Shown here piece by piece: positions 1 through 64,000 of a stretch of 64,000 bases of DNA. A program made the position numbers and the translations under genes. The notes beneath the pieces are model-generated. The model ran no database searches and was not told the DNA's origin. It saw only the letters and a list, made by a program, of their open reading frames with translations. The stretch is from Acidimicrobiales bacterium mtb01 (GTDB lineage: Bacteria; Actinomycetota; Acidimicrobiia; Acidimicrobiales; Ilumatobacteraceae). Position 1 is the stretch's first letter; the number at the start of each line of letters is the position of its first letter. Location: assembly GCA_004379135.1 (NCBI GenBank), contig NBNI01000007.1, positions 186,001-250,000 on the forward strand, written 5' to 3'.

Positions 1-131
1 AGTCCGGTGTACTGAGGGGTGAGACCGCACTTGCTCGCCACGTTGACCACGAGATACGCCTTGGCACCGAACGAGCCGAGCGAGGACGGCGAGCCGTCGA
101 GACGGTGGATCGGAAGATCGAGAATGCTCAT
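1..131 (-). CDS. Glutathione peroxidase family protein (3' part outside window)
   Basis: The minus strand carries an ATG at 131 followed by 43 open codons running off the left edge. The translated start (MSILDLPIHRLDGSPSSLG) leads into YLVVNVASKCGLTPQYTGL, the hallmark N-terminal segment of glutathione peroxidase/thioredoxin-dependent peroxidases; the Cys of SKCGLT is the peroxidatic residue, Cys rather than selenocysteine. Family members reduce hydroperoxides in the cytoplasm, and bacterial Cys forms usually take electrons from thioredoxin. A weak AGGG lies about 8 bases before the ATG. The gene follows tRNA-Pro on the same strand by 37 bases and could share its transcript. Only about a quarter of the usual 160 residues is visible, so the catalytic Gln and Trp cannot be checked. 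Confidence 0.88.
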   Translation of the reverse strand, partial: MSILDLPIHRLDGSPSSLGSFGAKAYLVVNVASKCGLTPQYTG

Positions 132-168
132 GGACGAACCCTGCCACAGCACGGCTCGTCGTCGAGAG

Positions 169-240
169 TCGGGGAGGGGGGATTTGAACCCCCGACCTCC
201 TGCACCCAAAGCAGGAACGCTACCACTGCGCCACTCCCCG
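169..240 (-). tRNA. tRNA-Pro (anticodon UGG)
   Basis: The minus strand folds into a full cloverleaf: a 7-bp acceptor stem CGGGGAG/CTCCCCG, D arm GCGC-AGTGGTA-GCGT, anticodon stem CCTGC/GCAGG with loop TTTGGGT (anticodon TGG), a 5-base variable loop, and T arm GGGGG-TTCAAAT-CCCCC, with A as discriminator. The length is 72 nt and CCA is not encoded. UGG reads CCA and, with wobble, other proline codons. The 37-base gap to the glutathione peroxidase ATG suggests possible co-transcription. Confidence 0.97.
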
Positions 241-268
241 GTCACCGAGATACTACCCGCCACTCCCT

Positions 269-274
269 TACGAT
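269..274 (+). promoter_or_regulatory. -10 box TACGAT, leaderless start of the hybrid kinase gene
   Basis: TACGAT lies 7 bases before the GTG at 282, so transcription would begin at or next to the start codon. No Shine-Dalgarno sequence is present. It supports the choice of GTG 282 over more upstream starts, which would run through the tRNA gene. Confidence 0.5.
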
Positions 275-281
275 CGAGAGC

Positions 282-1847
282 GTGACCGCTGTCGTCGTGG
301 TGATCGTCGTGTGGGCGCTCTCACTCGCGGTCATCGCTCGACTCGTGCGGCAACGCTCTTTGCAGGAGAAGAAGCGGCGCGAGACCTTGATGCGTGCTCT
401 GGTCGAGACGTCGAGCGGTGTCGCACTCGTGTTCGACGCGAAGCGGCGGGTCGTCATCGCCAACGACGACATTCGTCGCCACTCGGGTGGCTCGGCAACG
501 GGGCGCCCGGTCGTCAAGGCATTGGGAGTCGCCGACGATTCAGTGGCCGTGAAGGTTCTCGACGACGTCATGGCGGCGGTGCTCGCCGGTGATTCGTCCG
601 CGGCCGAACTGCCTGACGAGGAGGACGACGGCTCGATGCGCATTCTCGAGATCGAGGGTCGACCGTTGGAAGGCGGTCAGGGTTTCCTCCACGTGAGCGA
701 CGCGACCGAACGTCGTGAGCGCGCGATGCGTTCGGCGCAATCAGAACGAATGGAAGCCCTCGGAGCCTTGGCCGGGGGTCTGGCCCACGACTTCAACAAT
801 CTGCTGTTCGTCACTCTCGGCAACCTGCAGTTGATGGCCACCAACGATGTCGTCATCAACGACGAGAAGTTGTCGAAGTTCGTGTCGCGATCGGTCGCCG
901 CCGTCGAACGTGGCGCCGAGATCACCAAGTCGTTGCTCGCTGTGGCCCGCAGTCAGCCACTCGAGGAGAGCGCCGTCACCCTCGCCGATCTCGTGAAGGG
1001 AATCCTGCCCCTGGTTCGGCAAGCACTTGGAGCAGGTCGCACCGTGTCCGTCGACATCCCCGATCAGTCGGTGCAGTTGATGCTCGACGCCGGACGCCTG
1101 TCGTCGTGCATCTTGAATCTCGCGTTCAACGCCCGCGACGCCATGGGCCCGAACGGCTCGCTCACCATCGCCGCTCACCGGGTCGACGAACTCGATCCGT
1201 CCTGGGGCCTCACCGGATCGTTCATCCGCCTGTCGATCGCCGACGACGGATCGGGGATGAGCGACGAGGTGGTCGCGCGCGCGTTCGAGCCGTTCTTCAC
1301 CACCAAGAAGCCGGGCAGCGGCACGGGTCTCGGGTTGGCCACGGTGTACGCGTTCGCGCGGCAGACCGGCGGCACGGCGACGCTCACGAGCCGACTCGGT
1401 GCCGGCACCACGGTGTCGCTCGTCCTGCCGATCCACGATCCGTCGGACGCAGAAGCGGCGAGCGCGCCTCGCCGCCGCGCCGGCCGTCGTGTCGTGGTGG
1501 CCGACGACGAGCAGTCGCTGGCCGAACTCGTGGCGTCGTGGCTCATCGACGTCGGCGTCGACGCCCGATTCGCCACGTCGCCGAAATCGGCGCTCGATCT
1601 CGTCGAGGAATTCGCACCCGACGTGCTGGTGTCCGACGCGAACTTCGGCGAGGAGATCGACGGGATCGAACTCGCCAAGCTGGCGAAGGCGATCCAACCC
1701 GACCTGGCCGTGATCTTCATGACCGGTTACAGCTCGAGCATGCGAACCCTGCAGGAACTGGGGGAGCGGACACTCGCCAAACCCTTCTCGCGCGACGACC
1801 TGTACGGTGCGCTCATGCCGTATCTCGCCGAGGCCAGCGATGTCTGA
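282..1847 (+). CDS. Hybrid sensor histidine kinase with C-terminal receiver
   Basis: 521 aa. A membrane helix occupies residues 3-21, followed by a PAS-like segment (about 35-145), a HisKA-type dimerisation helix with phospho-acceptor His169 in GLAHDFNN, an HATPase domain (N283, DDGSGM 321-326, GTGLGL 347-352) and a receiver domain (about 402-517) with acidic pair D408/D409, phospho-acceptor D452 and Lys500. The receiver can accept the phosphate internally or relay it. The stop overlaps the receiver-EAL gene by 8 bases, so the two are probably translationally coupled and act in one pathway. No extracellular sensor domain is visible, so the signal is probably cytoplasmic or membrane-borne. GTG 282 is chosen because of the TACGAT box and because upstream frames overlap the tRNA. 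Confidence 0.88.
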   Translation: MTAVVVVIVVWALSLAVIARLVRQRSLQEKKRRETLMRALVETSSGVALVFDAKRRVVIANDDIRRHSGGSATGRPVVKALGVADDSVAVKVLDDVMAAVLAGDSSAAELPDEEDDGSMRILEIEGRPLEGGQGFLHVSDATERRERAMRSAQSERMEALGALAGGLAHDFNNLLFVTLGNLQLMATNDVVINDEKLSKFVSRSVAAVERGAEITKSLLAVARSQPLEESAVTLADLVKGILPLVRQALGAGRTVSVDIPDQSVQLMLDAGRLSSCILNLAFNARDAMGPNGSLTIAAHRVDELDPSWGLTGSFIRLSIADDGSGMSDEVVARAFEPFFTTKKPGSGTGLGLATVYAFARQTGGTATLTSRLGAGTTVSLVLPIHDPSDAEAASAPRRRAGRRVVVADDEQSLAELVASWLIDVGVDARFATSPKSALDLVEEFAPDVLVSDANFGEEIDGIELAKLAKAIQPDLAVIFMTGYSSSMRTLQELGERTLAKPFSRDDLYGALMPYLAEASDV

Positions 1848-3036
1848 GTCCGCTCGGGTCCTGGTGATCGATGATGAGCCGGCGATCTGCGAGCTCATCG
1901 AAGCGGTGGCCGAATCGGCCGGATTCACCGTCCGTGCCGCGAGTTCGCCGGGCGAGATCGAAGCGGCGATCCAGGGCAGGTTCGATCTCGTCGTGCTCGA
2001 CTTGTCGCTCGGTGAGTTGGACGGCATCGAAGTCATGAGCCGCCTCGGGGCGACCCATCGCGGTCTCCCCGTGATCCTCGTCAGCGGTGCCGACGAAACG
2101 CTCATCACAACTGCTGGCCGCATCGCCGAGATGCACCGACTCCGGGTGATCGCGACGTTCGCCAAGCCCTTCTCGCTCGATCTGCTCCGTTCGGCGATGC
2201 TCGAATGGACCCACGTGGTCAACGAGACGATCGATCCGACCGGACCGCGCCTTCGCATCGACGAGGACGATCTGTTCGATCCAGAGTTCATGCATCTCGT
2301 GTACCAGCCCAAGGTGTCCGTCTTCACCGGCGACGTGGTGGGCGTGGAGGCGCTCGTGCGCTGGCGGCATCCCGACAAGGGCGACGTGTCGCCGGCGGCG
2401 TACGTGGCGTTGGTCGAGGAGATGGGTCGCACGTCCGAACTGCTCGACGCGATCATGACCATGGCGGCTCACGATCGCTTCCGCTACCGCGCCTTGGCGT
2501 CGATGCCCGATGTCTCGCTGAACATCTCGGTCCTCGACCTCGACGACGACGAACTGCCCCGACGCGCGCAGCGAATCCTCACCGCCACGTCACCCGCCGA
2601 TTCATGGACCTTCGAAGTCACCGAGACCACTCCGATTCCCGATCTCACTCCGACGGTCGCCGTCCTCACTCGACTTCGACTGCTCGGTTTCAAGTTGGCC
2701 GTCGACGACTTCGGAACCGGGACGAGCAACTACGAGCGACTGCTCGTGGCGCCGTTCACCGAGTTGAAGATCGACCGGGCCATGGTGAGCCGACTCGATG
2801 CCTCGGCGGCCGAACCCGACGCGATGGTCCGCTCGGGTGTCGACGTGGGTCATTCACTCGGTTTGCAGGTGGTCGCCGAAGGTGTGGAGACGGTCGAGCA
2901 GTTCACCCTGATTCGCAGCCTCGGCTGCGACGCCGTTCAGGGCTACTTCGTTTCGGCTCCGGTGAAACCGGTGCACATCGATGCCGCCCTCGACAGGTGG
3001 GCCGACAACTTCGAGGTCCTCGGCCTCGACCGCTGA
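1840..3036 (+). CDS. Response regulator with EAL domain (predicted c-di-GMP phosphodiesterase)
   Basis: 398 aa. An N-terminal receiver (about 1-122) has D11/D12, phospho-acceptor D54 and Lys109. A C-terminal EAL domain (about 143-380) keeps the catalytic signatures: EAL 170-172, N228, E259 (VTET), the DDFGTG loop with D289/D290, K310, and E347/E350 in AEGVE, plus the QGYF segment at 367-370. With all metal and substrate ligands present, hydrolysis of cyclic di-GMP to pGpG is likely. The start ATG lies inside the end of the kinase gene, so the kinase is the likely partner controlling EAL activity by phosphorylation. No GGDEF domain is encoded nearby. Confidence 0.88.
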   Translation: MSESARVLVIDDEPAICELIEAVAESAGFTVRAASSPGEIEAAIQGRFDLVVLDLSLGELDGIEVMSRLGATHRGLPVILVSGADETLITTAGRIAEMHRLRVIATFAKPFSLDLLRSAMLEWTHVVNETIDPTGPRLRIDEDDLFDPEFMHLVYQPKVSVFTGDVVGVEALVRWRHPDKGDVSPAAYVALVEEMGRTSELLDAIMTMAAHDRFRYRALASMPDVSLNISVLDLDDDELPRRAQRILTATSPADSWTFEVTETTPIPDLTPTVAVLTRLRLLGFKLAVDDFGTGTSNYERLLVAPFTELKIDRAMVSRLDASAAEPDAMVRSGVDVGHSLGLQVVAEGVETVEQFTLIRSLGCDAVQGYFVSAPVKPVHIDAALDRWADNFEVLGLDR

Positions 3037-3066
3037 CGTCACAGCGCGACGACTGACGACGTCAGC
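3032..3066. terminator. 9-bp inverted repeat between convergent genes
   Basis: GCTGACGTC at 3032-3040 is repeated as its exact complement GACGTCAGC at 3058-3066, with 17 bases between. The arms contain the stop codons of both converging genes (3034-3036 and, on the minus strand, 3062-3064). It could fold in either transcript and act as a bidirectional terminator, but there is no T tract, so an intrinsic terminator is not proven. Confidence 0.35.
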
Positions 3067-4237
3067 CGCGGCGTGAGATCGCCGCGACCGCCGACAGCAG
3101 TCGATCGACGTCGGCGTGTTCGATGTAGCGGACGACTCCGGCGCGAACGACTCCGCCTGATTCGGCGAGACCGAGTTGGTGGACCACTTCGACGGCGTAC
3201 GCGTGGCCGTCCCACACCGCGATCTTCTGCTCGGCCAAGCGCGCGGCGACTGTCGAGGGGGAAACACCGTCGACGACGAACGCCGCCGTGGGTGCGCGCA
3301 GCGCGGGATTGGCGGGTCCGATGCGTCGAACTCCGTCGATCGCGCCCAACCCGTCCCAGAGATGGGCGAAGACGTCGGCCTCGTAACGCGCGAGTGAATC
3401 CATTCCCTCTTCGAGGAGGAATCGAGCGGCGGCGTCGACGCCGGCGATCGCCTCGAAGTTGGGCATGCCGGTCTCGGGTTTGCGGGGGCCGGCATCACCG
3501 GCCGGGCGCACCCGCCACCAGTCGAGTTCGGCCATGAGGTCGGGCTTGCACCACAGGACGCCCGAGTGCGGCGCGTACCACTTGTAGGGCGACGTGACGA
3601 GGGCGTCGCAGTCGAGAGCGGTGATGTCGATCGGGTGATGCGGAGCGGCCGCCACCGCGTCGACGTACACGCGGGCCCCGACCGCGTGGGCCGCTTCGAT
3701 GATGGGAGGAAGGTCGGGCATCGTGCCGAGAAGGTTCGAGGCCATGGGCACGGTGACCCAGCGCGTGCGGTCGTCGATGAGGGCGATCACCGACTCGGGG
3801 GAGAGCACTCCGGTGGCCGGATCGAACTCGGCGAGAACCTGCTCGGCGCCCGAGCGTGCGCAGGCGCGGCGCCACGGCATGACGTTCGAATCGTGATCGA
3901 GTCGAGTTCCGACGATGCGGTCACCGGGGCGAAGCGTCTCGCTCATGGCGTTGGCGAACGCCATGTTGAACGTGGTCGTGTTGGTGCCGAAACTGAAGCC
4001 GCGTGGATCGGCGCTGAACAACCGTCCGAGTGTCACGCGGGTGCGGTCGAGGAGCGATTGGCATTCCTGTGCGGCGGCGAAGGGTCCGCCAGCGGCCGCG
4101 GTGTGGCCCGATGTCATCCAGTCGGTCATGGCCGTAATCGATACGTCCACGACTTGGGTTCCCGACGGCCCGTCGAACCGCGCCCACTCTCCGGCCGAAC
4201 CGGCCAGTGCAGGGAACCGGTGGCGCAGCGACGACAC
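3062..4237 (-). CDS. Cysteine-desulfurase-like class V aminotransferase
   Basis: 391 aa, full length for fold-type I PLP enzymes of the SufS/NifS-like group. The PLP lysine is K219 in SPYKWYAPHSG; D193 (YVDAVAA) should hold the pyridine nitrogen, and HDSN at 115-118 is the usual region for ring stacking. The N-terminal FPAL...FDGPSGTQ matches the uncharacterised VC1184-type subfamily rather than a true IscS/SufS, and no suf or isc partner is near. The substrate is therefore unknown; it may act on cysteine or on another amino acid. It starts 2 bases after the stop of the small protein gene and probably shares its transcript. Its end faces the EAL gene. Confidence 0.85.
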   Translation of the reverse strand: MSSLRHRFPALAGSAGEWARFDGPSGTQVVDVSITAMTDWMTSGHTAAAGGPFAAAQECQSLLDRTRVTLGRLFSADPRGFSFGTNTTTFNMAFANAMSETLRPGDRIVGTRLDHDSNVMPWRRACARSGAEQVLAEFDPATGVLSPESVIALIDDRTRWVTVPMASNLLGTMPDLPPIIEAAHAVGARVYVDAVAAAPHHPIDITALDCDALVTSPYKWYAPHSGVLWCKPDLMAELDWWRVRPAGDAGPRKPETGMPNFEAIAGVDAAARFLLEEGMDSLARYEADVFAHLWDGLGAIDGVRRIGPANPALRAPTAAFVVDGVSPSTVAARLAEQKIAVWDGHAYAVEVVHQLGLAESGGVVRAGVVRYIEHADVDRLLSAVAAISRRG

Positions 4238-4239
4238 GG

Positions 4240-4512
4240 TCAGCGCTTGGCTTTGCGGAGGCGTTTGGCGGCGCGGCCGATCGGCTCGATGTGCCGGCCG
4301 TCGAGGTCGCCCAACTCCACACCGTTCGCGAACTGCACGCGATAGCGCTGCCAGTTGAAGCCATTGGCGAGGAGAATCCGGCCCTCAGTACCCGCCGGGA
4401 CATCGGCCAGGTCGACCGAGGCCACGACCTTGTCGCGCAGACGGAGGTCGAGTTGGTTCGGGTGGGGCTTGGCGAGGGCATGGGGCTTCCATGTCGGCTT
4501 CCACGTCGTCAT
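4240..4512 (-). CDS. Small conserved protein, possible SH3-like barrel
   Basis: 90 aa, not assigned to a family. After a Lys/Pro-rich start, the core has the pattern GTEGRILLANGFNWQRYRV followed by a second Gly-rich turn, resembling KOW/SH3-like barrels in which a Gly and a hydrophobic strand alternate. The C-terminus is strongly basic (RAAKRLRKAKR), which would suit binding to nucleic acid; this is inference only. ATG 4512 is preferred because longer frames run into the trigger factor promoter. It is divergent from tig and lies 2 bases before the aminotransferase, so a shared operon is likely. Confidence 0.6.
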   Translation of the reverse strand: MTTWKPTWKPHALAKPHPNQLDLRLRDKVVASVDLADVPAGTEGRILLANGFNWQRYRVQFANGVELGDLDGRHIEPIGRAAKRLRKAKR

Positions 4513-4562
4513 GCATCCATCTTGGCGCATGACGGGGCGGGGCGCACGTTTCGGGCCGCCGG

Positions 4563-4568
4563 TACACT
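4563..4568 (+). promoter_or_regulatory. -10 box TACACT, leaderless start of tig
   Basis: TACACT ends 9 bases before the GTG at 4578. The 65-base gap to the divergent small gene holds no clear Shine-Dalgarno sequence before the GTG, so a leaderless or near-leaderless message is expected. Confidence 0.5.
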
Positions 4569-4577
4569 TCGCTCCCT

Positions 4578-6011
4578 GTGAAAACGACATGTGAAGCCCA
4601 CGAGGGCAACAAGGTCGTGCTCTCCGTCGAGATCGACGAGGCCGACTTCTCCCGCGACATCGACGCAGCACTCTCCAAGATCGGCCGCGACCTTCGTCTC
4701 CCCGGATTCCGTCAGGGGAAGGCCCCGCGCAAGGTGCTCGAAGCCCGGATCGGACTCGAAGCGGCGCGCGGTCAGGCGTTGCAGGATTCCATTCCGCAGT
4801 ATCTCGCGCGAGCGGTGCGCGAGAACGACGTCGACATCATCGCGACCCCCGAGATCGAGATCACGGGCGGCCATCTCACTGGTCCGGTCACCTTCACGGC
4901 CACGTGCGAGGTTCGCCCCGTCGTCACCGTGCCGGGTTACGCGGGTCTGCGTGTCGAGATCGATGCGCCCACGGTGTCCGACACCGACATCGACGAGGTC
5001 GTCACGGCCGAACTCCGTCGCCAGGGAACGCTCACCGACGTGTCGCGTCCGGCGGCGGTCGGCGACTTCGTGGTGGTCGACCTGGTCGGCTCGCGCGGCG
5101 GCGAGCCGGTGGCCGGCCTCGCGGTCGACGACTGGTCGTACGAGATCGGCAAGAAGTGGGTGTCGCCCGAGTTCGACGACAAGTTGACGGGTGCGTCGGC
5201 GGGCGCCGAATTGAACTTCACCGACACGCCCAACGGCACCGAGGAGCCGGCCGATTTCGTGGTCAAGGTCTCTTCGGTCCAGGAGCTCGTTGTTCCTGAT
5301 CTCACCGACGAGTGGGTCGCCTCCAATGTCGAAGGTTTCGAGACCATCGCCACCTGGAGGGCCTCGGTCGCCGAGCGCATGACCGATGCCCGCTGGAATC
5401 AGGTCCGCAATTCGTTGGTCGAGAAGGTCACCGACGCATTGGTCGAGCTCGTCTCGGTCGACGCACCCGAGTCGCTGGTGTCGGCCGATCTGCAGCGGCG
5501 CGTCCAGAACGTCGTCCGCCAGTTCGCGGCGCAGGGAATGGACCTCGAGCAGTGGCTGCAGGCGACCGGCCAGGAGCCGGCCACGTTCGTCGAGTCGTTC
5601 CGTCCGGCTTCGGTCAAGGCGGCCAAGGTCGATCTGGCTCTGCGCGCCGTGGTCGACGCCGAGGGTCTCCGGGCCGACGATGACGATGTCGAGCGCGAAC
5701 TGATCGGAATCGCTCAGCGCTCCAACGATGACGCCATCCGTCAGCAGGTCATGTCGGGCTCGAAGAAGAAGCCGAAGTTGATCACCGTCGACCAGGTGCG
5801 GGCCGCCTATCAGGCCAACGATGCGCTGGTCGATCTGGCCGCCGAGATCTCCAAGAGCAAGGCCCTCGACTGGCTCGTGCACAACGTCACGTACGTCGAC
5901 CCCTCCGGTGCCACACTGGACAGCGACACTGTCGTCGGCCACTCGGCCGCCGATCACGACCACCAGCACGATCACGACCACCAGCACGACCACGACGGGG
6001 CCGAATCATGA
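4578..6011 (+). CDS. tig: Trigger factor (ribosome-associated chaperone and prolyl isomerase)
   Basis: 477 aa. The ribosome-binding domain (about 1-115) contains the signature GFRQGKAP at 43-50. It is followed by an FKBP-type isomerase domain (about 150-235) and the helical C-terminal chaperone domain. It binds near the peptide exit of the ribosome and shields nascent chains. Gene order tig-clpP-clpX is classical, and the stop overlaps the clpP start by 4 bases. The unusual part is the tail: the last 23 residues are mainly His, Asp and Gln, encoded partly by an 18-bp tandem repeat. Such a tail could bind metal ions, as the His-rich tail of SlyD does; that function is inferred. Confidence 0.96.
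5952..5987 (+). repeat. Two perfect 18-bp tandem repeats in the His-rich tail of tig
   Basis: The unit GATCACGACCACCAGCAC occupies 5952-5969 and again 5970-5987, followed by a partial GACCACGAC. Each unit encodes DHDHQH in frame, so gain or loss of units would change only the length of the His-rich tail. Confidence 0.95.
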
Positions 6012-6640
6012 ATCTCGACGCATTCAACTACTACGTTCCCACGGTGGTCGAGCAGACCAATCGCGGCGAGCGGGCCTACGACCTCTACAGCCGTCTGCTG
6101 AAGGAGAACATCCTCTTTCTCGGGACGCCCATCGACGACACCATCGCCAACCTCGTGTGCGCTCAGCTCATCCACCTGGAGAGCGAGAACCCCGACAAGG
6201 ACATCAACATCTACATCAACAGCCCTGGTGGCGACATCACGGCACTGTTCGCGATCTACGACACGATGCAGTTCATCAAGAACGACATCGCGACCATCTG
6301 CCTGGGTCAGGCGGCCAGCGCTGCCGCGGTATTGCTCGCCGCCGGGACCAAGGGCAAGCGCCTCGCGTTGCCGCACAGCCGCGTGCTCCTTCACCAGCCG
6401 TACGGGCAGGTGGGCTACGGCCAGGTGACCGACCTCGAGATCGCCGCCAAGGAGATCATGCGCATGCGTGATCTGCTCGAGGAGATCCTGGCGCACCACA
6501 CCGGCCAGCCGATCGAGCGGATCCACGCCGACACCGATCGTGACTTCGTGATGGAAGCGGCCGAGGCTCTCCAGTACGGAATCATCGACGACGTCATCTC
6601 CAGTCGCGCCGTCGTCGACCGGGGCGGACCCATCCGCTGA
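6008..6640 (+). CDS. clpP: ATP-dependent Clp protease proteolytic subunit
   Basis: 210 aa, typical length. It is the serine peptidase that forms the barrel degraded into by ClpX or ClpC. The catalytic triad is visible: Ser104 in GQAASAAA, His129 in LLHQP, and Asp179 in DTDRDF. NSPGGD at 71-76 forms the oxyanion strand. The start ATG overlaps the tig stop (ATGA). Many actinobacteria carry two adjacent clpP genes; only one is here, directly upstream of clpX. Confidence 0.96.
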
Positions 6641-6734
6641 CCTGCGTCTTTCGGGCTCTGCTCAAGGTCTTGACGCAAATCGCCGACAACAGGGTCGGCC
6701 ATCCGTCAGACTGTGAACCCGAAGGAGGGTGGAC

Positions 6735-8017
<1,283 letters not shown>

Positions 8018-8018
<1 letters not shown>

Positions 8019-9307
8019 TGGACTACCAGCAGGCTCTCGCTTACCTCGACGAACACGCCACCTACGAGAAGACCGGCCGGATCGAGTCGCCTTCTCTGGC
8101 GACGATCGAGCGTCTCTGCGCCGCCATGGGCGACCCGCAGCACTGTGCGCCGGTCATCCACATCACCGGAACCAACGGCAAGGGATCGACCGCGCAGATG
8201 ATCACACGTCTGCTCGTGGCCAGCGGGTTGCGAGTCGGCACGTACATCAGCCCCCACCTCGAGCGGGTCAACGAGCGCATGATGATCGACGGGGTTCCGA
8301 TCTCCGATCACGAGTTCGGCGAGCAGGTTGGGGCGATCGCCGACCTCGAGATCATCGCCGGTGTGCGTCCGGGCTACTTCGACACCTGCACCGCGGCGGC
8401 GTTCCGCTGGTTCGCCGATCAGGCCGTCGATGCGATGGTGATCGAAGTGGGCCTACTGGGTCGGTGGGACGCCACGAACGTCGTCGACGCGCAGGTCGCG
8501 GTCATCACCAACATCGGGCTCGACCACATGGAGTTCGCCGGCCCGACACGTGCGCACATCGCGCGCGAAAAGTCGGGCATCGTGAAGTCGGCGTCGGCAG
8601 TTGTCACCGGCGAAACCGATCCGGAGATGATCGAGATCTTCCGGTCGGCGGGTGGTTCGTTGCTGCTCGTGCGCGACACCGACTTCGCGGTCGATGCCAA
8701 CGAACTCGCGCTCGGCGGCCGCCTCGTGGTGGTGCGCACTCCGACCACGATCTACCCCGACGTGTTCGTGCCACTGCACGGCCGCCATCAGGCCGACAAC
8801 GCCGCCGTGGCCATCACGGCGGTCGAGACGTTCTTCGCGCGACCCCTCGCCGACGACGTGATCGCCGAGGCCATGGCGAAGGTGAGCATGCCCGGTCGTT
8901 TCGAACTGCTCGATCATCAGCCGTTGGTGATCGTCGACGGAGCTCACAACCCGGCTGGCGGCGACGTGTGCGCCAGTGTCTTCTTCGAGGACTTCGATCC
9001 GGCCGGGCGCCGCATCCTGGTGGTTGGTTGTCTGCGAGGTCGCGAACCGATCGAGATGCTCGAGGCCCTGCGCGCCGACGAATTCGACGTGGTGGTGTGC
9101 TGCACCGCCCCGTCGCCTCGCGGCCGACCGGCAACCGAACTGGCCGAAGCCGCCCGTGCCGTCGGCTGTGACGACGTACGGGTGGCCGCCACCGTCGAGG
9201 CCGCGATCGACGAAGCCCGTCGCGAAGCCGGAGCCGACGACGCGATTCTGGTCACGGGTTCGCTGTACGTGGTGGGAGCAGCCCGGCCGCACGTGCTCGG
9301 CCGATAG
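8018..9307 (+). CDS. folC: Bifunctional folylpolyglutamate/dihydrofolate synthase
   Basis: 429 aa, Mur-ligase-like fold. The ATP loop is GTNGKGST at 51-58, and the ADHD-like region is seen as LDHMEFAG. It adds glutamate to dihydropteroate and/or to reduced folates in the cytoplasm. It follows clpX with an overlapping stop/start (TGATG). In many actinobacteria valS separates clpX from folC; it is not present here. The TAG stop is reused as part of the putative -10 box of ndk. Whether both activities are present cannot be told from sequence alone. Confidence 0.92.
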
Positions 9308-9310
9308 GGT
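9305..9310 (+). promoter_or_regulatory. -10 box TAGGGT, leaderless start of ndk, overlaps folC stop
   Basis: TAGGGT lies 8 bases before the ATG of ndk; its first three bases are the folC stop codon. No Shine-Dalgarno sequence precedes the ATG. Confidence 0.45.
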
Positions 9311-9318
9311 CGCCTCCC

Positions 9319-9729
9319 ATGTCCGATCGCACCCTCGTCCTGTTGAAGCCCGATGCCGTCGAACGCGGCTTGGTGGGAACCATCCTCAGCCGTTTCGAAT
9401 CGAAGAATCTGAAACTCGTCGCCCTCGACCTGCGGACACTGGATTCAGCCACCCTGGCCCGCCATTACGAGGAGCACGTGGGCAAGGGCTTCTACAACGA
9501 CCTGGTTGCCTTCATGTCGCGCGGCCCGGTCGTGGCGCTTGTTCTGGAAGGCCCCGAGAACACCTGGGAGGTCGTGCGCGCCATGATGGGTGCCACTAAT
9601 CCGCGCACGGCGGCTCCCGGGACCATCCGTGGTGACCTGGGGATTCTCTTCACCGAGAACCTGGTCCACGGTTCCGACTCCCTGGCCTCGGCCGAGCGGG
9701 AGATCGGGATTTTCTTCCCGAATCTGTAA
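9319..9729 (+). CDS. ndk: Nucleoside diphosphate kinase
   Basis: 136 aa, standard length. It transfers the terminal phosphate from ATP to NDPs through a phospho-histidine, here His117 in NLVHGSDS. The family start TLVLLKPDAV (K10) and NPRTAAPGTIRGD loop for nucleotide binding are intact. It sits between folC and mreB, a common place in actinobacteria. It probably has its own leaderless promoter overlapping the folC stop. Confidence 0.97.
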   Translation: MSDRTLVLLKPDAVERGLVGTILSRFESKNLKLVALDLRTLDSATLARHYEEHVGKGFYNDLVAFMSRGPVVALVLEGPENTWEVVRAMMGATNPRTAAPGTIRGDLGILFTENLVHGSDSLASAEREIGIFFPNL

Positions 9730-9732
9730 CAT
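9727..9732 (+). promoter_or_regulatory. -10 box TAACAT for the mreB operon, overlaps ndk stop
   Basis: TAACAT starts with the ndk stop codon TAA. A start about 7 bases downstream would give a leader of roughly 24 bases that includes the GAGGAGG Shine-Dalgarno sequence before the mreB ATG at 9763. Unlike most units here, this one would have a true leader. Confidence 0.4.
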
Positions 9733-9762
9733 TTCCCGGTCACGGGGCGAGGAGGTGCGGTC

Positions 9763-10794
9763 ATGGCCCGGAGCAACCCGCTGGCCCTCGGCCGCGACAT
9801 CGCAATCGATCTCGGCACCGCCAACACCCTGATTTACGTCCGGGGTCATGGCGTGGTCCTCAATGAACCCTCGGTGGTCGCCCTCGACGTGGCCGATGGC
9901 CGACCGGTTGCGGTGGGCCTGGAGGCCAAGCGCATGATGGGCCGGACCCCCGGACACATCCGCGCGGTCCGGCCGTTGAAAGATGGCGTCATCGCCGACT
10001 TCGAGGTCTGCGAGAAGATGCTCCGCTACTTCATCCAGAAGGTGCACAGCAGCCGCTGGAGCAAGCCCCGCATGGTCATCTGCGTTCCGTCCGGAATCAC
10101 CGGCGTCGAACAGCGCGCGGTGCAGGACGCAGCCGAGTACGCGGGCGCCCGCAAACCCGTGCACATCATCGAAGAGCCCATGGCGGCCGCGATCGGCGCC
10201 GACCTTCCGGTCCACGAGCCGAGCGGCAACATGATCGTCGACATCGGCGGCGGTACCACCGAGGTCGCCGTCATCTCGCTCGGCGGCATCGTCACCGCTC
10301 AGTCGCTCCGCGTCGCCGGCGACGAACTCGACGAGGCCGTGATGCAATACCTCAAGAAGGAGTTCTCGCTCGCCGTCGGTGAGCGGACCGCCGAAGACAT
10401 CAAGATCCAAATGGGTTCGGCCTGGCCGATGGAGGAGGAGATGACCGCCGACGTGCGTGGTCGCGACCTCATCAGCGGTCTGCCCCGGACCATCAGCCTG
10501 TCCACCGAGCAGGTGCGCGAAGCCCTCGCCGAACCGGTGTCGGCGATCGTCGACACCGTGCGCACCACGCTCGACAAGACCCCGCCCGAATTGGCCGCCG
10601 ACATCATGCATGTCGGCATCACCCTCACCGGGGGCGGAGCACTCCTCGCCGGCATCGATCGTCGTCTCGCGCACGAGACCGGCATGCCGATCAACATCGC
10701 GCCCGATCCGCTGTATTCGGTGGTTCTGGGTTCGGGTCGGGCACTCGAGAACATCGAGGCCATGCGCGGCATGCTCTCGCAGACCGACGAGTGA
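9763..10794 (+). CDS. mreB: Rod-shape actin homologue MreB
   Basis: 343 aa, full length. The actin-fold ATP site is intact: phosphate 1 loop DLGTANT (16-22), phosphate 2 region VDIGGGTTEV, and adenosine loop TGGGALLAG. It forms membrane-associated filaments that guide the elongasome. It opens an operon mreB-mreC-mreD-mrdA-rodA with 4-base or overlapping junctions. A GAGGAGG Shine-Dalgarno is placed before the ATG. The presence of mreBCD is consistent with lateral wall growth; many polar-growing actinobacteria such as mycobacteria lack it. Confidence 0.97.
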   Translation: MARSNPLALGRDIAIDLGTANTLIYVRGHGVVLNEPSVVALDVADGRPVAVGLEAKRMMGRTPGHIRAVRPLKDGVIADFEVCEKMLRYFIQKVHSSRWSKPRMVICVPSGITGVEQRAVQDAAEYAGARKPVHIIEEPMAAAIGADLPVHEPSGNMIVDIGGGTTEVAVISLGGIVTAQSLRVAGDELDEAVMQYLKKEFSLAVGERTAEDIKIQMGSAWPMEEEMTADVRGRDLISGLPRTISLSTEQVREALAEPVSAIVDTVRTTLDKTPPELAADIMHVGITLTGGGALLAGIDRRLAHETGMPINIAPDPLYSVVLGSGRALENIEAMRGMLSQTDE

Positions 10795-10798
10795 CCCC

Positions 10799-11899
10799 AT
10801 GTTCTCGATGAGCCGACGACGAGCTGTCGTCCTGCTGGCTCTCTCGTCCATTCTCCTGATCACCCTCGATCTCCAGGGCAACGCGGTCGTCGACGGAGTG
10901 AGGCGCGCTTTCGGCACGGTCTTCCAGCCCTTGCAGGACGCCGGTCGCGTGATCACTCGGCCCGTTGGAAACGCCTGGCGCGGAATCACCGAGTTCGACG
11001 AACTGCAGGCCGAGAACGAGCGACTGCAGGATCGAATCGATCAGCAGGAGGGTGCGTTCATCGCCGCCTTGGCGACCGTCCGCGACGCCCAGGAATTGCT
11101 CGCTCTCAACGGAATCGACGATCTGACCGACATCTCGTCGATCACGGCTCAGGTGGTGGGTGAAAGCCCCACCAATTTCTCCCAGACCGTCGAGATCAAC
11201 CAGGGAAGCAGCGACGGCCTGCGCGTCGGTATGCCCGTCGTGAATGCGGCCGGAATGGTGGGCAAGGTCACCGAGGTGTTCGCCAATCGATCGATCGTGA
11301 TGCTGGCCACCGATGTCTCGTACGCGATTCCGGTGCAGGTCCTGAATCTCCCCGAGGATGAATCGGTCGCGACGACGACCACCATCACGAGCACCACGAG
11401 CACCACGAGCACCACGAGCACCACCACGAGCACGACAACCGTGCCGGCCGGGACCACGACAACCGTGCCGATGGCGACCGCGACGACCGTGCCGGTCGCG
11501 ACCGCGACGACGAGCATTGCCCCGGTCGTCACGTCGATCGCACCGCTCGTGACCGTTGCCCCGCCCACCACGCGGCCGACGCCCTCATCGGTGGTCGACA
11601 TCAACGCCCTGCCGGCGGCCGAGACCGGGGCCTTCCGCGGCCGTGGCCCCGATCGCGCACCCATTGTGGAGTTCGTCGAGCAGAGTTCGCGTTTCGGCGA
11701 GATCAAGGTGGGAGCCGTCGTCATCACCGCTGGCGGTTCGAAGAGCCTCGCACCGCGCGGCATCGTGATCGGCCGAGTCGTGGAAGTCGTCGAGCGGAGC
11801 GGAACAGCCGGCGCCATCCTCGAGGTGCGACTGGCCGCCCGTCTGTCCACTCTCAACTTCGTGCGCGTATTGCTGTATCAACCGGCGGTGAGCCGATGA
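10799..11899 (+). CDS. mreC: Elongasome protein MreC with Thr-rich insertion
   Basis: 366 aa. A membrane helix (8-25) leads to a coiled coil (about 67-100) and two beta-rich modules in the periplasmic space. Usual MreC motifs are present: VEINQGSSDGLRVGMPV, GMVGKV, and later KVGAVVITAG. It scaffolds MreB with MreD and PBP2. Between the modules, residues 191-264 form a low-complexity Thr/Ser/Pro/Val/Ala-rich stretch where ordinary MreC has a short hairpin. The DNA there is repetitive. Such exported Thr-rich segments can be O-mannosylated in actinobacteria; that is only a possibility here. Start ATG 10799 lies 4 bases after the mreB stop. Confidence 0.92.
   Translation: MFSMSRRRAVVLLALSSILLITLDLQGNAVVDGVRRAFGTVFQPLQDAGRVITRPVGNAWRGITEFDELQAENERLQDRIDQQEGAFIAALATVRDAQELLALNGIDDLTDISSITAQVVGESPTNFSQTVEINQGSSDGLRVGMPVVNAAGMVGKVTEVFANRSIVMLATDVSYAIPVQVLNLPEDESVATTTTITSTTSTTSTTSTTTSTTTVPAGTTTTVPMATATTVPVATATTSIAPVVTSIAPLVTVAPPTTRPTPSSVVDINALPAAETGAFRGRGPDRAPIVEFVEQSSRFGEIKVGAVVITAGGSKSLAPRGIVIGRVVEVVERSGTAGAILEVRLAARLSTLNFVRVLLYQPAVSR
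11387..11422 (+). repeat. Four tandem 9-bp repeats inside mreC
   Basis: The unit ACGAGCACC is repeated four times without change from 11387 to 11422. Each unit adds three residues of Ser and Thr, so copy number changes keep the frame. Confidence 0.9.
11432..11470 (+). repeat. Direct 15-bp repeat inside mreC
   Basis: ACGACAACCGTGCCG occurs at 11432-11446 and 11456-11470, 24 bases apart and in the same frame, continuing the low-complexity segment. Further degenerate copies follow to about 11515. Confidence 0.85.
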
Positions 11900-12432
11900 T
11901 CGAACTCATCAATCGGCCCACCGTCCGCCTGACTCTCATCGGCCTTCTCGCGCTCGTCGTGCAGACCACCTTGCTCGCCGATCTCGAATTCGACGGAATC
12001 GCCCTGCAGATCATGCTCGCGTTGTCGATCGGTGCCGGCATCTCCGGAGGCTCCGAGCGTGGAGCGATGGCGGGCTTCATTTTCGGCTTGATGTTCGATC
12101 TGGTTCTCTCGAGCCCGCTCGGACTCACTGCTCTCGTGTACGGCCTGGTCGGGTTCCTGGCCGGGTACGTCAACTCGCTCGCCGTCGCCAATCCGTGGTG
12201 GCTCAACGCACTGATCGGCCTCGGGGGCTCGGCCGCCGCCACCTTCACCTATCCCGTCGTTGCGACGTGGGTCGGAGTCGACGGCTGGCTCACCACCCGC
12301 GTCATCGAAGTCGCCGCCGTCGTCGCGGTCGCCAACGCGCTCCTGGTTCCCGTGGTCGTTCCCGTGATGCGCTGGGGACTGGTCATCAAGCGCCGGGCCC
12401 GACTGGCGCCGCCCCCGGAGATCTTCGCGTGA
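11896..12432 (+). CDS. mreD: Elongasome membrane protein MreD
   Basis: 178 aa, with five to six predicted hydrophobic segments, the usual form of MreD. The motif region GLMFDLVLSSPLGLTAL matches the family (FDxxxxxPLG). It couples MreC to the PBP2/RodA pair in the membrane. The ATG overlaps the mreC stop (ATGA) and its own stop overlaps the GTG of mrdA (GTGA). The family diverges quickly in sequence, so the assignment rests on position plus this motif. Confidence 0.9.
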   Translation: MIELINRPTVRLTLIGLLALVVQTTLLADLEFDGIALQIMLALSIGAGISGGSERGAMAGFIFGLMFDLVLSSPLGLTALVYGLVGFLAGYVNSLAVANPWWLNALIGLGGSAAATFTYPVVATWVGVDGWLTTRVIEVAAVVAVANALLVPVVVPVMRWGLVIKRRARLAPPPEIFA

Positions 12433-14603
12433 GCCGCGATCGTCGCACCAGCCGTCTGGCCGCGATCGGCACGATCGGGGCCCTGATGTTCTCGGTCCTC
12501 GGCCTGCGCATGTGGTTCCTGCAAGTCGTCGACGCGCCGGCCCTCCAGCAGCGCGTCGAGGCCAACAAGACCCGCACGGTCAAACTCCTGCCCGAGCGTG
12601 GACGCATCTTCGATCGCGAGGGTCGGATCCTCGCCGACAACGAGCGCATCCTCACCATCACGGTGGCGTGGGAAGCCATGCGCGACGATGACGCTCGTGG
12701 CGAACTCTTCACACGACTCTCGCCCGTGCTCGACCTTCCGATTTCCGAGATGGAGGGTCGATATCAGAGCAACCGCTACAGCCCGCTTCTTCCGATGCCC
12801 TTGAAAGAAGGCGTCGGTGAGGATGTCGCGTTGTATCTCATCGAACGCGTCGAGGATTTTCCTGGGGTCGACGTGACGAATCAGTGGCGTCGCGACTATC
12901 CCTACGCCCCGTTGGCCGCGCACGTGGTCGGCTATCTGGGCGCCATCACCGAATCCGACTCCGATCAGTACCGCGACCTCGGTTACGACCTGAACGAACG
13001 AGTCGGCCAGTTCGGTGTCGAGAAGATCTTCGAGCCCTACCTGCGCGGAACACCCGGTTTCGTGAAGTACGAGGTCGACTCGAGGGGAGCGATCCTGAGC
13101 GAAGTCGAACGCGTCGAACCCGTGGCCGGCATGGACCTCCAGCTGGCGATCGATCTCGATCTGCAGCAGTTCGCCGAACTCGCCCTCGAGACCCAGTTGC
13201 GTCTGCGTCGATTCGTCGAGACGTGTCAGGCCCGCGACGAGAACGATCTTCCGGTCAAGCCGCAGTTCCCCGAATGCCAGAACCTCAAGGCGCCCGCCGG
13301 CTCGGTGGTCCTCTCCAACTACGAGACCGGCGAGATCCTCGCCCTGGCGAGCTACCCGACGTTCGACAATCGCTGGTTCACGGCGAGTCTGACGGGCGAC
13401 AAGTTCGCGCAGATCTTCCCCCGGACCGACGATCCCGATCGCTCCATTCTCGTCAACCGTGCGATTCAGGGTCAGTACAACCTGGGTTCGAGCTTCAAGC
13501 CGTTCGTGGTCTACGCGGCACTCGATTCCGGCCAGTTGCCGGGCGGTCCCACCTACACGTACCTCGATCGCGGCACGTACACGCTCACGAGCATCGACGA
13601 GCAGACCTGCCAGGTGGTGAAGTGCATCTATCGAAACGCCTTGTGCGGAGGAAGCCGTTACCCGTGTCGATACGGACGGGTCGGCGTCGAGGAAGCCTTG
13701 GCCGTTTCGTCCGACACCTTCTTCTACAAGATCGGTGAGGAAATCTTCTCCGAGCGCGGCGGCCAGCCGATCCTGCAGGAGGAGGTGCGCAAGTTCGGAT
13801 TCGGTTCGAAGACCGGCATCGACCTGCCCTTCGAGTCGGCCGGCCGGGTTCCCGACAAGGAGTCGAAGCGCAAACTCGTCGAAACCGGCGTGTTGTTGGA
13901 GGGGGAGAGCCCCAACTACCTCGTCGGTGACAACGTGCAGTTGGCCATCGGTCAGGGCCTTCTCGCCGCTTCTCCGATCCAGTTGGCGCAGGCGTACGGA
14001 GCGCTCGGCAACGGTGGACGTGTCAATCGACCTCTCATCGCCGTCGCGCTGCTCGAACCCGGAACCCCCGACAGTGCGATCGTCGGCGTGGCCGATCTGT
14101 CGAAGTCGCGGGTCGCCCTGCGCCTCAACAATCCCAACGTGATCCGCAACCTCGAGATCACATCGGAGTTCCTCGCGCCGATCAAGCGCGGGCTGCAACG
14201 CGTGATCACCGGCCCTGGCGTCGACAACGAGCGCTATCACGCCACCACCGGCGAGAGGCTCTTCGCGAGCTATCCGTACGAGGTTCTGCCGATCGCGGGG
14301 AAGACCGGGACGGCTCAGGGCGCGGCCGGTCTTCCCTGGAACGACTCGTCGGCCTTCGCGGCGTTCAGCCTCGACGGCAATCAGCCGTACGTCGCCTCGG
14401 CGTATCTCGAGAAGTCCGGCTACGGATCGCGAGCGGCCGCACCGGTCGTGAAGTGCGTGTTCATGGCGTTGGCCGGCGCGGTGAAGACTCCGGCGGTCTC
14501 GCCGTCGAATCCGCTCGACGTGACCTCGTCGTTCGCGGCGCCCGATCGAAAGCTGTCCGACAACCGCTGCTTGGGCGGCGGAACCACCGGAGGTCGCGAC
14601 TGA
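12429..14603 (+). CDS. mrdA: Penicillin-binding protein 2, elongation transpeptidase
   Basis: 724 aa class B PBP. A membrane anchor (about 10-30) is followed by the pedestal domain and transpeptidase domain. Catalytic motifs: SSFK with nucleophile Ser354 and Lys357, S427-S428-D429 (the PBP2-type SxD form), and KTGT from Lys625. It cross-links glycan strands made by RodA on the outer face of the membrane. About 30 residues with four Cys lie near the active site (EQTCQVVKCIYRNALCGG), which could form exported disulfides. GTG 12429 overlaps the mreD stop; the rodA ATG overlaps its own stop by one base. Confidence 0.95.
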   Translation: MSRDRRTSRLAAIGTIGALMFSVLGLRMWFLQVVDAPALQQRVEANKTRTVKLLPERGRIFDREGRILADNERILTITVAWEAMRDDDARGELFTRLSPVLDLPISEMEGRYQSNRYSPLLPMPLKEGVGEDVALYLIERVEDFPGVDVTNQWRRDYPYAPLAAHVVGYLGAITESDSDQYRDLGYDLNERVGQFGVEKIFEPYLRGTPGFVKYEVDSRGAILSEVERVEPVAGMDLQLAIDLDLQQFAELALETQLRLRRFVETCQARDENDLPVKPQFPECQNLKAPAGSVVLSNYETGEILALASYPTFDNRWFTASLTGDKFAQIFPRTDDPDRSILVNRAIQGQYNLGSSFKPFVVYAALDSGQLPGGPTYTYLDRGTYTLTSIDEQTCQVVKCIYRNALCGGSRYPCRYGRVGVEEALAVSSDTFFYKIGEEIFSERGGQPILQEEVRKFGFGSKTGIDLPFESAGRVPDKESKRKLVETGVLLEGESPNYLVGDNVQLAIGQGLLAASPIQLAQAYGALGNGGRVNRPLIAVALLEPGTPDSAIVGVADLSKSRVALRLNNPNVIRNLEITSEFLAPIKRGLQRVITGPGVDNERYHATTGERLFASYPYEVLPIAGKTGTAQGAAGLPWNDSSAFAAFSLDGNQPYVASAYLEKSGYGSRAAAPVVKCVFMALAGAVKTPAVSPSNPLDVTSSFAAPDRKLSDNRCLGGGTTGGRD

Positions 14604-15766
14604 TGGCGCTGCCCATTCTTCAGCGCAAACCCGATGGAGGTCTCGGCAACATCCGATCGAGTCCGGGCCAGCCGAGTCGCAACATCGATTGGCTCATCCT
14701 CGCCCCGGTCGCGCTACTCGGGATCATCGGACCCTTCGCCATCTACAGCGCCACCTTCTGGAAGGTCGACGACGACCCGTACTGGTTCACGCTGCGTCAG
14801 GTTCTGTTCCTCATCGTGGCGGTGGTGGTGATGATCGCCGTGATGTCGTTCGACTACACACTGCTGCGCGAACGGGCCTTCTTCTTGTATGGCTGCGCGG
14901 TGGTGGCGTTGATGCTCGTTCTGGCGGCCGGCGCGCTTCGTGGCGGAGCCCGTCTGTCGTTCGACTTCGGGCCGGTGTCGTTCCAGCCGGCCGAGTTCGC
15001 CAAACCGGCCGTCGTGCTGGCCCTGGCCTCGTACTTGTCGGAAGTTCGCGAGGAATCGCTCAGCTATTCGCGATTCATCGGCGGCTTGGTGGTCGTCGGC
15101 ATCCCCACCGTCCTCATCATCGTGCAGCCCGACCTCGGTTCGGCGTTCGTGATGATCGTGGGTGCTCTCGCGATCCTGCTGATGGCCGGCGCCAAACTTC
15201 GGTACCTGGCCTTGATCGCCTTCCTCACCGTCGTCACCGTCGCCGCGGCCGTGGTGGCCGGCATCGTCGACCGCTATCAGTTGCGCCGCATCGAAGCCTT
15301 CCTCAACCAGAACTCCACCGAGGACGGCTTGAAGGATCTGGTGCTCCAGGTTCGCTTCGCCAAGCGCGCGGTCGCCACGGGAGGTTGGTGGGGCAAGGGT
15401 TATCTCGACGCCCCTCTCACGAACGGGAAGTTCATTCCGGTCCAGCAGAGCGACTTCATCTTCTCGGCCATCGCCGAACAATTCGGCATGATCGGCGGCG
15501 GTTTCGTGCTCGCGCTGTTCGGTCTCCTTCTCTTCCGCATCTGGCGAGTCGCACACCTGAGCAAGGATGCGTTCGGCAGCTACGTCTGCGCCGGGGTGTT
15601 CGGCATCGTGATGTGGCACGTCTTCCAGAACATCGGCATGACCATGGGAATCATGCCGGTCACCGGAGTCCCTCTTCCGTTCCTCTCGTACGGCGGTTCG
15701 TCCTTGGTCGCGTTCGCGGTGCTGGTCGGCCTGGTCGAGAGCGTCCATATGCGCCGGATGCGCTGA
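14603..15766 (+). CDS. rodA: RodA, SEDS glycosyltransferase of the elongasome
   Basis: 387 aa, about ten membrane segments after a 33-residue cytoplasmic start. Family motifs are intact: FQPAEFAKPA, QPDLGSA, and the extracellular loop QQSDFIFSAIAEQ, whose Asp284 corresponds to the catalytic Asp of characterised RodA proteins. GYLDAPLTNG and PLPFLSYGGSS complete the pattern. It polymerises lipid II with PBP2 (mrdA), which it follows directly. The division counterpart FtsW is encoded at 58355, so both SEDS enzymes are in this window. Confidence 0.95.
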   Translation: MALPILQRKPDGGLGNIRSSPGQPSRNIDWLILAPVALLGIIGPFAIYSATFWKVDDDPYWFTLRQVLFLIVAVVVMIAVMSFDYTLLRERAFFLYGCAVVALMLVLAAGALRGGARLSFDFGPVSFQPAEFAKPAVVLALASYLSEVREESLSYSRFIGGLVVVGIPTVLIIVQPDLGSAFVMIVGALAILLMAGAKLRYLALIAFLTVVTVAAAVVAGIVDRYQLRRIEAFLNQNSTEDGLKDLVLQVRFAKRAVATGGWWGKGYLDAPLTNGKFIPVQQSDFIFSAIAEQFGMIGGGFVLALFGLLLFRIWRVAHLSKDAFGSYVCAGVFGIVMWHVFQNIGMTMGIMPVTGVPLPFLSYGGSSLVAFAVLVGLVESVHMRRMR

Positions 15767-15776
15767 GACCCCTGGG

Positions 15777-15782
15777 TAGGAT
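15777..15782 (+). promoter_or_regulatory. -10 box TAGGAT, leaderless start of the radical SAM gene
   Basis: TAGGAT stands 7 bases before the ATG at 15790 in the 23-base gap after rodA. It would let the radical SAM-rne group be transcribed apart from the elongasome operon. Confidence 0.5.
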
Positions 15783-15789
15783 CGCAGAA

Positions 15790-17712
15790 ATGACTTCCCT
15801 CTGGTCGCGGGTCGAACCGTTGCTGGCGAGGGTGCGCAAACCAGCCCGCTACATCGGGTGCGAGGACGGGGCCATCGAGCCGCGTCACGGTCAGGGCAAG
15901 GTCGCCTGGCTGCTCGCATACCCCGATGTGTACGAGGTCGGCCTGCCCAATCAAGGGCTGCAGATCCTGTACGAGATCCTGAATGAGCGCCCCGACGCCG
16001 TCGCCGAGCGCACGTACGCTCCGTGGGTCGACCTCGAGGCGCTCATGCGCGAGCGGGGCATTCCGCTCTTCTCGGTCGACACCCACCGGGCCGCCGGTGA
16101 CTTCGATGTCATCGCCTTCAACCTCTCGGCCGAGCTCGTCTACACCAACGTGCTCAACATGCTCGACCTCGGCGGCATTCCTGTGCACACCGCGCGTCGC
16201 GAACCCACCGATCCGGTAGTCGTGGTGGGCGGTCATGCGGCCTTCAACCCCGAACCGCTGGCCGACTTCATCGACGCCGCCGTGCTCGGCGAGGGCGAGG
16301 AAGTGGTCGGAGAGATCAACGAAGTCGTACGTGCCTGGAAGGCGTCCGGCCGTACCTCGCGAGAGGGTTTGTGGCGCGAACTGGCCCGTATCCCGGGCGT
16401 GTACGTGCCGTGCCTGTACGACGTGGTGTACGAGGGCGAGCGCACCGTCTCGATCACGCCTCGGTTCGCCGATGTGCCGGCCACGGTCACCAAGCGCACC
16501 GTGTCCGATCTTGCGCAGTGGGACTATCCGCGTCGGCCGTTGGCACCGCTCACCGAAGTGGTGCACGATCGACTGGCGGTCGAGGTGTTCCGCGGATGCA
16601 CTCGCGGGTGTCGTTTCTGCCAGGCCGGCATGATCACGCGGCCGGTTCGCGAGCGACCGGCCGATCAGGTGCGCACGATGATCACGCGCGGGCTCGAGCG
16701 CACGGGTTACAACGAGGTCTCGCTCACGTCGCTCTCCACCGCCGACTTCAGCGGAATCGAAGACGTCGTGTCGTCGATCGTTCCCGACCCCACCGCGTGC
16801 GGAGCGCCCACGGTGTCGCTGCCGTCGCTGCGGGTCGACGCGTTCACGGTCGGTCTGGCCGCCAAGGTCGCGAGCGGTCGCCGGAGCGGGCTCACCTTCG
16901 CACCCGAGGCCGGTACCTGGCGTCTGCGCAAGGTCATCAACAAGCTCATCACCGAAGCCGATCTGTACGGCGCCGTCGAGTCGGCCTTCGCCAACGGCTG
17001 GTCGCGAACGAAGCTCTACTTCCTCACCGGTCTGCCCACAGAGACCGACGACGACACGCGCGGTATCGCCGAACTCGCGGCCGGATGCGTGGCCATCGGA
17101 AAGAAGTACACGTCGCGCGCGAGCGTCACCGTGAGCCTCGGCGGCTTCGTGCCCAAGGCGCACACTCCGTTCCAGTGGTTCGGCCAGAACGGTGTCGACG
17201 AGTTGCAGCGCAAGATCAATCTCGTCCGCGGTGCGGCGTCGCGCGGTGTGCAGGTCAAGTGGCACGACCCGCGGGCCTCTCTCGCCGAGGGCCTGGCCAG
17301 TCGCGGCGATCGCCGCGTCGGTCGGGTCATCGAACGGGTGTGGAGGGACGGCGGCACCTTCCAGGAGTGGAGCGAATTCTTCGTGCTCGATCGCTGGCTC
17401 GACGCGGCGGCGGCCGAAGGACTCCCGGTCGAGTGGTTCACCACGCGTCATCGCACCGACGACGAGTTGCTTCCCTGGGAGCACCTGAGCGCCGGACTCC
17501 ACCGCGACTTCCTCTGGGACGACTGGCGCGCTTCGCTCGACGAACACGGTCTGCCCGATTGCCGTTGGACGCCCTGCTACGACTGCGGCGTGTGCACGGG
17601 CGACGGACTCGAGCACGTGGTGGCATCGCCGGTTCCTCCGGCTGGTGGAAGTCAGGGCACCGGACAGGACCTCGCGCTCGGGGGAGACGTGCCGGTGGTG
17701 GTGCGCGTATGA
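15790..17712 (+). CDS. B12-binding-type radical SAM protein (TIGR03960-like)
   Basis: 640 aa. An N-terminal Rossmann-like region (about 35-190) resembles cobalamin-binding domains. The radical SAM core (about 255-480) has the cluster triad Cys270, Cys274, Cys277 in RGCTRGCRFCQ. The C-terminal part contains CYDCGVC, a possible second metal or cluster site. The family is widespread in bacteria next to a DUF2344 protein and RNase E/G, and its substrate is unknown; RNA or ribosome modification is a guess from context. It overlaps the next gene by 4 bases. In some bacteria the two are fused into one chain. Confidence 0.88.
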   Translation: MTSLWSRVEPLLARVRKPARYIGCEDGAIEPRHGQGKVAWLLAYPDVYEVGLPNQGLQILYEILNERPDAVAERTYAPWVDLEALMRERGIPLFSVDTHRAAGDFDVIAFNLSAELVYTNVLNMLDLGGIPVHTARREPTDPVVVVGGHAAFNPEPLADFIDAAVLGEGEEVVGEINEVVRAWKASGRTSREGLWRELARIPGVYVPCLYDVVYEGERTVSITPRFADVPATVTKRTVSDLAQWDYPRRPLAPLTEVVHDRLAVEVFRGCTRGCRFCQAGMITRPVRERPADQVRTMITRGLERTGYNEVSLTSLSTADFSGIEDVVSSIVPDPTACGAPTVSLPSLRVDAFTVGLAAKVASGRRSGLTFAPEAGTWRLRKVINKLITEADLYGAVESAFANGWSRTKLYFLTGLPTETDDDTRGIAELAAGCVAIGKKYTSRASVTVSLGGFVPKAHTPFQWFGQNGVDELQRKINLVRGAASRGVQVKWHDPRASLAEGLASRGDRRVGRVIERVWRDGGTFQEWSEFFVLDRWLDAAAAEGLPVEWFTTRHRTDDELLPWEHLSAGLHRDFLWDDWRASLDEHGLPDCRWTPCYDCGVCTGDGLEHVVASPVPPAGGSQGTGQDLALGGDVPVVVRV

Positions 17713-18467
17713 AGATACGCCTCTCGTACTCGAAGATCGGGAAGATCCGCTTCCTCGGTCATCTCGACACGGCTCATCTCTGGGAGCGCGCGTTTCGCAA
17801 GGCGAAACTCGGGGTTGCCGTATCGGCGGGCTTCACGCCCCGCCCCAAGTTGTCGTTCGGTCTGGCGCTTCCCACCGCTGGCGAGTCGCTCGTCGAAGTC
17901 CTCGACGTCGTGCTCGATCCGGCGCCCTCGGGGGAGCGCGACATCGACGATCTGGCCCCGCGCCTGTCGGCTGTCATGCCGGCCGGCGTCGTGGTCACCG
18001 GCGCCTGGGTCGCCGGACCGCAATCGATCCAGGAGGACGTCGTGGCCACCACCTGGGTCCTGGCCATCGATCGACCCGCCGTCGAGGTCCAGTCGCGTGC
18101 GGCGGAACTCGTCGCCGCGCCGGAGATCTGGATCGAACGCGAACGCAAGGGTGAACGTCGTCACGACGACATTCGCCCGGGCATCTTCGAATTGCGGACG
18201 GATTTCGATCCGTCCGTGCTTCCGGCCGACTGGCGCTCCGAAGTGAGCGCCTCGGCTCTCGTCGAAGCGGTCGTCACCACGTCCGGACGTGGTGTGCGGC
18301 CCACCGAATTGGTCGACGCACTGTTCCCGGGCGACGAGCCCTGGAACGTCATGTCCCGGGTCATCCGGACCCATCAATGGATCGAGCGCACCGACGCTCC
18401 CTGCGCGCCCTTCTCGGTGCGCGCACGAAAGGAACTCTCCCATGAGCAACGAATCGCCGTCGGATAA
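17709..18467 (+). CDS. DUF2344/TIGR03936 protein linked to radical SAM
   Basis: 252 aa. The opening MKIRLSYSKIGKIRFLGHLD and FTPRPKLSFG are characteristic of this uncharacterised family. It is encoded right after the radical SAM protein with an ATGA overlap, and fused forms exist, so the two almost surely work together. No catalytic motif is apparent; a substrate- or RNA-binding role is possible. The end overlaps the start of the RNase E/G gene by 26 bases. Confidence 0.85.
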   Translation: MKIRLSYSKIGKIRFLGHLDTAHLWERAFRKAKLGVAVSAGFTPRPKLSFGLALPTAGESLVEVLDVVLDPAPSGERDIDDLAPRLSAVMPAGVVVTGAWVAGPQSIQEDVVATTWVLAIDRPAVEVQSRAAELVAAPEIWIERERKGERRHDDIRPGIFELRTDFDPSVLPADWRSEVSASALVEAVVTTSGRGVRPTELVDALFPGDEPWNVMSRVIRTHQWIERTDAPCAPFSVRARKELSHEQRIAVG

Positions 18468-20208
18468 TCCGTCGACACCCCCCAAGAAGAAGCGTCGGCG
18501 CGGTTCGCGCGGAGGACGTGGCCGCTCGAAGTCGCAGTCGCAGTCGCCGCGTCCCGAGTCGGGTCAGGTTCAGGTTCAGGGTCAGACCGACCGACCCCAG
18601 CCGACGAACCCGGACGAACTTCCCGAGCGCATTTCCGAAGGTCGTCCGAGCCCCGAGGCCGGAGCATCTGCTGTCGTTCCGCGTCCGAAGATCGGCGACA
18701 CGCGTCCGGCTCCCAAACCGTCCGTCACCATGCCCGGCGGTCAGCGCGCCAACAAATCCAACGAGGCGCGCTCCGACGCGGGCGGTTCATCGGCGGTTTC
18801 ATCCGGTGGCCAGGGAGCGAAGAAGAAGCGCCGTCGCGGGGGCGACCGTTCGCGCGGCGAACGCTCGCGCGGCGAGGGCCGGGCTCCCGCATCCGATCTC
18901 GACGTTCAGGAACGTCGACGCGGACGTGAGCGCAACGGGCGTCCGGTGGGTCGCTACTTCATGTGCGTGCAGGTCCGCCCGCACCTCACCCAGGTCGCCG
19001 TTCTCGAGGGTCGCAGTCTCATCGAGCACTACGTGAGCCGCCCGGCCGACGACATCTCGCAGATCCATGGCAACATCTACGTGGGCAAGGTGCAGAACGT
19101 GCTTCCGGGCATGGAGGCGGCGTTCGTCGACATCGCCACACCCAAGAACGCGGTGCTCTATCGCGGCGACGTTCAGTACGACGCCGAGGACATCGTCGAC
19201 AGCCAGCCCCGTATCGAGCAGATCCTGCGGGCCAAGCAGCTCATCGTCTGCCAGGTCACCAAGAACCCCATCGGTGTGAAAGGTGCGCGACTCACGCAGG
19301 AAGTGTCGCTGCCCGGGCGCTTCGTTGTGCTCATTCCCAATTCCAAGACGTACGGCATCTCCAAGCGTCTGCCCGACGACGAGCGCAAGCGACTGCGAAG
19401 CATTCTCGATCGTGTGAAGCCGGCCGAGCACGGCCTGATCGTGCGCACAGCGGCCGAGTCGGCCACCGAACACGAGTTGCGTGCCGACATGACGCGCTTG
19501 GTCGATCAGTGGAACAAGATCGAGGAAGCGGCCCGCAAGGCGACCGGCCCGACTCTTCTGTACCGCGAGCCGCCGCTCGCCGTTCGCGTGATTCGCGAGG
19601 AGTTCAACGCCGAATACCGCGGCGTGGCCATCGACGACCGCCAGCTGTACGAAGACCTCCGCTCGTACGTCGAGGCGTTCAACCCCGAACTGGCCGACCG
19701 CATCGAGTACTACGACCCGAGCGAGTCGGGCCTCCCCATCTTCGAGCGTCACCACGTTCACGAGCAGGTGCACAAGGCGCTCGATCGCAAGGTGTGGTTG
19801 CCGTCGGGTGGTTCGCTGATCATCGAGCACACCGAGGCGCTCACGGTGATCGACGTCAACACCGGTCGCAACGTGGGCACCTCCAATCTCGAGGCGACCG
19901 TCTTCCAGAACAACCTCGAAGCCGCCGAGGAGATCGCCCATCAGTTGCGTCTGCGCGACATCGGCGGAATCATCGTCATCGATTTCATCGACATGGAGAT
20001 CAAGGAGAACCGCAAGAAGGTGGTCGACGCCTTCCGGTCGGCGCTCTCGCGAGACAAGACCCGGACCCAGGTCTTCGAGATCTCCGAGCTCGGATTGGTG
20101 GAGATGACCCGCAAGCGCATCGGAGAAGGCCTGCTCACGGCCTTCGCCGACCCGTGTGAGATCTGTGCCGGACGGGGCGTCGTGGTCGACCACGATCTGC
20201 TGGTCTGA
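18442..20208 (+). CDS. rne: Ribonuclease E/G family endoribonuclease
   Basis: 588 aa. The first 150 residues are basic, rich in Arg, Lys, Ser and Gln and probably disordered. An S1 domain follows (about 185-270, GNIYVGKVQNV). Catalytic Mg ligands are Asp471 (VIDVNTG) and Asp514 (VIDFIDM), 43 residues apart as in E. coli RNase E. The zinc-link Cys572/Cys575 (CEICAGRG) lies 58 residues further on, again the E. coli spacing. It cuts single-stranded RNA in mRNA decay and rRNA/tRNA maturation. A Shine-Dalgarno AAAGGAA lies just before ATG 18442. It could be called rng; the basic N-terminal extension is common in actinobacterial RNase E. Confidence 0.93.
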   Translation: MSNESPSDNPSTPPKKKRRRGSRGGRGRSKSQSQSPRPESGQVQVQGQTDRPQPTNPDELPERISEGRPSPEAGASAVVPRPKIGDTRPAPKPSVTMPGGQRANKSNEARSDAGGSSAVSSGGQGAKKKRRRGGDRSRGERSRGEGRAPASDLDVQERRRGRERNGRPVGRYFMCVQVRPHLTQVAVLEGRSLIEHYVSRPADDISQIHGNIYVGKVQNVLPGMEAAFVDIATPKNAVLYRGDVQYDAEDIVDSQPRIEQILRAKQLIVCQVTKNPIGVKGARLTQEVSLPGRFVVLIPNSKTYGISKRLPDDERKRLRSILDRVKPAEHGLIVRTAAESATEHELRADMTRLVDQWNKIEEAARKATGPTLLYREPPLAVRVIREEFNAEYRGVAIDDRQLYEDLRSYVEAFNPELADRIEYYDPSESGLPIFERHHVHEQVHKALDRKVWLPSGGSLIIEHTEALTVIDVNTGRNVGTSNLEATVFQNNLEAAEEIAHQLRLRDIGGIIVIDFIDMEIKENRKKVVDAFRSALSRDKTRTQVFEISELGLVEMTRKRIGEGLLTAFADPCEICAGRGVVVDHDLLV

Positions 20209-20235
20209 CTTGTTGTGACCCCCCATCGGCCCAGG

Positions 20236-20241
20236 TAGAGT
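20236..20241 (+). promoter_or_regulatory. -10 box TAGAGT, near-leaderless start of rplU
   Basis: TAGAGT is 11 bases before the rplU ATG in a 44-base gap. A start 6-7 bases downstream of the box gives a leader of only about 4 bases. Confidence 0.4.
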
Positions 20242-20252
20242 CGTCAGTCGCT

Positions 20253-20564
20253 ATGTACGCAGTCATCGCAACCGGAGGCAAGCAGGTCCGTGTGGCCCAG
20301 GGCCAGCAGGTGCATGTCGAACTGCTGGGCGTCGAACAGGGCGCCGCGGTCGACTTCACTCCTGTGCTCGTGGTCGACGGCGACAAGGTCCTCGCCACGC
20401 CCGATCAACTCGCCGGCGCCAAGGTGTCGGGCCGCGTGGTCGGCACCGCTTCGGGTCCCAAGATCGACGGCTTCACGTATAAGCGTCGCACCAATCAGCG
20501 CCGTCGGTACGGACACCGTCAGCGCTACCAAGTCGTCGAGATCACGGCGATCGCGAAAGGCTGA
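20253..20564 (+). CDS. rplU: 50S ribosomal protein L21
   Basis: 103 aa, standard length. MYAVIATGGKQVRVAQGQ at the start and KRRTNQRRRYGHRQRY near the end are diagnostic of L21, which binds 23S rRNA. It is followed by rpmA after 3 bases, the universal L21-L27 pair. RNase E/G directly upstream is also a conserved neighbour. Confidence 0.98.
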   Translation: MYAVIATGGKQVRVAQGQQVHVELLGVEQGAAVDFTPVLVVDGDKVLATPDQLAGAKVSGRVVGTASGPKIDGFTYKRRTNQRRRYGHRQRYQVVEITAIAKG

Positions 20565-20567
20565 GCC

Positions 20568-20822
20568 ATGTCGAAGACAAAAGGTGGCGGTTCAACACGC
20601 AACGGGCGCGATTCCAATGCGCAGCGTCTCGGCATCAAGGTGTTCTCGGGTACGCAGGTGACGGCAGGGACCATCGTGGTCCGTCAGCGCGGCACCAAGT
20701 TCCACCCGGGCAAGAACGTGGGCCGCGGTGGCGACGACACGTTGTTCGCACTCGTCGATGGTGCGGTGAAGTTCGGCGAACGGCGTGGACGCCGCATCGT
20801 CGACGTCGTTCCGGCCGACTGA
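20568..20822 (+). CDS. rpmA: 50S ribosomal protein L27
   Basis: 84 aa. The N-terminus [20 protein letters not shown] and [20 protein letters not shown] are diagnostic of L27, whose N-terminal tail reaches the peptidyl transferase centre. There is no Firmicutes-type cleavable extension. Its end is 13 bases from the stop of the convergent dGTPase-like gene. Confidence 0.98.
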
Positions 20823-20835
20823 CGGCTGTTCGCGA

Positions 20836-21969
20836 CTAGATGTCGATGCCGCGCGGCAGTTTGTGCAGCGGCCAGTCGAGCAGCGCGACACCCTGACGGC
20901 ACGCGTACCGATCGGTCATACCGGCCACGTAGGCCACCGCCGCCGAGAGGGCTTCGTTCGAGCCGGCCGGGGCCTGGCGATGATCGGGGAGCAACCCAGG
21001 GTGAGCCGCGTAGTGCTCGACGAGCGCGCGGAGCAGATCGATCACCGACTGCGCTTGCGCGCGACTGGCCGGTCGCAGATAGATGTTCTCGTAATTGAAC
21101 TTCCGGAACTGCGCGAGGGCTTCGGCCACCTCGGGTTCCATGCCCACTCGACCCGTGTGGGCGGCGGCCGCGATCATGGCGTGGATGAACGCACTGAGTT
21201 GCTTCTGGCGCGTGTCGCCACACCGCGCCCGCACCAACGGGGGGAGATTGTCTGGTGACACGATGCCGGCCGCCACGGCGTCTTCGAAGTCGTGGCACAC
21301 GTACGCGATGCGATCGGCCCAACTGACCACCTCGCCTTCGGGAGTGGACGGGGCCGGACGACTCCAGGAGTGATTGCGAATTCCGTCGAGCGTCTGGGTG
21401 CACAGATTGAGCGGCACGAGAGTGACGTCGGCGCCCCACTGCGCGTGGTCGAATCCGCCGGGAACGAACGGTGACAATGCATCCTCGCTGGCGTGACCGC
21501 CCGGGCCGTGGCCGCAGTCGTGGCCGAGGGCGATGGCTTCGGTGAGAGCGACGTTGAGACCGAGCGGTCGGGCCACCGAGACCGCGACCTGTGCCACTTC
21601 GAGGGCGTGCGTGAGCCGCGTGCGCTGGTGATCATCGGGGAAGACGAACACCTGGGTCTTGCCGGCCAGACGTCGGAACGACGTGGCGTGGAGGATGCGA
21701 TCGCGATCGCGTTCGAAGCAGGTTCGGAACGGGTCGGGATCTTCGTCGACGGCGCGTTGCCCGGCGCCGACCGAACGGGTGGCCAGACGGGCCATGGTGC
21801 TGTCGAGGTGGTCTTCGCGCGCGGCTCGTTCGACGAGGCCGACTTCTCCGGTGCCGGCCCACGAATCGGCGTGAGCGAGCGTGATGGTTTCGTCGCGCGT
21901 GCCCGCCATGGTGCTGGCCCAGCGTTCGGCCCGTTCGGCGATGTCGGGATCGACCGGAGACTCGTTCAC
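20836..21969 (-). CDS. dgt: dGTPase-like HD-domain triphosphohydrolase
   Basis: 377 aa. HD-domain metal ligands are seen as THALEVAQ (His) and the pair in GHDCGHGPGGHASE; a further conserved Asp lies in SWADRIAYVCHDFEDA. RRLAGKTQVF is typical of the family. Enzymes of this group hydrolyse dNTPs, often dGTP, to the nucleoside and triphosphate and so control dNTP pools. GTG 21969 is chosen because a TAGCCT box precedes it by 7 bases. It is divergent from obg, 45 bases away. In many actinobacteria the gene is instead near dnaG, so this location is uncommon. Nucleotide preference cannot be told from sequence. Confidence 0.88.
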   Translation of the reverse strand: MNESPVDPDIAERAERWASTMAGTRDETITLAHADSWAGTGEVGLVERAAREDHLDSTMARLATRSVGAGQRAVDEDPDPFRTCFERDRDRILHATSFRRLAGKTQVFVFPDDHQRTRLTHALEVAQVAVSVARPLGLNVALTEAIALGHDCGHGPGGHASEDALSPFVPGGFDHAQWGADVTLVPLNLCTQTLDGIRNHSWSRPAPSTPEGEVVSWADRIAYVCHDFEDAVAAGIVSPDNLPPLVRARCGDTRQKQLSAFIHAMIAAAAHTGRVGMEPEVAEALAQFRKFNYENIYLRPASRAQAQSVIDLLRALVEHYAAHPGLLPDHRQAPAGSNEALSAAVAYVAGMTDRYACRQGVALLDWPLHKLPRGIDI

Positions 21970-21976
21970 GATCGTC

Positions 21977-21982
21977 AGGCTA
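21977..21982 (-). promoter_or_regulatory. -10 box TAGCCT, leaderless start of the dGTPase gene
   Basis: On the minus strand TAGCCT ends 7 bases before GTG 21969. It lies in the same 45-base gap as the obg box. Confidence 0.5.
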
Positions 21983-21999
21983 CGACGGGGGTGTGGCAG

Positions 22000-22005
22000 T
22001 AGGTT
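22000..22005 (+). promoter_or_regulatory. -10 box TAGGTT, near-leaderless start of obg
   Basis: TAGGTT lies 9 bases before ATG 22015. With the TAGCCT box on the other strand it makes a compact divergent promoter. Confidence 0.45.
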
Positions 22006-22014
22006 GATCGCATC

Positions 22015-23265
22015 ATGAGCCAGTTCGTCGACGAGTGCCAACTGAATGTGCGCGCCGGCGACGGGGGAGCCGGTTGCGTGTCGTTCCGCCGCGAGGGGCC
22101 CGTCGCCATGGGCGGACCCAACGGAGGCGACGGCGGCAAGGGCGGCGACGTCTGGCTGGTGGCCGACCGCAATGTCGCGTCGTTGTTGGCTTTTCGCGAT
22201 CACCCGCACCGCATCGGCGGAAACGGTGTGCACGGCAAGGGCAAGGATCTTCACGGGCGCCGGGGCGAGAGCCTCGAGGTGAAGGTTCCGGAAGGAACCG
22301 TGATCCGCGACATGTACTCGGGTGAAGTCCTGGCCGACCTGCAGAACCACGGAGATCGGTGGCTGGCCGCGCACGGCGGACGCGGCGGACGCGGCAACGC
22401 CCGGTTCCTCACCAATCGCCGTCGCGCGCCGAGTTTCGCCGAACAGGGCGAGCACGGAGAAGAACGCTGGCTCAAACTCGAGTTGAAGTTGATGGCCGAC
22501 GTGGCCCTGGTCGGGTTCCCCAACGCCGGCAAGAGCACGCTCATCTCGGTGGTCTCGGCGGCCCGCCCCAAGATCGCCGCGTATCCGTTCACGACGCTCG
22601 AGCCGAACCTCGGTGTCGTGCGCATCGACGACGACACCGAATTCGTGGTGGCCGACATCCCCGGACTCATCGAAGGTGCCGCCGAGGGCAAAGGCCTCGG
22701 TCACCGTTTCCTGCGCCACGTCGAGCGCGCGCGGGTGTTGTGCGTCCTCGTCGACCTGGCTCCGGTCGACGAGACGTCCCCCGAGTCGCAGCTCGACACG
22801 TTGCTGCTCGAACTCGAGAAGTACGACCCGTCGTTGCTCGAACGTCCCCGCGTGGTCGTGGGCACCAAGACCGATTCGGCCGATCCCGACCTGGTGTCGT
22901 CCTGGAAGCATCCGACCATCTCGGCCGTCACCAACCAGGGCGTGCGCGAGCTGGTCGGGATTCTGGCGTCGCTGGTGCACGAGGCGCGCCAGGAGGAGCC
23001 GCTGTCCGAATCGCGGGTCATCCTGCGGCCCGATTCCGATGGAGCCTGGATCGAGCGGGTGGCCGAGCGCGAGTACCGCGTGCACGGCCGCAAAGTCGAA
23101 CGGGCGGTGCACCTGAACGACGTGACCACTCCCGAGGCGCTCGACTACATCGAGGAACGCTTGAAGAAGCTGGGTGTGCCGCGATTGTTGGCCCGGGCCG
23201 GAGTCCGCGACGGCGACGTCGTCTGGATCGGCGCATTTTCGTTCGACTACCGACCCGACCGCTGA
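22015..23265 (+). CDS. obg: GTPase Obg (CgtA)
   Basis: 416 aa. The Gly-rich Obg fold fills residues 1-158 (GDGGAGCVSFRRE, GGRGGRGNA). The GTPase domain has G1 GFPNAGKST (167-175), a switch/G2 region with YPFTT, G3 DIPGLIEGA, and a G4-like TKTD. A C-terminal OCT domain follows (about 335-410). Obg GTPases act in 50S subunit assembly and stress signalling. L21-L27-Obg is a conserved order in bacteria. Confidence 0.97.
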   Translation: MSQFVDECQLNVRAGDGGAGCVSFRREGPVAMGGPNGGDGGKGGDVWLVADRNVASLLAFRDHPHRIGGNGVHGKGKDLHGRRGESLEVKVPEGTVIRDMYSGEVLADLQNHGDRWLAAHGGRGGRGNARFLTNRRRAPSFAEQGEHGEERWLKLELKLMADVALVGFPNAGKSTLISVVSAARPKIAAYPFTTLEPNLGVVRIDDDTEFVVADIPGLIEGAAEGKGLGHRFLRHVERARVLCVLVDLAPVDETSPESQLDTLLLELEKYDPSLLERPRVVVGTKTDSADPDLVSSWKHPTISAVTNQGVRELVGILASLVHEARQEEPLSESRVILRPDSDGAWIERVAEREYRVHGRKVERAVHLNDVTTPEALDYIEERLKKLGVPRLLARAGVRDGDVVWIGAFSFDYRPDR

Positions 23266-23280
23266 CGAGACTGGTCACGC

Positions 23281-24363
23281 ATGCGCATCATCGCCAAGAT
23301 CGGAACGTCATCGCTCACCGATTCTCTCGGTGTGATCGATCGCGCCGTGATCGCCGATCTCTGCCGCCAGATCGCCGAACTACGTCGCGCCGGACACGAG
23401 GTGGTGCTGGTGTCCTCGGGTGCGGTGTCGGCCGGTGTGTCGGCGCTGGGTCTGTCGGCGCGACCGACCGACGTGCGCACACTGCAGGCTCTGTCGGCGG
23501 CTGGTCAGAGCCGACTCATGGAGGTGTACAACGCCGAGTTCGCCCGCCACTCGCTGGTGGCCGCGCAGGTGCTGCTGGTTCCGCACGACTTCATGGATCG
23601 TCAGCAGTACTTGCACGCTCGCGAGACGCTCGAATGCCTGCTCGAACTCGGCTGCGTTCCGGTGGTCAACGAGAACGACGCCATCGCCAACGACGAGATC
23701 CGATTCGGCGACAACGACCACATCTCGGCGCTTCTCTCGCATCTCCTGAAAGCCGACGTTCTCGTCCTGCTCACCGACATCGAAGGCCTGTACACGGCCG
23801 ATCCCCGTCACGATCCGTCGGCCACTCTCGTGTCCGAGGTCGCGGCGGGCGATCCGCTCATGGCGGTGTCGGCCGGGGCCACCGGTTCCACCCGTGGTAG
23901 CGGCGGCATGGCGAGCAAGTTGTCGGCGGCGCGCATCGCGTCGTGGTCGGGAATTCGCGCGGTGATCGCCCGGGCCACCATTCCCGATGTGCTCCTCGGA
24001 GTGATCGGTGGTCGATCGATCGGCACCACGTTCCACGGCGCCGACCGCCATCTGTCGTCGCGGCAATTGTGGTTGGCGTTCGCGAGCGAGATCGCCGGTC
24101 GCGTCACCGTCGACGACGGAGCGGCCCGAGCGCTCTCCGGCGGAACCAGTTCGCTCCTGCCCGCGGGTGTGCGCTCGGTTGATGGCGACTTCGAAGTGGG
24201 CGACACGATCGACGTGGTCGACGCCAACGGTCGCGTGATCGCGCGCGGAAGCGCGGTCATGAATTCGGTCCAGGCCCGGGCGGCCGCCGGTCGTCGCACG
24301 AGCGAACTCGACGACGGCTCACCGAGCGTCGTCGTGCACCGCGACGCCCTCGTGCTCCTCTAG
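23281..24363 (+). CDS. proB: Glutamate 5-kinase
   Basis: 360 aa. An amino acid kinase domain (about 1-250; KIGTSSL, SSGAVSAG, NENDAI, LTDIEGLYTADP, GTGGM-like RGSGGMASK) is followed by a PUA domain (about 270-355). It phosphorylates glutamate, the first step of proline synthesis, and is usually inhibited by proline. It follows obg by 15 bases without a clear Shine-Dalgarno, so co-transcription is likely. proA is not next to it; the downstream neighbour is murJ on the opposite strand, whose stop overlaps the proB stop by 4 bases. Confidence 0.95.
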   Translation: MRIIAKIGTSSLTDSLGVIDRAVIADLCRQIAELRRAGHEVVLVSSGAVSAGVSALGLSARPTDVRTLQALSAAGQSRLMEVYNAEFARHSLVAAQVLLVPHDFMDRQQYLHARETLECLLELGCVPVVNENDAIANDEIRFGDNDHISALLSHLLKADVLVLLTDIEGLYTADPRHDPSATLVSEVAAGDPLMAVSAGATGSTRGSGGMASKLSAARIASWSGIRAVIARATIPDVLLGVIGGRSIGTTFHGADRHLSSRQLWLAFASEIAGRVTVDDGAARALSGGTSSLLPAGVRSVDGDFEVGDTIDVVDANGRVIARGSAVMNSVQARAAAGRRTSELDDGSPSVVVHRDALVLL

Positions 24364-26018
24364 GCGCGGCGGCGGGACACGATCGCCCGCAGGTTGGTCA
24401 TCTCCGGGACCCGCAGCACGGTGAGCGCACCCGTGTACACGACGGCACCGATCAGCAGTCCCACGATCACGCGTACGAGCGCGCCGAGGCCGTCATTGTC
24501 GCCGACCGCGCCGGCCGAGAGCCACACCACGATGCCCATGCCGGCTCCGGCCGCCATCATGCGACCGACGCTCAAGACGGTGTGCCAGGCCGGGAACTCG
24601 GGCACCTTCACCTGCAACACGAAGATCGCGATGACCGCCGCGAACATGTACGACAGCGCGAAGGCGATGCCGAGGCCGAGGACGTCGTAGAACTCGACCA
24701 GGACGAAGGCCAGCACGATGTTGATGGCGTTCTGGACGCAGTTGATGATGAACGGCGTTCGCGTGTCCTGGTGGGCGTAGAAGCCGCGCAGAGTGAACAG
24801 GTACACCGAGTAGCCCACCAGGCCGAGTGCGAGTCCGGCGAGCACGCGCGCGGTGTTGATGGATGCTGCGAGATCGAATTGCCCGTGCTGGAGGAGCGCA
24901 CCGATGATGGGTCGCGACAGGACCAGGAATCCGAACGCCGCCGGAATGGTGAGGAGGGCGACCAATCGAATGCCGAGTTCGGTGCGTTCGACGAAGGCTT
25001 CGCGATCACGGCGCGACACCGCCCGCGCCATTTCCGGGATGAACGTCGTGGCGATGCTCATGGCCAGGAGGCCGTGCGGAAAATAGAAGAACGTGGTGGC
25101 CTTGGCATAGGCGTCCTGGCCGCCCGAGCCGGGTTGCGCCAGGTTCTTCACGATCACCACGGTGAGTTGATTGGCCAGCACGTAGCCGAAGGTCCAACCC
25201 GACAGTGCGAACAGCTTCTTGACCGCCGGATGACGCAGATCGAACCGGAATCGCAGGTTCAATCCGGCGCGATGGATCGCCGGCAGCAGTACGAGTGCCT
25301 GGAGTGCGATGCCGCCGGTCGCCCCGAGACCGAGGAGCCAGCGGAACGACGGGCTGTCGAGGACGTCGGTGAGAACCGGCGAGTCCTTGTCGAGGAGTGT
25401 CGGTACGTAGAGCAGCGACACGATGATCACGATGTTGGCGAGAACCGGTGACCAGGCCGCGGCGAAGAACCGACGTTGCGCGTTGAGGATCGCGCCGAAC
25501 AACGCGGCGATGCCGTAGAAGAAGATCTGCAGGAGGAAGATGCGCGTGAGCGCGGTGCCCACGGTGCGGAAGTCGTTCGGGTCGACACTCGGGTCGGGGC
25601 TGAGCGAGAAGATCCGGAAGATCCAAGGCGCGCTGAACACGGCGATGGCCGTGATCGCCGTGAGGAAGACGATGCTCACGCTCACGACGGCTTCGACCGA
25701 TTCCTCGTCTTCGTTCTCGAAGAGGCGCGTGAACATGGGAACCAGCGCCGCCGACAGAACGCCACCGAGGAGGAGTTCGTACACCGAGTTGGGCGAGTTG
25801 TTGGCCCCATCGTACGCGTCGGCCAGAGCGGTTTGTCCGATCACGAACCCGAACACGATGATCTTGAGCATTCCGGTGAGGCGCGACAGGCCGGTGCCGA
25901 GCGCCACGACGGCGTTCGAACGCAGAAGGCTGTGGCCGGAGTCCCCAGACGGAGCGACATCCATGAGATCGTCGCCGTGCGCTTCGTCGTCGCGCTCGTT
26001 CGGGGTGTGGTCGGTCAC
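24360..26018 (-). CDS. murJ: Lipid II flippase MurJ (MviN family)
   Basis: 552 aa. About 35 hydrophilic, acidic residues precede roughly 14 membrane segments, the usual MurJ/MOP fold. Typical regions are SNAVVALGTGLSRLTGMLK at the start of TM1 and GANNSPNSVYELLLGG. It moves lipid II to the outer leaflet. No C-terminal kinase-like domain, as found in mycobacterial MviN, is present. GTG 26018 is chosen because TACCCT precedes it by 8 bases; a longer frame to 26084 would cross the promoter of the divergent moxR gene. The assignment is firm, the start moderately so. Confidence 0.92.
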   Translation of the reverse strand: MTDHTPNERDDEAHGDDLMDVAPSGDSGHSLLRSNAVVALGTGLSRLTGMLKIIVFGFVIGQTALADAYDGANNSPNSVYELLLGGVLSAALVPMFTRLFENEDEESVEAVVSVSIVFLTAITAIAVFSAPWIFRIFSLSPDPSVDPNDFRTVGTALTRIFLLQIFFYGIAALFGAILNAQRRFFAAAWSPVLANIVIIVSLLYVPTLLDKDSPVLTDVLDSPSFRWLLGLGATGGIALQALVLLPAIHRAGLNLRFRFDLRHPAVKKLFALSGWTFGYVLANQLTVVIVKNLAQPGSGGQDAYAKATTFFYFPHGLLAMSIATTFIPEMARAVSRRDREAFVERTELGIRLVALLTIPAAFGFLVLSRPIIGALLQHGQFDLAASINTARVLAGLALGLVGYSVYLFTLRGFYAHQDTRTPFIINCVQNAINIVLAFVLVEFYDVLGLGIAFALSYMFAAVIAIFVLQVKVPEFPAWHTVLSVGRMMAAGAGMGIVVWLSAGAVGDNDGLGALVRVIVGLLIGAVVYTGALTVLRVPEMTNLRAIVSRRRA

Positions 26019-26026
26019 TGGCGACA

Positions 26027-26032
26027 AGGGTA
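26027..26032 (-). promoter_or_regulatory. -10 box TACCCT, leaderless start of murJ
   Basis: TACCCT on the minus strand ends 8 bases before GTG 26018. Together with the moxR box it sets up divergent transcription from a 64-base gap. Confidence 0.45.
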
Positions 26033-26070
26033 GGTCGGCCCGGGTAGGGGAGCCGGGAGGGGGCAACTTG

Positions 26071-26076
26071 TAGGGT
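26071..26076 (+). promoter_or_regulatory. -10 box TAGGGT, leaderless start of moxR
   Basis: TAGGGT lies 6 bases before ATG 26083; the intervening GAAAAC is no Shine-Dalgarno sequence at usable spacing. Confidence 0.5.
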
Positions 26077-26082
26077 GAAAAC

Positions 26083-26952
26083 ATGCCTCACCGCTTCGAT
26101 TCCGTCCAGCAGGTCCGCGATGGTCTGCGCAACGTCAACTATCTCGCCGACGATGGCATTGCGGGTGTGGCCTACCTCGCCGACCGACTGGCCAAGCCGG
26201 TTCTGGTCGAGGGTCCGGCCGGTACGGGCAAGACCCAGTTGGCCAAGAGCATCGCCGAACTCACCGGCGCCCGCTTGATCCGCCTGCAGTGCTACGAGGG
26301 TCTCGACGAGTCCAAGGCGTTGTACGAGTGGAACTACAAGAAACAGCTGCTCCGCATCCAGGCCGACCGCAACAGCGACTCGTGGTCGGAGATCCACGAC
26401 GACATCTTCAGCCGCGAGTTCCTGCTCACGCGCCCGTTGCTCGAGGCCATCAGCGCCCCCGACCCGGTGGTGCTCCTGATCGACGAAGTCGACCGCGTCG
26501 AAGTCGAGACCGAGGCGCTTCTGCTCGAGATCCTGTCCGAGTACCAGGTCTCGATTCCCGAACTCGGCACCATCACGGCCACCCAGATTCCGATGGTGTT
26601 CCTCACCTCCAACAACACGCGCGAACTGTCCGAGGCCCTCAAGCGCCGCTGTCTGTACTTGCACGTCGACTACCCGACCATGGAGCGCGAGAAGGAGATC
26701 GTGCTGGCCAAGGTCTCCGGCATCACCGATCACCTCGCCGATCAGGTCGCCCGCATCGTGCGCAGCATCCGCCAGCTCGATCTGAAGAAGGCGCCGAGCG
26801 TGTCCGAGACCCTCGACTGGGCCCGAACGCTCATGCTCCTCAACGCCGACTCGATCGACGCGCAGACGGCCAAGGAAACGCTGCACGTTCTCCTGAAGTA
26901 CCAGACCGACATCGCCAAGGCCGCCAAGGAACTGTCGGTCGACCTGGCCTGA
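26083..26952 (+). CDS. MoxR-type AAA+ ATPase
   Basis: 289 aa. Walker A GPAGTGKT (44-51), Walker B LLIDEV (131-136), sensor 1 TSNN (175-178) and Arg finger region ALKRRC (185-190) are intact. MoxR ATPases act as chaperones that mature or insert metal into partner enzymes, usually together with a VWA-domain protein. Here the next gene, 7 bases on, encodes such a protein, so they form a pair. The client is not evident; the GMC oxidoreductase two genes further on is a candidate, by position only. Confidence 0.9.
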   Translation: MPHRFDSVQQVRDGLRNVNYLADDGIAGVAYLADRLAKPVLVEGPAGTGKTQLAKSIAELTGARLIRLQCYEGLDESKALYEWNYKKQLLRIQADRNSDSWSEIHDDIFSREFLLTRPLLEAISAPDPVVLLIDEVDRVEVETEALLLEILSEYQVSIPELGTITATQIPMVFLTSNNTRELSEALKRRCLYLHVDYPTMEREKEIVLAKVSGITDHLADQVARIVRSIRQLDLKKAPSVSETLDWARTLMLLNADSIDAQTAKETLHVLLKYQTDIAKAAKELSVDLA

Positions 26953-26959
26953 CTCGCTC

Positions 26960-28399
26960 GTGCTCGATCTGCTCTCCGGTTTCGTCCAGGAGCTCCGCAA
27001 CGCGGGGTTGCCGGTGTCGCTCACCGAGAACCTCGACGCCATGGAGGCGGTCCAGCACATCCCGCTCGAGGATCGCGAGGCGTTCAAATACGCCCTCGGC
27101 GCGACGTTGGTGAAGAACAGCGCCCACTGGCGTTCGTTCGAGACGGTCTTCGAGGTCTACTTCTCGCTGCGCGGGCCGCAGTACAAGATCAACGAGGAGT
27201 CGCAGGACGCCGTCGACGAAATGTGGCGCGAGATGCAGGAGCAACTCCAGCAGCAGGGCGACGGTCGCGGATCGTCGGGCGGCATGGACTCGCTCACTCC
27301 CGAGGAGATCGCCCAGATCCTGATGCGGGCGCTTCTCAACGGCGATCAGGCGCTCATGCGCGCCTTGGCCAAGCAGGCCGTGCAGCGGTTCGCCGGCATG
27401 GAGCCAGGTCGTCCGGTGGGCGGCACGTATTACCTCTATCGCACGCTGCGCAACCTCGACCTCGAGGGCATGCTCGACAAGTTGATGGAAGCCTCGAAGC
27501 AGGAGGTGGGCGGTGAGCTCACCCAACTCGAGGAGCGTCTCGAGCGCGACGAGTACCAGTCGCGAATCGAGGAATTCAAGAAGGAGATCGAGGCCGAGAT
27601 CCGTCGTCGCCTCGTCGCCGACCGCGGTGCCGAGGCCATGGCCAAGACCTTGCGCAAGCCGCTCCCCGAAGACGTCGAGTTCATGCACGCCAGCCGCGAC
27701 GAGATGCAGCTGCTCAAGAAGTCGCTGTACCCGCTCACGCGGAAACTGGCTGCCCGACTGGCCCGCAAGCGCAAGCACGGCCGGCGCGGGCCGCTCGACT
27801 TCCGCAACACCGTTCGCCATTCGCTGTCGTACGGCGGTGTGCCAGCCGACCCGCGGTTCAAGTACCCGCGGCCGGCCAAGCCCGAACTCATGGTCGTCGC
27901 CGACATCTCCGGAAGCGTCGCGGCCTTCGCACGATTCACTCTCATGCTCGTGTATGCCATCCAGAACCAGTTCTCCAAGGTCCGCTCCTTCGTGTTCATC
28001 GACGGCATCGACGAGGTCACCGAGTTCTTCAAGGGAACCGAGGACATCACCGAGGCCATTCATCGCGTGAACACCGAGGCCGACGTGGTGTGGGTCGACG
28101 GTCACTCCGACTACGGCCACGCCTTCGAGGTGTTCTGGGAGCGCTACGGCAAGGACGTCGGCCCGAAGACCACGGTGCTCCTCCTCGGCGACGCGCGCAA
28201 CAACTACCACGCGTCGCAGGCCTGGGTCGTCAAGGAGATCCGGTCCAAGGCGCGTCACGTGTATTGGCTGAACCCCGAGCCCCGCTCGTACTGGAACACC
28301 GGTGACTCGATCGTGGGCGAGTACGGCAAGTTCACCGACGGCACCTACGAGTGCCGCAATTTGCGGCAACTCGAATCGTTCGTCGAGAAGCTCGCCTGA
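26960..28399 (+). CDS. VWA-domain protein of the CoxE type
   Basis: 479 aa. The N-terminal half is helical and charged, with Gln-rich and coiled segments (about 85-105 and 185-225). The C-terminal VWA domain begins near 305 and has the metal site DISGS at 315-319; a later conserved Asp is in LLGDARNN. CoxE-like proteins work with MoxR ATPases, and CoxE with CoxD helps assemble the CO dehydrogenase metal site in Oligotropha. No cox structural genes are near. Start GTG 26960 follows moxR by 7 bases. Confidence 0.87.
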   Translation: MLDLLSGFVQELRNAGLPVSLTENLDAMEAVQHIPLEDREAFKYALGATLVKNSAHWRSFETVFEVYFSLRGPQYKINEESQDAVDEMWREMQEQLQQQGDGRGSSGGMDSLTPEEIAQILMRALLNGDQALMRALAKQAVQRFAGMEPGRPVGGTYYLYRTLRNLDLEGMLDKLMEASKQEVGGELTQLEERLERDEYQSRIEEFKKEIEAEIRRRLVADRGAEAMAKTLRKPLPEDVEFMHASRDEMQLLKKSLYPLTRKLAARLARKRKHGRRGPLDFRNTVRHSLSYGGVPADPRFKYPRPAKPELMVVADISGSVAAFARFTLMLVYAIQNQFSKVRSFVFIDGIDEVTEFFKGTEDITEAIHRVNTEADVVWVDGHSDYGHAFEVFWERYGKDVGPKTTVLLLGDARNNYHASQAWVVKEIRSKARHVYWLNPEPRSYWNTGDSIVGEYGKFTDGTYECRNLRQLESFVEKLA

Positions 28400-28402
28400 C
28401 CG

Positions 28403-29035
28403 ATGACCCGGCTGGTTCTCGTCCGGCACGGCGAGTCGCAGGTGACCGTCGATCGGGTGGTGGGCGGTCCGCGTTCGTGCAAGGGTCTCTCGACCTTCGG
28501 TCGCGTTCAGGCCGAACGGCTGCACGAACGGTGGCGGAGCCGGCCCGAATTCGTGCCCGACGCCGTCTATTCGAGTGCGTATCCGCGCGCTCGTGAAACC
28601 GCCGAGATCGTGCTGCCCGCGTTCGCGGGCCGCGACATCCTGATCGACCCCGACTTGGGCGAGCACGATCCTGGTCCCGATTGCGACGGCCTCACCTATG
28701 TCGAGTTCGAGCAGAAGTTCGGCAATCCCGATTGGGAGAACGACCCGTACGGCATCACGTTTCCCGGCGGCGAGACCATCGCGCAGTTCCAGTTGCGCAT
28801 CGGCACCGCGGTGCGTCGGCTCATCGACGATCACGAGGACGCGACCGTGGTCGTTTTCTGCCACGGTGGCGTGATCGACACCGTGTTGCGGCAGGCGTTG
28901 CGCACCTTCGGAACGGGTTCGTTCGAGATCCACACCAAGAACACCTCGATCACCGAGGTCGAACTGGTGCGCACGGGGCGGTGGCGGTTGATCCGCTACA
29001 ACGACGTCGCCCACCTGGTGGGCCTGGAGGCCTGA
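28403..29035 (+). CDS. Histidine phosphatase superfamily protein
   Basis: 210 aa. The phospho-acceptor His is in VLVRHGES at the N-terminus; the second His is in FCHGGVID, and the acid residue region is DLGEHDPG. These are phosphatase or mutase enzymes using a phospho-histidine. The second catalytic loop is the phosphatase form rather than the glycolytic mutase form. Substrate unknown. It sits 3 bases after the VWA gene and overlaps the GMC gene by one base (TGATG), so the four genes from 26083 to 30387 form one unit. Confidence 0.85.
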   Translation: MTRLVLVRHGESQVTVDRVVGGPRSCKGLSTFGRVQAERLHERWRSRPEFVPDAVYSSAYPRARETAEIVLPAFAGRDILIDPDLGEHDPGPDCDGLTYVEFEQKFGNPDWENDPYGITFPGGETIAQFQLRIGTAVRRLIDDHEDATVVVFCHGGVIDTVLRQALRTFGTGSFEIHTKNTSITEVELVRTGRWRLIRYNDVAHLVGLEA

Positions 29036-30387
29036 TGGCCGCCGATCGGCCCGTCGTCGTGATCGGTGCCGGCTCGGCGGGGTGCGTGATCGTGCGACGA
29101 GTCGCCGAATCCGGTCGATCCGTGGTGCTGCTCGAGGCCGGTTCGCTCAACGTCCCCGAATCCATTCGCTCGGCGTCGTTCTTCGATGCGATGGGCACAC
29201 CGGGCTGGATGTGGGACGGTCTCGACGCCGAACGCGTGCCCGGCCAGGAGAAGCGCCTGTACGCCCGGGGTCGTGGCGCCGGTGGATCGTCGGCGGTGAA
29301 CGCGATGCTCGCCGTCGTCGGCGAGCCCGACGATTACGACCGCTGGGAACGCGATCACGGTTGCGATGGATGGTCGTGGCGCGACGTCGCCGACATCTTC
29401 GCCGCACTGCCGATTCCGTTGCGTGAGGTTCGGCCGGCGCGTCTTGCCGGTGCGGTGGGAGAGGCGTGGGCTCGTTCGGGTCGAACCGGCTCCCTCGAAG
29501 CGGCTCGCCTCACCCAGGACGCGACCGGTCGGCGAGCGTCGGCCTTCGACGTGTACGTGTCGCCGGTGCGCGAACGGGTCGACGTGCGCGGCGACCAGAC
29601 GGTCGACAGAGTGGTGATCGACGACGGCCGTGTGCGTGGTGTCGTGATGCCCGACGGGACGTCGATCGAAACCGATGTCGTCGTCATGGCGGCCGGGGCC
29701 ATCCACACGCCGATGATCCTCCAACGATCGAAGCTCGCCAATCCGTTCGTCGGTCGGGGATTGCAAGATCATCCGTCGGCGCCGTTCACGATCGCCTGGG
29801 GCGATCCGGCCGACCCGACGCGCGAAGCAGTCACCGGAATCGTGCGGACGTCGTCGGGCGCCGCGGTGAACGATCTGCAGATCCTGCCGATCGAGCATCT
29901 CGGGCGCGAGGCCGCCGGACTCGCGACGCTGAACGCCGCTCTCATGAACCCGTGGTCGCGCGGATCGATCGTCGACGGTCAGATTCGCTTCGGTCTGTTG
30001 TCCGACGAACGCGACATCGCGGCCCTGACGACCGGAGTTCGGATCGTCCGCGACCTGCTCGCCGGCGACCCGATCCGGTCGCTGGCGACCGGAGTATTCA
30101 TCGACGACATCGGCACGTCCATCGACCAACTGGGCGATGACGACGACGCGATCGCCGCGTGGTTGGCTCGACGAACCGGCGACTACGTGCACGCGGCCGG
30201 GACCTGCGCGATGGGGCGCCGTGGCGAGTCGGTGGTCGACCCGCAGGGTCGCTCGTGGGATGCGGCCGGACTGTGGATCGCCGATGCATCGGTGATGCCG
30301 CGGCTTCCCCGAGCCAACACCCATCTGCCCACCTTGATGGTGGCCGAGAAGATCTCCCGACCACTGGTGGCGTCGCTCGCCGGTTGA
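29035..30387 (+). CDS. GMC-family FAD oxidoreductase, short form
   Basis: 450 aa, against the usual 500-600. FAD-binding GAGSAG is at 11-16, followed by LLEAG, and GRGAGGSSAVNAM marks the second GMC signature. Active-site His386 (HAAGTCAMG) and Asn428 (ANTHLP) are in place. Such enzymes oxidise alcohols, passing electrons to FAD. A comparably compact group is the mycofactocin-associated MftG, but no mycofactocin gene is present here, so this is a guess. The last gene of the moxR cluster; it may be the client of MoxR. Confidence 0.85.
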   Translation: MAADRPVVVIGAGSAGCVIVRRVAESGRSVVLLEAGSLNVPESIRSASFFDAMGTPGWMWDGLDAERVPGQEKRLYARGRGAGGSSAVNAMLAVVGEPDDYDRWERDHGCDGWSWRDVADIFAALPIPLREVRPARLAGAVGEAWARSGRTGSLEAARLTQDATGRRASAFDVYVSPVRERVDVRGDQTVDRVVIDDGRVRGVVMPDGTSIETDVVVMAAGAIHTPMILQRSKLANPFVGRGLQDHPSAPFTIAWGDPADPTREAVTGIVRTSSGAAVNDLQILPIEHLGREAAGLATLNAALMNPWSRGSIVDGQIRFGLLSDERDIAALTTGVRIVRDLLAGDPIRSLATGVFIDDIGTSIDQLGDDDDAIAAWLARRTGDYVHAAGTCAMGRRGESVVDPQGRSWDAAGLWIADASVMPRLPRANTHLPTLMVAEKISRPLVASLAG

Positions 30388-30428
30388 TCGATCGCAACCG
30401 TGCCACACCCCTGTGGTCGGCTGAGGGC

Positions 30429-30647
30429 ATGAACCGAGAACCGCTCCTCGTCATCGACTGCGACACCTGCGTCATGCGCGACACCGATGCCTGCCATGAC
30501 TGCGTCATGTCGTATCTCTGCCGCGACGACCCGAGCGAGGCCGTGGTGTTCGACCTGGCCGAGATTCGGGCCATGCGTGTCCTCGCCGAGGCCGGATTGG
30601 TGCCTAACCTTCGGCATCGTGCGCCCGGCCACGCCTCCGCCTCCTGA
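30429..30647 (+). CDS. Small Cys-rich conserved protein
   Basis: 72 aa. It opens with a hydrophobic strand and then a tight Cys cluster: CDTCVMRDTDACHDCVMSYLC, with five Cys in about 21 residues, a likely zinc or iron-sulfur site. The rest is a short helix (EIRAMRVLAEAGLVP). I do not know a function. GAGG before ATG 30429 fits a Shine-Dalgarno. Its last 29 bases overlap the QueG gene, suggesting coupled expression. Confidence 0.6.
   Translation: MNREPLLVIDCDTCVMRDTDACHDCVMSYLCRDDPSEAVVFDLAEIRAMRVLAEAGLVPNLRHRAPGHASAS
30605..30610 (+). promoter_or_regulatory. -10 box TAACCT, leaderless start of queG
   Basis: TAACCT is 8 bases before GTG 30619 and lies inside the coding end of the Cys-rich gene. 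It supports GTG 30619 as the QueG start. Confidence 0.4.
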
Positions 30648-31764
30648 CGCGTCGTCGGCCGAATACACCGAGTCGATCCTCGAGTTCGCACGATCGCTCG
30701 GCCTCGACCGCGTCGGGGTCACCCACACCGGCATCCTCGAGCGTTCTCGCGTCGCTCTCGTCGATCGTCGCGTACGCGGGTTGTCCGACACCATGGGCTT
30801 CACGTTCCGCGACCCGATCCGATCGACCGATCCCGATCGGGCGGTCGCCGGTTCGCAGTCGATCCTGGTGGCCGCGCTCAGTTACGCCGCCGACGAGTCG
30901 GACGGCACCGACGAGCCCGGACCGCTCTCGGCCCGCGTGGCCCGCTACGCACGCCACGACTTCTACACACCGTTGCGTCAGTCGTTGCAGCAGGTCGCAC
31001 TTCGGCTGCGACGCGACGGCTTTCGTGCCGTGGTGTTCGCCGACGAGAACGATCTGGTCGACCGCGAAGTGGCTTGGCGCGCCGGTCTGGCTTGGTGGGG
31101 CAAGAACGCCAATCTGCTCGTTCCCGGTGCCGGTAGTTGGTTCGTGCTCGGCTCGCTCGTCACCACGGCCCCGTTGCGCGCCACCGCCGGACCGGCGCCC
31201 GATGGATGCGGGTCGTGTCGACGTTGTCTCGACGACTGTCCGACGGGAGCGATCGTCGCCGAGGGGGTCGTCGACGCGCGACGTTGCCTGGCCTGGCTCG
31301 TGCAGAAGCCGGGCATCTTTCCGCGCGAGTTCCGCGTCGCGCTCGGTGACCGTCTGTACGGTTGCGACGACTGTCAGGAGTCGTGTCCCCCCACCGTTCG
31401 CCTCGGTCGGCGTGTTCCGGCTCGTTCGGGATCGGGTGGACCCGGGGCCTTCGTCGACGTGATGGAGGTTCTCGCCGCCGACGACGCCCACTTGCTCGAA
31501 CGCTTCGGTCGTTGGTACCTGGCCGAGCGCGATCCGCGTTGGTTGCGCCGCAACGCTCTCGTGATCCTCGGCAACATCGCATCCACACCCGTGGATGAAC
31601 AAGTCATCGGTGTTCTTCACCGCTACCTTTCACATGATGATCCGATGCTGCGCGCTCACGCCGTGTGGGCGGCCGGCCGGCTCGGACGCACCGATCTCGT
31701 GAAGTTCCTCGTCGACGACCCCGATCCGGACGTACGGGCCGAACTCGCCGAGGTTGGAGCATGA
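30619..31764 (+). CDS. queG: Epoxyqueuosine reductase
   Basis: 381 aa. The central region binds cobalamin in this family; two [4Fe-4S] ligand sets are visible, CGSCRRCLDDCP and CDDCQESCPP, with an additional Cys in RRCLAWL. HEAT-like repeats end the chain (DPMLRAHAVWAAGRLG). It reduces epoxyqueuosine to queuosine at the wobble base of certain tRNAs. Other queuosine genes are not in the window. It overlaps the Cys-rich gene upstream by 29 bases and the glycosyltransferase gene by 4. The GTG start follows a TAACCT box. Confidence 0.9.
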   Translation: MRPATPPPPDASSAEYTESILEFARSLGLDRVGVTHTGILERSRVALVDRRVRGLSDTMGFTFRDPIRSTDPDRAVAGSQSILVAALSYAADESDGTDEPGPLSARVARYARHDFYTPLRQSLQQVALRLRRDGFRAVVFADENDLVDREVAWRAGLAWWGKNANLLVPGAGSWFVLGSLVTTAPLRATAGPAPDGCGSCRRCLDDCPTGAIVAEGVVDARRCLAWLVQKPGIFPREFRVALGDRLYGCDDCQESCPPTVRLGRRVPARSGSGGPGAFVDVMEVLAADDAHLLERFGRWYLAERDPRWLRRNALVILGNIASTPVDEQVIGVLHRYLSHDDPMLRAHAVWAAGRLGRTDLVKFLVDDPDPDVRAELAEVGA

Positions 31765-32882
31765 AGCATCTGCTCGTCACCAACGACTTCCCGCCCAAGA
31801 TCGGCGGCATCCAATCGTTGCTGTGGGAATGGTGGCGCCGCCTTCCGCCCGATTCGTTCGCGGTGCTCACGAGTCCGTATCAGGGCGCCGACGAGTTCGA
31901 TGCCGCTCAGCCCTTCCACATCGAACGCGTTCGCGAACCGGTCCTGCTCCCGCATCCGTGGATGGTCAACCGGATCAACGACATGGCGCGCCGGGTGAAC
32001 GCCGACCTGATCGTCCTCGATCCGGCGGTGCCGCTCGGCATCGTCGGACCATCGCTCGCTCTGCCGTACGACGTCGTGTTGCACGGAGCCGAAGTCACCG
32101 TCCCGGGTCGTCTGCCGGTGTCGCGCCAGGTTCTCGGGCGGGTGCTGCGCAAGGCCCGCCACGTGATCGCCGCCGGGGGGTATCCGGCCGCCGAAGCCGA
32201 ACGCGCGGCCGGTCGCTCCCTCGACGTGACGATCGTTCCCCCCGGTGTCGACACCTCGCGCTTCGTTCCACTCGTGGGCGGCGAGCGGCGAGCCGCGCGG
32301 GAGCACTTCGGTGTCGCGCCCGACGCCGAGGTGGTGGTGGGTCTCAGCCGACTGGTTCCGCGCAAGGGTTTCGACACCGCCATCCGCGCGGTTGCCCGGC
32401 TGAAGGACGAGCGCCCCGGACTCGTCCTCCTCATCGGCGGTGGCGGACGCGACGCCGAACGCCTCGCCGGACTGGCGAGGGAGTTGTCGGCGCCGGTTCG
32501 GTTCCTCGGACGTGTGCCCAATGACGACCTGGCCCGGCTCTACGCCTGTGCCGACGTGTCGATGATGCTGTGTCGAAATCGTTGGCTCGGTCTCGAGCAG
32601 GAAGGATTCGGCATCGTGTTCGTGGAAGCGGCTTCATGCGGCGTGCCGCAGATCGCCGGGCGCAGCGGCGGCGCGGCCGAAGCGGTGGCCCACGGCGAAA
32701 CCGGCTTCGTGATCGATCCGCCTTCCGACGTCGACGCCGTCGTCGCTCGACTGCGCGAGTTGCTCGACGACGCCGATCTGCGCGAGCGCATGGGTCGGGC
32801 TTCGCGCGAGCGAGCCGAACGCGAATTCTCGTACGATGTGCTGACTCGTCGCCTCGGCGATTCGCTCGGGGTGTGGTCGTGA
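31761..32882 (+). CDS. GT4 glycosyltransferase, PimB-like
   Basis: 373 aa. GT-B fold: N-terminal LLVTNDFPPKIGGIQS and C-terminal LSRLVPRKGFDT, then the EGFGIVFVEAASCGVP motif (EX7E). Order and wording closely resemble the mycobacterial mannosyltransferase PimB', which adds the second mannose to phosphatidylinositol mannoside, using GDP-mannose. Whether this organism makes such lipids is not known, but a polyprenol-phosphate-mannose-synthase-like gene (43238) and an inositol monophosphatase gene (42152) are in the window. Neighbours (membrane protein, SRPBCC protein) recall the mycobacterial locus, from memory. Confidence 0.82.
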   Translation: MKHLLVTNDFPPKIGGIQSLLWEWWRRLPPDSFAVLTSPYQGADEFDAAQPFHIERVREPVLLPHPWMVNRINDMARRVNADLIVLDPAVPLGIVGPSLALPYDVVLHGAEVTVPGRLPVSRQVLGRVLRKARHVIAAGGYPAAEAERAAGRSLDVTIVPPGVDTSRFVPLVGGERRAAREHFGVAPDAEVVVGLSRLVPRKGFDTAIRAVARLKDERPGLVLLIGGGGRDAERLAGLARELSAPVRFLGRVPNDDLARLYACADVSMMLCRNRWLGLEQEGFGIVFVEAASCGVPQIAGRSGGAAEAVAHGETGFVIDPPSDVDAVVARLRELLDDADLRERMGRASRERAEREFSYDVLTRRLGDSLGVWS

Positions 32883-33346
32883 AACCAGGCGACTGGATCC
32901 TGCGCACGAACATCGTCTCCACGATCCTGTTCGTCGTCTCGAGCACGGCGGCCGCGGTCGTGTTCGACGGCTGGGCGAAGACGCAGGGCGTGGTCGTCGC
33001 GTTGGCACTGTTCGCCGGGGGAGTGGTCGCGTTCCTGTGGGGTTACTGGAACGCGGTGCAACGCAGCCGCTCCGACGAGATGGCCGTCGCCGAGCTCTAC
33101 TTCTTGATGGGCCCGGCCATTCCCAAGCGGGTGAAGACGATCATGCTCTCGTGCCTGGCCGTCCAGACTGTGGTGTCGGTCGCGACCGCGATCGCTCGTC
33201 CGAGCACTCCGGCGGCCGACGGTGGTTCCACCGCCGGATCGACACTGGCTTTCGGGGTTCTGGTGCCGGTGCTCGGACTCGGTCTGAACGGATTGTGGGC
33301 GGCCGCGCACGGGGGTTTTCAGCCCCGCCGCACGTCGATCGGCTAG
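32879..33346 (+). CDS. Four-helix membrane protein, unknown
   Basis: 155 aa with four hydrophobic segments (about 10-32, 38-62, 82-103, 122-145) and a loop rich in Ala, Gly and Ser. No family recognised. GTG 32879 overlaps the glycosyltransferase stop (GTGA), so it is expressed with it; a comparable membrane gene lies by pimB' in mycobacteria. A role in glycolipid synthesis or export would be inference from position. Confidence 0.72.
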   Translation: MKPGDWILRTNIVSTILFVVSSTAAAVVFDGWAKTQGVVVALALFAGGVVAFLWGYWNAVQRSRSDEMAVAELYFLMGPAIPKRVKTIMLSCLAVQTVVSVATAIARPSTPAADGGSTAGSTLAFGVLVPVLGLGLNGLWAAAHGGFQPRRTSIG

Positions 33347-33355
33347 AACAGAGAC

Positions 33356-33790
33356 ATGGCCGACACGGCGTCCCTCACCATTTCGATCGCCGCCCCGCTC
33401 GAACGCTGTTGGCAGATCGCCACCGATTTCGAGCGTTATCCCGATTGGGCCACCGACGTGAAGTCGGCCGTCGTGCAGAGTCGCGACGATCAGGGTCGCG
33501 CCACCGAAGTGGAGTTCCGCACATCTGCCCTCGGTCGCAGCACCCACTACACCCTCGTGTACGACTACTCGGCGGCGCCCCATCGGCTGGCCTGGCGGAT
33601 GGCCAAGGGTGACATCATGCGCGCGGTCGACGGGGCCTACATGTTCGCCTCGAACGAGTCGGGTGGGGTCGTCCTCACCTACAACCTCTCGATCGACCTG
33701 ATCGTTCCCTTGCCGGGATTCGTGAAGCGTCGCGCCGAGGTTCGAATCCTCAACACGGTCAAGGAACTCAAGGTCCGCGCCGAGTCGTGA
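33356..33790 (+). CDS. SRPBCC-fold (polyketide cyclase/START-like) protein
   Basis: 144 aa. The pattern LERCWQIATDFERYPDWATDVKS is the common start of SRPBCC proteins, which form a helix-grip cavity for lipids or other hydrophobic ligands. No catalytic residues can be assigned. It lies between the membrane protein and glucokinase; the GTG of glucokinase overlaps its stop. A box TAGAAC, including the TAG stop of the previous gene, is 6 bases before its ATG, but its last base deviates. Confidence 0.83.
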   Translation: MADTASLTISIAAPLERCWQIATDFERYPDWATDVKSAVVQSRDDQGRATEVEFRTSALGRSTHYTLVYDYSAAPHRLAWRMAKGDIMRAVDGAYMFASNESGGVVLTYNLSIDLIVPLPGFVKRRAEVRILNTVKELKVRAES

Positions 33791-34713
33791 GCGGCCGCCG
33801 CGCCGGCATCGACGTCGGCGGAACGAAGTGTCTGGCGGTGGTGGTCGACGACGATCTGCGCGTGGTCGCCGAACATCGAATCGCGACACCGCACGGGACC
33901 GATCAACTCATCGACGGCCTCGTCGACCTCATCGAGCGCATGGGTCCGTGCGATTCGATCGGGCTCGGAGTTCCCGGGCTCATCACCCGCGACGGGGTCA
34001 TCCGCGCCTCGCCCAATCTCTCGTCGGCCATCGACTTCCCGGTGGGGCGCGCGTTGGCCGATCGAATCGGTCGACATGTGCACGTCGAGAACGATGCGAC
34101 CTGTGCGGCCATCGCCGAGTGGCGGGCCGGTGCGGCGGACGGTGCGCGTCACGCCGTGGTGGTCACTCTCGGAACCGGCATCGGCGGCGGCATCATCAGC
34201 GAGGGTCGTGTCGTGCGCGGAGTCAACGGCTTCGCCGGCGAGATCGGCCACATGATCGTCGATCCGAACGGGCCGTTGTGCCCGTGCGGTCAGCACGGCT
34301 GCTGGGAGCGGTTCGCGTCCGGAACCGGTCTCGTGTTCCTCGCGCGGCGAGCCGGACTCTTCTCGGATCGCGACGATGTGCGCGGCGAGGACGTGATGGC
34401 GGCCGCCAGCGCGGGTGACGGGGCGGTGCGCGACGTGCTCGACGAGTTCGGACGGTGGGTCGCGTTGGGTCTGGCCAATCTCACCAATGCGCTCGATCCC
34501 GAAGTCATCGTCATCGGTGGAGGATTGGCGGCGGCGGGAGACGCGGTGATCCAACCGGTTCGGCGTTGGTTCGCCGAACTTCTCTACTCGCCCCGTCTGC
34601 GACCGCATCCGCGCATCGATGTGGCGCGCCATGGTCCGTTGGCCGGGGCGATCGGCGCCGCATTGCTGGCCGAGGTGGCAAACGAACCGTTCTCCGACGG
34701 CATCGGCCACTAG
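33787..34713 (+). CDS. glk: ROK-family glucokinase
   Basis: 308 aa. ATP loop DVGGTK (near 9-14), catalytic Asp in ENDAT, second phosphate loop GTGIGGG, and the ROK zinc site GHMIV plus CPCGQHGCWE with three Cys. It phosphorylates glucose with ATP (or polyphosphate in some relatives). The SRPBCC-glucokinase pairing is seen in other actinobacteria. A second ROK gene lies at 45602. The TAG stop is part of the next promoter box. Confidence 0.88.
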   Translation: MSGRRAGIDVGGTKCLAVVVDDDLRVVAEHRIATPHGTDQLIDGLVDLIERMGPCDSIGLGVPGLITRDGVIRASPNLSSAIDFPVGRALADRIGRHVHVENDATCAAIAEWRAGAADGARHAVVVTLGTGIGGGIISEGRVVRGVNGFAGEIGHMIVDPNGPLCPCGQHGCWERFASGTGLVFLARRAGLFSDRDDVRGEDVMAAASAGDGAVRDVLDEFGRWVALGLANLTNALDPEVIVIGGGLAAAGDAVIQPVRRWFAELLYSPRLRPHPRIDVARHGPLAGAIGAALLAEVANEPFSDGIGH

Positions 34714-34716
34714 GGT
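34711..34716 (+). promoter_or_regulatory. -10 box TAGGGT, leaderless start of alaC, overlaps glk stop
   Basis: TAGGGT stands 6 bases before ATG 34723; the glucokinase stop codon TAG is its first half. Confidence 0.45.
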
Positions 34717-34722
34717 CGAGGC

Positions 34723-35928
34723 ATGGAGTTCCGCCGTATCAGCAACCTGCCTCCGTACGTCTTCACGATCATCAACTCGCTGAAGATCGAGGCGCGTCGC
34801 AACGGTGTCGACGTCGTCGACCTGGGTTTCGGCAACCCCGACATCCCGTCACCGTCGATCGCGGTCGAGAAGCTGGCCGAGGCGGCCAAGATCGCCCGCA
34901 ACCACCGCTATTCGATGTCGCGCGGACTCCCCAAGCTCCGGGAAGCGATCGCCGACCTGTACAAGCGCAAGTGGAACGTCGATCTCGACATCGAGACCGA
35001 GATCACCAACACCATCGGATCGAAGGAGGGGTTCAGCCACCTCATGTGGGTGCTCCTCGATCGCGGCGATGCGGCCATCGTTCCGAGCCCGAGCTATCCG
35101 ATCCACATCTACGGCCCGTTGTTCGCCGGCGCCGACCTTCGCCAGGTTCCCATGCGCAGCCTGTCGGATCCGCGTGTGCAGACCGACTTCGAAGGCGACT
35201 TCTTCGACAGTCTCACCACGGCGTACGACGTGGGCTGGCCCAAGCCCCGCGTCCTCGTCATCTCCTTCCCGCACAACCCCACCGGCTCGTGCGTCGACCT
35301 GCCGTTTATGCAGCGCGTGGTCGATTTCTGCCGCGAGCGCAACATGATCGTGGTGCACGACTTCGCCTACGCCGATGTGGGTTTCAACGGCTACCAGCCG
35401 CCCTCGATCCTGCAGGCCGAAGGGGCCAAGGAGTGCGCGGTCGAGCTGTATTCGATGACGAAGAGCTTTTCGATGGCCGGCTGGCGGGTCGCTTTCCTCC
35501 TCGGCAACCGCGACGTGGTGCAGGCGCTCGTGAAGTTGAAGAGCTACCTCGACTACGGAACCTTCCAGCCCATCCAGATCGCGGCCACCGTCACCATGAA
35601 CGAGGCCGGCGATTATCCCGAAGAGGTCTGCTCCATCTATCAGAGCCGCCGCGACGCGTTGATCGACGGCCTCGGTCGGATCGGCTGGGACATTCCGGCG
35701 CCGAAGGGATCGATGTTCGTCTGGGCTCCCATTCCCGAGCCCTACGCCGACCTCACCTCGGTCGAGTTCTGCTCGTTGATGGTTCGCGAATGCGAAGTGG
35801 CGTTGTCGCCCGGGGTCGGTTTCGGGCCGGGCGGCGAGGGCTTCGTGCGTTTCGCCCTCATCGAGAACGAACAGCGCATCGCGCAGGGACTCCGCAACCT
35901 GAAGCGCGGGCTCACGAAACTCGGCTGA
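34723..35928 (+). CDS. alaC: AlaC-like class I aminotransferase
   Basis: 401 aa. RISNLPPYVF at the start, GNPDIPSP, YSMSRGLPKLREAI and the PLP lysine region SMTKSFSMAGWR are those of the AlaC/YfdZ group, which transfers amino groups between glutamate and pyruvate to make alanine. A related DAP aminotransferase role is possible, as sequences are close. It probably begins a unit with the ACT-domain gene one base downstream. Confidence 0.85.
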   Translation: MEFRRISNLPPYVFTIINSLKIEARRNGVDVVDLGFGNPDIPSPSIAVEKLAEAAKIARNHRYSMSRGLPKLREAIADLYKRKWNVDLDIETEITNTIGSKEGFSHLMWVLLDRGDAAIVPSPSYPIHIYGPLFAGADLRQVPMRSLSDPRVQTDFEGDFFDSLTTAYDVGWPKPRVLVISFPHNPTGSCVDLPFMQRVVDFCRERNMIVVHDFAYADVGFNGYQPPSILQAEGAKECAVELYSMTKSFSMAGWRVAFLLGNRDVVQALVKLKSYLDYGTFQPIQIAATVTMNEAGDYPEEVCSIYQSRRDALIDGLGRIGWDIPAPKGSMFVWAPIPEPYADLTSVEFCSLMVRECEVALSPGVGFGPGGEGFVRFALIENEQRIAQGLRNLKRGLTKLG

Positions 35929-35929
35929 C

Positions 35930-36556
35930 GTGTCGGTCCATGTGATCCGCCTGTGGTTGCCCGATCGGCCGGGAACCCTGGGGCGGGTCGCGGCGGCCAT
36001 TGGTTCGGTGGGCGCCGACGTCACGGGTATCGAAATCCTCGAGCGCGGAGCCGGGATGGCCATCGACGAAGTGACCATCGACGTGCCCGACTCGACGCCC
36101 GTCGACGATGTGGTGTCCGCCTTGTCCCGGGTCGACGGTGTAGCCGTCGAGGATGTCCACCGAATCGACGACGAGCGTCTCGACCATGGAGTCGTGGGTC
36201 TCCATGTGCTCGCTGATTTCATCGAATCGGATCGAGATCTCGACGTGCTGTCTTCGGGGCTGCGACGGCTGCTCGAATCCGATTGGGTCGCGGTCGTCGA
36301 CCGGGGACGTTCCGCGGTGGTCGCGGCGTCGGGCGATGTTCCCGACCCGAGCTGGCTCATCGCGTTCTTGGCCGGCACCATCCATCTCGACGATGCCGGA
36401 TCCGAGCACACCCCGTCGGATGTGATCTGGGCCCATCTGGCCGGCACCGAATTGTCGTTCGCCAGCGAACGACGCGGTCGGGCGTTCCGCGCGCGCGAGC
36501 GCGAACACGTGTCGGCGATCGGCCGGGTCGCCGGTGCGTCGATGCGCCGCGCCTAG
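35930..36556 (+). CDS. ACT-domain protein
   Basis: 208 aa. Residues 4-75 form an ACT domain (RLWLPDRPGTLGRVAAAIGSVGADVTGIEI), a small-molecule sensor usually binding amino acids. The remaining 130 residues have no family I recognise; their start is acidic. The GTG is one base after the alaC stop, so the ACT domain may sense an amino acid tied to that enzyme. The TAG stop overlaps the glpK stop on the other strand by 4 bases. Confidence 0.75.
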   Translation: MSVHVIRLWLPDRPGTLGRVAAAIGSVGADVTGIEILERGAGMAIDEVTIDVPDSTPVDDVVSALSRVDGVAVEDVHRIDDERLDHGVVGLHVLADFIESDRDLDVLSSGLRRLLESDWVAVVDRGRSAVVAASGDVPDPSWLIAFLAGTIHLDDAGSEHTPSDVIWAHLAGTELSFASERRGRAFRAREREHVSAIGRVAGASMRRA

Positions 36557-38040
36557 GCGGTCTGCTTCGATCCGGCCCAGTTCCGTGAACGGTCGACGGC
36601 ACGCAGCCACTCCGCGTGCAGCGCATCGGCCGCGGACCGATCGGGTGCCGGTGACACCACGACATCGGTTCGCCAGCGATCGGCGATGGCATCGAGGTCC
36701 GGCCAGACGCCTTCGGCCAGACCGGCCAAGAACGCCGCTCCCAACGCGGTGGTCTCCTGATCGACTGGGCGACGCACCGCGATGCCGAGTTGATCGGCCT
36801 GGATTCGAAGGAGGAGGTCCATGACCGACGCACCACCATCGACGCGCAGTTCGGAGATTCCCACTCCGCTGGCCGTCTGCATGGCGGCGATCGCGTCGCG
36901 AGTCTGCAGAGCCATGGCCTCCACCACGGCTCGGGCGAGATGCGCGCGATTGGAGCCGCGTGTGATCCCGACGATGGTTCCGCGTGCGTACGGGTCCCAC
37001 CACGGGCTCCCGAGTCCGGTGAAGGCGGGAACCACGAACAGCCCGCCACTGTCGGGAACGCTCTCGGCCAGCGGGCCGATCTCATCGGCACGCGAGATGA
37101 TGCCGAGGCCGTCGCGCAACCACTGGATGGCCGCACCGGTCACGAAGATCGCACCCTCGAACGCGTAGGTGGTGATCGGCCGACCGGCGGAGTCGGGCAA
37201 TGTCCAGGCCACCGTCGTGAGGAGTCCTTCGCACGGCGCGGGACACGTGGTGCCGATGTTCATGAGGACGAAACTGCCGGTGCCGTACGTGTTCTTGGCC
37301 ATGCCCGGTGCGAAGCAGGCCTGCCCGAACAAGGCGCTTTGCTGGTCGCCGGCGATGCCCGAGATCGGAATTCCGGTCGGGAGTTCGGTGCACGCGGTGA
37401 CACCGAGTCGACCACTGGACGACACCACCTGAGGAAGTGCTCGACGGGGAACGCCGATCAGATCGCAGAGTTCGTCGCTCCACGCCAGTTCGCCGATGTC
37501 GAAGAGCATCGTGCGACTGGCGTTGGACGAGTCGGTGGCGTGGACGGCTCCGGCGGTGAGGCGGTGGACGATCCACGAATCGATGGTGCCGAGGCGCAGA
37601 TCGTCATCGGCGGGAACTCCGTGCTGGATGAGCCAGGCCATCTTGGTTCCCGAGAAGTACGGATCGAGGACGAGTCCGGTTCGACGTCGGATGAGGTCGA
37701 GATGCGGCGCGAGTTCGTCGCAGCGTTGCGCAGTTCGGCGATCCTGCCAGACGATCGCTCGCGCCAGCGGAAGCGATGTTCGCGCACTCCAGGCGACGAC
37801 GGTCTCGCGCTGGTTCGTGATGCCGATGGCGGCGGGAAGACCGGCCCGTTCGACGACGTCGCGAAACGTGGCGACCACGGCATCCCAGATCTCGATCGCG
37901 TCGTGTTCGACCCAGCCGGGTTGGGGGAAGTGCTGGGTGAACTCGCGGTAGGCGGCGATGCTGGGCCGGCCGTCGGCGAAGACCGCTCGCGAGCGTACTC
38001 CGGTGGTGCCGGCGTCGATGGCCAGCACGTAGTCGTTCAC
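36553..38040 (-). CDS. glpK: Glycerol kinase
   Basis: 495 aa, standard FGGY kinase length. N-terminal AIDAGTTGVRS, then NQRETVVAW, GDQQSALFGQ, and ATP-site ELRVDGGAS are typical. It makes glycerol-3-phosphate from glycerol and ATP. No glycerol transporter or dehydrogenase gene is close. GTG 38040 overlaps the stop of the membrane protein gene (GTGA), so both share a transcript. The motif GTGSFVLMN completes the family pattern. Confidence 0.94.
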   Translation of the reverse strand: MNDYVLAIDAGTTGVRSRAVFADGRPSIAAYREFTQHFPQPGWVEHDAIEIWDAVVATFRDVVERAGLPAAIGITNQRETVVAWSARTSLPLARAIVWQDRRTAQRCDELAPHLDLIRRRTGLVLDPYFSGTKMAWLIQHGVPADDDLRLGTIDSWIVHRLTAGAVHATDSSNASRTMLFDIGELAWSDELCDLIGVPRRALPQVVSSSGRLGVTACTELPTGIPISGIAGDQQSALFGQACFAPGMAKNTYGTGSFVLMNIGTTCPAPCEGLLTTVAWTLPDSAGRPITTYAFEGAIFVTGAAIQWLRDGLGIISRADEIGPLAESVPDSGGLFVVPAFTGLGSPWWDPYARGTIVGITRGSNRAHLARAVVEAMALQTRDAIAAMQTASGVGISELRVDGGASVMDLLLRIQADQLGIAVRRPVDQETTALGAAFLAGLAEGVWPDLDAIADRWRTDVVVSPAPDRSAADALHAEWLRAVDRSRNWAGSKQTA

Positions 38041-38387
38041 CGCTTCTTGCCCTTCTTGCGGTGTTGCGACGGACCGGTGCTCGTGCGGCGAGTCGGCGCG
38101 GGACGACGCGGAGTCGTCGCGGTCGATGGAGACGGGGTGTTGCTCGTCTGTCGGGTGCGCGTCTCGTTGCGTAGGTCGCGGAACGTCTTGCGCTGATAGC
38201 CGAACTTCGCGAGCACCGCGCCGAATCCGAGGTACAGCGGATACGACGCCGCCAATCCGAGCACCGACGCGCCGTTGACCGTGTCGCGGAGGAAGATCGC
38301 GAACGCCACGATCATCACGACCGCGTAGACGAACCATTCGCGGGACAAGCGTTGCCAGGGAACGGGTCGAGAGGAATCCCACGCCAT
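38037..38387 (-). CDS. Small membrane protein with basic tail, unknown
   Basis: 116 aa. Two hydrophobic segments (about 18-34 and 41-64) are followed by a 45-residue tail of Arg, Lys, Thr, Pro and Ser ending HRKKGKKR. It resembles no family I know. ATG 38387 is divergent from pfkA, 31 bases away. It is upstream of glpK in one unit; a link to glycerol uptake is possible but not shown. Confidence 0.65.
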   Translation of the reverse strand: MAWDSSRPVPWQRLSREWFVYAVVMIVAFAIFLRDTVNGASVLGLAASYPLYLGFGAVLAKFGYQRKTFRDLRNETRTRQTSNTPSPSTATTPRRPAPTRRTSTGPSQHRKKGKKR

Positions 38388-38406
38388 GGCGACATTGTTC
38401 CACCCG

Positions 38407-38412
38407 TAGGCT
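38407..38412 (+). promoter_or_regulatory. -10 box TAGGCT, leaderless start of pfkA
   Basis: TAGGCT is 6 bases before ATG 38419, with GGGCCC between; no Shine-Dalgarno. The divergent gene has a weaker AACAAT 6 bases before its ATG. Confidence 0.5.
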
Positions 38413-38418
38413 GGGCCC

Positions 38419-39453
38419 ATGCGCATCGGAGTTCTCACCGGTGGGGGAGATTGTCCGGGTCTCAACGCGGTCATTCGTGCGATCGTGCGCAAGGGCGAGT
38501 CGGTTCACGGCGACGAGATCCTGGGATTCATCGATTCCTGGGATGGAGTCATGGCGCAGACCTTCGTACGCCTCGACATCTCATCGATGCGGGGGATGCT
38601 GCCCAAGGGCGGAACGATCATCGGGACCAAGCGCGGTAGTCCTTTCGATCACGACGACGGCATCGAACGCGTTCGTCGTTGTTTCGACGACCAGCGCCTC
38701 GATGGCCTGGTCGTGATCGGGGGCAACGGATCCCTGACCGTCGCGTCGATGATCCATGAGCAGACCGGGCTTCCGATCGTCGGCGTTCCGAAGACGATCG
38801 ACAACGACATCGTCGGCACCGACGTCACGTTCGGATTCCACACCGCGGTTCAGATCGCGACCGACGCGATCGATCGCCTGCACACCACGGCCGAGAGCCA
38901 CAACCGTGTGATCGTGGTCGAGGTGATGGGTCGTGACGCCGGCTGGATCGCGGCCTACGCCGGGATCGCCGGGGGAGCCACCGTCATCCTCGTACCCGAG
39001 ATTCCGTTCGACATCGCCGAGGTGTGCGAAGTGATCGAACGTCGCCATCATCGCGGTCGTTACGCCTCGATCGCGGTGGTGGCCGAGGGGTCGACGCCGG
39101 TCGAGGGAACCATGGCGCGCCCCGAGTACGCACTCGATGCCATCGGCCGACCTCGTCTGGGCGGAATCGGCGTCGACATCGCCGTCGAGATCGAACGGCG
39201 AACGGGCATCGAGGCGCGCATCGTCCAGATCGGCCATGTCCAACGCGGTGGCACGCCCACCGCTTATGACCGAGTCCTCTCGACGCGTTTCGGATTGGCC
39301 GCGATCGACGCCGTGCACGACGGTGCGTGGGGTTGCATGGTCGCCCTGACCGGAACCGATGTCGTGCGCGTCCCGCTCGCGGACACGGTCGGTCGCACCA
39401 AGACCGTCGATCTCGATCTGCTGCGCGACGTCGCGCAGGTGTTCTACGGCTGA
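38419..39453 (+). CDS. pfkA: 6-phosphofructokinase (mixed ATP/PPi-type signature)
   Basis: 344 aa. GGGDCPGLN (8-16), GTKRG, PKTIDND (124-130, catalytic Asp128) and MGRDAGWIA are family motifs. The donor-site residues are mixed: Gly104 in GGNGS is the ATP form, while Lys125 in PKTIDND is typical of PPi-dependent and group III enzymes. Position 103, generally Asp or Glu for Mg binding, is Asn. It phosphorylates fructose 6-phosphate; the donor is uncertain, ATP favoured. Its end overlaps the lipoprotein gene on the other strand by 10 bases. Confidence 0.9.
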   Translation: MRIGVLTGGGDCPGLNAVIRAIVRKGESVHGDEILGFIDSWDGVMAQTFVRLDISSMRGMLPKGGTIIGTKRGSPFDHDDGIERVRRCFDDQRLDGLVVIGGNGSLTVASMIHEQTGLPIVGVPKTIDNDIVGTDVTFGFHTAVQIATDAIDRLHTTAESHNRVIVVEVMGRDAGWIAAYAGIAGGATVILVPEIPFDIAEVCEVIERRHHRGRYASIAVVAEGSTPVEGTMARPEYALDAIGRPRLGGIGVDIAVEIERRTGIEARIVQIGHVQRGGTPTAYDRVLSTRFGLAAIDAVHDGAWGCMVALTGTDVVRVPLADTVGRTKTVDLDLLRDVAQVFYG

Positions 39454-40055
39454 GCGCCGGCCACGACGATCGCGGGGTAATCGGGCTGACTCGACACGGC
39501 TCGTCCCGGGTAGTCGTAGATCGTGAGAGGTTCGGATGTGAGGCTGCCGTCACCGCGCGGCCACTCGACCAGTGCGCCGTCGACGGCCAGCGAGACCCTC
39601 TCGACACCGTCGATCTCGGCCAAGGTGAGCACGATCTGCGCCACGGCCGCCACCAAGTCGTCGCCGGTCGCCTGGAAGATCTCCGACGACACGTCGACCT
39701 TCACCAGATCGGTCGCCACGTAACGGGCGTCGAGAAGCACGGTGTCGCGGGGAACCGCGGTGCGCAGGCCGACTTGCTGCTCGGCTTCGGTGGGGCCGGT
39801 GAGGAGAGCCGTCATCACAGTTCGCGGATCGAGCGACAACTCACGTCGAACCGAAGTCAGGAAGGAACGGCCCGTTTCGTCGGTTCGTTCGAGATAGATG
39901 CGTCCCGAGCCGGTGGTTCCGACTTCGACGAACTCGATGTCGATCGGCGCGCGTTGCTCGATCGCCGGGATCGGACGCGGAGCCGAGTCGGGGTCGAGTC
40001 CGCAACCCGCCAGGAGTGCGAGGCCGACGACGGGAGTGAACACGAAGCGCCTCAT
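39444..40055 (-). CDS. Lipoprotein with GerMN domain, short LpqB-like
   Basis: 203 aa. A signal peptide ends in the lipobox LLAGC with lipidated Cys18. Residues about 45-150 match the GerMN (sporulation/germination) domain, with RELSLDPRTVMTALLTGPTEAE. Third gene of an mtrA-mtrB operon, where other actinobacteria have lpqB, an approximately 580-residue lipoprotein with GerMN plus a beta-propeller. Here the propeller is missing, yet no frameshift or remnant is visible downstream. LpqB binds MtrB and alters its signalling; a like role is inferred. ATG overlaps the mtrB stop (ATGA). Confidence 0.82.
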   Translation of the reverse strand: MRRFVFTPVVGLALLAGCGLDPDSAPRPIPAIEQRAPIDIEFVEVGTTGSGRIYLERTDETGRSFLTSVRRELSLDPRTVMTALLTGPTEAEQQVGLRTAVPRDTVLLDARYVATDLVKVDVSSEIFQATGDDLVAAVAQIVLTLAEIDGVERVSLAVDGALVEWPRGDGSLTSEPLTIYDYPGRAVSSQPDYPAIVVAGAQP

Positions 40056-41452
40056 CGCAGGACCTCGGCCGGCAACTCGATGATGAAGCACGAGCCCTCT
40101 GTCCCGTCGTGGCGATCCTCCACCCACACCCGGCCGCGGTGGAGTTTCACGTGTTCGTCGACGAGGGCCAGACCGAGTCCGGCTCCCTCCGATCCGCCGC
40201 GTCGTCCGGCCACGCCTCCGCGCGCGAAACGTTCGAAGATCAAGGTGCGCTCCTCGAGGGGGACTCCCGGGCCGTGGTCCTCGACCGTGATCCAGACGAG
40301 CCCGGTGGACACGTCGTCGTCGGGAACGAAGACCGACACCTCGACCTCGGATCCGCCGTGCATGCGTCCGTTGTCGACGAGGTTGGCGATCACTCGGGCC
40401 AACCGGCGACGATCACCCTTGATGATCATCTCATCGGCCGCGGCGGACACCGTCACCGGTGTGCGCGGGAGGCTGCTCGCGGCCACGGCCTGGCGGACGA
40501 ACTCGCCGACCAGGAGCTCTTCTTCGTTCAGACGAATGGCGCCGGCGTCGAAGCGGGAGATCTCGAGCAGGTCCTCCACCAATCCTTGGAAACGTGCGAC
40601 GTCGGCGACCAGAAGATCGAGTGCTGCTTGCGCGCGCTCAGGCATCTCTTCGCGACGGGCCTTCATCACCTCGACGCTGGCCGACAGCGTCATGAGGGGC
40701 GAGCGCAGCTCATGACTGACGTCGGATGTGAATCGCGCGTCGCGCTCGACTCGATCTTGCAGCGCCGTGGCCATGTCGTTGAACGAGCGCGTGAGCGCCT
40801 CGAGGTCGGGGTCGTCGGTCGCTTCGAGGCGAGTGTCGAGTCGACCGCCGGCGAGTGCCTGCGCGGCCTGGCTCGCCGCCGTGAGCGGTCGCACCGCGCG
40901 CGACGCCGAGATGGCGCCGAGAACGATGCCGACGAGCGTCGTGATGCCGGTCGCGAAGATCAAGGCGAAGCCGACGCTGCGCAGTGTGCTCTGCACGTCG
41001 TCGAACGAGGCGAACTCGAAGTAGGCGCCGCCGACCTCCTCGAGCGGCAGGCCCACGGCCAGCACCAATTCGTCGTCGACCGAGAAGCGCATCATCGTGG
41101 GCCGGTTCTCGTCGATCACCTGCGCGAGCATCGAATCGGGAACCTGGCCCGATGAGAAGCGCGCGTCACCGGCGGTCCAGGTGCCGCGGTAGTAGAGGAG
41201 CGGGCGACTCGAACCGAGTCGATCGATCACCGACTGGACATTGGCCGGGGCCGAGCGGAGGTCGACCCCGACGCGCCGGGCCGAGTCGTAGGCCTGTTCG
41301 ATCGCGTTCGACTCGCGTTCGTCGACGAGGTTGCTACGCGTGAAGCTGTAAGTGGCGAGGGCGAGGAAGACCGACAACCCGAGGCTGCCGAGTCCGAAGG
41401 TCAGGAGGATGCGGCTGCGCAGTCCGAAGAAGACTCGACGCCAGGACCGCAC
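40052..41452 (-). CDS. mtrB: Sensor histidine kinase MtrB
   Basis: 466 aa. Two membrane helices (about 13-35 and 160-182) flank a 120-residue extracytoplasmic region; HAMP (183-235), HisKA with His247 in SDVSHELRSPL, and HATPase with ANLVDN, DHGPGVP and GAGLGLALV follow. Position between mtrA and an LpqB-like gene identifies it. In mycobacteria and corynebacteria MtrB-MtrA governs cell wall and division genes. It is shorter than mycobacterial MtrB mainly at the C-terminus. GTG start is 9 bases after mtrA. Confidence 0.88.
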   Translation of the reverse strand: MRSWRRVFFGLRSRILLTFGLGSLGLSVFLALATYSFTRSNLVDERESNAIEQAYDSARRVGVDLRSAPANVQSVIDRLGSSRPLLYYRGTWTAGDARFSSGQVPDSMLAQVIDENRPTMMRFSVDDELVLAVGLPLEEVGGAYFEFASFDDVQSTLRSVGFALIFATGITTLVGIVLGAISASRAVRPLTAASQAAQALAGGRLDTRLEATDDPDLEALTRSFNDMATALQDRVERDARFTSDVSHELRSPLMTLSASVEVMKARREEMPERAQAALDLLVADVARFQGLVEDLLEISRFDAGAIRLNEEELLVGEFVRQAVAASSLPRTPVTVSAAADEMIIKGDRRRLARVIANLVDNGRMHGGSEVEVSVFVPDDDVSTGLVWITVEDHGPGVPLEERTLIFERFARGGVAGRRGGSEGAGLGLALVDEHVKLHRGRVWVEDRHDGTEGSCFIIELPAEVLR

Positions 41453-41461
41453 GGACTCACA

Positions 41462-42142
41462 CTACGGCTGCAGTCGATAGCCGAGACCGCGCACCGTCAC
41501 GACGTGACGCGGATTGGCGGCGTCGGACTCGACCTTGGTGCGAAGACGACGGATGTGCACGTCGACCAGACGACCGTCACCGAAGTACCCGTAACCCCAC
41601 ACGTGATCGAGGAGTTGTTCGCGGCTGAACACGCGTCCCGGATTCTGGGCCAGTTCGCAGAGCAGACGGAACTCGGTCTTGGTGAGGTGGAGTTCGGCAC
41701 CGGCCCGTAGGACCTTGCCTTCGTCGGGAATGATCTCGAGATCGCCGAACACCAGCCGGGGGTGCGCCGGGTTGGCGGGTCGCGCCCGACGCAGGAGTGC
41801 GCGAATGCGCGCGGAGAGTTCCTTCGGCGCGAACGGTTTGGTGAGGTAGTCGTCGGCTCCGGCTTCGAGGCCGGCCACGACGTCGTGCGTGTCGGCTCGG
41901 GCCGTCACCATCACGATGGGAACGTCGCTCGTGCGCCGGATGCTGCGGCACAACTCGAAGCCGTCGATGCCGGGCAGCATGATGTCGATCAGAACGACAT
42001 CGGCGGGCTGTCGTGCGAACTGGATGACGCCTTCTTCGCCACTGGCCGCTTCGTCGACGACCCACCCCTCGTCCTCGAGTGCGAGGCGAACCGCGGTGCG
42101 GATCCGCTCGTCGTCCTCGACTGCCAGGATCCGGGTGGTCAC
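41462..42142 (-). CDS. mtrA: Response regulator MtrA (OmpR family)
   Basis: 226 aa, usual length. The receiver has D10/D11, phospho-acceptor Asp53 (LIDIMLPGIDG) and KPF; the winged-helix DNA-binding domain spans about 130-224 (LTKTEFRLLCELAQNPGRVFSR, VRGLGYRL). GTG 42142 has TAACAT 6 bases upstream, overlapping the suhB stop, so mtrAB can be transcribed by itself. Target genes probably include wall hydrolases such as the M23 protein at 49073, by analogy. Confidence 0.9.
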   Translation of the reverse strand: MTTRILAVEDDERIRTAVRLALEDEGWVVDEAASGEEGVIQFARQPADVVLIDIMLPGIDGFELCRSIRRTSDVPIVMVTARADTHDVVAGLEAGADDYLTKPFAPKELSARIRALLRRARPANPAHPRLVFGDLEIIPDEGKVLRAGAELHLTKTEFRLLCELAQNPGRVFSREQLLDHVWGYGYFGDGRLVDVHIRRLRTKVESDAANPRHVVTVRGLGYRLQP

Positions 42143-42148
42143 GGCGTC

Positions 42149-42154
42149 ATGTTA
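42149..42154 (-). promoter_or_regulatory. -10 box TAACAT, leaderless start of mtrA, overlaps suhB stop
   Basis: On the minus strand TAACAT ends 6 bases before GTG 42142. Its TAA is the stop codon of the inositol monophosphatase gene. Confidence 0.5.
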
Positions 42155-42958
42155 GAGCGTGGGGTCGCGACGATTCGGCGACGGTGCGATGAGATCGAGC
42201 AATCGATCGTGGATGTCGGGTGCCGACACGAGCACGTTGCTCGGTACCGGTGGGCCTCCGGCGAAGTCGGACGCTCGGGCGCCGGCTTCGGTGGCGATCA
42301 GGAGCCCGGCGGCGAGATCCCACGGCTGGAGATTCTCCTCGAAGTAGGCATCGAGTCGACCGTCGGCCACGTAGCAGAGATCGGGCGCCGCTGCCCCGGT
42401 ACGTCGAATGTCGCGAACGTTGGGGAGAAGGTTCGCGACACGCTCACCCTGTTTCGCGCGACGCTCGGACGAGTACGAGAAACCGGTTCCGACGAGTGCG
42501 GTCGCGAGTTCGCCACTCGGCGAACACGCGAGACGACGTCCACCGAGCCACGAACCGTGTCCGCGGGCGGCGACGAACATCTCGCGGGTGGCCGGGAGAT
42601 ACACCGCCCCAGCCAGCGTTCCGGACAAATCGACCGCGGCGATCGACACCGCCCAACCGGCCAGACCGTAGAGGAAGTTGGTCGTGCCGTCGATCGGGTC
42701 GACCAACCACGAGACACCCGATCGCGACTCCTTGGTGCTGCCCTCTTCGCCGATGATTCCGTCATCGGGGCGCCGTGCCTCGATGTCCGACACGATCAGA
42801 TTCTCGCTGGCCGAGTCCCAGCGCGTGACCATGTCGGTCGCGGTCGACTTGGTGCCCACATCGGTGGATCGGTCGAGTGTCGATCGGCCGACGAGTGCGA
42901 GATCGCCCGCCCGCCGCGCCATGGAGGCCGCGGCGTTCATGAGTTCGATCTCGATCAT
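42152..42958 (-). CDS. suhB: Inositol monophosphatase family protein
   Basis: 268 aa. Metal ligands are seen as GEEGS (Glu71/72), DPIDGTTN (Asp87 and Asp90) and WDLAAG. The enzymes dephosphorylate inositol phosphate and related sugar or nucleotide phosphates. Inositol could feed PI lipids here, given the PimB-like gene, but substrate use is unproven. ATG 42958 overlaps the stop of the small membrane gene; an in-frame ATG at 42982 is less likely. Confidence 0.88.
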   Translation of the reverse strand: MIEIELMNAAASMARRAGDLALVGRSTLDRSTDVGTKSTATDMVTRWDSASENLIVSDIEARRPDDGIIGEEGSTKESRSGVSWLVDPIDGTTNFLYGLAGWAVSIAAVDLSGTLAGAVYLPATREMFVAARGHGSWLGGRRLACSPSGELATALVGTGFSYSSERRAKQGERVANLLPNVRDIRRTGAAAPDLCYVADGRLDAYFEENLQPWDLAAGLLIATEAGARASDFAGGPPVPSNVLVSAPDIHDRLLDLIAPSPNRRDPTL

Positions 42959-43215
42959 CGGCGGTCGTTGATGTCGCGCCACTCGCCGAGTGCGCGCAAG
43001 ACCAACACCGCGACGATCGCGGTGCCACCGGCGGCGAGTACGGCGCCGATCACGATTCCGAGACCGCGGGGCCAGGTCGCGTCACCCGAGTATTGGATGT
43101 CGACCAGTGCGAAGCCGATCACTCCGCCGGCGAAGCCGCCGATCAGGATCGCGGCGAACGCCAGCGCGCGAGCGGCCGGCGAGGGCAGGGCCGAGAGAGG
43201 GCGTTCGTCGGTCAC
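42955..43215 (-). CDS. Small two-helix membrane protein, unknown
   Basis: 86 aa with two hydrophobic segments (about 13-37 and 51-73) around a short polar loop containing DIQYSGDATWPRG. It may be related to AtpI-like small membrane proteins, but the similarity is faint and I do not assign it. GTG 43215 has the box TACGAT 6 bases upstream. It heads the suhB-mtrA-mtrB direction and is overlapped by suhB by 4 bases. Confidence 0.68.
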   Translation of the reverse strand: MTDERPLSALPSPAARALAFAAILIGGFAGGVIGFALVDIQYSGDATWPRGLGIVIGAVLAAGGTAIVAVLVLRALGEWRDINDRR

Positions 43216-43221
43216 GACCGC

Positions 43222-43227
43222 ATCGTA
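43222..43227 (-). promoter_or_regulatory. -10 box TACGAT, leaderless start of minus-strand unit
   Basis: The minus-strand reading TACGAT ends 6 bases before GTG 43215. Two of its bases (43226-43227) are shared with the opposite box TAGGCT. Confidence 0.5.
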
Positions 43228-43231
43228 GGCT
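43226..43231 (+). promoter_or_regulatory. -10 box TAGGCT, leaderless start of the mannose-transfer gene
   Basis: TAGGCT ends 6 bases before GTG 43238. It interlocks with the minus-strand TACGAT, so both RNA polymerases cannot open this site together. Confidence 0.5.
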
Positions 43232-43237
43232 CGGTTC

Positions 43238-43963
43238 GTGGCCGGCACCTTCGTCATCGTTCCGACTTTCAACGAAGTGGAGAACGTCACGCGCTTGATT
43301 GCGGGGGTCCTGGCCGAGTCGCCCGAGGCGCGCGTGATCGTGGTCGACGATGCGAGTCCCGACGGAACGGCCGACGCGGTCGAACGCCTGGCCGACCCGC
43401 GGGTCGCGGTGCTTCGTCGTCCGGGCAAGAACGGACTCGGTGCGGCCTACCGAGCCGGCTTCGCCGCGGCACTCGAACGTGGCGCGTCGATCTGTGTGCA
43501 GATGGATGCCGACTTGTCTCACGACCCGCGCTATCTGCCCGAGTTGGTGTCGGTCGTCGAGCGCGGGGCGGATGCGTCCATCGGCAGTCGTTACGTTCCC
43601 GGTGGCGCCTGCGTCGACTGGCCGCGACTCCGGCAGTTCTTGTCGCGTTGGGGCAATCGGTACGCGGCCGGCATGTTGGGGCTCGCCGTCAACGACGCGA
43701 CTTCCGGGTTCCGCGCGTACTCGGCCGCGACCCTCGCGCGAATGGACTTCGGCTCGGTCACCGCCGAGGGTTACGGATTCCAGGTCGAGATGACGCATCG
43801 ATTGGTGCGCTGCGGCGCGCGAGTCGTGGAGATCCCCATCGTCTTTCCCGATCGAACGGCCGGCGAGTCGAAGCTCACCCACCGGATCATCGGAGAGGCG
43901 TTCCGGCTCGTCCTCCGTCTCGCCTGGAGCGATTGGCGCCGAGGACACCGCCGACGTCTATGA
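43238..43963 (+). CDS. Polyprenol-phosphate-mannose-synthase-like GT2 enzyme
   Basis: 241 aa. GT2 fold with IVPTFNEVENV, VVDDASPDGTAD, and the metal site QMDADLSHDP; GNRYAAGMLGLAVNDATSGFRAY is typical of the DPM1/Ppm1 catalytic domain. It would move mannose (or glucose) from a nucleotide sugar to polyprenol phosphate. There is no membrane segment, and no acyltransferase domain as in some mycobacterial fusions. The dinB ATG overlaps its end by 4 bases. GTG start supported by the TAGGCT box. Confidence 0.85.
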   Translation: MAGTFVIVPTFNEVENVTRLIAGVLAESPEARVIVVDDASPDGTADAVERLADPRVAVLRRPGKNGLGAAYRAGFAAALERGASICVQMDADLSHDPRYLPELVSVVERGADASIGSRYVPGGACVDWPRLRQFLSRWGNRYAAGMLGLAVNDATSGFRAYSAATLARMDFGSVTAEGYGFQVEMTHRLVRCGARVVEIPIVFPDRTAGESKLTHRIIGEAFRLVLRLAWSDWRRGHRRRL

Positions 43964-45162
43964 CACGCACCATCCTGCACGTCGACATGGACGCGTTCTA
44001 CGTGTCGGTCGAGATGCGACGACATCCCGAGTTGGCCGGCCAACCCGTGGTGGTCGGGGGATCGGGTCGCCGCGGAGTCGTCGCGGCCGCCAACTACGAA
44101 GCGCGCCGCTTCGGCGTCTTCTCGGCGATGCCCGGAGTCACCGCTCGCCAGCGATGTCCGCAGGCCGTGTTCCTTCCCGGCGACCACGCCCACTACTCGG
44201 AAGTGAGCGCACAGGTTCATGCGATCTTCCACGACATCACGCCACTGGTCGAACCCATCGCTCTCGACGAGGCATTCCTCGACGTGACCGGCTCGCGTCG
44301 ATTGTTCGGAGACGGCGCGACCATCGGAGCGATCATCCGCCGACGCATCGCCGACGAACTCGATCTGCCTTCGTCGGTGGGTGTCGCCACCAACAAATTC
44401 GTGGCCAAGTTGGCATCGAAGGCGGCCAAGCCGCGCCCCACACCCACCGGCGTGCTGCCGGGCCCGGGTGTCCTCGTCGTCGAGCCGGGTCGCGAGGTCG
44501 AATTCGTTCGTCCGCTTCCGGTATCGGCTTTATGGGGAGTGGGCCCGGCCACGTTGGCCAAACTCGAGCGCCTGGGCGTGCGCTCCGTCGCCGATCTCGC
44601 CGCCCTCCCCGTCGATGTCCTCGAACGCGCCGTCGGAAGGTCTCATGGCCATCATCTGGCCGAACTGGCTTCCGCCCGCGACACGCGACCGGTCGAACCG
44701 CATCGTGACGCGAAGTCGATCGGCCAGGAGGAGACGTTCTCGACCGATCTCGTCACCCACGACGAAATCCTCGCCGAGATGGTGCGTCTGGCCGACCTCG
44801 TCGGCTCGCGGCTGCGTTCTCACGAAGTCTCGGCGCGAACGGTCACCTTGAAGATCCGGTTCTCCACGTTCGAGACCATCACCAGGTCGGTGACCGTCGA
44901 CACTCCGGTGTCGGCCGGTCCGGTGATCGTCGGAGTGCTGGAGGCGGCGATGCGGTCGATCGACCCGAGTTCCGGAGTTCGACTGGTCGGCGTATCGGCG
45001 TCGAACCTGTGCGCGCCGGTCGAGCAATTGTCCCTTCTCGAGGACGATTCCTGGGGGCCGGCCAGCCGCGCCGTCGACGAGATCCGCGACCGCTTCGGGC
45101 ACGATGCCATCAGTCCGGCCCGCAGCCTCGGTCGCCGGCGCGTTCGCCGGCCCTGGGGCTGA
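43960..45162 (+). CDS. dinB: DNA polymerase IV (Y family)
   Basis: 400 aa. Catalytic Asp9 (HVDMDAFYVSVE), with Phe13 as steric gate, and Asp103/Glu104 (ALDEAFLDV). Thumb and little finger domains follow. QLSLLEDD near 355 is a good beta-clamp-binding motif. It copies past damaged bases. It is an odd operon partner for the mannose-transfer gene with which it overlaps. In actinobacteria dinB commonly precedes a DUF3040 gene, as here. Confidence 0.94.
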   Translation: MTRTILHVDMDAFYVSVEMRRHPELAGQPVVVGGSGRRGVVAAANYEARRFGVFSAMPGVTARQRCPQAVFLPGDHAHYSEVSAQVHAIFHDITPLVEPIALDEAFLDVTGSRRLFGDGATIGAIIRRRIADELDLPSSVGVATNKFVAKLASKAAKPRPTPTGVLPGPGVLVVEPGREVEFVRPLPVSALWGVGPATLAKLERLGVRSVADLAALPVDVLERAVGRSHGHHLAELASARDTRPVEPHRDAKSIGQEETFSTDLVTHDEILAEMVRLADLVGSRLRSHEVSARTVTLKIRFSTFETITRSVTVDTPVSAGPVIVGVLEAAMRSIDPSSGVRLVGVSASNLCAPVEQLSLLEDDSWGPASRAVDEIRDRFGHDAISPARSLGRRRVRRPWG

Positions 45163-45181
45163 AGCAATGGAGCTGAAGCAA
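45158..45181 (+). repeat. 10-bp direct repeat at the dinB stop
   Basis: GCTGAAGCAA at 45158-45167, containing the dinB TGA, recurs at 45172-45181, a 14-bp period. A third TGA follows. It looks like a small duplication at the gene end, with no function assigned. Confidence 0.7.
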
Positions 45182-45240
45182 CGGGACTGATCTCCCGGGC
45201 TGCGTTGCCGAACCGCTCGCCGTCTGGGACAATGAAGTCG

Positions 45241-45576
45241 ATGGCTCTGTCCGACGACGAACAGCGAATCCTGCGCCAGATCGAGCAGGAACTCCAGAAC
45301 GACGAGAAGTTCGCGCAAGCCGTGTCGCCCGCGGGCTTGTACCGGCATTCGGCCAAATTGGTCCGGTGGGCGATCGTCGGTCTCGTGGTGTCGGTCGCGG
45401 CTCTCGTCTTCGCTCTTCGGTTGCACTTCATCGCGGCCTTCGCGGTGTTCGTGGTGATGCTCGCTCTGCTGGCGATCATCGAGCGCAACGCCCGCGCGAT
45501 CGGCAAGGCGGGCATTCAAGACGTCGCGGGTGCGATCCGCAAGGTTCGCGCCGACGTCACGCGCAAGTTCGACTGA
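45241..45576 (+). CDS. DUF3040 membrane protein
   Basis: 111 aa. The start MALSDDEQRILRQIEQEL is diagnostic of DUF3040, small actinobacterial proteins with two membrane helices (here about 41-60 and 64-82) and cytoplasmic ends. Function unknown. The family is usually found between dinB and mraZ; here mraZ is 5 kb further away. A GACAAT box lies 7 bases before the ATG. Confidence 0.88.
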   Translation: MALSDDEQRILRQIEQELQNDEKFAQAVSPAGLYRHSAKLVRWAIVGLVVSVAALVFALRLHFIAAFAVFVVMLALLAIIERNARAIGKAGIQDVAGAIRKVRADVTRKFD

Positions 45577-45601
45577 TCGCACGAGCGAACAGGATCCGCA
45601 C

Positions 45602-46453
45602 GTGAGTCTCGACGGCGTCCTGGCCGTCGACATCGGTGGCACCAAGACCGCCGTCGGCATCATTCTCTCCGACGCCTCCGTCGTCGTGCGCGATCGGATC
45701 GCCACACCATCCCGCGATCCGTGGCCGTCGATCGCCCGTGTCGTTTCGCGAGTCGTCGCGGCGGCCCCCGATGTTCGCCTCACCGCGGTCGGAGTCGGAT
45801 GCGGCGGGCCGATGGATCATCAGGGCGTGTCGCCCCTCCATATTCCGACGTGGCGCCGCTTCCCGCTGCGGGAAGCGATGTCCGAACTCACCGGACTTCC
45901 GACCGTCGTCGACAACGACGCCAAGACCTTCGCCCTCGCCGAGGGCTGGCGTGGTGTGGCCTCGGGTCGACGCGATTATCTGGGCGTGATCATCGGGACC
46001 GGAGTCGGCGCCGGTCTGGTCGTGAACGGTCGACTCGCCCACGGTGATTCGGGGAATGCCGGCCACATCGGTCACGTCGTCGTCGAGCCCGGTGGCAAGG
46101 AGTGCCGTTGCGGTGCACGCGGTTGCCTCGAGGCGTATCTCGCCGGCCGCAACGTGGCCGATGAAACCGGTAGCAGCCCGCGCTCGGCCGCCGGTGCGCT
46201 CATCGATCGCAACGGACGACTTCTCGGTCGAGCCTTGGCCTCGGTGGTCGCACTCACGAGCATCGACGCGGCGGTGATCGGCGGGGGTGTGGCGCTCGGA
46301 TGGGGTGACGCGTTCATCCAGGCCGCGCGACGCGAGTTCGCCGAGCGCGCCCGCCTCGGTTTCGCCGCCGGAATGCCGATCGAGATGTCACGTCTCGGCG
46401 AGCGCGCGGGTCTGATCGGCGCGGCTGCGCTTGCACTAGGTTCGACCTCGTGA
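45602..46453 (+). CDS. ROK-family sugar kinase
   Basis: 283 aa, slightly short for the family. AVDIGGTKTAVG, VVDNDAKTFA (catalytic Asp), IGTGVGAGL and the zinc motif CRCGARGCLEAY are intact. Probably a hexose or N-acetylhexosamine kinase; a regulator is unlikely since no helix-turn-helix is present. It is followed with a GTGA overlap by an acyl-CoA dehydrogenase, an odd pairing. A CAGGAT box lies 6 bases before the GTG. Confidence 0.85.
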   Translation: MSLDGVLAVDIGGTKTAVGIILSDASVVVRDRIATPSRDPWPSIARVVSRVVAAAPDVRLTAVGVGCGGPMDHQGVSPLHIPTWRRFPLREAMSELTGLPTVVDNDAKTFALAEGWRGVASGRRDYLGVIIGTGVGAGLVVNGRLAHGDSGNAGHIGHVVVEPGGKECRCGARGCLEAYLAGRNVADETGSSPRSAAGALIDRNGRLLGRALASVVALTSIDAAVIGGGVALGWGDAFIQAARREFAERARLGFAAGMPIEMSRLGERAGLIGAAALALGSTS

Positions 46454-47664
46454 ACCCCACCTACTCCGCCGAAGCCGACACGTTCCGAGCCCGACTGGTC
46501 TCGTTCCTCCGCACCGCCTTGCCGTCCGATTTCCCGGGGCTGGGCCGCATGAGCCACGACGAGATGCGCGACTTCACCACGCAGTGGCGCAAGCAGTTGT
46601 ACGCCGAGGGTTTCCTGGCGCCCGGTTGGCCGGTTGCCTACGGCGGTGGCGGTCTCTCGGCACTCGAGCAGGTGATCCTCGCCGAGGAATTCGCCAAGGC
46701 CGGTGTTCCGACCGGGGGCCCCAACGACGTGTTCGGCATCGTGATGCTCGGCAACACGATCCTCCAGTGGGGAACCGAGGAGCAGAAGAAGCACTATCTC
46801 CCGCGCATCCTGTCGGGTGACGACGTGTGGTGTCAGGGCTACAGCGAGCCGAATGCCGGTAGCGATCTCGGTGGACTCGGCCTCAAGGCCACACTCGACG
46901 GCGATCAGTGGATTCTCAACGGCCAGAAGATCTGGACCTCGGCCGGCCACCTGGCCGATCACATCTTCACGTTGGCCCGCACCGATCCCGATGCACCCAA
47001 GCACAAGGGCATCTCGTTCCTGTTGGTCGACATGCGCCAGCCCGGTATCGAAGTCCGCCCCATCAAGATGATCAGCGGCGAGAGCGAATTCAACGAGGTG
47101 TTCTACACCGACGCGGTGTGTCCGAAGGAGAACGTGGTCGGCGGACTCAACAACGGCTGGGCGGTGGCCATGACACTGCTCGGTTACGAGCGAGGAGAAG
47201 GCGCCGCCACCACTCCGGTGCGCTTCCAGGCCGAGGTCGATCGTCTGGTGCAGCTGGCGCGCGAGTACGGAGTTTCCGACGACCCGCGCATCCGCCAGCG
47301 CATCGCTCAGGCATATTCCAAGGTGCAGATCATGCGCTATCTCGGATTGCGCACTCTCACGCAGTTCCTGAACGGCCATCACCCGGGTCCCGAAGGTGGA
47401 ATCTTCAAGCGCTATTGGAGCGAGTATCACCAGACCGTCACCGAACTCGGTGTCGACATCCTGGGCGCGTCCGGAATGCTGCTCGAGGGCCGGATGCCCG
47501 GCAACGCGTTCCAGCCCGACGACCGCACGGCGCCCAACACATCGGCCAGTTGGGGCGGCACGTTCCTGAACGCTCGCGCCGGCACGATCTACGCCGGTTC
47601 GTCGCAGATCCAGTCGAACATCATCGGCGAGATGGTGCTCGGCCTCCCCAAGGAACCGCGCTGA
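46450..47664 (+). CDS. Acyl-CoA dehydrogenase
   Basis: 404 aa. Family regions: AEEFAKAG, QGYSEPNAGSDLGG (FAD/substrate), IWTSAGH, and IYAGSSQIQSNIIGE. The catalytic Glu position used by MCAD-like enzymes is Ala here (YAGSS), but Glu247 in LLGYERGEG sits where isovaleryl-CoA dehydrogenase and several steroid-degrading FadE subunits place the base. Activity is thus possible. It oxidises an acyl-CoA to an enoyl-CoA with FAD; the substrate is not known. No beta-oxidation genes are nearby. Confidence 0.9.
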   Translation: MNPTYSAEADTFRARLVSFLRTALPSDFPGLGRMSHDEMRDFTTQWRKQLYAEGFLAPGWPVAYGGGGLSALEQVILAEEFAKAGVPTGGPNDVFGIVMLGNTILQWGTEEQKKHYLPRILSGDDVWCQGYSEPNAGSDLGGLGLKATLDGDQWILNGQKIWTSAGHLADHIFTLARTDPDAPKHKGISFLLVDMRQPGIEVRPIKMISGESEFNEVFYTDAVCPKENVVGGLNNGWAVAMTLLGYERGEGAATTPVRFQAEVDRLVQLAREYGVSDDPRIRQRIAQAYSKVQIMRYLGLRTLTQFLNGHHPGPEGGIFKRYWSEYHQTVTELGVDILGASGMLLEGRMPGNAFQPDDRTAPNTSASWGGTFLNARAGTIYAGSSQIQSNIIGEMVLGLPKEPR

Positions 47665-47665
47665 C

Positions 47666-47905
47666 GTGCGCGATCGCCTGCGCATCATCGCGGCGATCCT
47701 CTCGACTCCTTCGCTGTGGTCGACCGCCCTACGGGTGGCCTGGCGACTGATACCGACACGGTGGTGGCGGACCCGACCTCATCTGCCGCTTCCTTCCGGT
47801 GCGTACCTCCGGTTCCGGCTCGAGACCTACTACGGCGGCCAAACGGCGCGTTTCGCCCCGGAGGATGTGCTGAAATACTTGCGATGGGTTCGCGAGTGGG
47901 GCTGA
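47666..47905 (+). CDS. Small conserved protein, unknown
   Basis: 79 aa, basic N-terminal half rich in Arg, Trp and Leu (WRLIPTRWWRTRPHLPLP), then a compact segment GAYLRFRLETYYGG and a C-terminal helix (APEDVLKYLRWVREW). No family name known to me. GTG 47666 is one base after the acyl-CoA dehydrogenase stop. Its codon use is like the neighbours, which supports it as real. Confidence 0.6.
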   Translation: MRDRLRIIAAILSTPSLWSTALRVAWRLIPTRWWRTRPHLPLPSGAYLRFRLETYYGGQTARFAPEDVLKYLRWVREWG

Positions 47906-47935
47906 GGGTCGCCATCAGGCGACGGCCGGACTGAC

Positions 47936-48430
47936 ATGAGGAGCGCGCTCGTCCTCAATGCCACCTACGAGCCGCTCAGCGTCGTTCCCACCCGTCGGGC
48001 CGCTTGTTTGGTCCTGCTCGACAAAGCCGATGTCGTCGAGGACGACGGCACCGTTCTTCGGTCGGCCTCGATGGCCGTGCCCACGCCGCTCGTGATTCGT
48101 CTGCGTTACGTCGTCAAGGTTCCGTATCACCGACGCACGTCGCTGTCGCGTCGTGCGGTGTTCGCCCGCGACGAGCACCGTTGCCAGTACTGCGGTGGGC
48201 TCGCCGACTCGATCGATCATGTGATGCCGCGGTCGCGCGGTGGTCTGCACGTGTGGGAGAACGTCGCGGCCGCGTGTCGGCGCTGCAATCTCGACAAGCG
48301 CGATCGGACTCCCGACGAGGCCGGCATGCGATTGGCCCGACTGCCGCATGCGCCGCGCGAATTGGCGTGGGTGGCCGTCTCGGTGGGGCGTGTTCCCGAA
48401 GCCTGGAAGCCGTATCTGAACGTCGCATGA
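47936..48430 (+). CDS. HNH endonuclease family protein
   Basis: 164 aa. Zinc pairs CQYCGG and CRRCN frame the HNH core DHVMPRSRGG...WENV, all catalytic residues in place. The start MRSALVLNATYEPLSVVPTRRA is common to a widespread chromosomal HNH group of unknown biological role. It lies alone, without a restriction methylase or phage genes. Its stop overlaps the lipoate ligase ATG. Confidence 0.87.
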   Translation: MRSALVLNATYEPLSVVPTRRAACLVLLDKADVVEDDGTVLRSASMAVPTPLVIRLRYVVKVPYHRRTSLSRRAVFARDEHRCQYCGGLADSIDHVMPRSRGGLHVWENVAAACRRCNLDKRDRTPDEAGMRLARLPHAPRELAWVAVSVGRVPEAWKPYLNVA

Positions 48431-49098
48431 TCATCGTCGATCACGTGATCGGTGGTGCGCCCGTCGATCACCATGCCCGCGACCTGCCTCGCGATGCGCA
48501 ACCACATTTGTGGTGGTTCACATCGTCGCAGGGTGCGATCGTGCTCGGCTCGGCCCAATCGCCGGAGGTTGTCGATCGCGCCGCCTGCGAGCGGTACGAA
48601 CTCGACGTCGTCGCGCGCCGCAGTGGAGGAGGGCTCGTGCTCGTCGGTCTCGACCGCGAGATCTGGCTCGATGTCCTCCTGCCGTCCGCCCATCCGCTGT
48701 GGGTGGCCGACATCTCGCGTGCGTCGGCGTGGTTGGGGGAGGCTTGGCGCGACGCATTGCGCGACTTGGGGGTCGTCGGCGACATCACGGTGCACGAGGG
48801 CCCGATGGGGCGCAACGAATTGTCGTCGCTCGTGTGCTTCGCGGGTCGCGCGCCCGGCGAGGTGTTCATCGATCGATCGAAGGCGGTCGGCATCAGTCAG
48901 CGACGAACTCGCGAATGGGTGCGTTTCCAGTGCGCGTTGTCGCTGCGATGGGAGGCGGACGTGATGGCGGCGGCGGTCGCCGATCCGAGCGTGACGGCCG
49001 AGCGTTTGGCGGGCCTCGGGACCGACCTCGAGCTCGACGTGTCGGTGGTGGTGGACGCCGTTCAGTGGCGGATCACGGAGCGGCTCGCAGCTCGGTGA
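48427..49098 (+). CDS. Lipoate-protein ligase A family protein
   Basis: 223 aa. The signature RRSGGGLVLVG (about 64-74) is that of the biotin/lipoate ligase fold; GPMGRNELSSLVCFAGRAPGEVFIDRSKAVGISQRR includes the conserved Lys of LplA-type enzymes (K in DRSKAVG). It may attach lipoate or octanoate to carrier proteins. It lacks the C-terminal accessory domain of E. coli LplA. Its end overlaps the M23 gene by 26 bases in convergent orientation. Confidence 0.8.
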   Translation: MIIVDHVIGGAPVDHHARDLPRDAQPHLWWFTSSQGAIVLGSAQSPEVVDRAACERYELDVVARRSGGGLVLVGLDREIWLDVLLPSAHPLWVADISRASAWLGEAWRDALRDLGVVGDITVHEGPMGRNELSSLVCFAGRAPGEVFIDRSKAVGISQRRTREWVRFQCALSLRWEADVMAAAVADPSVTAERLAGLGTDLELDVSVVVDAVQWRITERLAAR

Positions 49099-50605
49099 CC
49101 TGACACGCATCGATCGCCTTGACCGCAGGGAAGGGATTCACCGATCCGGTGCCATACGGGTGGTATTCGAAGTGCAGGTGCGGTGTCGAACTGCTTCCGG
49201 TGCTGCCGACGTATCCGATCACCTGTCCGGCCGTGACCACCGACCCGACGGCGATGCCCTCGGCGAACGACGAGAAGTGCGCGTAGTGGAAATAAGTGCC
49301 ATCGGCCGCGGTGAGGCGCAACGCGTTGCCTCCGAGTGATCCCGGACGGTCGAGGAATTGGCGGGTGATGGTTCCATCGGTCACCGCGTACACCGCTTTG
49401 CCGGTCGGCGCGATGATGTCGACGCCGAGGTGGCGACGACCGCCGGGGCGGGGAGCCTTCCACGTGTCGGCGAACCAACACGGACCCTGCACGGGGAACA
49501 CCGCGGGTGCGATGGCCGGCTGCTTCGGCGCCGCGGCCGCTGCCGGTGCGTCGCTGGTGGGCGCGGTCGTCACCAGAACGAACGTGTGCAGATCGACCAC
49601 ACCGTTCGACACGAGTCCGCGCGACTTCTGGAACTCGGCGATCGCGCGCGACGTCGCCTTGCCGAAGACTCCGTCGGCGCCACCGGCCACGTGGATGCCC
49701 GCTTCCATGAGGCGTTGCTGGAGGCGACGGACACCATCGCTCGATTCGCCCACTGCGGGAAGGGCGGGAGCGGGGAGGAGTCCGAGGAGGCGAGCGGTGT
49801 TCTCGTCGAGGGTTCCGGAGGGAGGCACCTTCATCTGCTCCTGATAGGTGCGCAACGCGGTGGTGGTCGCCGAGCCGAAGATGCCGTCGGCGCCGCCACG
49901 CACGTTGAGTCCGGCCGCGATGAGAGCACGTTGCAGGACGGCAACCGGCTCACCGCGTTGACCGACTGTTGGGAGAGCGGGTGTCGACACGGCGGGGGCG
50001 GGTGCGGGTGCGCTGACGGCGGGGGTGGGTGCGCTGACGGCGGGGCTCGACGCGGCCGCACCGGGAGCAATGCCGAGGGCAATGGCCGTGCGCAGGTCGA
50101 CTGACCCGGTGGCGGTCAGGCCGCGGGCCGTCTGGAATGCGCTGACGGCGGCGGCGGTTCCCGATCCGAAGATGCCGTCGACTCCACCCCGCACCTGAAT
50201 TCCTGCTCCGATCAGGGCGTTCTGGAGGCTTCGAATCGCCTCCCCGCGTTGACCGCGCGCAGGAAGTGTCGGGGCCGGAGCCAGACCGAGCAAATGGGCC
50301 GAACTGGGGTCGAGTGCTCCGGAGGGATTCAGGCCCACCGAGCGTTGGTACTGCGCCAGTGCGCCGGCGGTCCCACGTCCGAAGATCCCGTCGGCACCGC
50401 CCGGCACGGTGATCCCGGCCTTGATCAGGGCTGTCTGCAGCGCCACGACCGCGCTCCCACGATCGCCCTGGCGGGGCAATCCGGAGGGTGACACCTGGGT
50501 CTGGGCCGCCGCGGAGTCGATGGCGATGGGGGCGATGACGACCCCGGCGACCAGTCCGAGCGTGAGAACGGATGGCACCACGAGGAGAGCCAGGCGACGG
50601 AACAC
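49073..50605 (-). CDS. Secreted M23 endopeptidase with four peptidoglycan-binding repeats
   Basis: 510 aa. A signal peptide (about 1-35, ending ...AAAQ) is followed by four PG_binding_1 repeats, each with GxxGxxVxxLQ...AGI.V.GG.DGIFG.xT, separated by Ala/Pro/Ser linkers, then an M23 LytM domain with zinc ligands His392, Asp396 and His478 and catalytic His476 (PHLHF). It cuts peptide cross-links in the wall, aided by strong anchoring. As a complete-site LytM enzyme near the mra cluster, it may act in daughter cell separation. GTG 50605 is the start. Confidence 0.9.
   Translation of the reverse strand: MFRRLALLVVPSVLTLGLVAGVVIAPIAIDSAAAQTQVSPSGLPRQGDRGSAVVALQTALIKAGITVPGGADGIFGRGTAGALAQYQRSVGLNPSGALDPSSAHLLGLAPAPTLPARGQRGEAIRSLQNALIGAGIQVRGGVDGIFGSGTAAAVSAFQTARGLTATGSVDLRTAIALGIAPGAAASSPAVSAPTPAVSAPAPAPAVSTPALPTVGQRGEPVAVLQRALIAAGLNVRGGADGIFGSATTTALRTYQEQMKVPPSGTLDENTARLLGLLPAPALPAVGESSDGVRRLQQRLMEAGIHVAGGADGVFGKATSRAIAEFQKSRGLVSNGVVDLHTFVLVTTAPTSDAPAAAAAPKQPAIAPAVFPVQGPCWFADTWKAPRPGGRRHLGVDIIAPTGKAVYAVTDGTITRQFLDRPGSLGGNALRLTAADGTYFHYAHFSSFAEGIAVGSVVTAGQVIGYVGSTGSSSTPHLHFEYHPYGTGSVNPFPAVKAIDACQVTELRAAP
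50006..50045. repeat. Direct 19-bp repeat in the linker of the M23 gene
   Basis: GGGTGCGCTGACGGCGGGG at 50006-50024 is repeated at 50027-50045, a 21-bp period. It encodes the Ala/Pro/Ser linker between the second and third wall-binding modules. Confidence 0.8.
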
Positions 50606-50655
50606 GTCCAGTCATCGGCCGAATCGACCCCGGACTTGAACGCCAGGACGGCCGG

Positions 50656-50732
50656 GTGGGGGCCGGGTGGGGACGGTGGGGGAAAAAGTGGCGATAGGAG
50701 GGGGAAAGTGGTTGACAGAGGGGAGTAGTGGG
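50656..50732 (+). promoter_or_regulatory. Putative MraZ operator: GTGG repeats
   Basis: GTGG occurs at 50656, 50667, 50676, 50688, 50708 and 50728. The last three are exactly 20 bases apart, two of them as AAAGTGG (50685-50691 and 50705-50711). MraZ of other bacteria binds GTGGG- or AAAGTG-containing direct repeats in front of its own gene. The repeats surround the -35 box TTGACA and would block it, giving self-repression of the cluster. Confidence 0.6.
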
Positions 50733-50741
50733 GACCAGGAT
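50712..50741 (+). promoter_or_regulatory. Promoter of the mraZ-ftsQ cluster
   Basis: A consensus -35 TTGACA (50712-50717) is followed after 18 bases by CAGGAT (50736-50741). A start near 50748 gives a 31-base leader with Shine-Dalgarno GAGGGG (50767-50772). It is the only clear -35 box I found in the window. Confidence 0.55.
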
Positions 50742-50778
50742 GGGAGGACTCGATCAGGCAGGCAGCGAGGGGCAGGCA

Positions 50779-51201
50779 GTGCAGGTATTCGTCGGACGTC
50801 ACGAGCGGCAGCTCGACCCCAAGGGTCGGCTGGCGCTTCCGGCGACCTTCCGCCACCGTCTCGAGCCGCGTTGCTATCTGCTGCTCGGTCAGGACAAGTG
50901 CATCGCGGTCGTCACCGCCGAGGAGTCCGAGAACATCGCCAACGAGATCACGGCGGCCGTGAAGCGCGGCGAGAAGAGCGAGCAGGAACGCCGCGCCCTC
51001 GCGTCGAGCATGGTCGATGTCACATTCGATGCGCAGGGCCGCATCACTCTCGACGAATCGCTGCGCGCGTACGCCGGTCTCACGCCGAACAGCAAGGTGG
51101 TCGTCGCAGGTTCGTTCGACCGAGTGGAGATCTGGGAGCCGCAGCGCTACGAGCGCATGCTCGCGATGGGTACCGAGAAGATCGCCGGTGACGAACTGTG
51201 A
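50779..51201 (+). CDS. mraZ: Transcriptional regulator MraZ
   Basis: 140 aa. Two MraZ/AbrB-like repeats: first VFVGRHERQLDPKGRLALP, second SMVDVTFDAQGRITLDESLR. It forms a ring that binds DNA ahead of its own gene. GTG 50779 is chosen because GAGGGG is correctly spaced and because the family begins just here; an in-frame GTG at 50728 would sit in the promoter. First gene of the division and wall cluster; rsmH follows with a GTGA overlap. Confidence 0.94.
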   Translation: MQVFVGRHERQLDPKGRLALPATFRHRLEPRCYLLLGQDKCIAVVTAEESENIANEITAAVKRGEKSEQERRALASSMVDVTFDAQGRITLDESLRAYAGLTPNSKVVVAGSFDRVEIWEPQRYERMLAMGTEKIAGDEL

Positions 51202-52121
51202 ACGAGTTTGCACACGTGCCGGTGATGCGCGACGAGATCATCGACGTCTTCTCCACCGTTCCGAGTGGAGTCGTTCTCGACGCGACACTCGGCGGCGCCG
51301 GTCACAGCGAGGCCATCCTCGACGCGCGTCCCGATCTGTCGGTTCTCGGTCTCGATCAGGACACCGATGCTCTGGCGGCCGCCCGTGCGCGCCTCGCGCG
51401 ATTCGGTTCGCGCGCCCAAGTTCGCCACTGCCGATTCGATCGGCTTGTCGATGCCATGGGGGACACCGGGATCGAACAGCTGTCGGGTGCGCTGTTCGAT
51501 CTCGGTGTTTCCTCACATCAGTTCGATGTCCCCGAGCGTGGATTCTCGTATCGGCACGATGCGCCGCTCGACATGCGCATGGACACCTCACGCGGACGAA
51601 CGGCCGCCGACATCGTCAACCAGTCCTCCGAAGAGGAATTGGCCGATGTCATCCACGGTTTCAGCGACGAGCGTTTCGCGCGTCGCATCGCGCGGGCGAT
51701 CTGCGCGAACCGTCCGATTGCTTCGACCGCCGAACTCGCATCCATCGTCGCCTCGGCGATTCCGGCCCCGGCCCGCCGTCGTGGCGGTCATCCGGCCAAG
51801 CGGACGTTCCAGGCGCTGCGCATCGCCGTGAACGAGGAACTCGACGTGTTGCCGGTCGCATTGGACGCGGCAATCGAGAAGACCGGAAAGGGCGGCCGCG
51901 TGGCCGTGCTGTCGTATCACTCGGGTGAGGACCGCATCGTCAAGGAACGGTTCACCTTCCACCGCACCGGAGGCTGCCAGTGCCCGTCGAACCTGCCGTG
52001 CGTGTGCGGCGCGGTGGCGCGAGTCGACGTGGTCCGCGTGGCGTCCAAGCCGTCAGCCGTCGAACTCGAGCGCAATCCGCGCAGCACGTCGGCCCGCCTG
52101 CGCGTGGTGGAGGTTCGCTGA
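51198..52121 (+). CDS. rsmH: 16S rRNA (cytosine-1402-N4) methyltransferase
   Basis: 307 aa. SAM site ATLGGAGHS, FDLGVSSHQFD and the insert SYRHDAPLDMRMD are typical of RsmH (MraW). It methylates C1402 in the ribosomal decoding centre. The Cys-containing tail region (CQCPSNLPCVCG) may bind zinc. GTG overlaps mraZ; its TGA overlaps ftsL by one base. Confidence 0.96.
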   Translation: MNEFAHVPVMRDEIIDVFSTVPSGVVLDATLGGAGHSEAILDARPDLSVLGLDQDTDALAAARARLARFGSRAQVRHCRFDRLVDAMGDTGIEQLSGALFDLGVSSHQFDVPERGFSYRHDAPLDMRMDTSRGRTAADIVNQSSEEELADVIHGFSDERFARRIARAICANRPIASTAELASIVASAIPAPARRRGGHPAKRTFQALRIAVNEELDVLPVALDAAIEKTGKGGRVAVLSYHSGEDRIVKERFTFHRTGGCQCPSNLPCVCGAVARVDVVRVASKPSAVELERNPRSTSARLRVVEVR

Positions 52122-52702
52122 TGGCTCGCACCGCCACCGCCCGCGCGACCACGAGCGTCAAGAAGCCGGCCGGCAAGTCGACCGCGAAGCCGCGCAAGAA
52201 GTCGGTGACCACGCGCACTTCCGCCGAGCGACAGGCCCGCCCGGCCGCCCGGCCCAAGGCGAAGCCGACCCGGTCGAAACTCGCCCTCGCGGTGTCCAAC
52301 CGCAACCTGACTCGTCGGAGTCGACGTCTGGTCTACGTGACGTCGGGCGTCGTGGTCCTGGTCGTCGGAATCATGATGATGATCGTCGTCGCGCAGACGC
52401 GCATCGCCGAGAATCAGATGCAGATCGACCGGATCGAGAGCCAGATCTCGGCCGAACGCGATCGATACAACACGTTGCGCCTCGAGCGGTCGTCCCTTCG
52501 CGAGCCCGCTCGCCTGGTGGCCAACGCCCGCGCGATCGGGATGCAGCCCGGTATCGGTACCGACTTCACCTCGGTCGACCCTTACACCGTGGCCGCGGTG
52601 CTCGTGTCGACCGGGGGAGTCGATGCCGAACTGCTCGACGCCACGGAGAATCCGTTCGAGACCTACGGCGAATTCAAGGCGACGGTCGGAGGTCAGCCGT
52701 GA
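52121..52702 (+). CDS. ftsL: FtsL-like division protein
   Basis: 193 aa. A 68-residue basic, Ala/Lys/Arg/Thr-rich cytoplasmic start leads into one membrane helix (70-91) and a coiled coil (about 95-127), then a region ARAIGMQPG typical of FtsL/septum initiator proteins. It would form a complex with FtsQ and FtsB to activate FtsW/FtsI. Low sequence conservation means the name rests on topology and position between rsmH and ftsI. Confidence 0.85.
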   Translation: MARTATARATTSVKKPAGKSTAKPRKKSVTTRTSAERQARPAARPKAKPTRSKLALAVSNRNLTRRSRRLVYVTSGVVVLVVGIMMMIVVAQTRIAENQMQIDRIESQISAERDRYNTLRLERSSLREPARLVANARAIGMQPGIGTDFTSVDPYTVAAVLVSTGGVDAELLDATENPFETYGEFKATVGGQP

Positions 52703-54516
52703 CGACGCGTCGAACCGGGCCGTCACGTGGCAAGTCGACACGTGGCAAGTCGTCACGTTCCGCATCGTCGAATCGATGGAACCTCGGACCGTCGCGCGGA
52801 CGCGCGCGATTCGCGTTCGGTGTCGGCATGCTCCTCTTCGCCGCGGCCATCGGTCGACTCGTGTGGGTCCAGGTATGGGACGGATCGGCCCTCCGCGCCG
52901 AAGGCGTGCAGCAGCGCGAGTCGTATCTGAAGGTGGCGGCGCCCCGTGGCACGATCTTCGATCGCGACGGCAATGAAATGGCCATCACGGTTCCGGCGAC
53001 GTCCATCTACGCCAATCCGAAAGCGGTGCTCGATCCCCAGGCCACGGCCCACCTGCTCGGTCAGATGCTCGGGTTCGACGCCGCGCGCGAAGCCGACCTC
53101 GCCGCGAAGTTGAACGACCGCTCGCAGTCGTTCGTCTACGTCCAGAGGTTCGTGGACGACTCGGTGGCCGAGGCGATCCTCGCGCTCAATCTCGCCGGCG
53201 TCGACGGTGTGACCGAACCCAAGCGGGTTCAGGTGGCCGGCGGTCTGGCCCGCAACGTGATCGGTCGAACCGATCCGTTCGGTGACGGAGCGGCCGGACT
53301 CGAATTGCAATACGACAAGGTGCTGCGGGGGGTCGAAGGCACCGTCGTGCGCGAAGTCAACAACGCCGGTCGCACGCTGCCCGGCGGTTCGAAGGTCATC
53401 GAATCGGCTCGTCCCGGCACCGACCTCGTTCTCACCATCGATCGTTCGATGCAGTACCAGGTCGAGCAGGCTCTGCTGCAGCGAGTCGGCGAACTCTCGG
53501 CCAAGGGCGGCCACGCGATCGTGATGGACACCGCGACGGGGGAGATCCTCTCCATCGCGAGCGCCGAACGCACCGAGGCTGGACTCGTCCAGATCTCGTC
53601 GGGCAACCTGGCCGCCGTCGAAGCGCACGAACCGGGCTCGGTCGCCAAGATCTTCAGTGTCGCGGCCACTCTCGACAAGGGTGTCGCCACCCCATCATCG
53701 ACGTATCAGGTGCCCGGTGTGTTCGTCTTCGACCCCGACACCAAGTTCGAGAAGACGATCAAGGACGCGTATCCGCACGATCTCGAACCGATGACGCTGC
53801 ACGACATCCTCGTGAAGTCGTCGAACATCGGCACCATGATGGCCGCGTCCGAGATCGGCGTGAACGCACTCCACGACTACCTGCAGGGCTTCGGTTTCGG
53901 CCGGAGCACGGGCCTCGGTTATCCGGGCGAGAGTTCGGGATCGCTGCGCGATGCCGACGCGTTGCGCGGATCCGAGAAGGCCACCATCACGTACGGCTAC
54001 GGCTTCGCGTCGACGTCTCTGCAGCTGGTGTCGGCCGTGAACGCGGTGGCGAACAACGGTCTGTTCGTCGCACCACGACTGGTACGGGCCACGATCGACG
54101 ACAAGGGTGTGTACTGGGAATCGCCGATCGGCGAAACCCGTCGCGTCGTGTCGGAGGAGACGGCTCGCACGATGACCGGAATTCTCACCGACGTCGTCTG
54201 CCTCGGTACGGCGACGCGCGCGCAGGTTCCGGGCATCTCGGTCGCGGGGAAGACCGGAACCGGTTACAAGACGCAGGACAACGGCACCTACGTCACCGAG
54301 GACGGGACCCGCGCCTACTTCGCCACGTTCGTGGGCTACCTTCCGGCGAATCATCCCCGGGTCACCATTCTCGTCTCGATCGACGAGCCGAATCCGAGCA
54401 GCCGCGACCGGTTCGGTGGAACCGCTGCGGCGCCCGTGTTCGCCGCGCTCGCCAAGGTCGCGATCCAGGAACTCTCGATCGAGCCGGGTGACGGCGACCG
54501 CGGCTGCGTGAAGTGA
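52699..54516 (+). CDS. ftsI: Division transpeptidase PBP3 (FtsI)
   Basis: 605 aa. A basic, Ser/Arg-rich cytoplasmic tail of about 34 residues, membrane anchor (about 36-56), pedestal, and transpeptidase domain with Ser314-x-x-Lys317, S374-S375-N376 and KTG from Lys518. It cross-links septal wall with FtsW. No PASTA domain is present. GTG 52699 overlaps the ftsL stop; longer frames run through ftsL. The tail has a short DNA repeat (ACGTGGCAAGTCG twice near 52723-52751). Confidence 0.94.
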   Translation: MTTRRTGPSRGKSTRGKSSRSASSNRWNLGPSRGRARFAFGVGMLLFAAAIGRLVWVQVWDGSALRAEGVQQRESYLKVAAPRGTIFDRDGNEMAITVPATSIYANPKAVLDPQATAHLLGQMLGFDAAREADLAAKLNDRSQSFVYVQRFVDDSVAEAILALNLAGVDGVTEPKRVQVAGGLARNVIGRTDPFGDGAAGLELQYDKVLRGVEGTVVREVNNAGRTLPGGSKVIESARPGTDLVLTIDRSMQYQVEQALLQRVGELSAKGGHAIVMDTATGEILSIASAERTEAGLVQISSGNLAAVEAHEPGSVAKIFSVAATLDKGVATPSSTYQVPGVFVFDPDTKFEKTIKDAYPHDLEPMTLHDILVKSSNIGTMMAASEIGVNALHDYLQGFGFGRSTGLGYPGESSGSLRDADALRGSEKATITYGYGFASTSLQLVSAVNAVANNGLFVAPRLVRATIDDKGVYWESPIGETRRVVSEETARTMTGILTDVVCLGTATRAQVPGISVAGKTGTGYKTQDNGTYVTEDGTRAYFATFVGYLPANHPRVTILVSIDEPNPSSRDRFGGTAAAPVFAALAKVAIQELSIEPGDGDRGCVK

Positions 54517-54517
54517 C

Positions 54518-55951
54518 GTGTCGACCGTGACCGTCTCGTCGTCCCGCCCGCTCTCGGACCTGATCCGGGTGCTCGATCGTTCGGTCGATGGATCGGCGCT
54601 CGTGACGAGCGTGACCCACGATTCGCGCGAGGTCGCTCCCGGTTCGATCTTCTGCTGCGTTCGCGGACAGCGCGCCGACGGGCACGATTTCGCCGCCGAA
54701 GCGGTCGCGCGTGGCGCCGTCGCACTCGTGGTCGAGCGTCCGTTGCCCGGGGTGACGATTCCCCAGATCGAAGTCGCCGACTCGCGGATCGCCCTCGCCC
54801 GGCTGTCGTGCGAGTTCTTCGGACATCCGTCCCGGCAACTGCGCGTGATCGGTGTGACCGGCACCAACGGCAAGACGACCACCACGCAACTGCTGGGTTC
54901 GATCATGCGGACAGCCGGTTGGACCAGTGAGGTGTTCGGAACGCTGTCGGGTCAGTACACGACCCCCGAGGCCCCGGTGCTGCAGCGACGACTGGCCGAG
55001 TTCCTCTCCGCTGGCGGTCGAGCAGTGGCGATGGAGGTCTCGTCGCATTCGCTCTCCTTGCATCGGGTCGACGGCACCCGGTTCTCCGTCGGAGTGTTCA
55101 CCAATCTCGGACGCGATCATCTCGATTTCCATGGCGACATGGAGTCGTACGGCGCGGCCAAGGCGCGATTGTTCACCGCCGATTTCTGCGACCAGGCGGT
55201 CATCAATGTCGATGACGCGTTCGGCGAGCAACTCGCCCGAGTGATCGCCCGTGACGTCGACGTGATTCCCTTCTCGCGGACCGACGTGAGCGATGTGACG
55301 ATCAGTCCGGTGTCGCACTCGTACACCTGGCGTGGTCGTCGCGTGACGGCTCCGCTCGGCGGATCGTTCAACGTGATGAACTCGCTCGCCGCCGCCACCG
55401 CCGCGGTGGCGGCCGGACTCGACTCCGACTCGGTCGTGGCCGGCTTGGCCGCCGCCCCGACCGTGCCCGGTCGATTCGAAAGCGTTCGAGCGGGTCAGGA
55501 TTTTGCGGTCCTCGTCGACTACGCGCACACGCCCGATGGACTCGCCGAAGTACTGCGCTCGGTGCGCGAGGCGAGCGGTGCCGGTGCGAAGGTGATCGCC
55601 GTCTTCGGTTGCGGCGGCGATCGCGACAAGGCCAAGCGCCCGATGATGGGCGAGATCGCCGTGTCGCTCGCCGATTCGGTGATCATCACGTCCGACAATC
55701 CGCGCTCGGAGGATCCGCGGGCGATCATCGACTCGATCGCCGCCGGAATTCCCGATCATCTCCGCCACCGTTTGCACGGCATCTTCCCCGACCGCGCCGA
55801 GGCGATCGCCCGAGCACTTCGTCTGGCTTCCGCCAACGACGTGGTCGTGATCGCCGGCAAGGGTCACGAAACCACCCAGACCATCGGGACTACGGTCGTT
55901 CCGTTCGACGATCGGGTCGTGGCCCGCGAAATTCTGGAGGGTCGCTCATGA
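54518..55951 (+). CDS. murE: UDP-MurNAc-tripeptide ligase MurE (meso-DAP type)
   Basis: 477 aa. ATP loop GTNGKTTT at 115-122, carbamylated-Lys region YGAAKARLF, and the specificity motif DNPR at 393-396, which marks enzymes that add meso-diaminopimelate rather than lysine. So the wall is probably DAP-type. It begins one base after ftsI and overlaps mraY by 4 bases, leaving no place for murF, which normally stands between. Confidence 0.96.
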   Translation: MSTVTVSSSRPLSDLIRVLDRSVDGSALVTSVTHDSREVAPGSIFCCVRGQRADGHDFAAEAVARGAVALVVERPLPGVTIPQIEVADSRIALARLSCEFFGHPSRQLRVIGVTGTNGKTTTTQLLGSIMRTAGWTSEVFGTLSGQYTTPEAPVLQRRLAEFLSAGGRAVAMEVSSHSLSLHRVDGTRFSVGVFTNLGRDHLDFHGDMESYGAAKARLFTADFCDQAVINVDDAFGEQLARVIARDVDVIPFSRTDVSDVTISPVSHSYTWRGRRVTAPLGGSFNVMNSLAAATAAVAAGLDSDSVVAGLAAAPTVPGRFESVRAGQDFAVLVDYAHTPDGLAEVLRSVREASGAGAKVIAVFGCGGDRDKAKRPMMGEIAVSLADSVIITSDNPRSEDPRAIIDSIAAGIPDHLRHRLHGIFPDRAEAIARALRLASANDVVVIAGKGHETTQTIGTTVVPFDDRVVAREILEGRS

Positions 55952-57021
55952 TCGCGGTGATGATCGCCGGCGCCACGGCCATGTTCGTGTCGCTCTTCAC
56001 GACCCGCTTCCTCATCACGTTCTTCCGCGATCGTGGCAAGGGTCAACCGATCCTCGGCAAGGAGGACCACGGCCCCGAACACCACAAGAAGAAGTCGGGA
56101 ACTCCGACGATGGGTGGTTTGGCGATCGTCGGTGCCGCGTTCGTCGGCTGGGTCGCGGCCCACATTCGGGACGGTCTCGCGTTCTCCAATCAGGCGATGA
56201 TCATCTGGGTCGGAATCATCGTGATGGCGGGCATGGGCCTCCTCGACGACGTGATCAAGGTCAACAAGGGCCACAACCGCGGGATCTTCTGGAAGAAGAA
56301 GGGCTACATCACGTTCGCGATGGCGTGCGGCATCACCTGGTGGTTGGTCGCCGCCACCGACATCTCCGAGACGATTTCGTTCACCCGCTTCGACTGGCCC
56401 GGTTGGGAGATCCCGTGGTGGCTGTGGGTCGTGTGGACGGCACTCATGATGTGGGCCACGACCAACGCGGTCAACGTCACCGACGGTCTCGACGGCCTCG
56501 CGGGTGGTTCTGCGCTGCTCGGGTTCCTCGCCTTCACGATCATCGGCTACTGGTCGTTCCGCAACCCCGAGGTGTACGGGGTCCTCGCCGGTGGAACCGT
56601 GAATCCGCTCGACTTGGCCGTGCTCTCGGCCGGCTTCGCCGGTGCGTGCGGCGGATTCCTGTGGTGGAACGCGGCCCCGGCCCGCATCTTCATGGGTGAC
56701 GTGGGCGCCCTCGGCATCGGCGCCGCGCTCGGTCTGCTCGCAGTCGCCACCAACACGCATTTCCTCCTCCCCTTGATCTGCGGTGTGAACGTGATGGAGG
56801 CCGGATCGGTCGCCATCCAAATGACCATCTTCAAGGCGTCGGGCCGCAAGCGCCGCTTCTTCCGCATGACTCCGATCCACCACCATTTCGAGTTGATCGG
56901 CTGGCCCGAGACGACCGTCATCATCCGCTTCTGGATCATCGGCGGTATCTGCGTCGCGGCCGCCTTGGCCATGTTCATCGGCGATTTCACGCGCATCACC
57001 GATTCGGGGTTCCTGCGGTGA
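55948..57021 (+). CDS. mraY: Phospho-MurNAc-pentapeptide transferase MraY
   Basis: 357 aa, about ten membrane segments. KKSGTPTMGG, GLLDDVIKV (the Asp pair of the active site), NAVNVTDGLDGLA and the His-rich RMTPIHHHFEL are all family marks. It joins phospho-MurNAc-pentapeptide to undecaprenyl phosphate to form lipid I. ATG overlaps the murE stop, and murD overlaps its stop. Confidence 0.97.
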   Translation: MIAVMIAGATAMFVSLFTTRFLITFFRDRGKGQPILGKEDHGPEHHKKKSGTPTMGGLAIVGAAFVGWVAAHIRDGLAFSNQAMIIWVGIIVMAGMGLLDDVIKVNKGHNRGIFWKKKGYITFAMACGITWWLVAATDISETISFTRFDWPGWEIPWWLWVVWTALMMWATTNAVNVTDGLDGLAGGSALLGFLAFTIIGYWSFRNPEVYGVLAGGTVNPLDLAVLSAGFAGACGGFLWWNAAPARIFMGDVGALGIGAALGLLAVATNTHFLLPLICGVNVMEAGSVAIQMTIFKASGRKRRFFRMTPIHHHFELIGWPETTVIIRFWIIGGICVAAALAMFIGDFTRITDSGFLR

Positions 57022-58358
57022 CCGAGCGAGCACTGGTGTACGGGGTCGCGGTGGCTGGTCTGGCCACGGTTCGCGCGCTCGTCGATCGCAACGTCGACGT
57101 CGTGGCAGTCGACGATCAGCCCTCACCAACCAAGTCGTCGGCGTTGGCCGCCATGGGCGTCGAGCTCCGCGCCGCTCCCGACGACGTCGAACTCGGCTCC
57201 TTGATCGCCGCATGCGACGTCGTCGTGCCCGCTCCCGGAGTTCCCGAGAGTCATCGCGTCGTACTCGCCGCACAAAAGGCCGGTCGCCGCATCGCGACCG
57301 AACTCGATCTCGCCTACGACTGGGAGTCGACTCGTGTCGGAGGTCCGCGTCCGATCGTCGCGGTGACCGGCACCGACGGCAAGACCACCACCACTTTGCT
57401 CGCCGCCGCGATGATCCAGTCGGCCGGGCGCGCGACCGTCGCCTGTGGCAACACCGAGGTGCCCATGGTCGAGGCGCTGGCCATGGACGTCGACTGTTTC
57501 GTCGTCGAGGCGACCAGCTTTCGACTGGCGTTCACGACGACCTTCCGTGCCGATGCCGCCGCCTGGCTCAACCTCGCACCCGATCACCTCGACTGGCACG
57601 AGTCGATGAAGACGTACGAGTCGGCCAAGGCCCGACTGTGGGCGCACGTGCGGCCGTCGGACACCGCGATCGGGTGGGTCGACGATCCGATCGTGATGCG
57701 TCACCTGGGCCGCGCCGCGTGTCGACGTGTCACGTTCGGTCTCGACCAGGCCGATTACAAGTTGGTGGATGCTTCTCTGATGGGGCCCGACGGCGCGATC
57801 GGCGACGTGGCGTCGATGCGTCGCGCGTTGCCGCACGACATCACGAACGCCCTGTGCGCCTCGGCGCTCGTGATCGAGAGCGGTTTGGCCGATGTACGAG
57901 CCATCGGGGCGGCCCTGGGTGACTTCGAGGCCCCGCACCATCGAATCGAATTCGTGGGCATGCACGACGACATCTCCTGGTACGACGACTCGAAGGCGAC
58001 GACACCGCACGCGGTGCGCACCGCCTTGCGCGGATTCGGCAACGTGGTCCTGATCGCGGGCGGCCGCAACAAGGGCCTCGATCTGTCTCCCATCGCCGAC
58101 GAGAGCGCGCGCATTCGCGCCGTCGTGGCCATCGGGGACGCCGCCGACGAGATCGCCGCGGTGTTCGCCGGCCGACGTCCGGTCGAGCACGCATCCTCGA
58201 TGAGCGAGGCCGTCGAGACCGCGCGTCGTCTGGCCCGATCGGGCGACACCGTGCTGCTCTCGCCGGGTTGCACGAGTTTCGATTGGTACGACGGGTACGC
58301 CCGGCGCGGCGAGGACTTCACCCGTTGCGTGCGTGACCTGATGGGAGTGAGCCGATGA
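57018..58358 (+). CDS. murD: UDP-MurNAc-Ala-glutamate ligase MurD
   Basis: 446 aa. Rossmann N-domain, central ATP loop GTDGKTTTT at 118-126 (most MurD have GTNGKTT), APDHLDWH, carbamyl Lys region YESAKARLW, and C-domain YDDSKATTPHA and LSPGCTSFDWY. It adds D-glutamate to UDP-MurNAc-Ala. The changes in the ATP loop (Asn to Asp) and in the C-terminal motif (LSPAxAS to LSPGCTS) are conservative. GTG overlaps mraY. Confidence 0.94.
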   Translation: MTERALVYGVAVAGLATVRALVDRNVDVVAVDDQPSPTKSSALAAMGVELRAAPDDVELGSLIAACDVVVPAPGVPESHRVVLAAQKAGRRIATELDLAYDWESTRVGGPRPIVAVTGTDGKTTTTLLAAAMIQSAGRATVACGNTEVPMVEALAMDVDCFVVEATSFRLAFTTTFRADAAAWLNLAPDHLDWHESMKTYESAKARLWAHVRPSDTAIGWVDDPIVMRHLGRAACRRVTFGLDQADYKLVDASLMGPDGAIGDVASMRRALPHDITNALCASALVIESGLADVRAIGAALGDFEAPHHRIEFVGMHDDISWYDDSKATTPHAVRTALRGFGNVVLIAGGRNKGLDLSPIADESARIRAVVAIGDAADEIAAVFAGRRPVEHASSMSEAVETARRLARSGDTVLLSPGCTSFDWYDGYARRGEDFTRCVRDLMGVSR

Positions 58359-59590
58359 CCGTCGCCATTCAGACCCGCCGCCGAACCGGCGGTAAACGAT
58401 CGCCCATCGCCGAGCGTCGTCGCCAAGCGCTCGAGCAGGCTCGTGGCTCGCGTAACAAGCCCTCTCGCCGCTCGCGCTACGTCGAGCGCGTCAGCAAGGA
58501 TCCGAAGCCCCTCGGCTTCTACGTGATCGCCGTCGTGACGCTCACCCTGGTCCTCTTCGGGCTCGTGATGGTCCTCTCGTCGTCGTCCATCGTGTCGTTC
58601 CATCGCGGACGTTCGCCCTGGTACTTCTTCACCAAGCAGGCGATCTACGCGGCCGTCGGCGGCGCCGCGCTCTACATCGCCTACCGCATGCCGCTCGACA
58701 AACTACGTCTCATCGCCCGCACCCTCCCGATTTTCGGCTTGGGTTTCATGTGGTTGTCGTTCTTCCCGGGCATCGGAACCTCTGTCAACGGCGCCCGTGC
58801 GTGGGTCCACATCGGCGACTACAACATCCAACCCGCCGAGTTCATGAAGCTGATCCTCGTCGTCTACGGCGCCGATCTGCTGGCTCGTCGCGAGAAGAGC
58901 ATCCACGATTTCACCCAGGCCTTGCGCCCGTACCTCACGGTCGTCGCGTTGGCCGCCGGCACGGCCATCGTGCAGAGCGACATCGGTTCGTGCGTGGTGT
59001 TGTCGCTCATCGGAGTGAGCATGCTGTTCCTGGCCGGGGCTCCGCTCAAGCCGATGTTCCTGGCCGCCATCGGGGCCGGTTGTCTCGGTGCGCTCTATGT
59101 CGTGCAGGATCCCGACAAGTTGTCGCGCATCACGTCGTTCCTCGACATCCACGGCACGCGCGAGAGCGACGGGTACCAGGTGTATCAGGCGCTCATCAGC
59201 CTTTCGAACGGTGGACTCACCGGAACGGGCATCGGTGCCGGTACGGGCAAGTGGGGGTACGTTCCCATCGCTCACAGCGACTTCATCTTCTCGATCGTCG
59301 GTGAGGAGATGGGACTGCTCGGAGTCCTCGGCTTGATGACGCTCTTCGCGTTCCTCATCTACTTCGCGTTCCAGGTGGCGCTGTCGTGTCGTCACCGTTT
59401 CGGCTTCCTGGTCGCGGCCGGTATCGGTTGCTGGATGGTCGTGCAGGTCTCCATCAACATCGGTGGTGTGATAGGCATCATGCCCGTGACGGGACTCACG
59501 CTTCCGTTCATCTCCTTCGGCGGAAGTTCGCTCATCGCGTCGATGGCCGCCGCCGGACTCCTGATGAACGTCGCCCGTCGCCCGCGATGA
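58355..59590 (+). CDS. ftsW: FtsW, SEDS glycosyltransferase of the divisome
   Basis: 411 aa. A basic cytoplasmic start of about 50 residues, then ten membrane segments. NGARAWVHIG, YNIQPAEFMKL, the catalytic loop AHSDFIFSIVGEE with Asp309, and LPFISFGGSSL match FtsW. In the segment usually PDxG, residues 208-211 read SDIG. It polymerises lipid II at the septum with FtsI. ATG overlaps the murD stop (ATGA), and the same holds for murG downstream. Confidence 0.95.
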   Translation: MTVAIQTRRRTGGKRSPIAERRRQALEQARGSRNKPSRRSRYVERVSKDPKPLGFYVIAVVTLTLVLFGLVMVLSSSSIVSFHRGRSPWYFFTKQAIYAAVGGAALYIAYRMPLDKLRLIARTLPIFGLGFMWLSFFPGIGTSVNGARAWVHIGDYNIQPAEFMKLILVVYGADLLARREKSIHDFTQALRPYLTVVALAAGTAIVQSDIGSCVVLSLIGVSMLFLAGAPLKPMFLAAIGAGCLGALYVVQDPDKLSRITSFLDIHGTRESDGYQVYQALISLSNGGLTGTGIGAGTGKWGYVPIAHSDFIFSIVGEEMGLLGVLGLMTLFAFLIYFAFQVALSCRHRFGFLVAAGIGCWMVVQVSINIGGVIGIMPVTGLTLPFISFGGSSLIASMAAAGLLMNVARRPR

Positions 59591-60708
59591 CCGTTCACGC
59601 CGTCGTCACCGGCGGCGGCACGTCCGGGCACGTTCTTCCCGCCCTCGCGGTGATCGAAGCCCTCGTCGATCGTGGCCATCCGCTCGACACGCTGCGCTAC
59701 TTCGGCGCGCAACGCGGAGTGGAAACCCGTCTCGTCCCGCCGACCGGAGTCGCCCACACCTTCTTCGACGTCGTCGGGCTGCAAAGGTCCTTCGATCGGC
59801 TGTCCGACAATCTCGGTTTCGTTCCACGCCTCCTCGCCGCCCGACGTCGGGCGATCGCGATGTTCAGAGCCGATCGACCGCGCGTCGTGGTGAGCGTGGG
59901 CGGTTACGCGAGCCTGCCGGCGGTTCTGGCGGCACGTCGCTTGCGTATCCCGATCGTCGTCGTGAGCTATGACCGTCGTCCGGGCCGATCGAGCGAGATC
60001 ACCGCACGCTGGGCGACGGCCTGCGCCGTCGCCTTCCCCGATTCTCCGTTGCCCCGCGCCCGTCACACCGGGGCGCCGGTCCGACGTGAAATCCGGCGTC
60101 TCGACCGCACCATCGATCGTCGCGCGGCGCGACAACGCCTCGGTGTCGGACCCGAGAGATTCCTCGTCGTCGCGGTGGGCGGATCGCTCGGCTCGGCCGG
60201 CCTGAACGCGGCGGTCGAGAAGTTGGTGCGAGAATCGGCGTCCGATTCCTCGCTCGCCGTGCGCCATGTCGTCGGTGAGCGCTTCCTCGCCGACGTGACC
60301 CGACGCATGAACGACATCATCACCTCCAGCGGGGGCGTCCGGTACGACGTCATCGGCTACGAGGACGGCATGCGCGACGTGTACGCGGGTTGCGACCTCT
60401 TCGTGGGGCGCGGGGGAGCGGGAACCATCGCCGAAGTGGCGAGTGTGGGCGTGCCCTCGATACTCGTGCCGTGGTCGGGCGCGGCCGACGATCACCAGAC
60501 GGGGAACGTTCGCTGGCTGGCCGATCGTGGTGCGGCGGTGATGCTGTCGGACGACGACGTGGTCGAGTCGCTGGTCGACGTGATTCGTGCTCTCCGTGTC
60601 GACGATGCGCGCCGCGAGCAGCTGGCGTCCCGCGCGCACGACCAAGGCGACCTCAATCGCCGAGGTGCGATCGCCGAACTGATCGACGAGGTCGCTCGGC
60701 GTGACTGA
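59587..60708 (+). CDS. murG: Lipid II synthase MurG, divergent acceptor motif
   Basis: 373 aa. N-domain loop GGGTSGHVLPAL with catalytic His15; SVGGYASLPAVLAA; C-domain GGSLGSAGLN, GRGGAGTIAEVASVGVPSILVPW and DDHQTGN for UDP-GlcNAc. It adds GlcNAc to lipid I at the inner membrane face. The normally strong HEQN segment is replaced: at the aligned place, residues 126-129 are VSYD, although the PG that follows is kept. All other motifs are normal, so the enzyme is probably active. Confidence 0.93.
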   Translation: MTVHAVVTGGGTSGHVLPALAVIEALVDRGHPLDTLRYFGAQRGVETRLVPPTGVAHTFFDVVGLQRSFDRLSDNLGFVPRLLAARRRAIAMFRADRPRVVVSVGGYASLPAVLAARRLRIPIVVVSYDRRPGRSSEITARWATACAVAFPDSPLPRARHTGAPVRREIRRLDRTIDRRAARQRLGVGPERFLVVAVGGSLGSAGLNAAVEKLVRESASDSSLAVRHVVGERFLADVTRRMNDIITSSGGVRYDVIGYEDGMRDVYAGCDLFVGRGGAGTIAEVASVGVPSILVPWSGAADDHQTGNVRWLADRGAAVMLSDDDVVESLVDVIRALRVDDARREQLASRAHDQGDLNRRGAIAELIDEVARRD

Positions 60709-62080
60709 ATTCGACTTGTCCGCGACTCGTCGAATCCATGTGGTCGGGGTCGGTGGTCCGGGCATGAGTGCTCTCGCGATCGTCCTGGCGCAGATGGGTC
60801 ATCGTGTCTCCGGCAGCGACGTTCGTGAAACCGCCGTCCTCGACAAAGTCCGCGCGGCCGGCGTAGCGGTGACGATCGGACACGACCCGGGGCTGGTTTC
60901 GGGTTGCGACGCGGTCACGTATTCCACGGCGATACCTCTCGACAACGTCGAAGTTCGCGCGGCGCGCGAACTCGGCCTGCGCCTCATGCATCGCTCCGGG
61001 ATGCTGGCCGCCGTCTGCGCTCGAAGCGAGGCTCTCGGTGTGGCCGGCACCCACGGCAAGACGACGACGTCGTCGCTTCTGCGCGCCGCCCTGTCGTCGC
61101 TCTCGCCCAGTTTCGTGATCGGTGGCGACGTGATCGACCTCGGCACCGGAGCCGCTTGGACGGGTGGCCGACACATCGTGGTGGAGGCCGACGAGAGCGA
61201 CGGCACGTATCGCGAACTCCCCCTGCGGGGTGCGATCGTCACCAACATCGACGTCGACCACCTCGATCACTTCGGAACCTTCGCCGACCTGCAACGCGAC
61301 TTCGCGGCCTTCATGGCCGGAGTCGACGGTCCGGTCGCGGTGGGGTGGGACGACGGGATCGCGCGCGGGGTGGCCTCGGTGGCCGACCCGCGCCGACTCG
61401 TGACCTACGGAGCCGACCCGAGTTGCACGGTTCGGTGGACCGACGTGGATGCTCGGGGCGACGCCATGACCTTCACCGTGCACGGAGGCTTCGGCCGGCG
61501 TTCGGTTCGCCTTCCGTTGCGCGGAATCCACAACGTTGCCAACGCGTGCGGCGCGCTCGCACTGGCCACCGAGATCGGTGTCGACATCGACGAGGCGATC
61601 CGGGGCATCGAGTCGTTCGGTGGTGTCGGTCGTCGGTTCGACGTGGTGGGTCGAGCCGATGGTGCGACGTTCGTCGACGACTACGCGCATCTGCCGCGCG
61701 AGATCGCGGCGGTTCTGGCCGCGGCGCGAGCCGGTGGCGAGTGGAAGCGAGTCGTGGCGGTCTTCCAACCCAATCGCTACAACCGCATGGCCACGATGGC
61801 CGACGAGTACGGCGATGCGTTCGTCGACGCCGATGTGGTCGTGTTGACCGACATCTATTCGTCCGGCACCGCACCCATTCCCGGCGTCACCGGGCATCTG
61901 GTGGTCGATGCGGTGCGTCGGAATCATCCCGCCGCGCGCGTCGAATGGGTGGCCGACCGTGCCGATCTGGCCCGGGCGGTGTCGACTCTCGTCGAGCCGG
62001 GTGACGTGTGCATCTCGATGGGCTGCGGAGACATCGAATTCCTGCCCCGCGAAATTCTCGGAGTGCGCGGTGCACTCTGA
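60701..62080 (+). CDS. murC: UDP-MurNAc-alanine ligase MurC
   Basis: 459 aa. VVGVGGPGMSALA at the start, ATP loop GTHGKTTT, EADESDGT, NIDVDHLDHFG, and C-domain DDYAHLPREI (usually DDYxHHPxE) and FQPNRYNR. It ligates L-alanine to UDP-MurNAc. GTG 60701 overlaps murG by 8 bases. The order murG-murC-murB-ftsQ is normal for the cluster. Confidence 0.96.
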   Translation: MTEFDLSATRRIHVVGVGGPGMSALAIVLAQMGHRVSGSDVRETAVLDKVRAAGVAVTIGHDPGLVSGCDAVTYSTAIPLDNVEVRAARELGLRLMHRSGMLAAVCARSEALGVAGTHGKTTTSSLLRAALSSLSPSFVIGGDVIDLGTGAAWTGGRHIVVEADESDGTYRELPLRGAIVTNIDVDHLDHFGTFADLQRDFAAFMAGVDGPVAVGWDDGIARGVASVADPRRLVTYGADPSCTVRWTDVDARGDAMTFTVHGGFGRRSVRLPLRGIHNVANACGALALATEIGVDIDEAIRGIESFGGVGRRFDVVGRADGATFVDDYAHLPREIAAVLAAARAGGEWKRVVAVFQPNRYNRMATMADEYGDAFVDADVVVLTDIYSSGTAPIPGVTGHLVVDAVRRNHPAARVEWVADRADLARAVSTLVEPGDVCISMGCGDIEFLPREILGVRGAL

Positions 62081-62996
62081 GGTTCGCTCCGCGCTGACTC
62101 GCCGTCTGGGCGACCGGGTGCGATTCGACGCGCCCATCGGACCGTTGACGACGTATCGCGTGGGCGGATCGGCATCCGCGTTCGTGACCGTCGAGTCGAT
62201 CGATGAATGCGTCGACGTGGCTGCGGTGTGCAGCGATCTCGACGTGGCGACTCTCGTGATCGGTCGGGGGAGCAACATGCTCGTGTCCGACGAGGGGTTC
62301 GACGGACTCATGCTTCAACTCGGTGACTTCGCGTCGTTCGTCGAATTGCCGCATCCCGATGATTCGACACCGATCGTCCGCGCTGGTGCGGCCACGAGCC
62401 TTCCGGTGCTCGCACGACGAACGGCTGGTGCGGGCTGGCGCGGTCTCGAGTGGGCCGTCGGCGTGCCCGGATCGGTCGGAGGTGCGGTTCGTATGAATGC
62501 CGGCGGCCATGGTTCCGACATGGCCGCCTCGCTCGTCGATGCTCGGGTGATCGACCTCTCTTCGGGTGTCGCGCGCACCTGGACACGTGACGAACTCGGC
62601 TTGCGCTTCCGAGGTTCCGATCTCGACGATTGCTTCCTCGTGACCGAGGTTCGACTGCGGGTCGAGAAAGGCGACGCCGCGGAGGCGCAGAGGGTGATCG
62701 ACGACATCGTCAAATGGCGGCGCGAGAACCAGCCGGGCGGCCAGAATGCCGGATCGGTGTTCGTGAATCCGATTCCGGGAGTGCTGTCGGCCGGTGAATT
62801 GATCGATCGCGCCGGATTGCGCGGATTTCGTATCGGGACGGCCGAGGTGTCGGTGAAGCACGCCAATTTCATCCAGGCCGACGAGGGAGGCCGGGCCGCC
62901 GACGTGGTAGCCGTGATGCGCCACGTGCACGAACGAGTGCTGACCGAGTCGGGCCACGATCTGCGCTCCGAGGTTCGTTTGGTCGGTTTCGCATGA
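62070..62996 (+). CDS. murB: UDP-N-acetylenolpyruvoylglucosamine reductase MurB
   Basis: 308 aa. FAD-binding TYRVGGSASAFV and RGSNMLVSDEGF, SVGGAVRMNAGGHG, and the proton donor Ser in NAGSVFVNP; C-terminal SVKHANFIQADEGGRAADV is characteristic. It completes UDP-MurNAc by NADPH reduction. It is the shorter type without the E. coli C-terminal extension. GTG 62070 overlaps murC by 11 bases and is the only start consistent with the domain. Confidence 0.93.
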   Translation: MHSEVRSALTRRLGDRVRFDAPIGPLTTYRVGGSASAFVTVESIDECVDVAAVCSDLDVATLVIGRGSNMLVSDEGFDGLMLQLGDFASFVELPHPDDSTPIVRAGAATSLPVLARRTAGAGWRGLEWAVGVPGSVGGAVRMNAGGHGSDMAASLVDARVIDLSSGVARTWTRDELGLRFRGSDLDDCFLVTEVRLRVEKGDAAEAQRVIDDIVKWRRENQPGGQNAGSVFVNPIPGVLSAGELIDRAGLRGFRIGTAEVSVKHANFIQADEGGRAADVVAVMRHVHERVLTESGHDLRSEVRLVGFA

Positions 62997-64000
62997 CGAA
63001 CTTCGACGACGTCGATCCCGATGTCGAAGCCGAGCTCGCCTCGGCCTTCACGGACGATCGGCAGGAGAGCAGCGACGACGATGACGATTCGGATCGTTCG
63101 TCGGCCCGAACGAAAGCGGACGCACCCCGGCGCCGCCTGCCGCGTCCCGATCTGATCGGTTGGGCCAAGCGTTCGGGTGGTCGTGCGAACACGACCAGTC
63201 CCAAGAAGTCGCCGAGCGCGAAGACGGCAGCCTCGAAATCGTCGGGCAAGACGTCGGGCCCGGCGAAGAAGACCGTCGGTGGCAAGACGCGTTTCGTGAT
63301 CTCCGACGACGATCGCGGGGCTCCCGAGAAGGGATCGAGAGCGGCTCCCATCGGGCGGGCGCGGTTCCGCGAACGACGCATCGCCGTGCGGCGCGCGGCC
63401 GGTCGCCGTCGTCTGCGCTGGGTCGTCGTCGTGGGCGGTGTCGTCGCGGTCGCGCTCGTCGTGCTCGTGTTGCTCGCCAGCCCGATCCTGTCGATCCGGA
63501 AGGTCGACGTCGAAGGTGTGGTGTACGCCGACCCCGAGCGCGTGGGTGAGGTCGTCGCGTCGCTGAAGGGCGATCCGATCCTCACCGCCGATTTGTCGGG
63601 AGCCGAATCCGATCTCGAGGCGATTCCGTGGATCAAGGCGGCGCGCGTGTCGATGCATCTGCCCTCGCGGGTGATGATCCAGATCGCCGAACGCACGCCG
63701 ATGGCGTTCTTCCGAGCCGTCGACGGGTTCAATCGCGTGATCGACATCGACGGCCGGGTGCTCGACGTGATCGAAGGGGACCCGGTCGACTATCCGCCCA
63801 TCCGGGGGACCGGCCCCAATCTGACCCCGGGCGATCTGGTGGGCCAACCCTTCCTCGGAGCGGTGCAACTGCTCAACGCCCTGCCGCGGGACCTGCGCCT
63901 GCGGGTCATCGCGGCCGCGGCGAGCCCGGAGGGCGAGTTGTCACTCGAACTGACCGACGGAGTCACGGTGCTCTTCGGCCGTCCCGAGGGTTTCCAGGAC
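62993..64000 (+). CDS. ftsQ: Division protein FtsQ (DivIB), cut by window end
   Basis: 336 codons visible and open at the right edge. A long cytoplasmic part (about 1-140) is acidic at first (DDDDDSD) and then Lys/Arg/Ala/Ser-rich. One membrane helix (143-161) leads to a POTRA domain (about 166-235: LSIRKVDVEGVVYADPERV) and a beta domain. It links early and late division proteins with FtsL and FtsB. The ATG overlaps the murB stop (ATGA). ftsZ would be expected next, outside the window. Confidence 0.92.
   Translation, partial: MTNFDDVDPDVEAELASAFTDDRQESSDDDDDSDRSSARTKADAPRRRLPRPDLIGWAKRSGGRANTTSPKKSPSAKTAASKSSGKTSGPAKKTVGGKTRFVISDDDRGAPEKGSRAAPIGRARFRERRIAVRRAAGRRRLRWVVVVGGVVAVALVVLVLLASPILSIRKVDVEGVVYADPERVGEVVASLKGDPILTADLSGAESDLEAIPWIKAARVSMHLPSRVMIQIAERTPMAFFRAVDGFNRVIDIDGRVLDVIEGDPVDYPPIRGTGPNLTPGDLVGQPFLGAVQLLNALPRDLRLRVIAAAASPEGELSLELTDGVTVLFGRPEGFQD

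What the first reader, a model, noticed from the sequence alone, without database searches (positions are those of the whole stretch)
269..43231. TAnnnT boxes 6-9 bases before start codons: widespread leaderless transcription
Seen on both strands before units that are not inside operons: starts at 282, 4578, 9319, 15790, 21969(-), 22015, 26018(-), 26083, 30619, 34723, 38419, 42142(-), 43215(-), 43238, and with a slightly longer gap 20253. Most are TAGGNT or TACNNT. In DNA this GC-rich a TAnnnT at that exact place is expected only by rare chance per gene, so the repetition is not noise. These starts lack Shine-Dalgarno sequences, while operon-internal starts rely on overlap coupling. Leaderless messages are known in actinobacteria; what stands out is how dominant they seem and the G-rich middle of the box.
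Basis: partly seen in the sequence, partly recalled or inferred. Interest (0 to 1): 0.72.

Follow-up and report, generated by a model that had tools for sequence, protein, structure and literature searches.

The report
Leaderless promoters in an actinobacterium
Many genes in this actinobacterium carry a minimal promoter (TAnnnT) placed so close to the start codon that the messenger RNA would begin at, or a few bases before, the start codon; this is a known habit of actinobacteria, here used somewhat more heavily than in most relatives sampled.

Summary
All 15 listed starts have TAnnnT upstream: 14 at a gap of 6-9 bases, rplU (20253) at 11. In 864 kb of the same genome the box peaks at gap 6-9 and precedes 73 of 234 divergent starts, against 2% in shuffles. 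It follows the start codon in related species, e.g. moxR 45 of 45 loci. No -35 motif is seen. Best reading: leaderless or 1-5 nt leader transcription from a bare -10 element. No 5' ends were mapped.

This is ordinary for actinobacteria: about 20% of genes in Zheng 2011, 26% of primary-TSS genes in M. tuberculosis. Here it is at the high end, about 35-52% of transcription-unit heads and 24-36% of genes.

Corrections: 5 of the 15 starts lie within 25 bp of, or overlap, a same-strand upstream gene; boxes at 41452(-) and 46450(+) were missed; the box middle is G+C-rich, with G favoured mainly at position 3.

Side findings: RbpA was not detected in 41 genomes of the order, although CarD is present; the rplU start shows an unexplained nucleotide-level constraint.

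The parts
269..274 (+). TACGAT, -10 box 7 bases before GTG 282 (hybrid histidine kinase/response regulator)
4563..4568 (+). TACACT, 9 bases before GTG 4578 (trigger factor)
9305..9310 (+). TAGGGT, 8 bases before ATG 9319 (nucleoside diphosphate kinase); only 11 bp behind the upstream gene
15777..15782 (+). TAGGAT, 7 bases before ATG 15790 (radical SAM protein); box at a candidate start in 25 of 26 usable loci
20236..20241 (+). TAGAGT, 11 bases before ATG 20253 (rplU, ribosomal protein L21); predicted short leader; TAnnnT at gap 7-11 in 57 of 57 loci
20251..20263 (+). rplU start element CTATGTACGCAGT: T before ATG and third codon GCA invariant in 57 of 57 loci, C at -2 in 93%
21977..21982 (-). 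TAGCCT, 7 bases before GTG 21969 (HD-domain phosphohydrolase); box in 65 of 69 loci
22000..22005 (+). TAGGTT, 9 bases before ATG 22015 (obg); box at gap 6-9 in 55 of 78 usable loci
26027..26032 (-). TACCCT, 8 bases before GTG 26018 (murJ); box in 11 of 25 usable loci
26071..26076 (+). TAGGGT, 6 bases before ATG 26083 (MoxR-like AAA ATPase); box in 45 of 45 loci
30605..30610 (+). TAACCT, 8 bases before GTG 30619 (QueG-like Fe-S protein); lies inside the end of a called upstream ORF
34711..34716 (+). TAGGGT, 6 bases before ATG 34723 (class I/II aminotransferase); 9 bp behind the upstream gene
38407..38412 (+). TAGGCT, 6 bases before ATG 38419 (phosphofructokinase)
41459..41464 (-).
42149..42154 (-). 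TAACAT, 6 bases before GTG 42142 (response regulator); 9 bp behind the upstream gene
43222..43227 (-). TACGAT, 6 bases before GTG 43215 (86-aa ORF, no Pfam match); shares its central TA with the opposite box
43226..43231 (+). TAGGCT, 6 bases before GTG 43238 (glycosyltransferase family 2); with 43222-43227 forms AnnnTAnnnT in a 22-bp divergent gap
46437..46442 (+).

Best explanation
The boxes are -10 elements of housekeeping-type promoters (TAnnnT, with no -35) placed so that RNA polymerase starts on, or 1-5 bases before, an ATG or GTG start codon, giving leaderless or nearly leaderless mRNAs. Ribosomes would then start on the 5'-terminal codon without a Shine-Dalgarno contact. Shown here: the motif, its exact spacing, the absence of a -35 motif, the nearly exclusive ATG/GTG start codons, and conservation of box plus start in related species. 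Inferred: the transcription start (from the usual 6-7 base distance between -10 element and +1, recalled), the sigma factor, and translation from the 5' end. The genome mixes this with Shine-Dalgarno starts, which are commoner inside operons.
For: All 15 sites present. Sharp gap 6-9 peak in 864 kb against shuffles and decoy codons. Shine-Dalgarno-like 4-mers in only 1/73, 0/12, 0/12 and 2/42 of box-bearing starts. A mixture model seeded with NTANNNTN but free in spacing settled on gap 6-9 with A 0.93 and last T 0.98. Of 231 assigned starts, 130 have gap 6, 228 are ATG/GTG and 3 TTG. The base before the start codon is C in 175/231, against 234/395 of other starts; C is commonest at -1 of a start site in M. 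tuberculosis. Orthologous box and start in other species: moxR 45/45, HD protein 65/69, radical SAM 25/26, obg 55/78; best rearranged-motif control 13/45, 14/69, 10/26, 7/78. Published start-site maps in M. tuberculosis and S. avermitilis show TANNNT promoters and 22-26% leaderless genes.
Against: No RNA 5' ends are available. A box at gap 8-9 may leave a 1-3 base leader, and rplU probably a longer one. Boxes are not universal at orthologues: 20 of 73 obg loci lack one at gap 5-9, 7 of them with the box at gap 18 and GAGG before the start codon. My gene caller misplaces some starts (it missed the HD gene at 21969 and chose 15832 over 15790). The freely fitted model also filled its first class in shuffled sequence (49-77%), though with a degenerate motif at gap 0 and about half the likelihood gain. 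Hard assignments carry a false-positive share: 47-68 shuffled against 231 real. Lack of Shine-Dalgarno is partly forced by the box's position.
Confidence: 0.92

Rival explanations
1. The boxes are chance hits picked by eye in a GC-rich genome.
Against: Enrichment is about 9 to 15-fold over shuffles, larger over decoy codons, and confined to gap 6-9; orthologous conservation.
Confidence: 0.01
2. The boxes are -10 elements, but the real start codons lie further downstream, so the messages have ordinary leaders and the gene starts are misread.
For: Start annotation in high-GC actinobacteria is error-prone; my own caller chose a different start at 15790.
Against: Pfam families begin at or within 5 residues of the proposed start in trigger factor, NDK, Obg, PFK and L21. 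A box keeps gap 6-9 to a start codon in nearly all orthologues of moxR, the HD protein and the radical SAM protein. Shine-Dalgarno-like 4-mers are nearly absent at box-bearing starts.
Confidence: 0.04
3. The boxes belong to an alternative sigma factor or are binding sites of a regulator.
For: No -35 element is seen; the middle of the box shows a clade preference for G at position 3.
Against: Targets are unrelated housekeeping genes (trigger factor, obg, murJ, ndk, pfk), and the motif equals the main -10 motif mapped in other actinobacteria, also without a -35 in M. tuberculosis.
Confidence: 0.03

Closest known systems
TA-led (leaderless) genes of Actinobacteria, Zheng et al. 2011 (PMC3160421; abstract and one Results section read)
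   Same: [quoted passage not shown] little information in the middle three bases
   Different: They report around 20% of genes; here about 24-36% by my estimates, which are counted differently. Whether an acidimicrobial genome was among theirs was not checked
Leaderless transcriptome of Mycobacterium tuberculosis, Cortes et al. 2013 (PMC3898074; passages read) and mycobacterial ribosome profiling, Shell et al. 2015 (PMC4633059; passages read)
   Same: TANNNT -10, no -35 motif, start codon at +1, ATG or GTG required, no Shine-Dalgarno
   Different: In M. tuberculosis growth-related genes were depleted among leaderless ones; in this window trigger factor, obg, ndk, murJ and pfk carry boxes, not tested genome-wide by function. 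RbpA was not detected in this clade
Leaderless-transcription genomes predicted by GeneMarkS-2, as summarised in StartLink (PMC9581028; passages read)
   Same: Mixed use of leaderless and Shine-Dalgarno starts, predicted in 21.6% of bacterial species and in up to 40% of transcripts per genome
   Different: Not run here; my estimate for heads (35-52%) is near or above that upper bound but is counted differently
Bidirectional promoters with overlapping -10 elements, Middlemiss et al. 2023 (PMC10268837; passages read)
   Same: 43215/43238: two opposed -10 boxes share bases, and predicted starts lie 23 bp apart, within their 7-25 bp definition
   Different: Their common form has starts 18 bp apart; here the boxes share only TA and both products would be leaderless; 1 of 25 double-box pairs in the own sample

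Membership tests
Leaderless genes (actinobacterial TAnnnT type) | TAnnnT -10 element at a spacing that puts +1 on or within about 5 bases of the start codon | tested here: met
   +1 itself inferred from spacing
Leaderless genes (actinobacterial TAnnnT type) | No Shine-Dalgarno before the start codon | tested here: met
   present in 1/73, 0/12, 0/12 and 2/42 box-bearing starts of the four spacing classes; partly forced by the box's position
Leaderless genes (actinobacterial TAnnnT type) | Start codon ATG or GTG | tested here: met
   118 ATG, 110 GTG, 3 TTG of 231 assigned starts; the caller itself penalises TTG
Leaderless genes (actinobacterial TAnnnT type) | Mapped RNA 5' end at the start codon | not testable with these tools
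   no RNA data held
Leaderless genes (actinobacterial TAnnnT type) | Translation from the 5'-terminal codon | not testable with these tools
   needs ribosome profiling or N-terminal proteomics
Mycobacterial-type -35-less promoter with RbpA and CarD | No -35 or extended -10 motif | tested here: met
   231 box-aligned upstreams: at most 0.084 bits per column; TTGA at spacer 14-20 once
Mycobacterial-type -35-less promoter with RbpA and CarD | CarD present | tested here: met
   249-aa protein with both CarD domains in the own genome
Mycobacterial-type -35-less promoter with RbpA and CarD | RbpA present | tested here: not met
   PF13397 in 0 of 41 genomes of the order (own included; 22 of them at least 90% complete) and 7 of 60 of the phylum; a diverged RbpA could escape the model
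Bidirectional promoter (43215/43238) | Opposed overlapping -10 elements with start sites 7-25 bp apart | tested here: inconclusive
   sequence fits; starts not mapped; the 86-aa ORF has no Pfam match

The most novel reading that the evidence does not exclude
Acidimicrobiia, and Ilumatobacteraceae in particular, run a near-majority leaderless regime at transcription-unit heads in which a three-base -10 box, without -35 element or RbpA, is the only 5' signal for both transcription and translation start, including for core growth genes. CarD alone would then support open-complex formation at such promoters.
Probability: 0.3. Interest if true: 0.5.

Novelty: new member of a known kind. Interest (0 to 1): 0.3.

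Why it matters
It adds a little-studied actinobacterial lineage to the heavy users of leaderless messages, and shows box-plus-start conservation across related species that can be used to fix gene starts. It also suggests that the -35-less TAnnnT promoter does not need RbpA, because the clade has the promoter type but no detectable RbpA. At obg the box lies at leaderless spacing in some members of the genus and at short-leader spacing with GAGG in others, a natural series for studying how one mode turns into the other.

Tried and rejected
A general class of symmetric, shared-core divergent promoters: in 99 high-scoring divergent pairs of the own sample, 66 had a box on at least one side and 25 on both (starts were allowed to move, and no rearranged-motif control was run in that call). 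Only the pair 43215/43238 shares its box core, and there is no peak at the bidirectional spacing, so this is a single case. The same call gave 20 of 39 and 5 of 39 pairs in the order sample, 88 of 94 and 40 of 94 in the obg loci, none with a shared core.

A special 5' coding bias of leaderless genes: codons 2-8 of 231 assigned leaderless and 395 other starts differ little (codon 2 has less A, 0.19 against 0.26). Not pursued.

Loss of the anti-Shine-Dalgarno: the own assembly holds no 16S match; of four relatives asked, two matched, and the order relative G026 has CACCTCC at the 16S end. Rejected for that relative; untested in the own genome.

rplU start element as a repeated operator: CTNNGTACNNAG occurs twice in the 864-kb sample (five shuffles: 0-4), once at rplU and once 623 bases from the nearest called start, so no set of such sites was seen. 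Rfam at gathering threshold finds only a tRNA in the window.

Freely fitted mixture models are not a safe measure: shuffled sequence also filled the first class (49-77%) with a degenerate motif at gap 0. Hard assignments with fixed parameters were permissive too (47-68 of 711 shuffled starts, mean 59, against 231 real), so I give the excess over shuffles as the low bound. G056 (same class, lower GC) gave only 9 called genes and was left out.

Box alignment picks the best TAnnnT-like hexamer, so its 100% T at position 6 is partly by construction.
Full report
Where this is. The window is bases 186001-250000 of contig 1 of a 2.56-Mb, seven-contig, 98% complete genome. The nearest named relatives of its Obg protein are metagenome-assembled Actinomycetota, Acidimicrobiia and Ilumatobacteraceae at 81-97% identity.

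The observation. All 15 listed starts have TAnnnT upstream, 14 of them with 6-9 bases between box and start codon, and 20253 with 11. Fourteen of the 15 genes match a Pfam family, and trigger factor, NDK, Obg, PFK and L21 begin at or within 5 residues of the proposed start. The 86-aa ORF at 43215(-) has no Pfam match. Two further starts with equally good boxes, 41452(-) and 46450(+), were not listed.

More than chance. I wrote a gene caller that picks starts from coding composition alone and applied it to the window plus 40 stretches of the same genome: 864 kb, 774 starts. Strict TAnnnT at gap 5-9 was found before 73/234 divergent starts, 12/116 distant same-strand starts, 12/65 at 26-49 bp and 42/359 at 25 bp or less; the shuffle means were 2.1, 1.2, 1.4 and 0.9%. 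In-frame ATG/GTG codons inside genes gave 4/3589, 5/1954, 3/1058 and 5/5804. The positional profile has one peak, at gap 6-9. Letting the start move to another in-frame codon gave 101/234, 21/116, 15/65 and 46/359, against 6-25, 3-13, 0-9 and 4-37 for nine rearranged motifs, so under this looser test the closely spaced class is not clearly above its worst control.

Size of the effect. A mixture model (leaderless box, Shine-Dalgarno, none), seeded with motif shapes and fitted freely, put 66% of divergent heads, 36% of other heads and 18% of operon-internal starts in the leaderless class, all at gap 6-9. Shuffled sequence also filled that class (49-77%), but with a degenerate motif at gap 0 and a log-likelihood gain of 336-341 instead of 710, so the free fit alone is not a measure. 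With parameters fixed from the own genome, the share was 52% of 372 heads and 18% of 339 internal starts, against 0% in shuffled sequence. Hard assignments at posterior above 0.8 were 133/213, 50/159 and 48/339; shuffles with the same priors gave 27-44, 10-15 and 3-10. Subtracting the mean shuffle leaves about 45, 23 and 12%, or 35% of heads and 24% of all genes. So the share lies at about 35-52% of heads and 24-36% of genes. The same fixed model, which favours the genome it was learned on, gave for heads 39% in two other members of the family (n=80), 33% in six other genomes of the order (n=177), and 38, 36, 24, 19, 15 and 9% in six genomes outside the class (n=48-63 each). Loci around obg in relatives gave 71% (n=472), but they sample one neighbourhood. 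The own genome is therefore at the high end, without a clear break from its relatives.

Anatomy. Among 231 assigned starts the gap is 6 in 130, 7 in 53, 8 in 22, 9 in 17, and 5, 10 or 11 in 9. Box position 1 is T in 78%, position 2 A in 98%, position 6 T in 100% (the last partly by construction of the alignment). Nothing upstream is informative: no column from -40 to -1 relative to the box exceeds 0.084 bits, and TTGA at spacers 14-20 occurs once. Start codons are 118 ATG, 110 GTG, 3 TTG, with the caveat that the caller penalises TTG. The base before the codon is C in 175/231, against 234/395 of other starts. Shine-Dalgarno-like 4-mers occur in 1/73, 0/12, 0/12 and 2/42 of box-bearing starts, partly because the box occupies that stretch, whereas 124/359 closely spaced starts have one (11% in shuffles). 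Some ribosomal-protein and chaperonin starts in the sample, for example S12 and GroES, look Shine-Dalgarno-led (families recognised by recalled patterns and by eye).

Conservation. Taking orthologues from the 80 loci and allowing nearby in-frame starts, a box at gap 6-9 was present for moxR in 45/45, the HD phosphohydrolase 65/69, the radical SAM protein 25/26, obg 55/78, the QueG-like protein 8/8, murJ 11/25 and rplU 22/57. The best of six rearranged-motif controls was 13/45, 14/69, 10/26, 7/78, 8/8, 5/25 and 14/57. The QueG-like case is uninformative, since its control also scores 8/8. Of 68 murJ hits, 43 were dropped because the match began too far into the protein or too near a locus end; several of the rest are remote. 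Many loci are close relatives and not independent. At obg, 53 of 73 loci with a match from residue 1 have a box at gap 5-9; of the other 20, seven (L025-L031, same genus) have it at gap 18 with GAGG between box and start codon, and seven have it at gap 10-13. The promoter seems to persist while a leader is gained or lost.

Mechanism. The simplest account is a -10-only promoter of the housekeeping sigma factor whose +1 falls on or next to the start codon, and translation from the 5'-terminal ATG/GTG. This matches published data: M. tuberculosis has TANNNT, no -35 motif and 26% leaderless among genes with a primary start site; Streptomyces avermitilis 22%; and in M. smegmatis an ATG or GTG at +1 was necessary for leaderless translation. 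In mycobacteria RbpA and CarD help open complexes form (start of the abstract of PMC5302886, listing). Here CarD is present, but the Pfam RbpA model found nothing in 41 genomes of the order, own included, and 7 of 60 phylum genomes had it, with C. glutamicum as positive control. A diverged RbpA could escape the model.

Divergent pairs. Among 99 high-scoring divergent pairs, 66 had a box on at least one side and 25 on both, the latter all with intergenic regions of 22-101 bp (starts were allowed to move and no motif control was run there). In 43215/43238 the two boxes share their TA inside a 22-bp gap, which resembles the bidirectional promoters described in enterobacteria, but it is the only such pair of the 25.

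rplU. Its longer gap is shared by relatives: TAnnnT at gap 9, 10 or 11 in 56 of 57 loci and 7 in one. The base before ATG is T in 57/57, the one before that C in 93%, and the third codon is GCA in 57/57, although GCA is 6.8% of alanine codons in the own sample. At 106, 115 and 102 four- or six-fold sites with a nearly invariant residue in moxR, obg and the HD protein, none was fixed at 97% or more; in rplU one other site of 19 was. In 28 further rplU starts from the class and phylum, GCA is present in 10, and many look Shine-Dalgarno-led by eye. This is a nucleotide-level constraint at the start of the message; its cause is unknown.

Novelty. The kind is known. A search for papers holding both 'leaderless' and 'Acidimicrobi' gave two: in one the passages read list only the class's anti-Shine-Dalgarno, the other was seen in the listing only and concerns sterol degradation. 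So I found no description for this class in that library, which lacks most subscription journals. I file it as a new member of a known kind, of modest interest.

Noticed in passing
window 20236-20263 (rplU) and 57 related loci: The rplU start has an invariant T before ATG and an invariant rare GCA third codon (57 of 57 loci), with the promoter box at a longer gap than usual; CTATGTACGCAG is an imperfect palindrome overlapping the start codon.
   Followed up: partly
own genome and 40 relatives: No match to the RbpA Pfam model in 41 genomes of the order, although CarD (249 aa with a lysine/alanine-rich tail) is present in the own genome.
   Followed up: partly
window 43215-43238: Divergent pair 22 bp apart whose two -10 boxes share their central TA; both products would be leaderless.
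   Followed up: partly
L025-L031, upstream of obg: Seven members of the genus keep a TAnnnT box but at gap 18 with GAGG before the start codon, suggesting a switch between leaderless and a short Shine-Dalgarno leader within one genus.
   Followed up: partly
window 169-240 (-): A tRNA gene on the minus strand begins 41 bases from the opposite start codon at 282, so any promoters of both that lie between them share that stretch.
   Followed up: no
window 47936-48430: HNH endonuclease-domain protein with no obvious box or Shine-Dalgarno at its called start.
   Followed up: no
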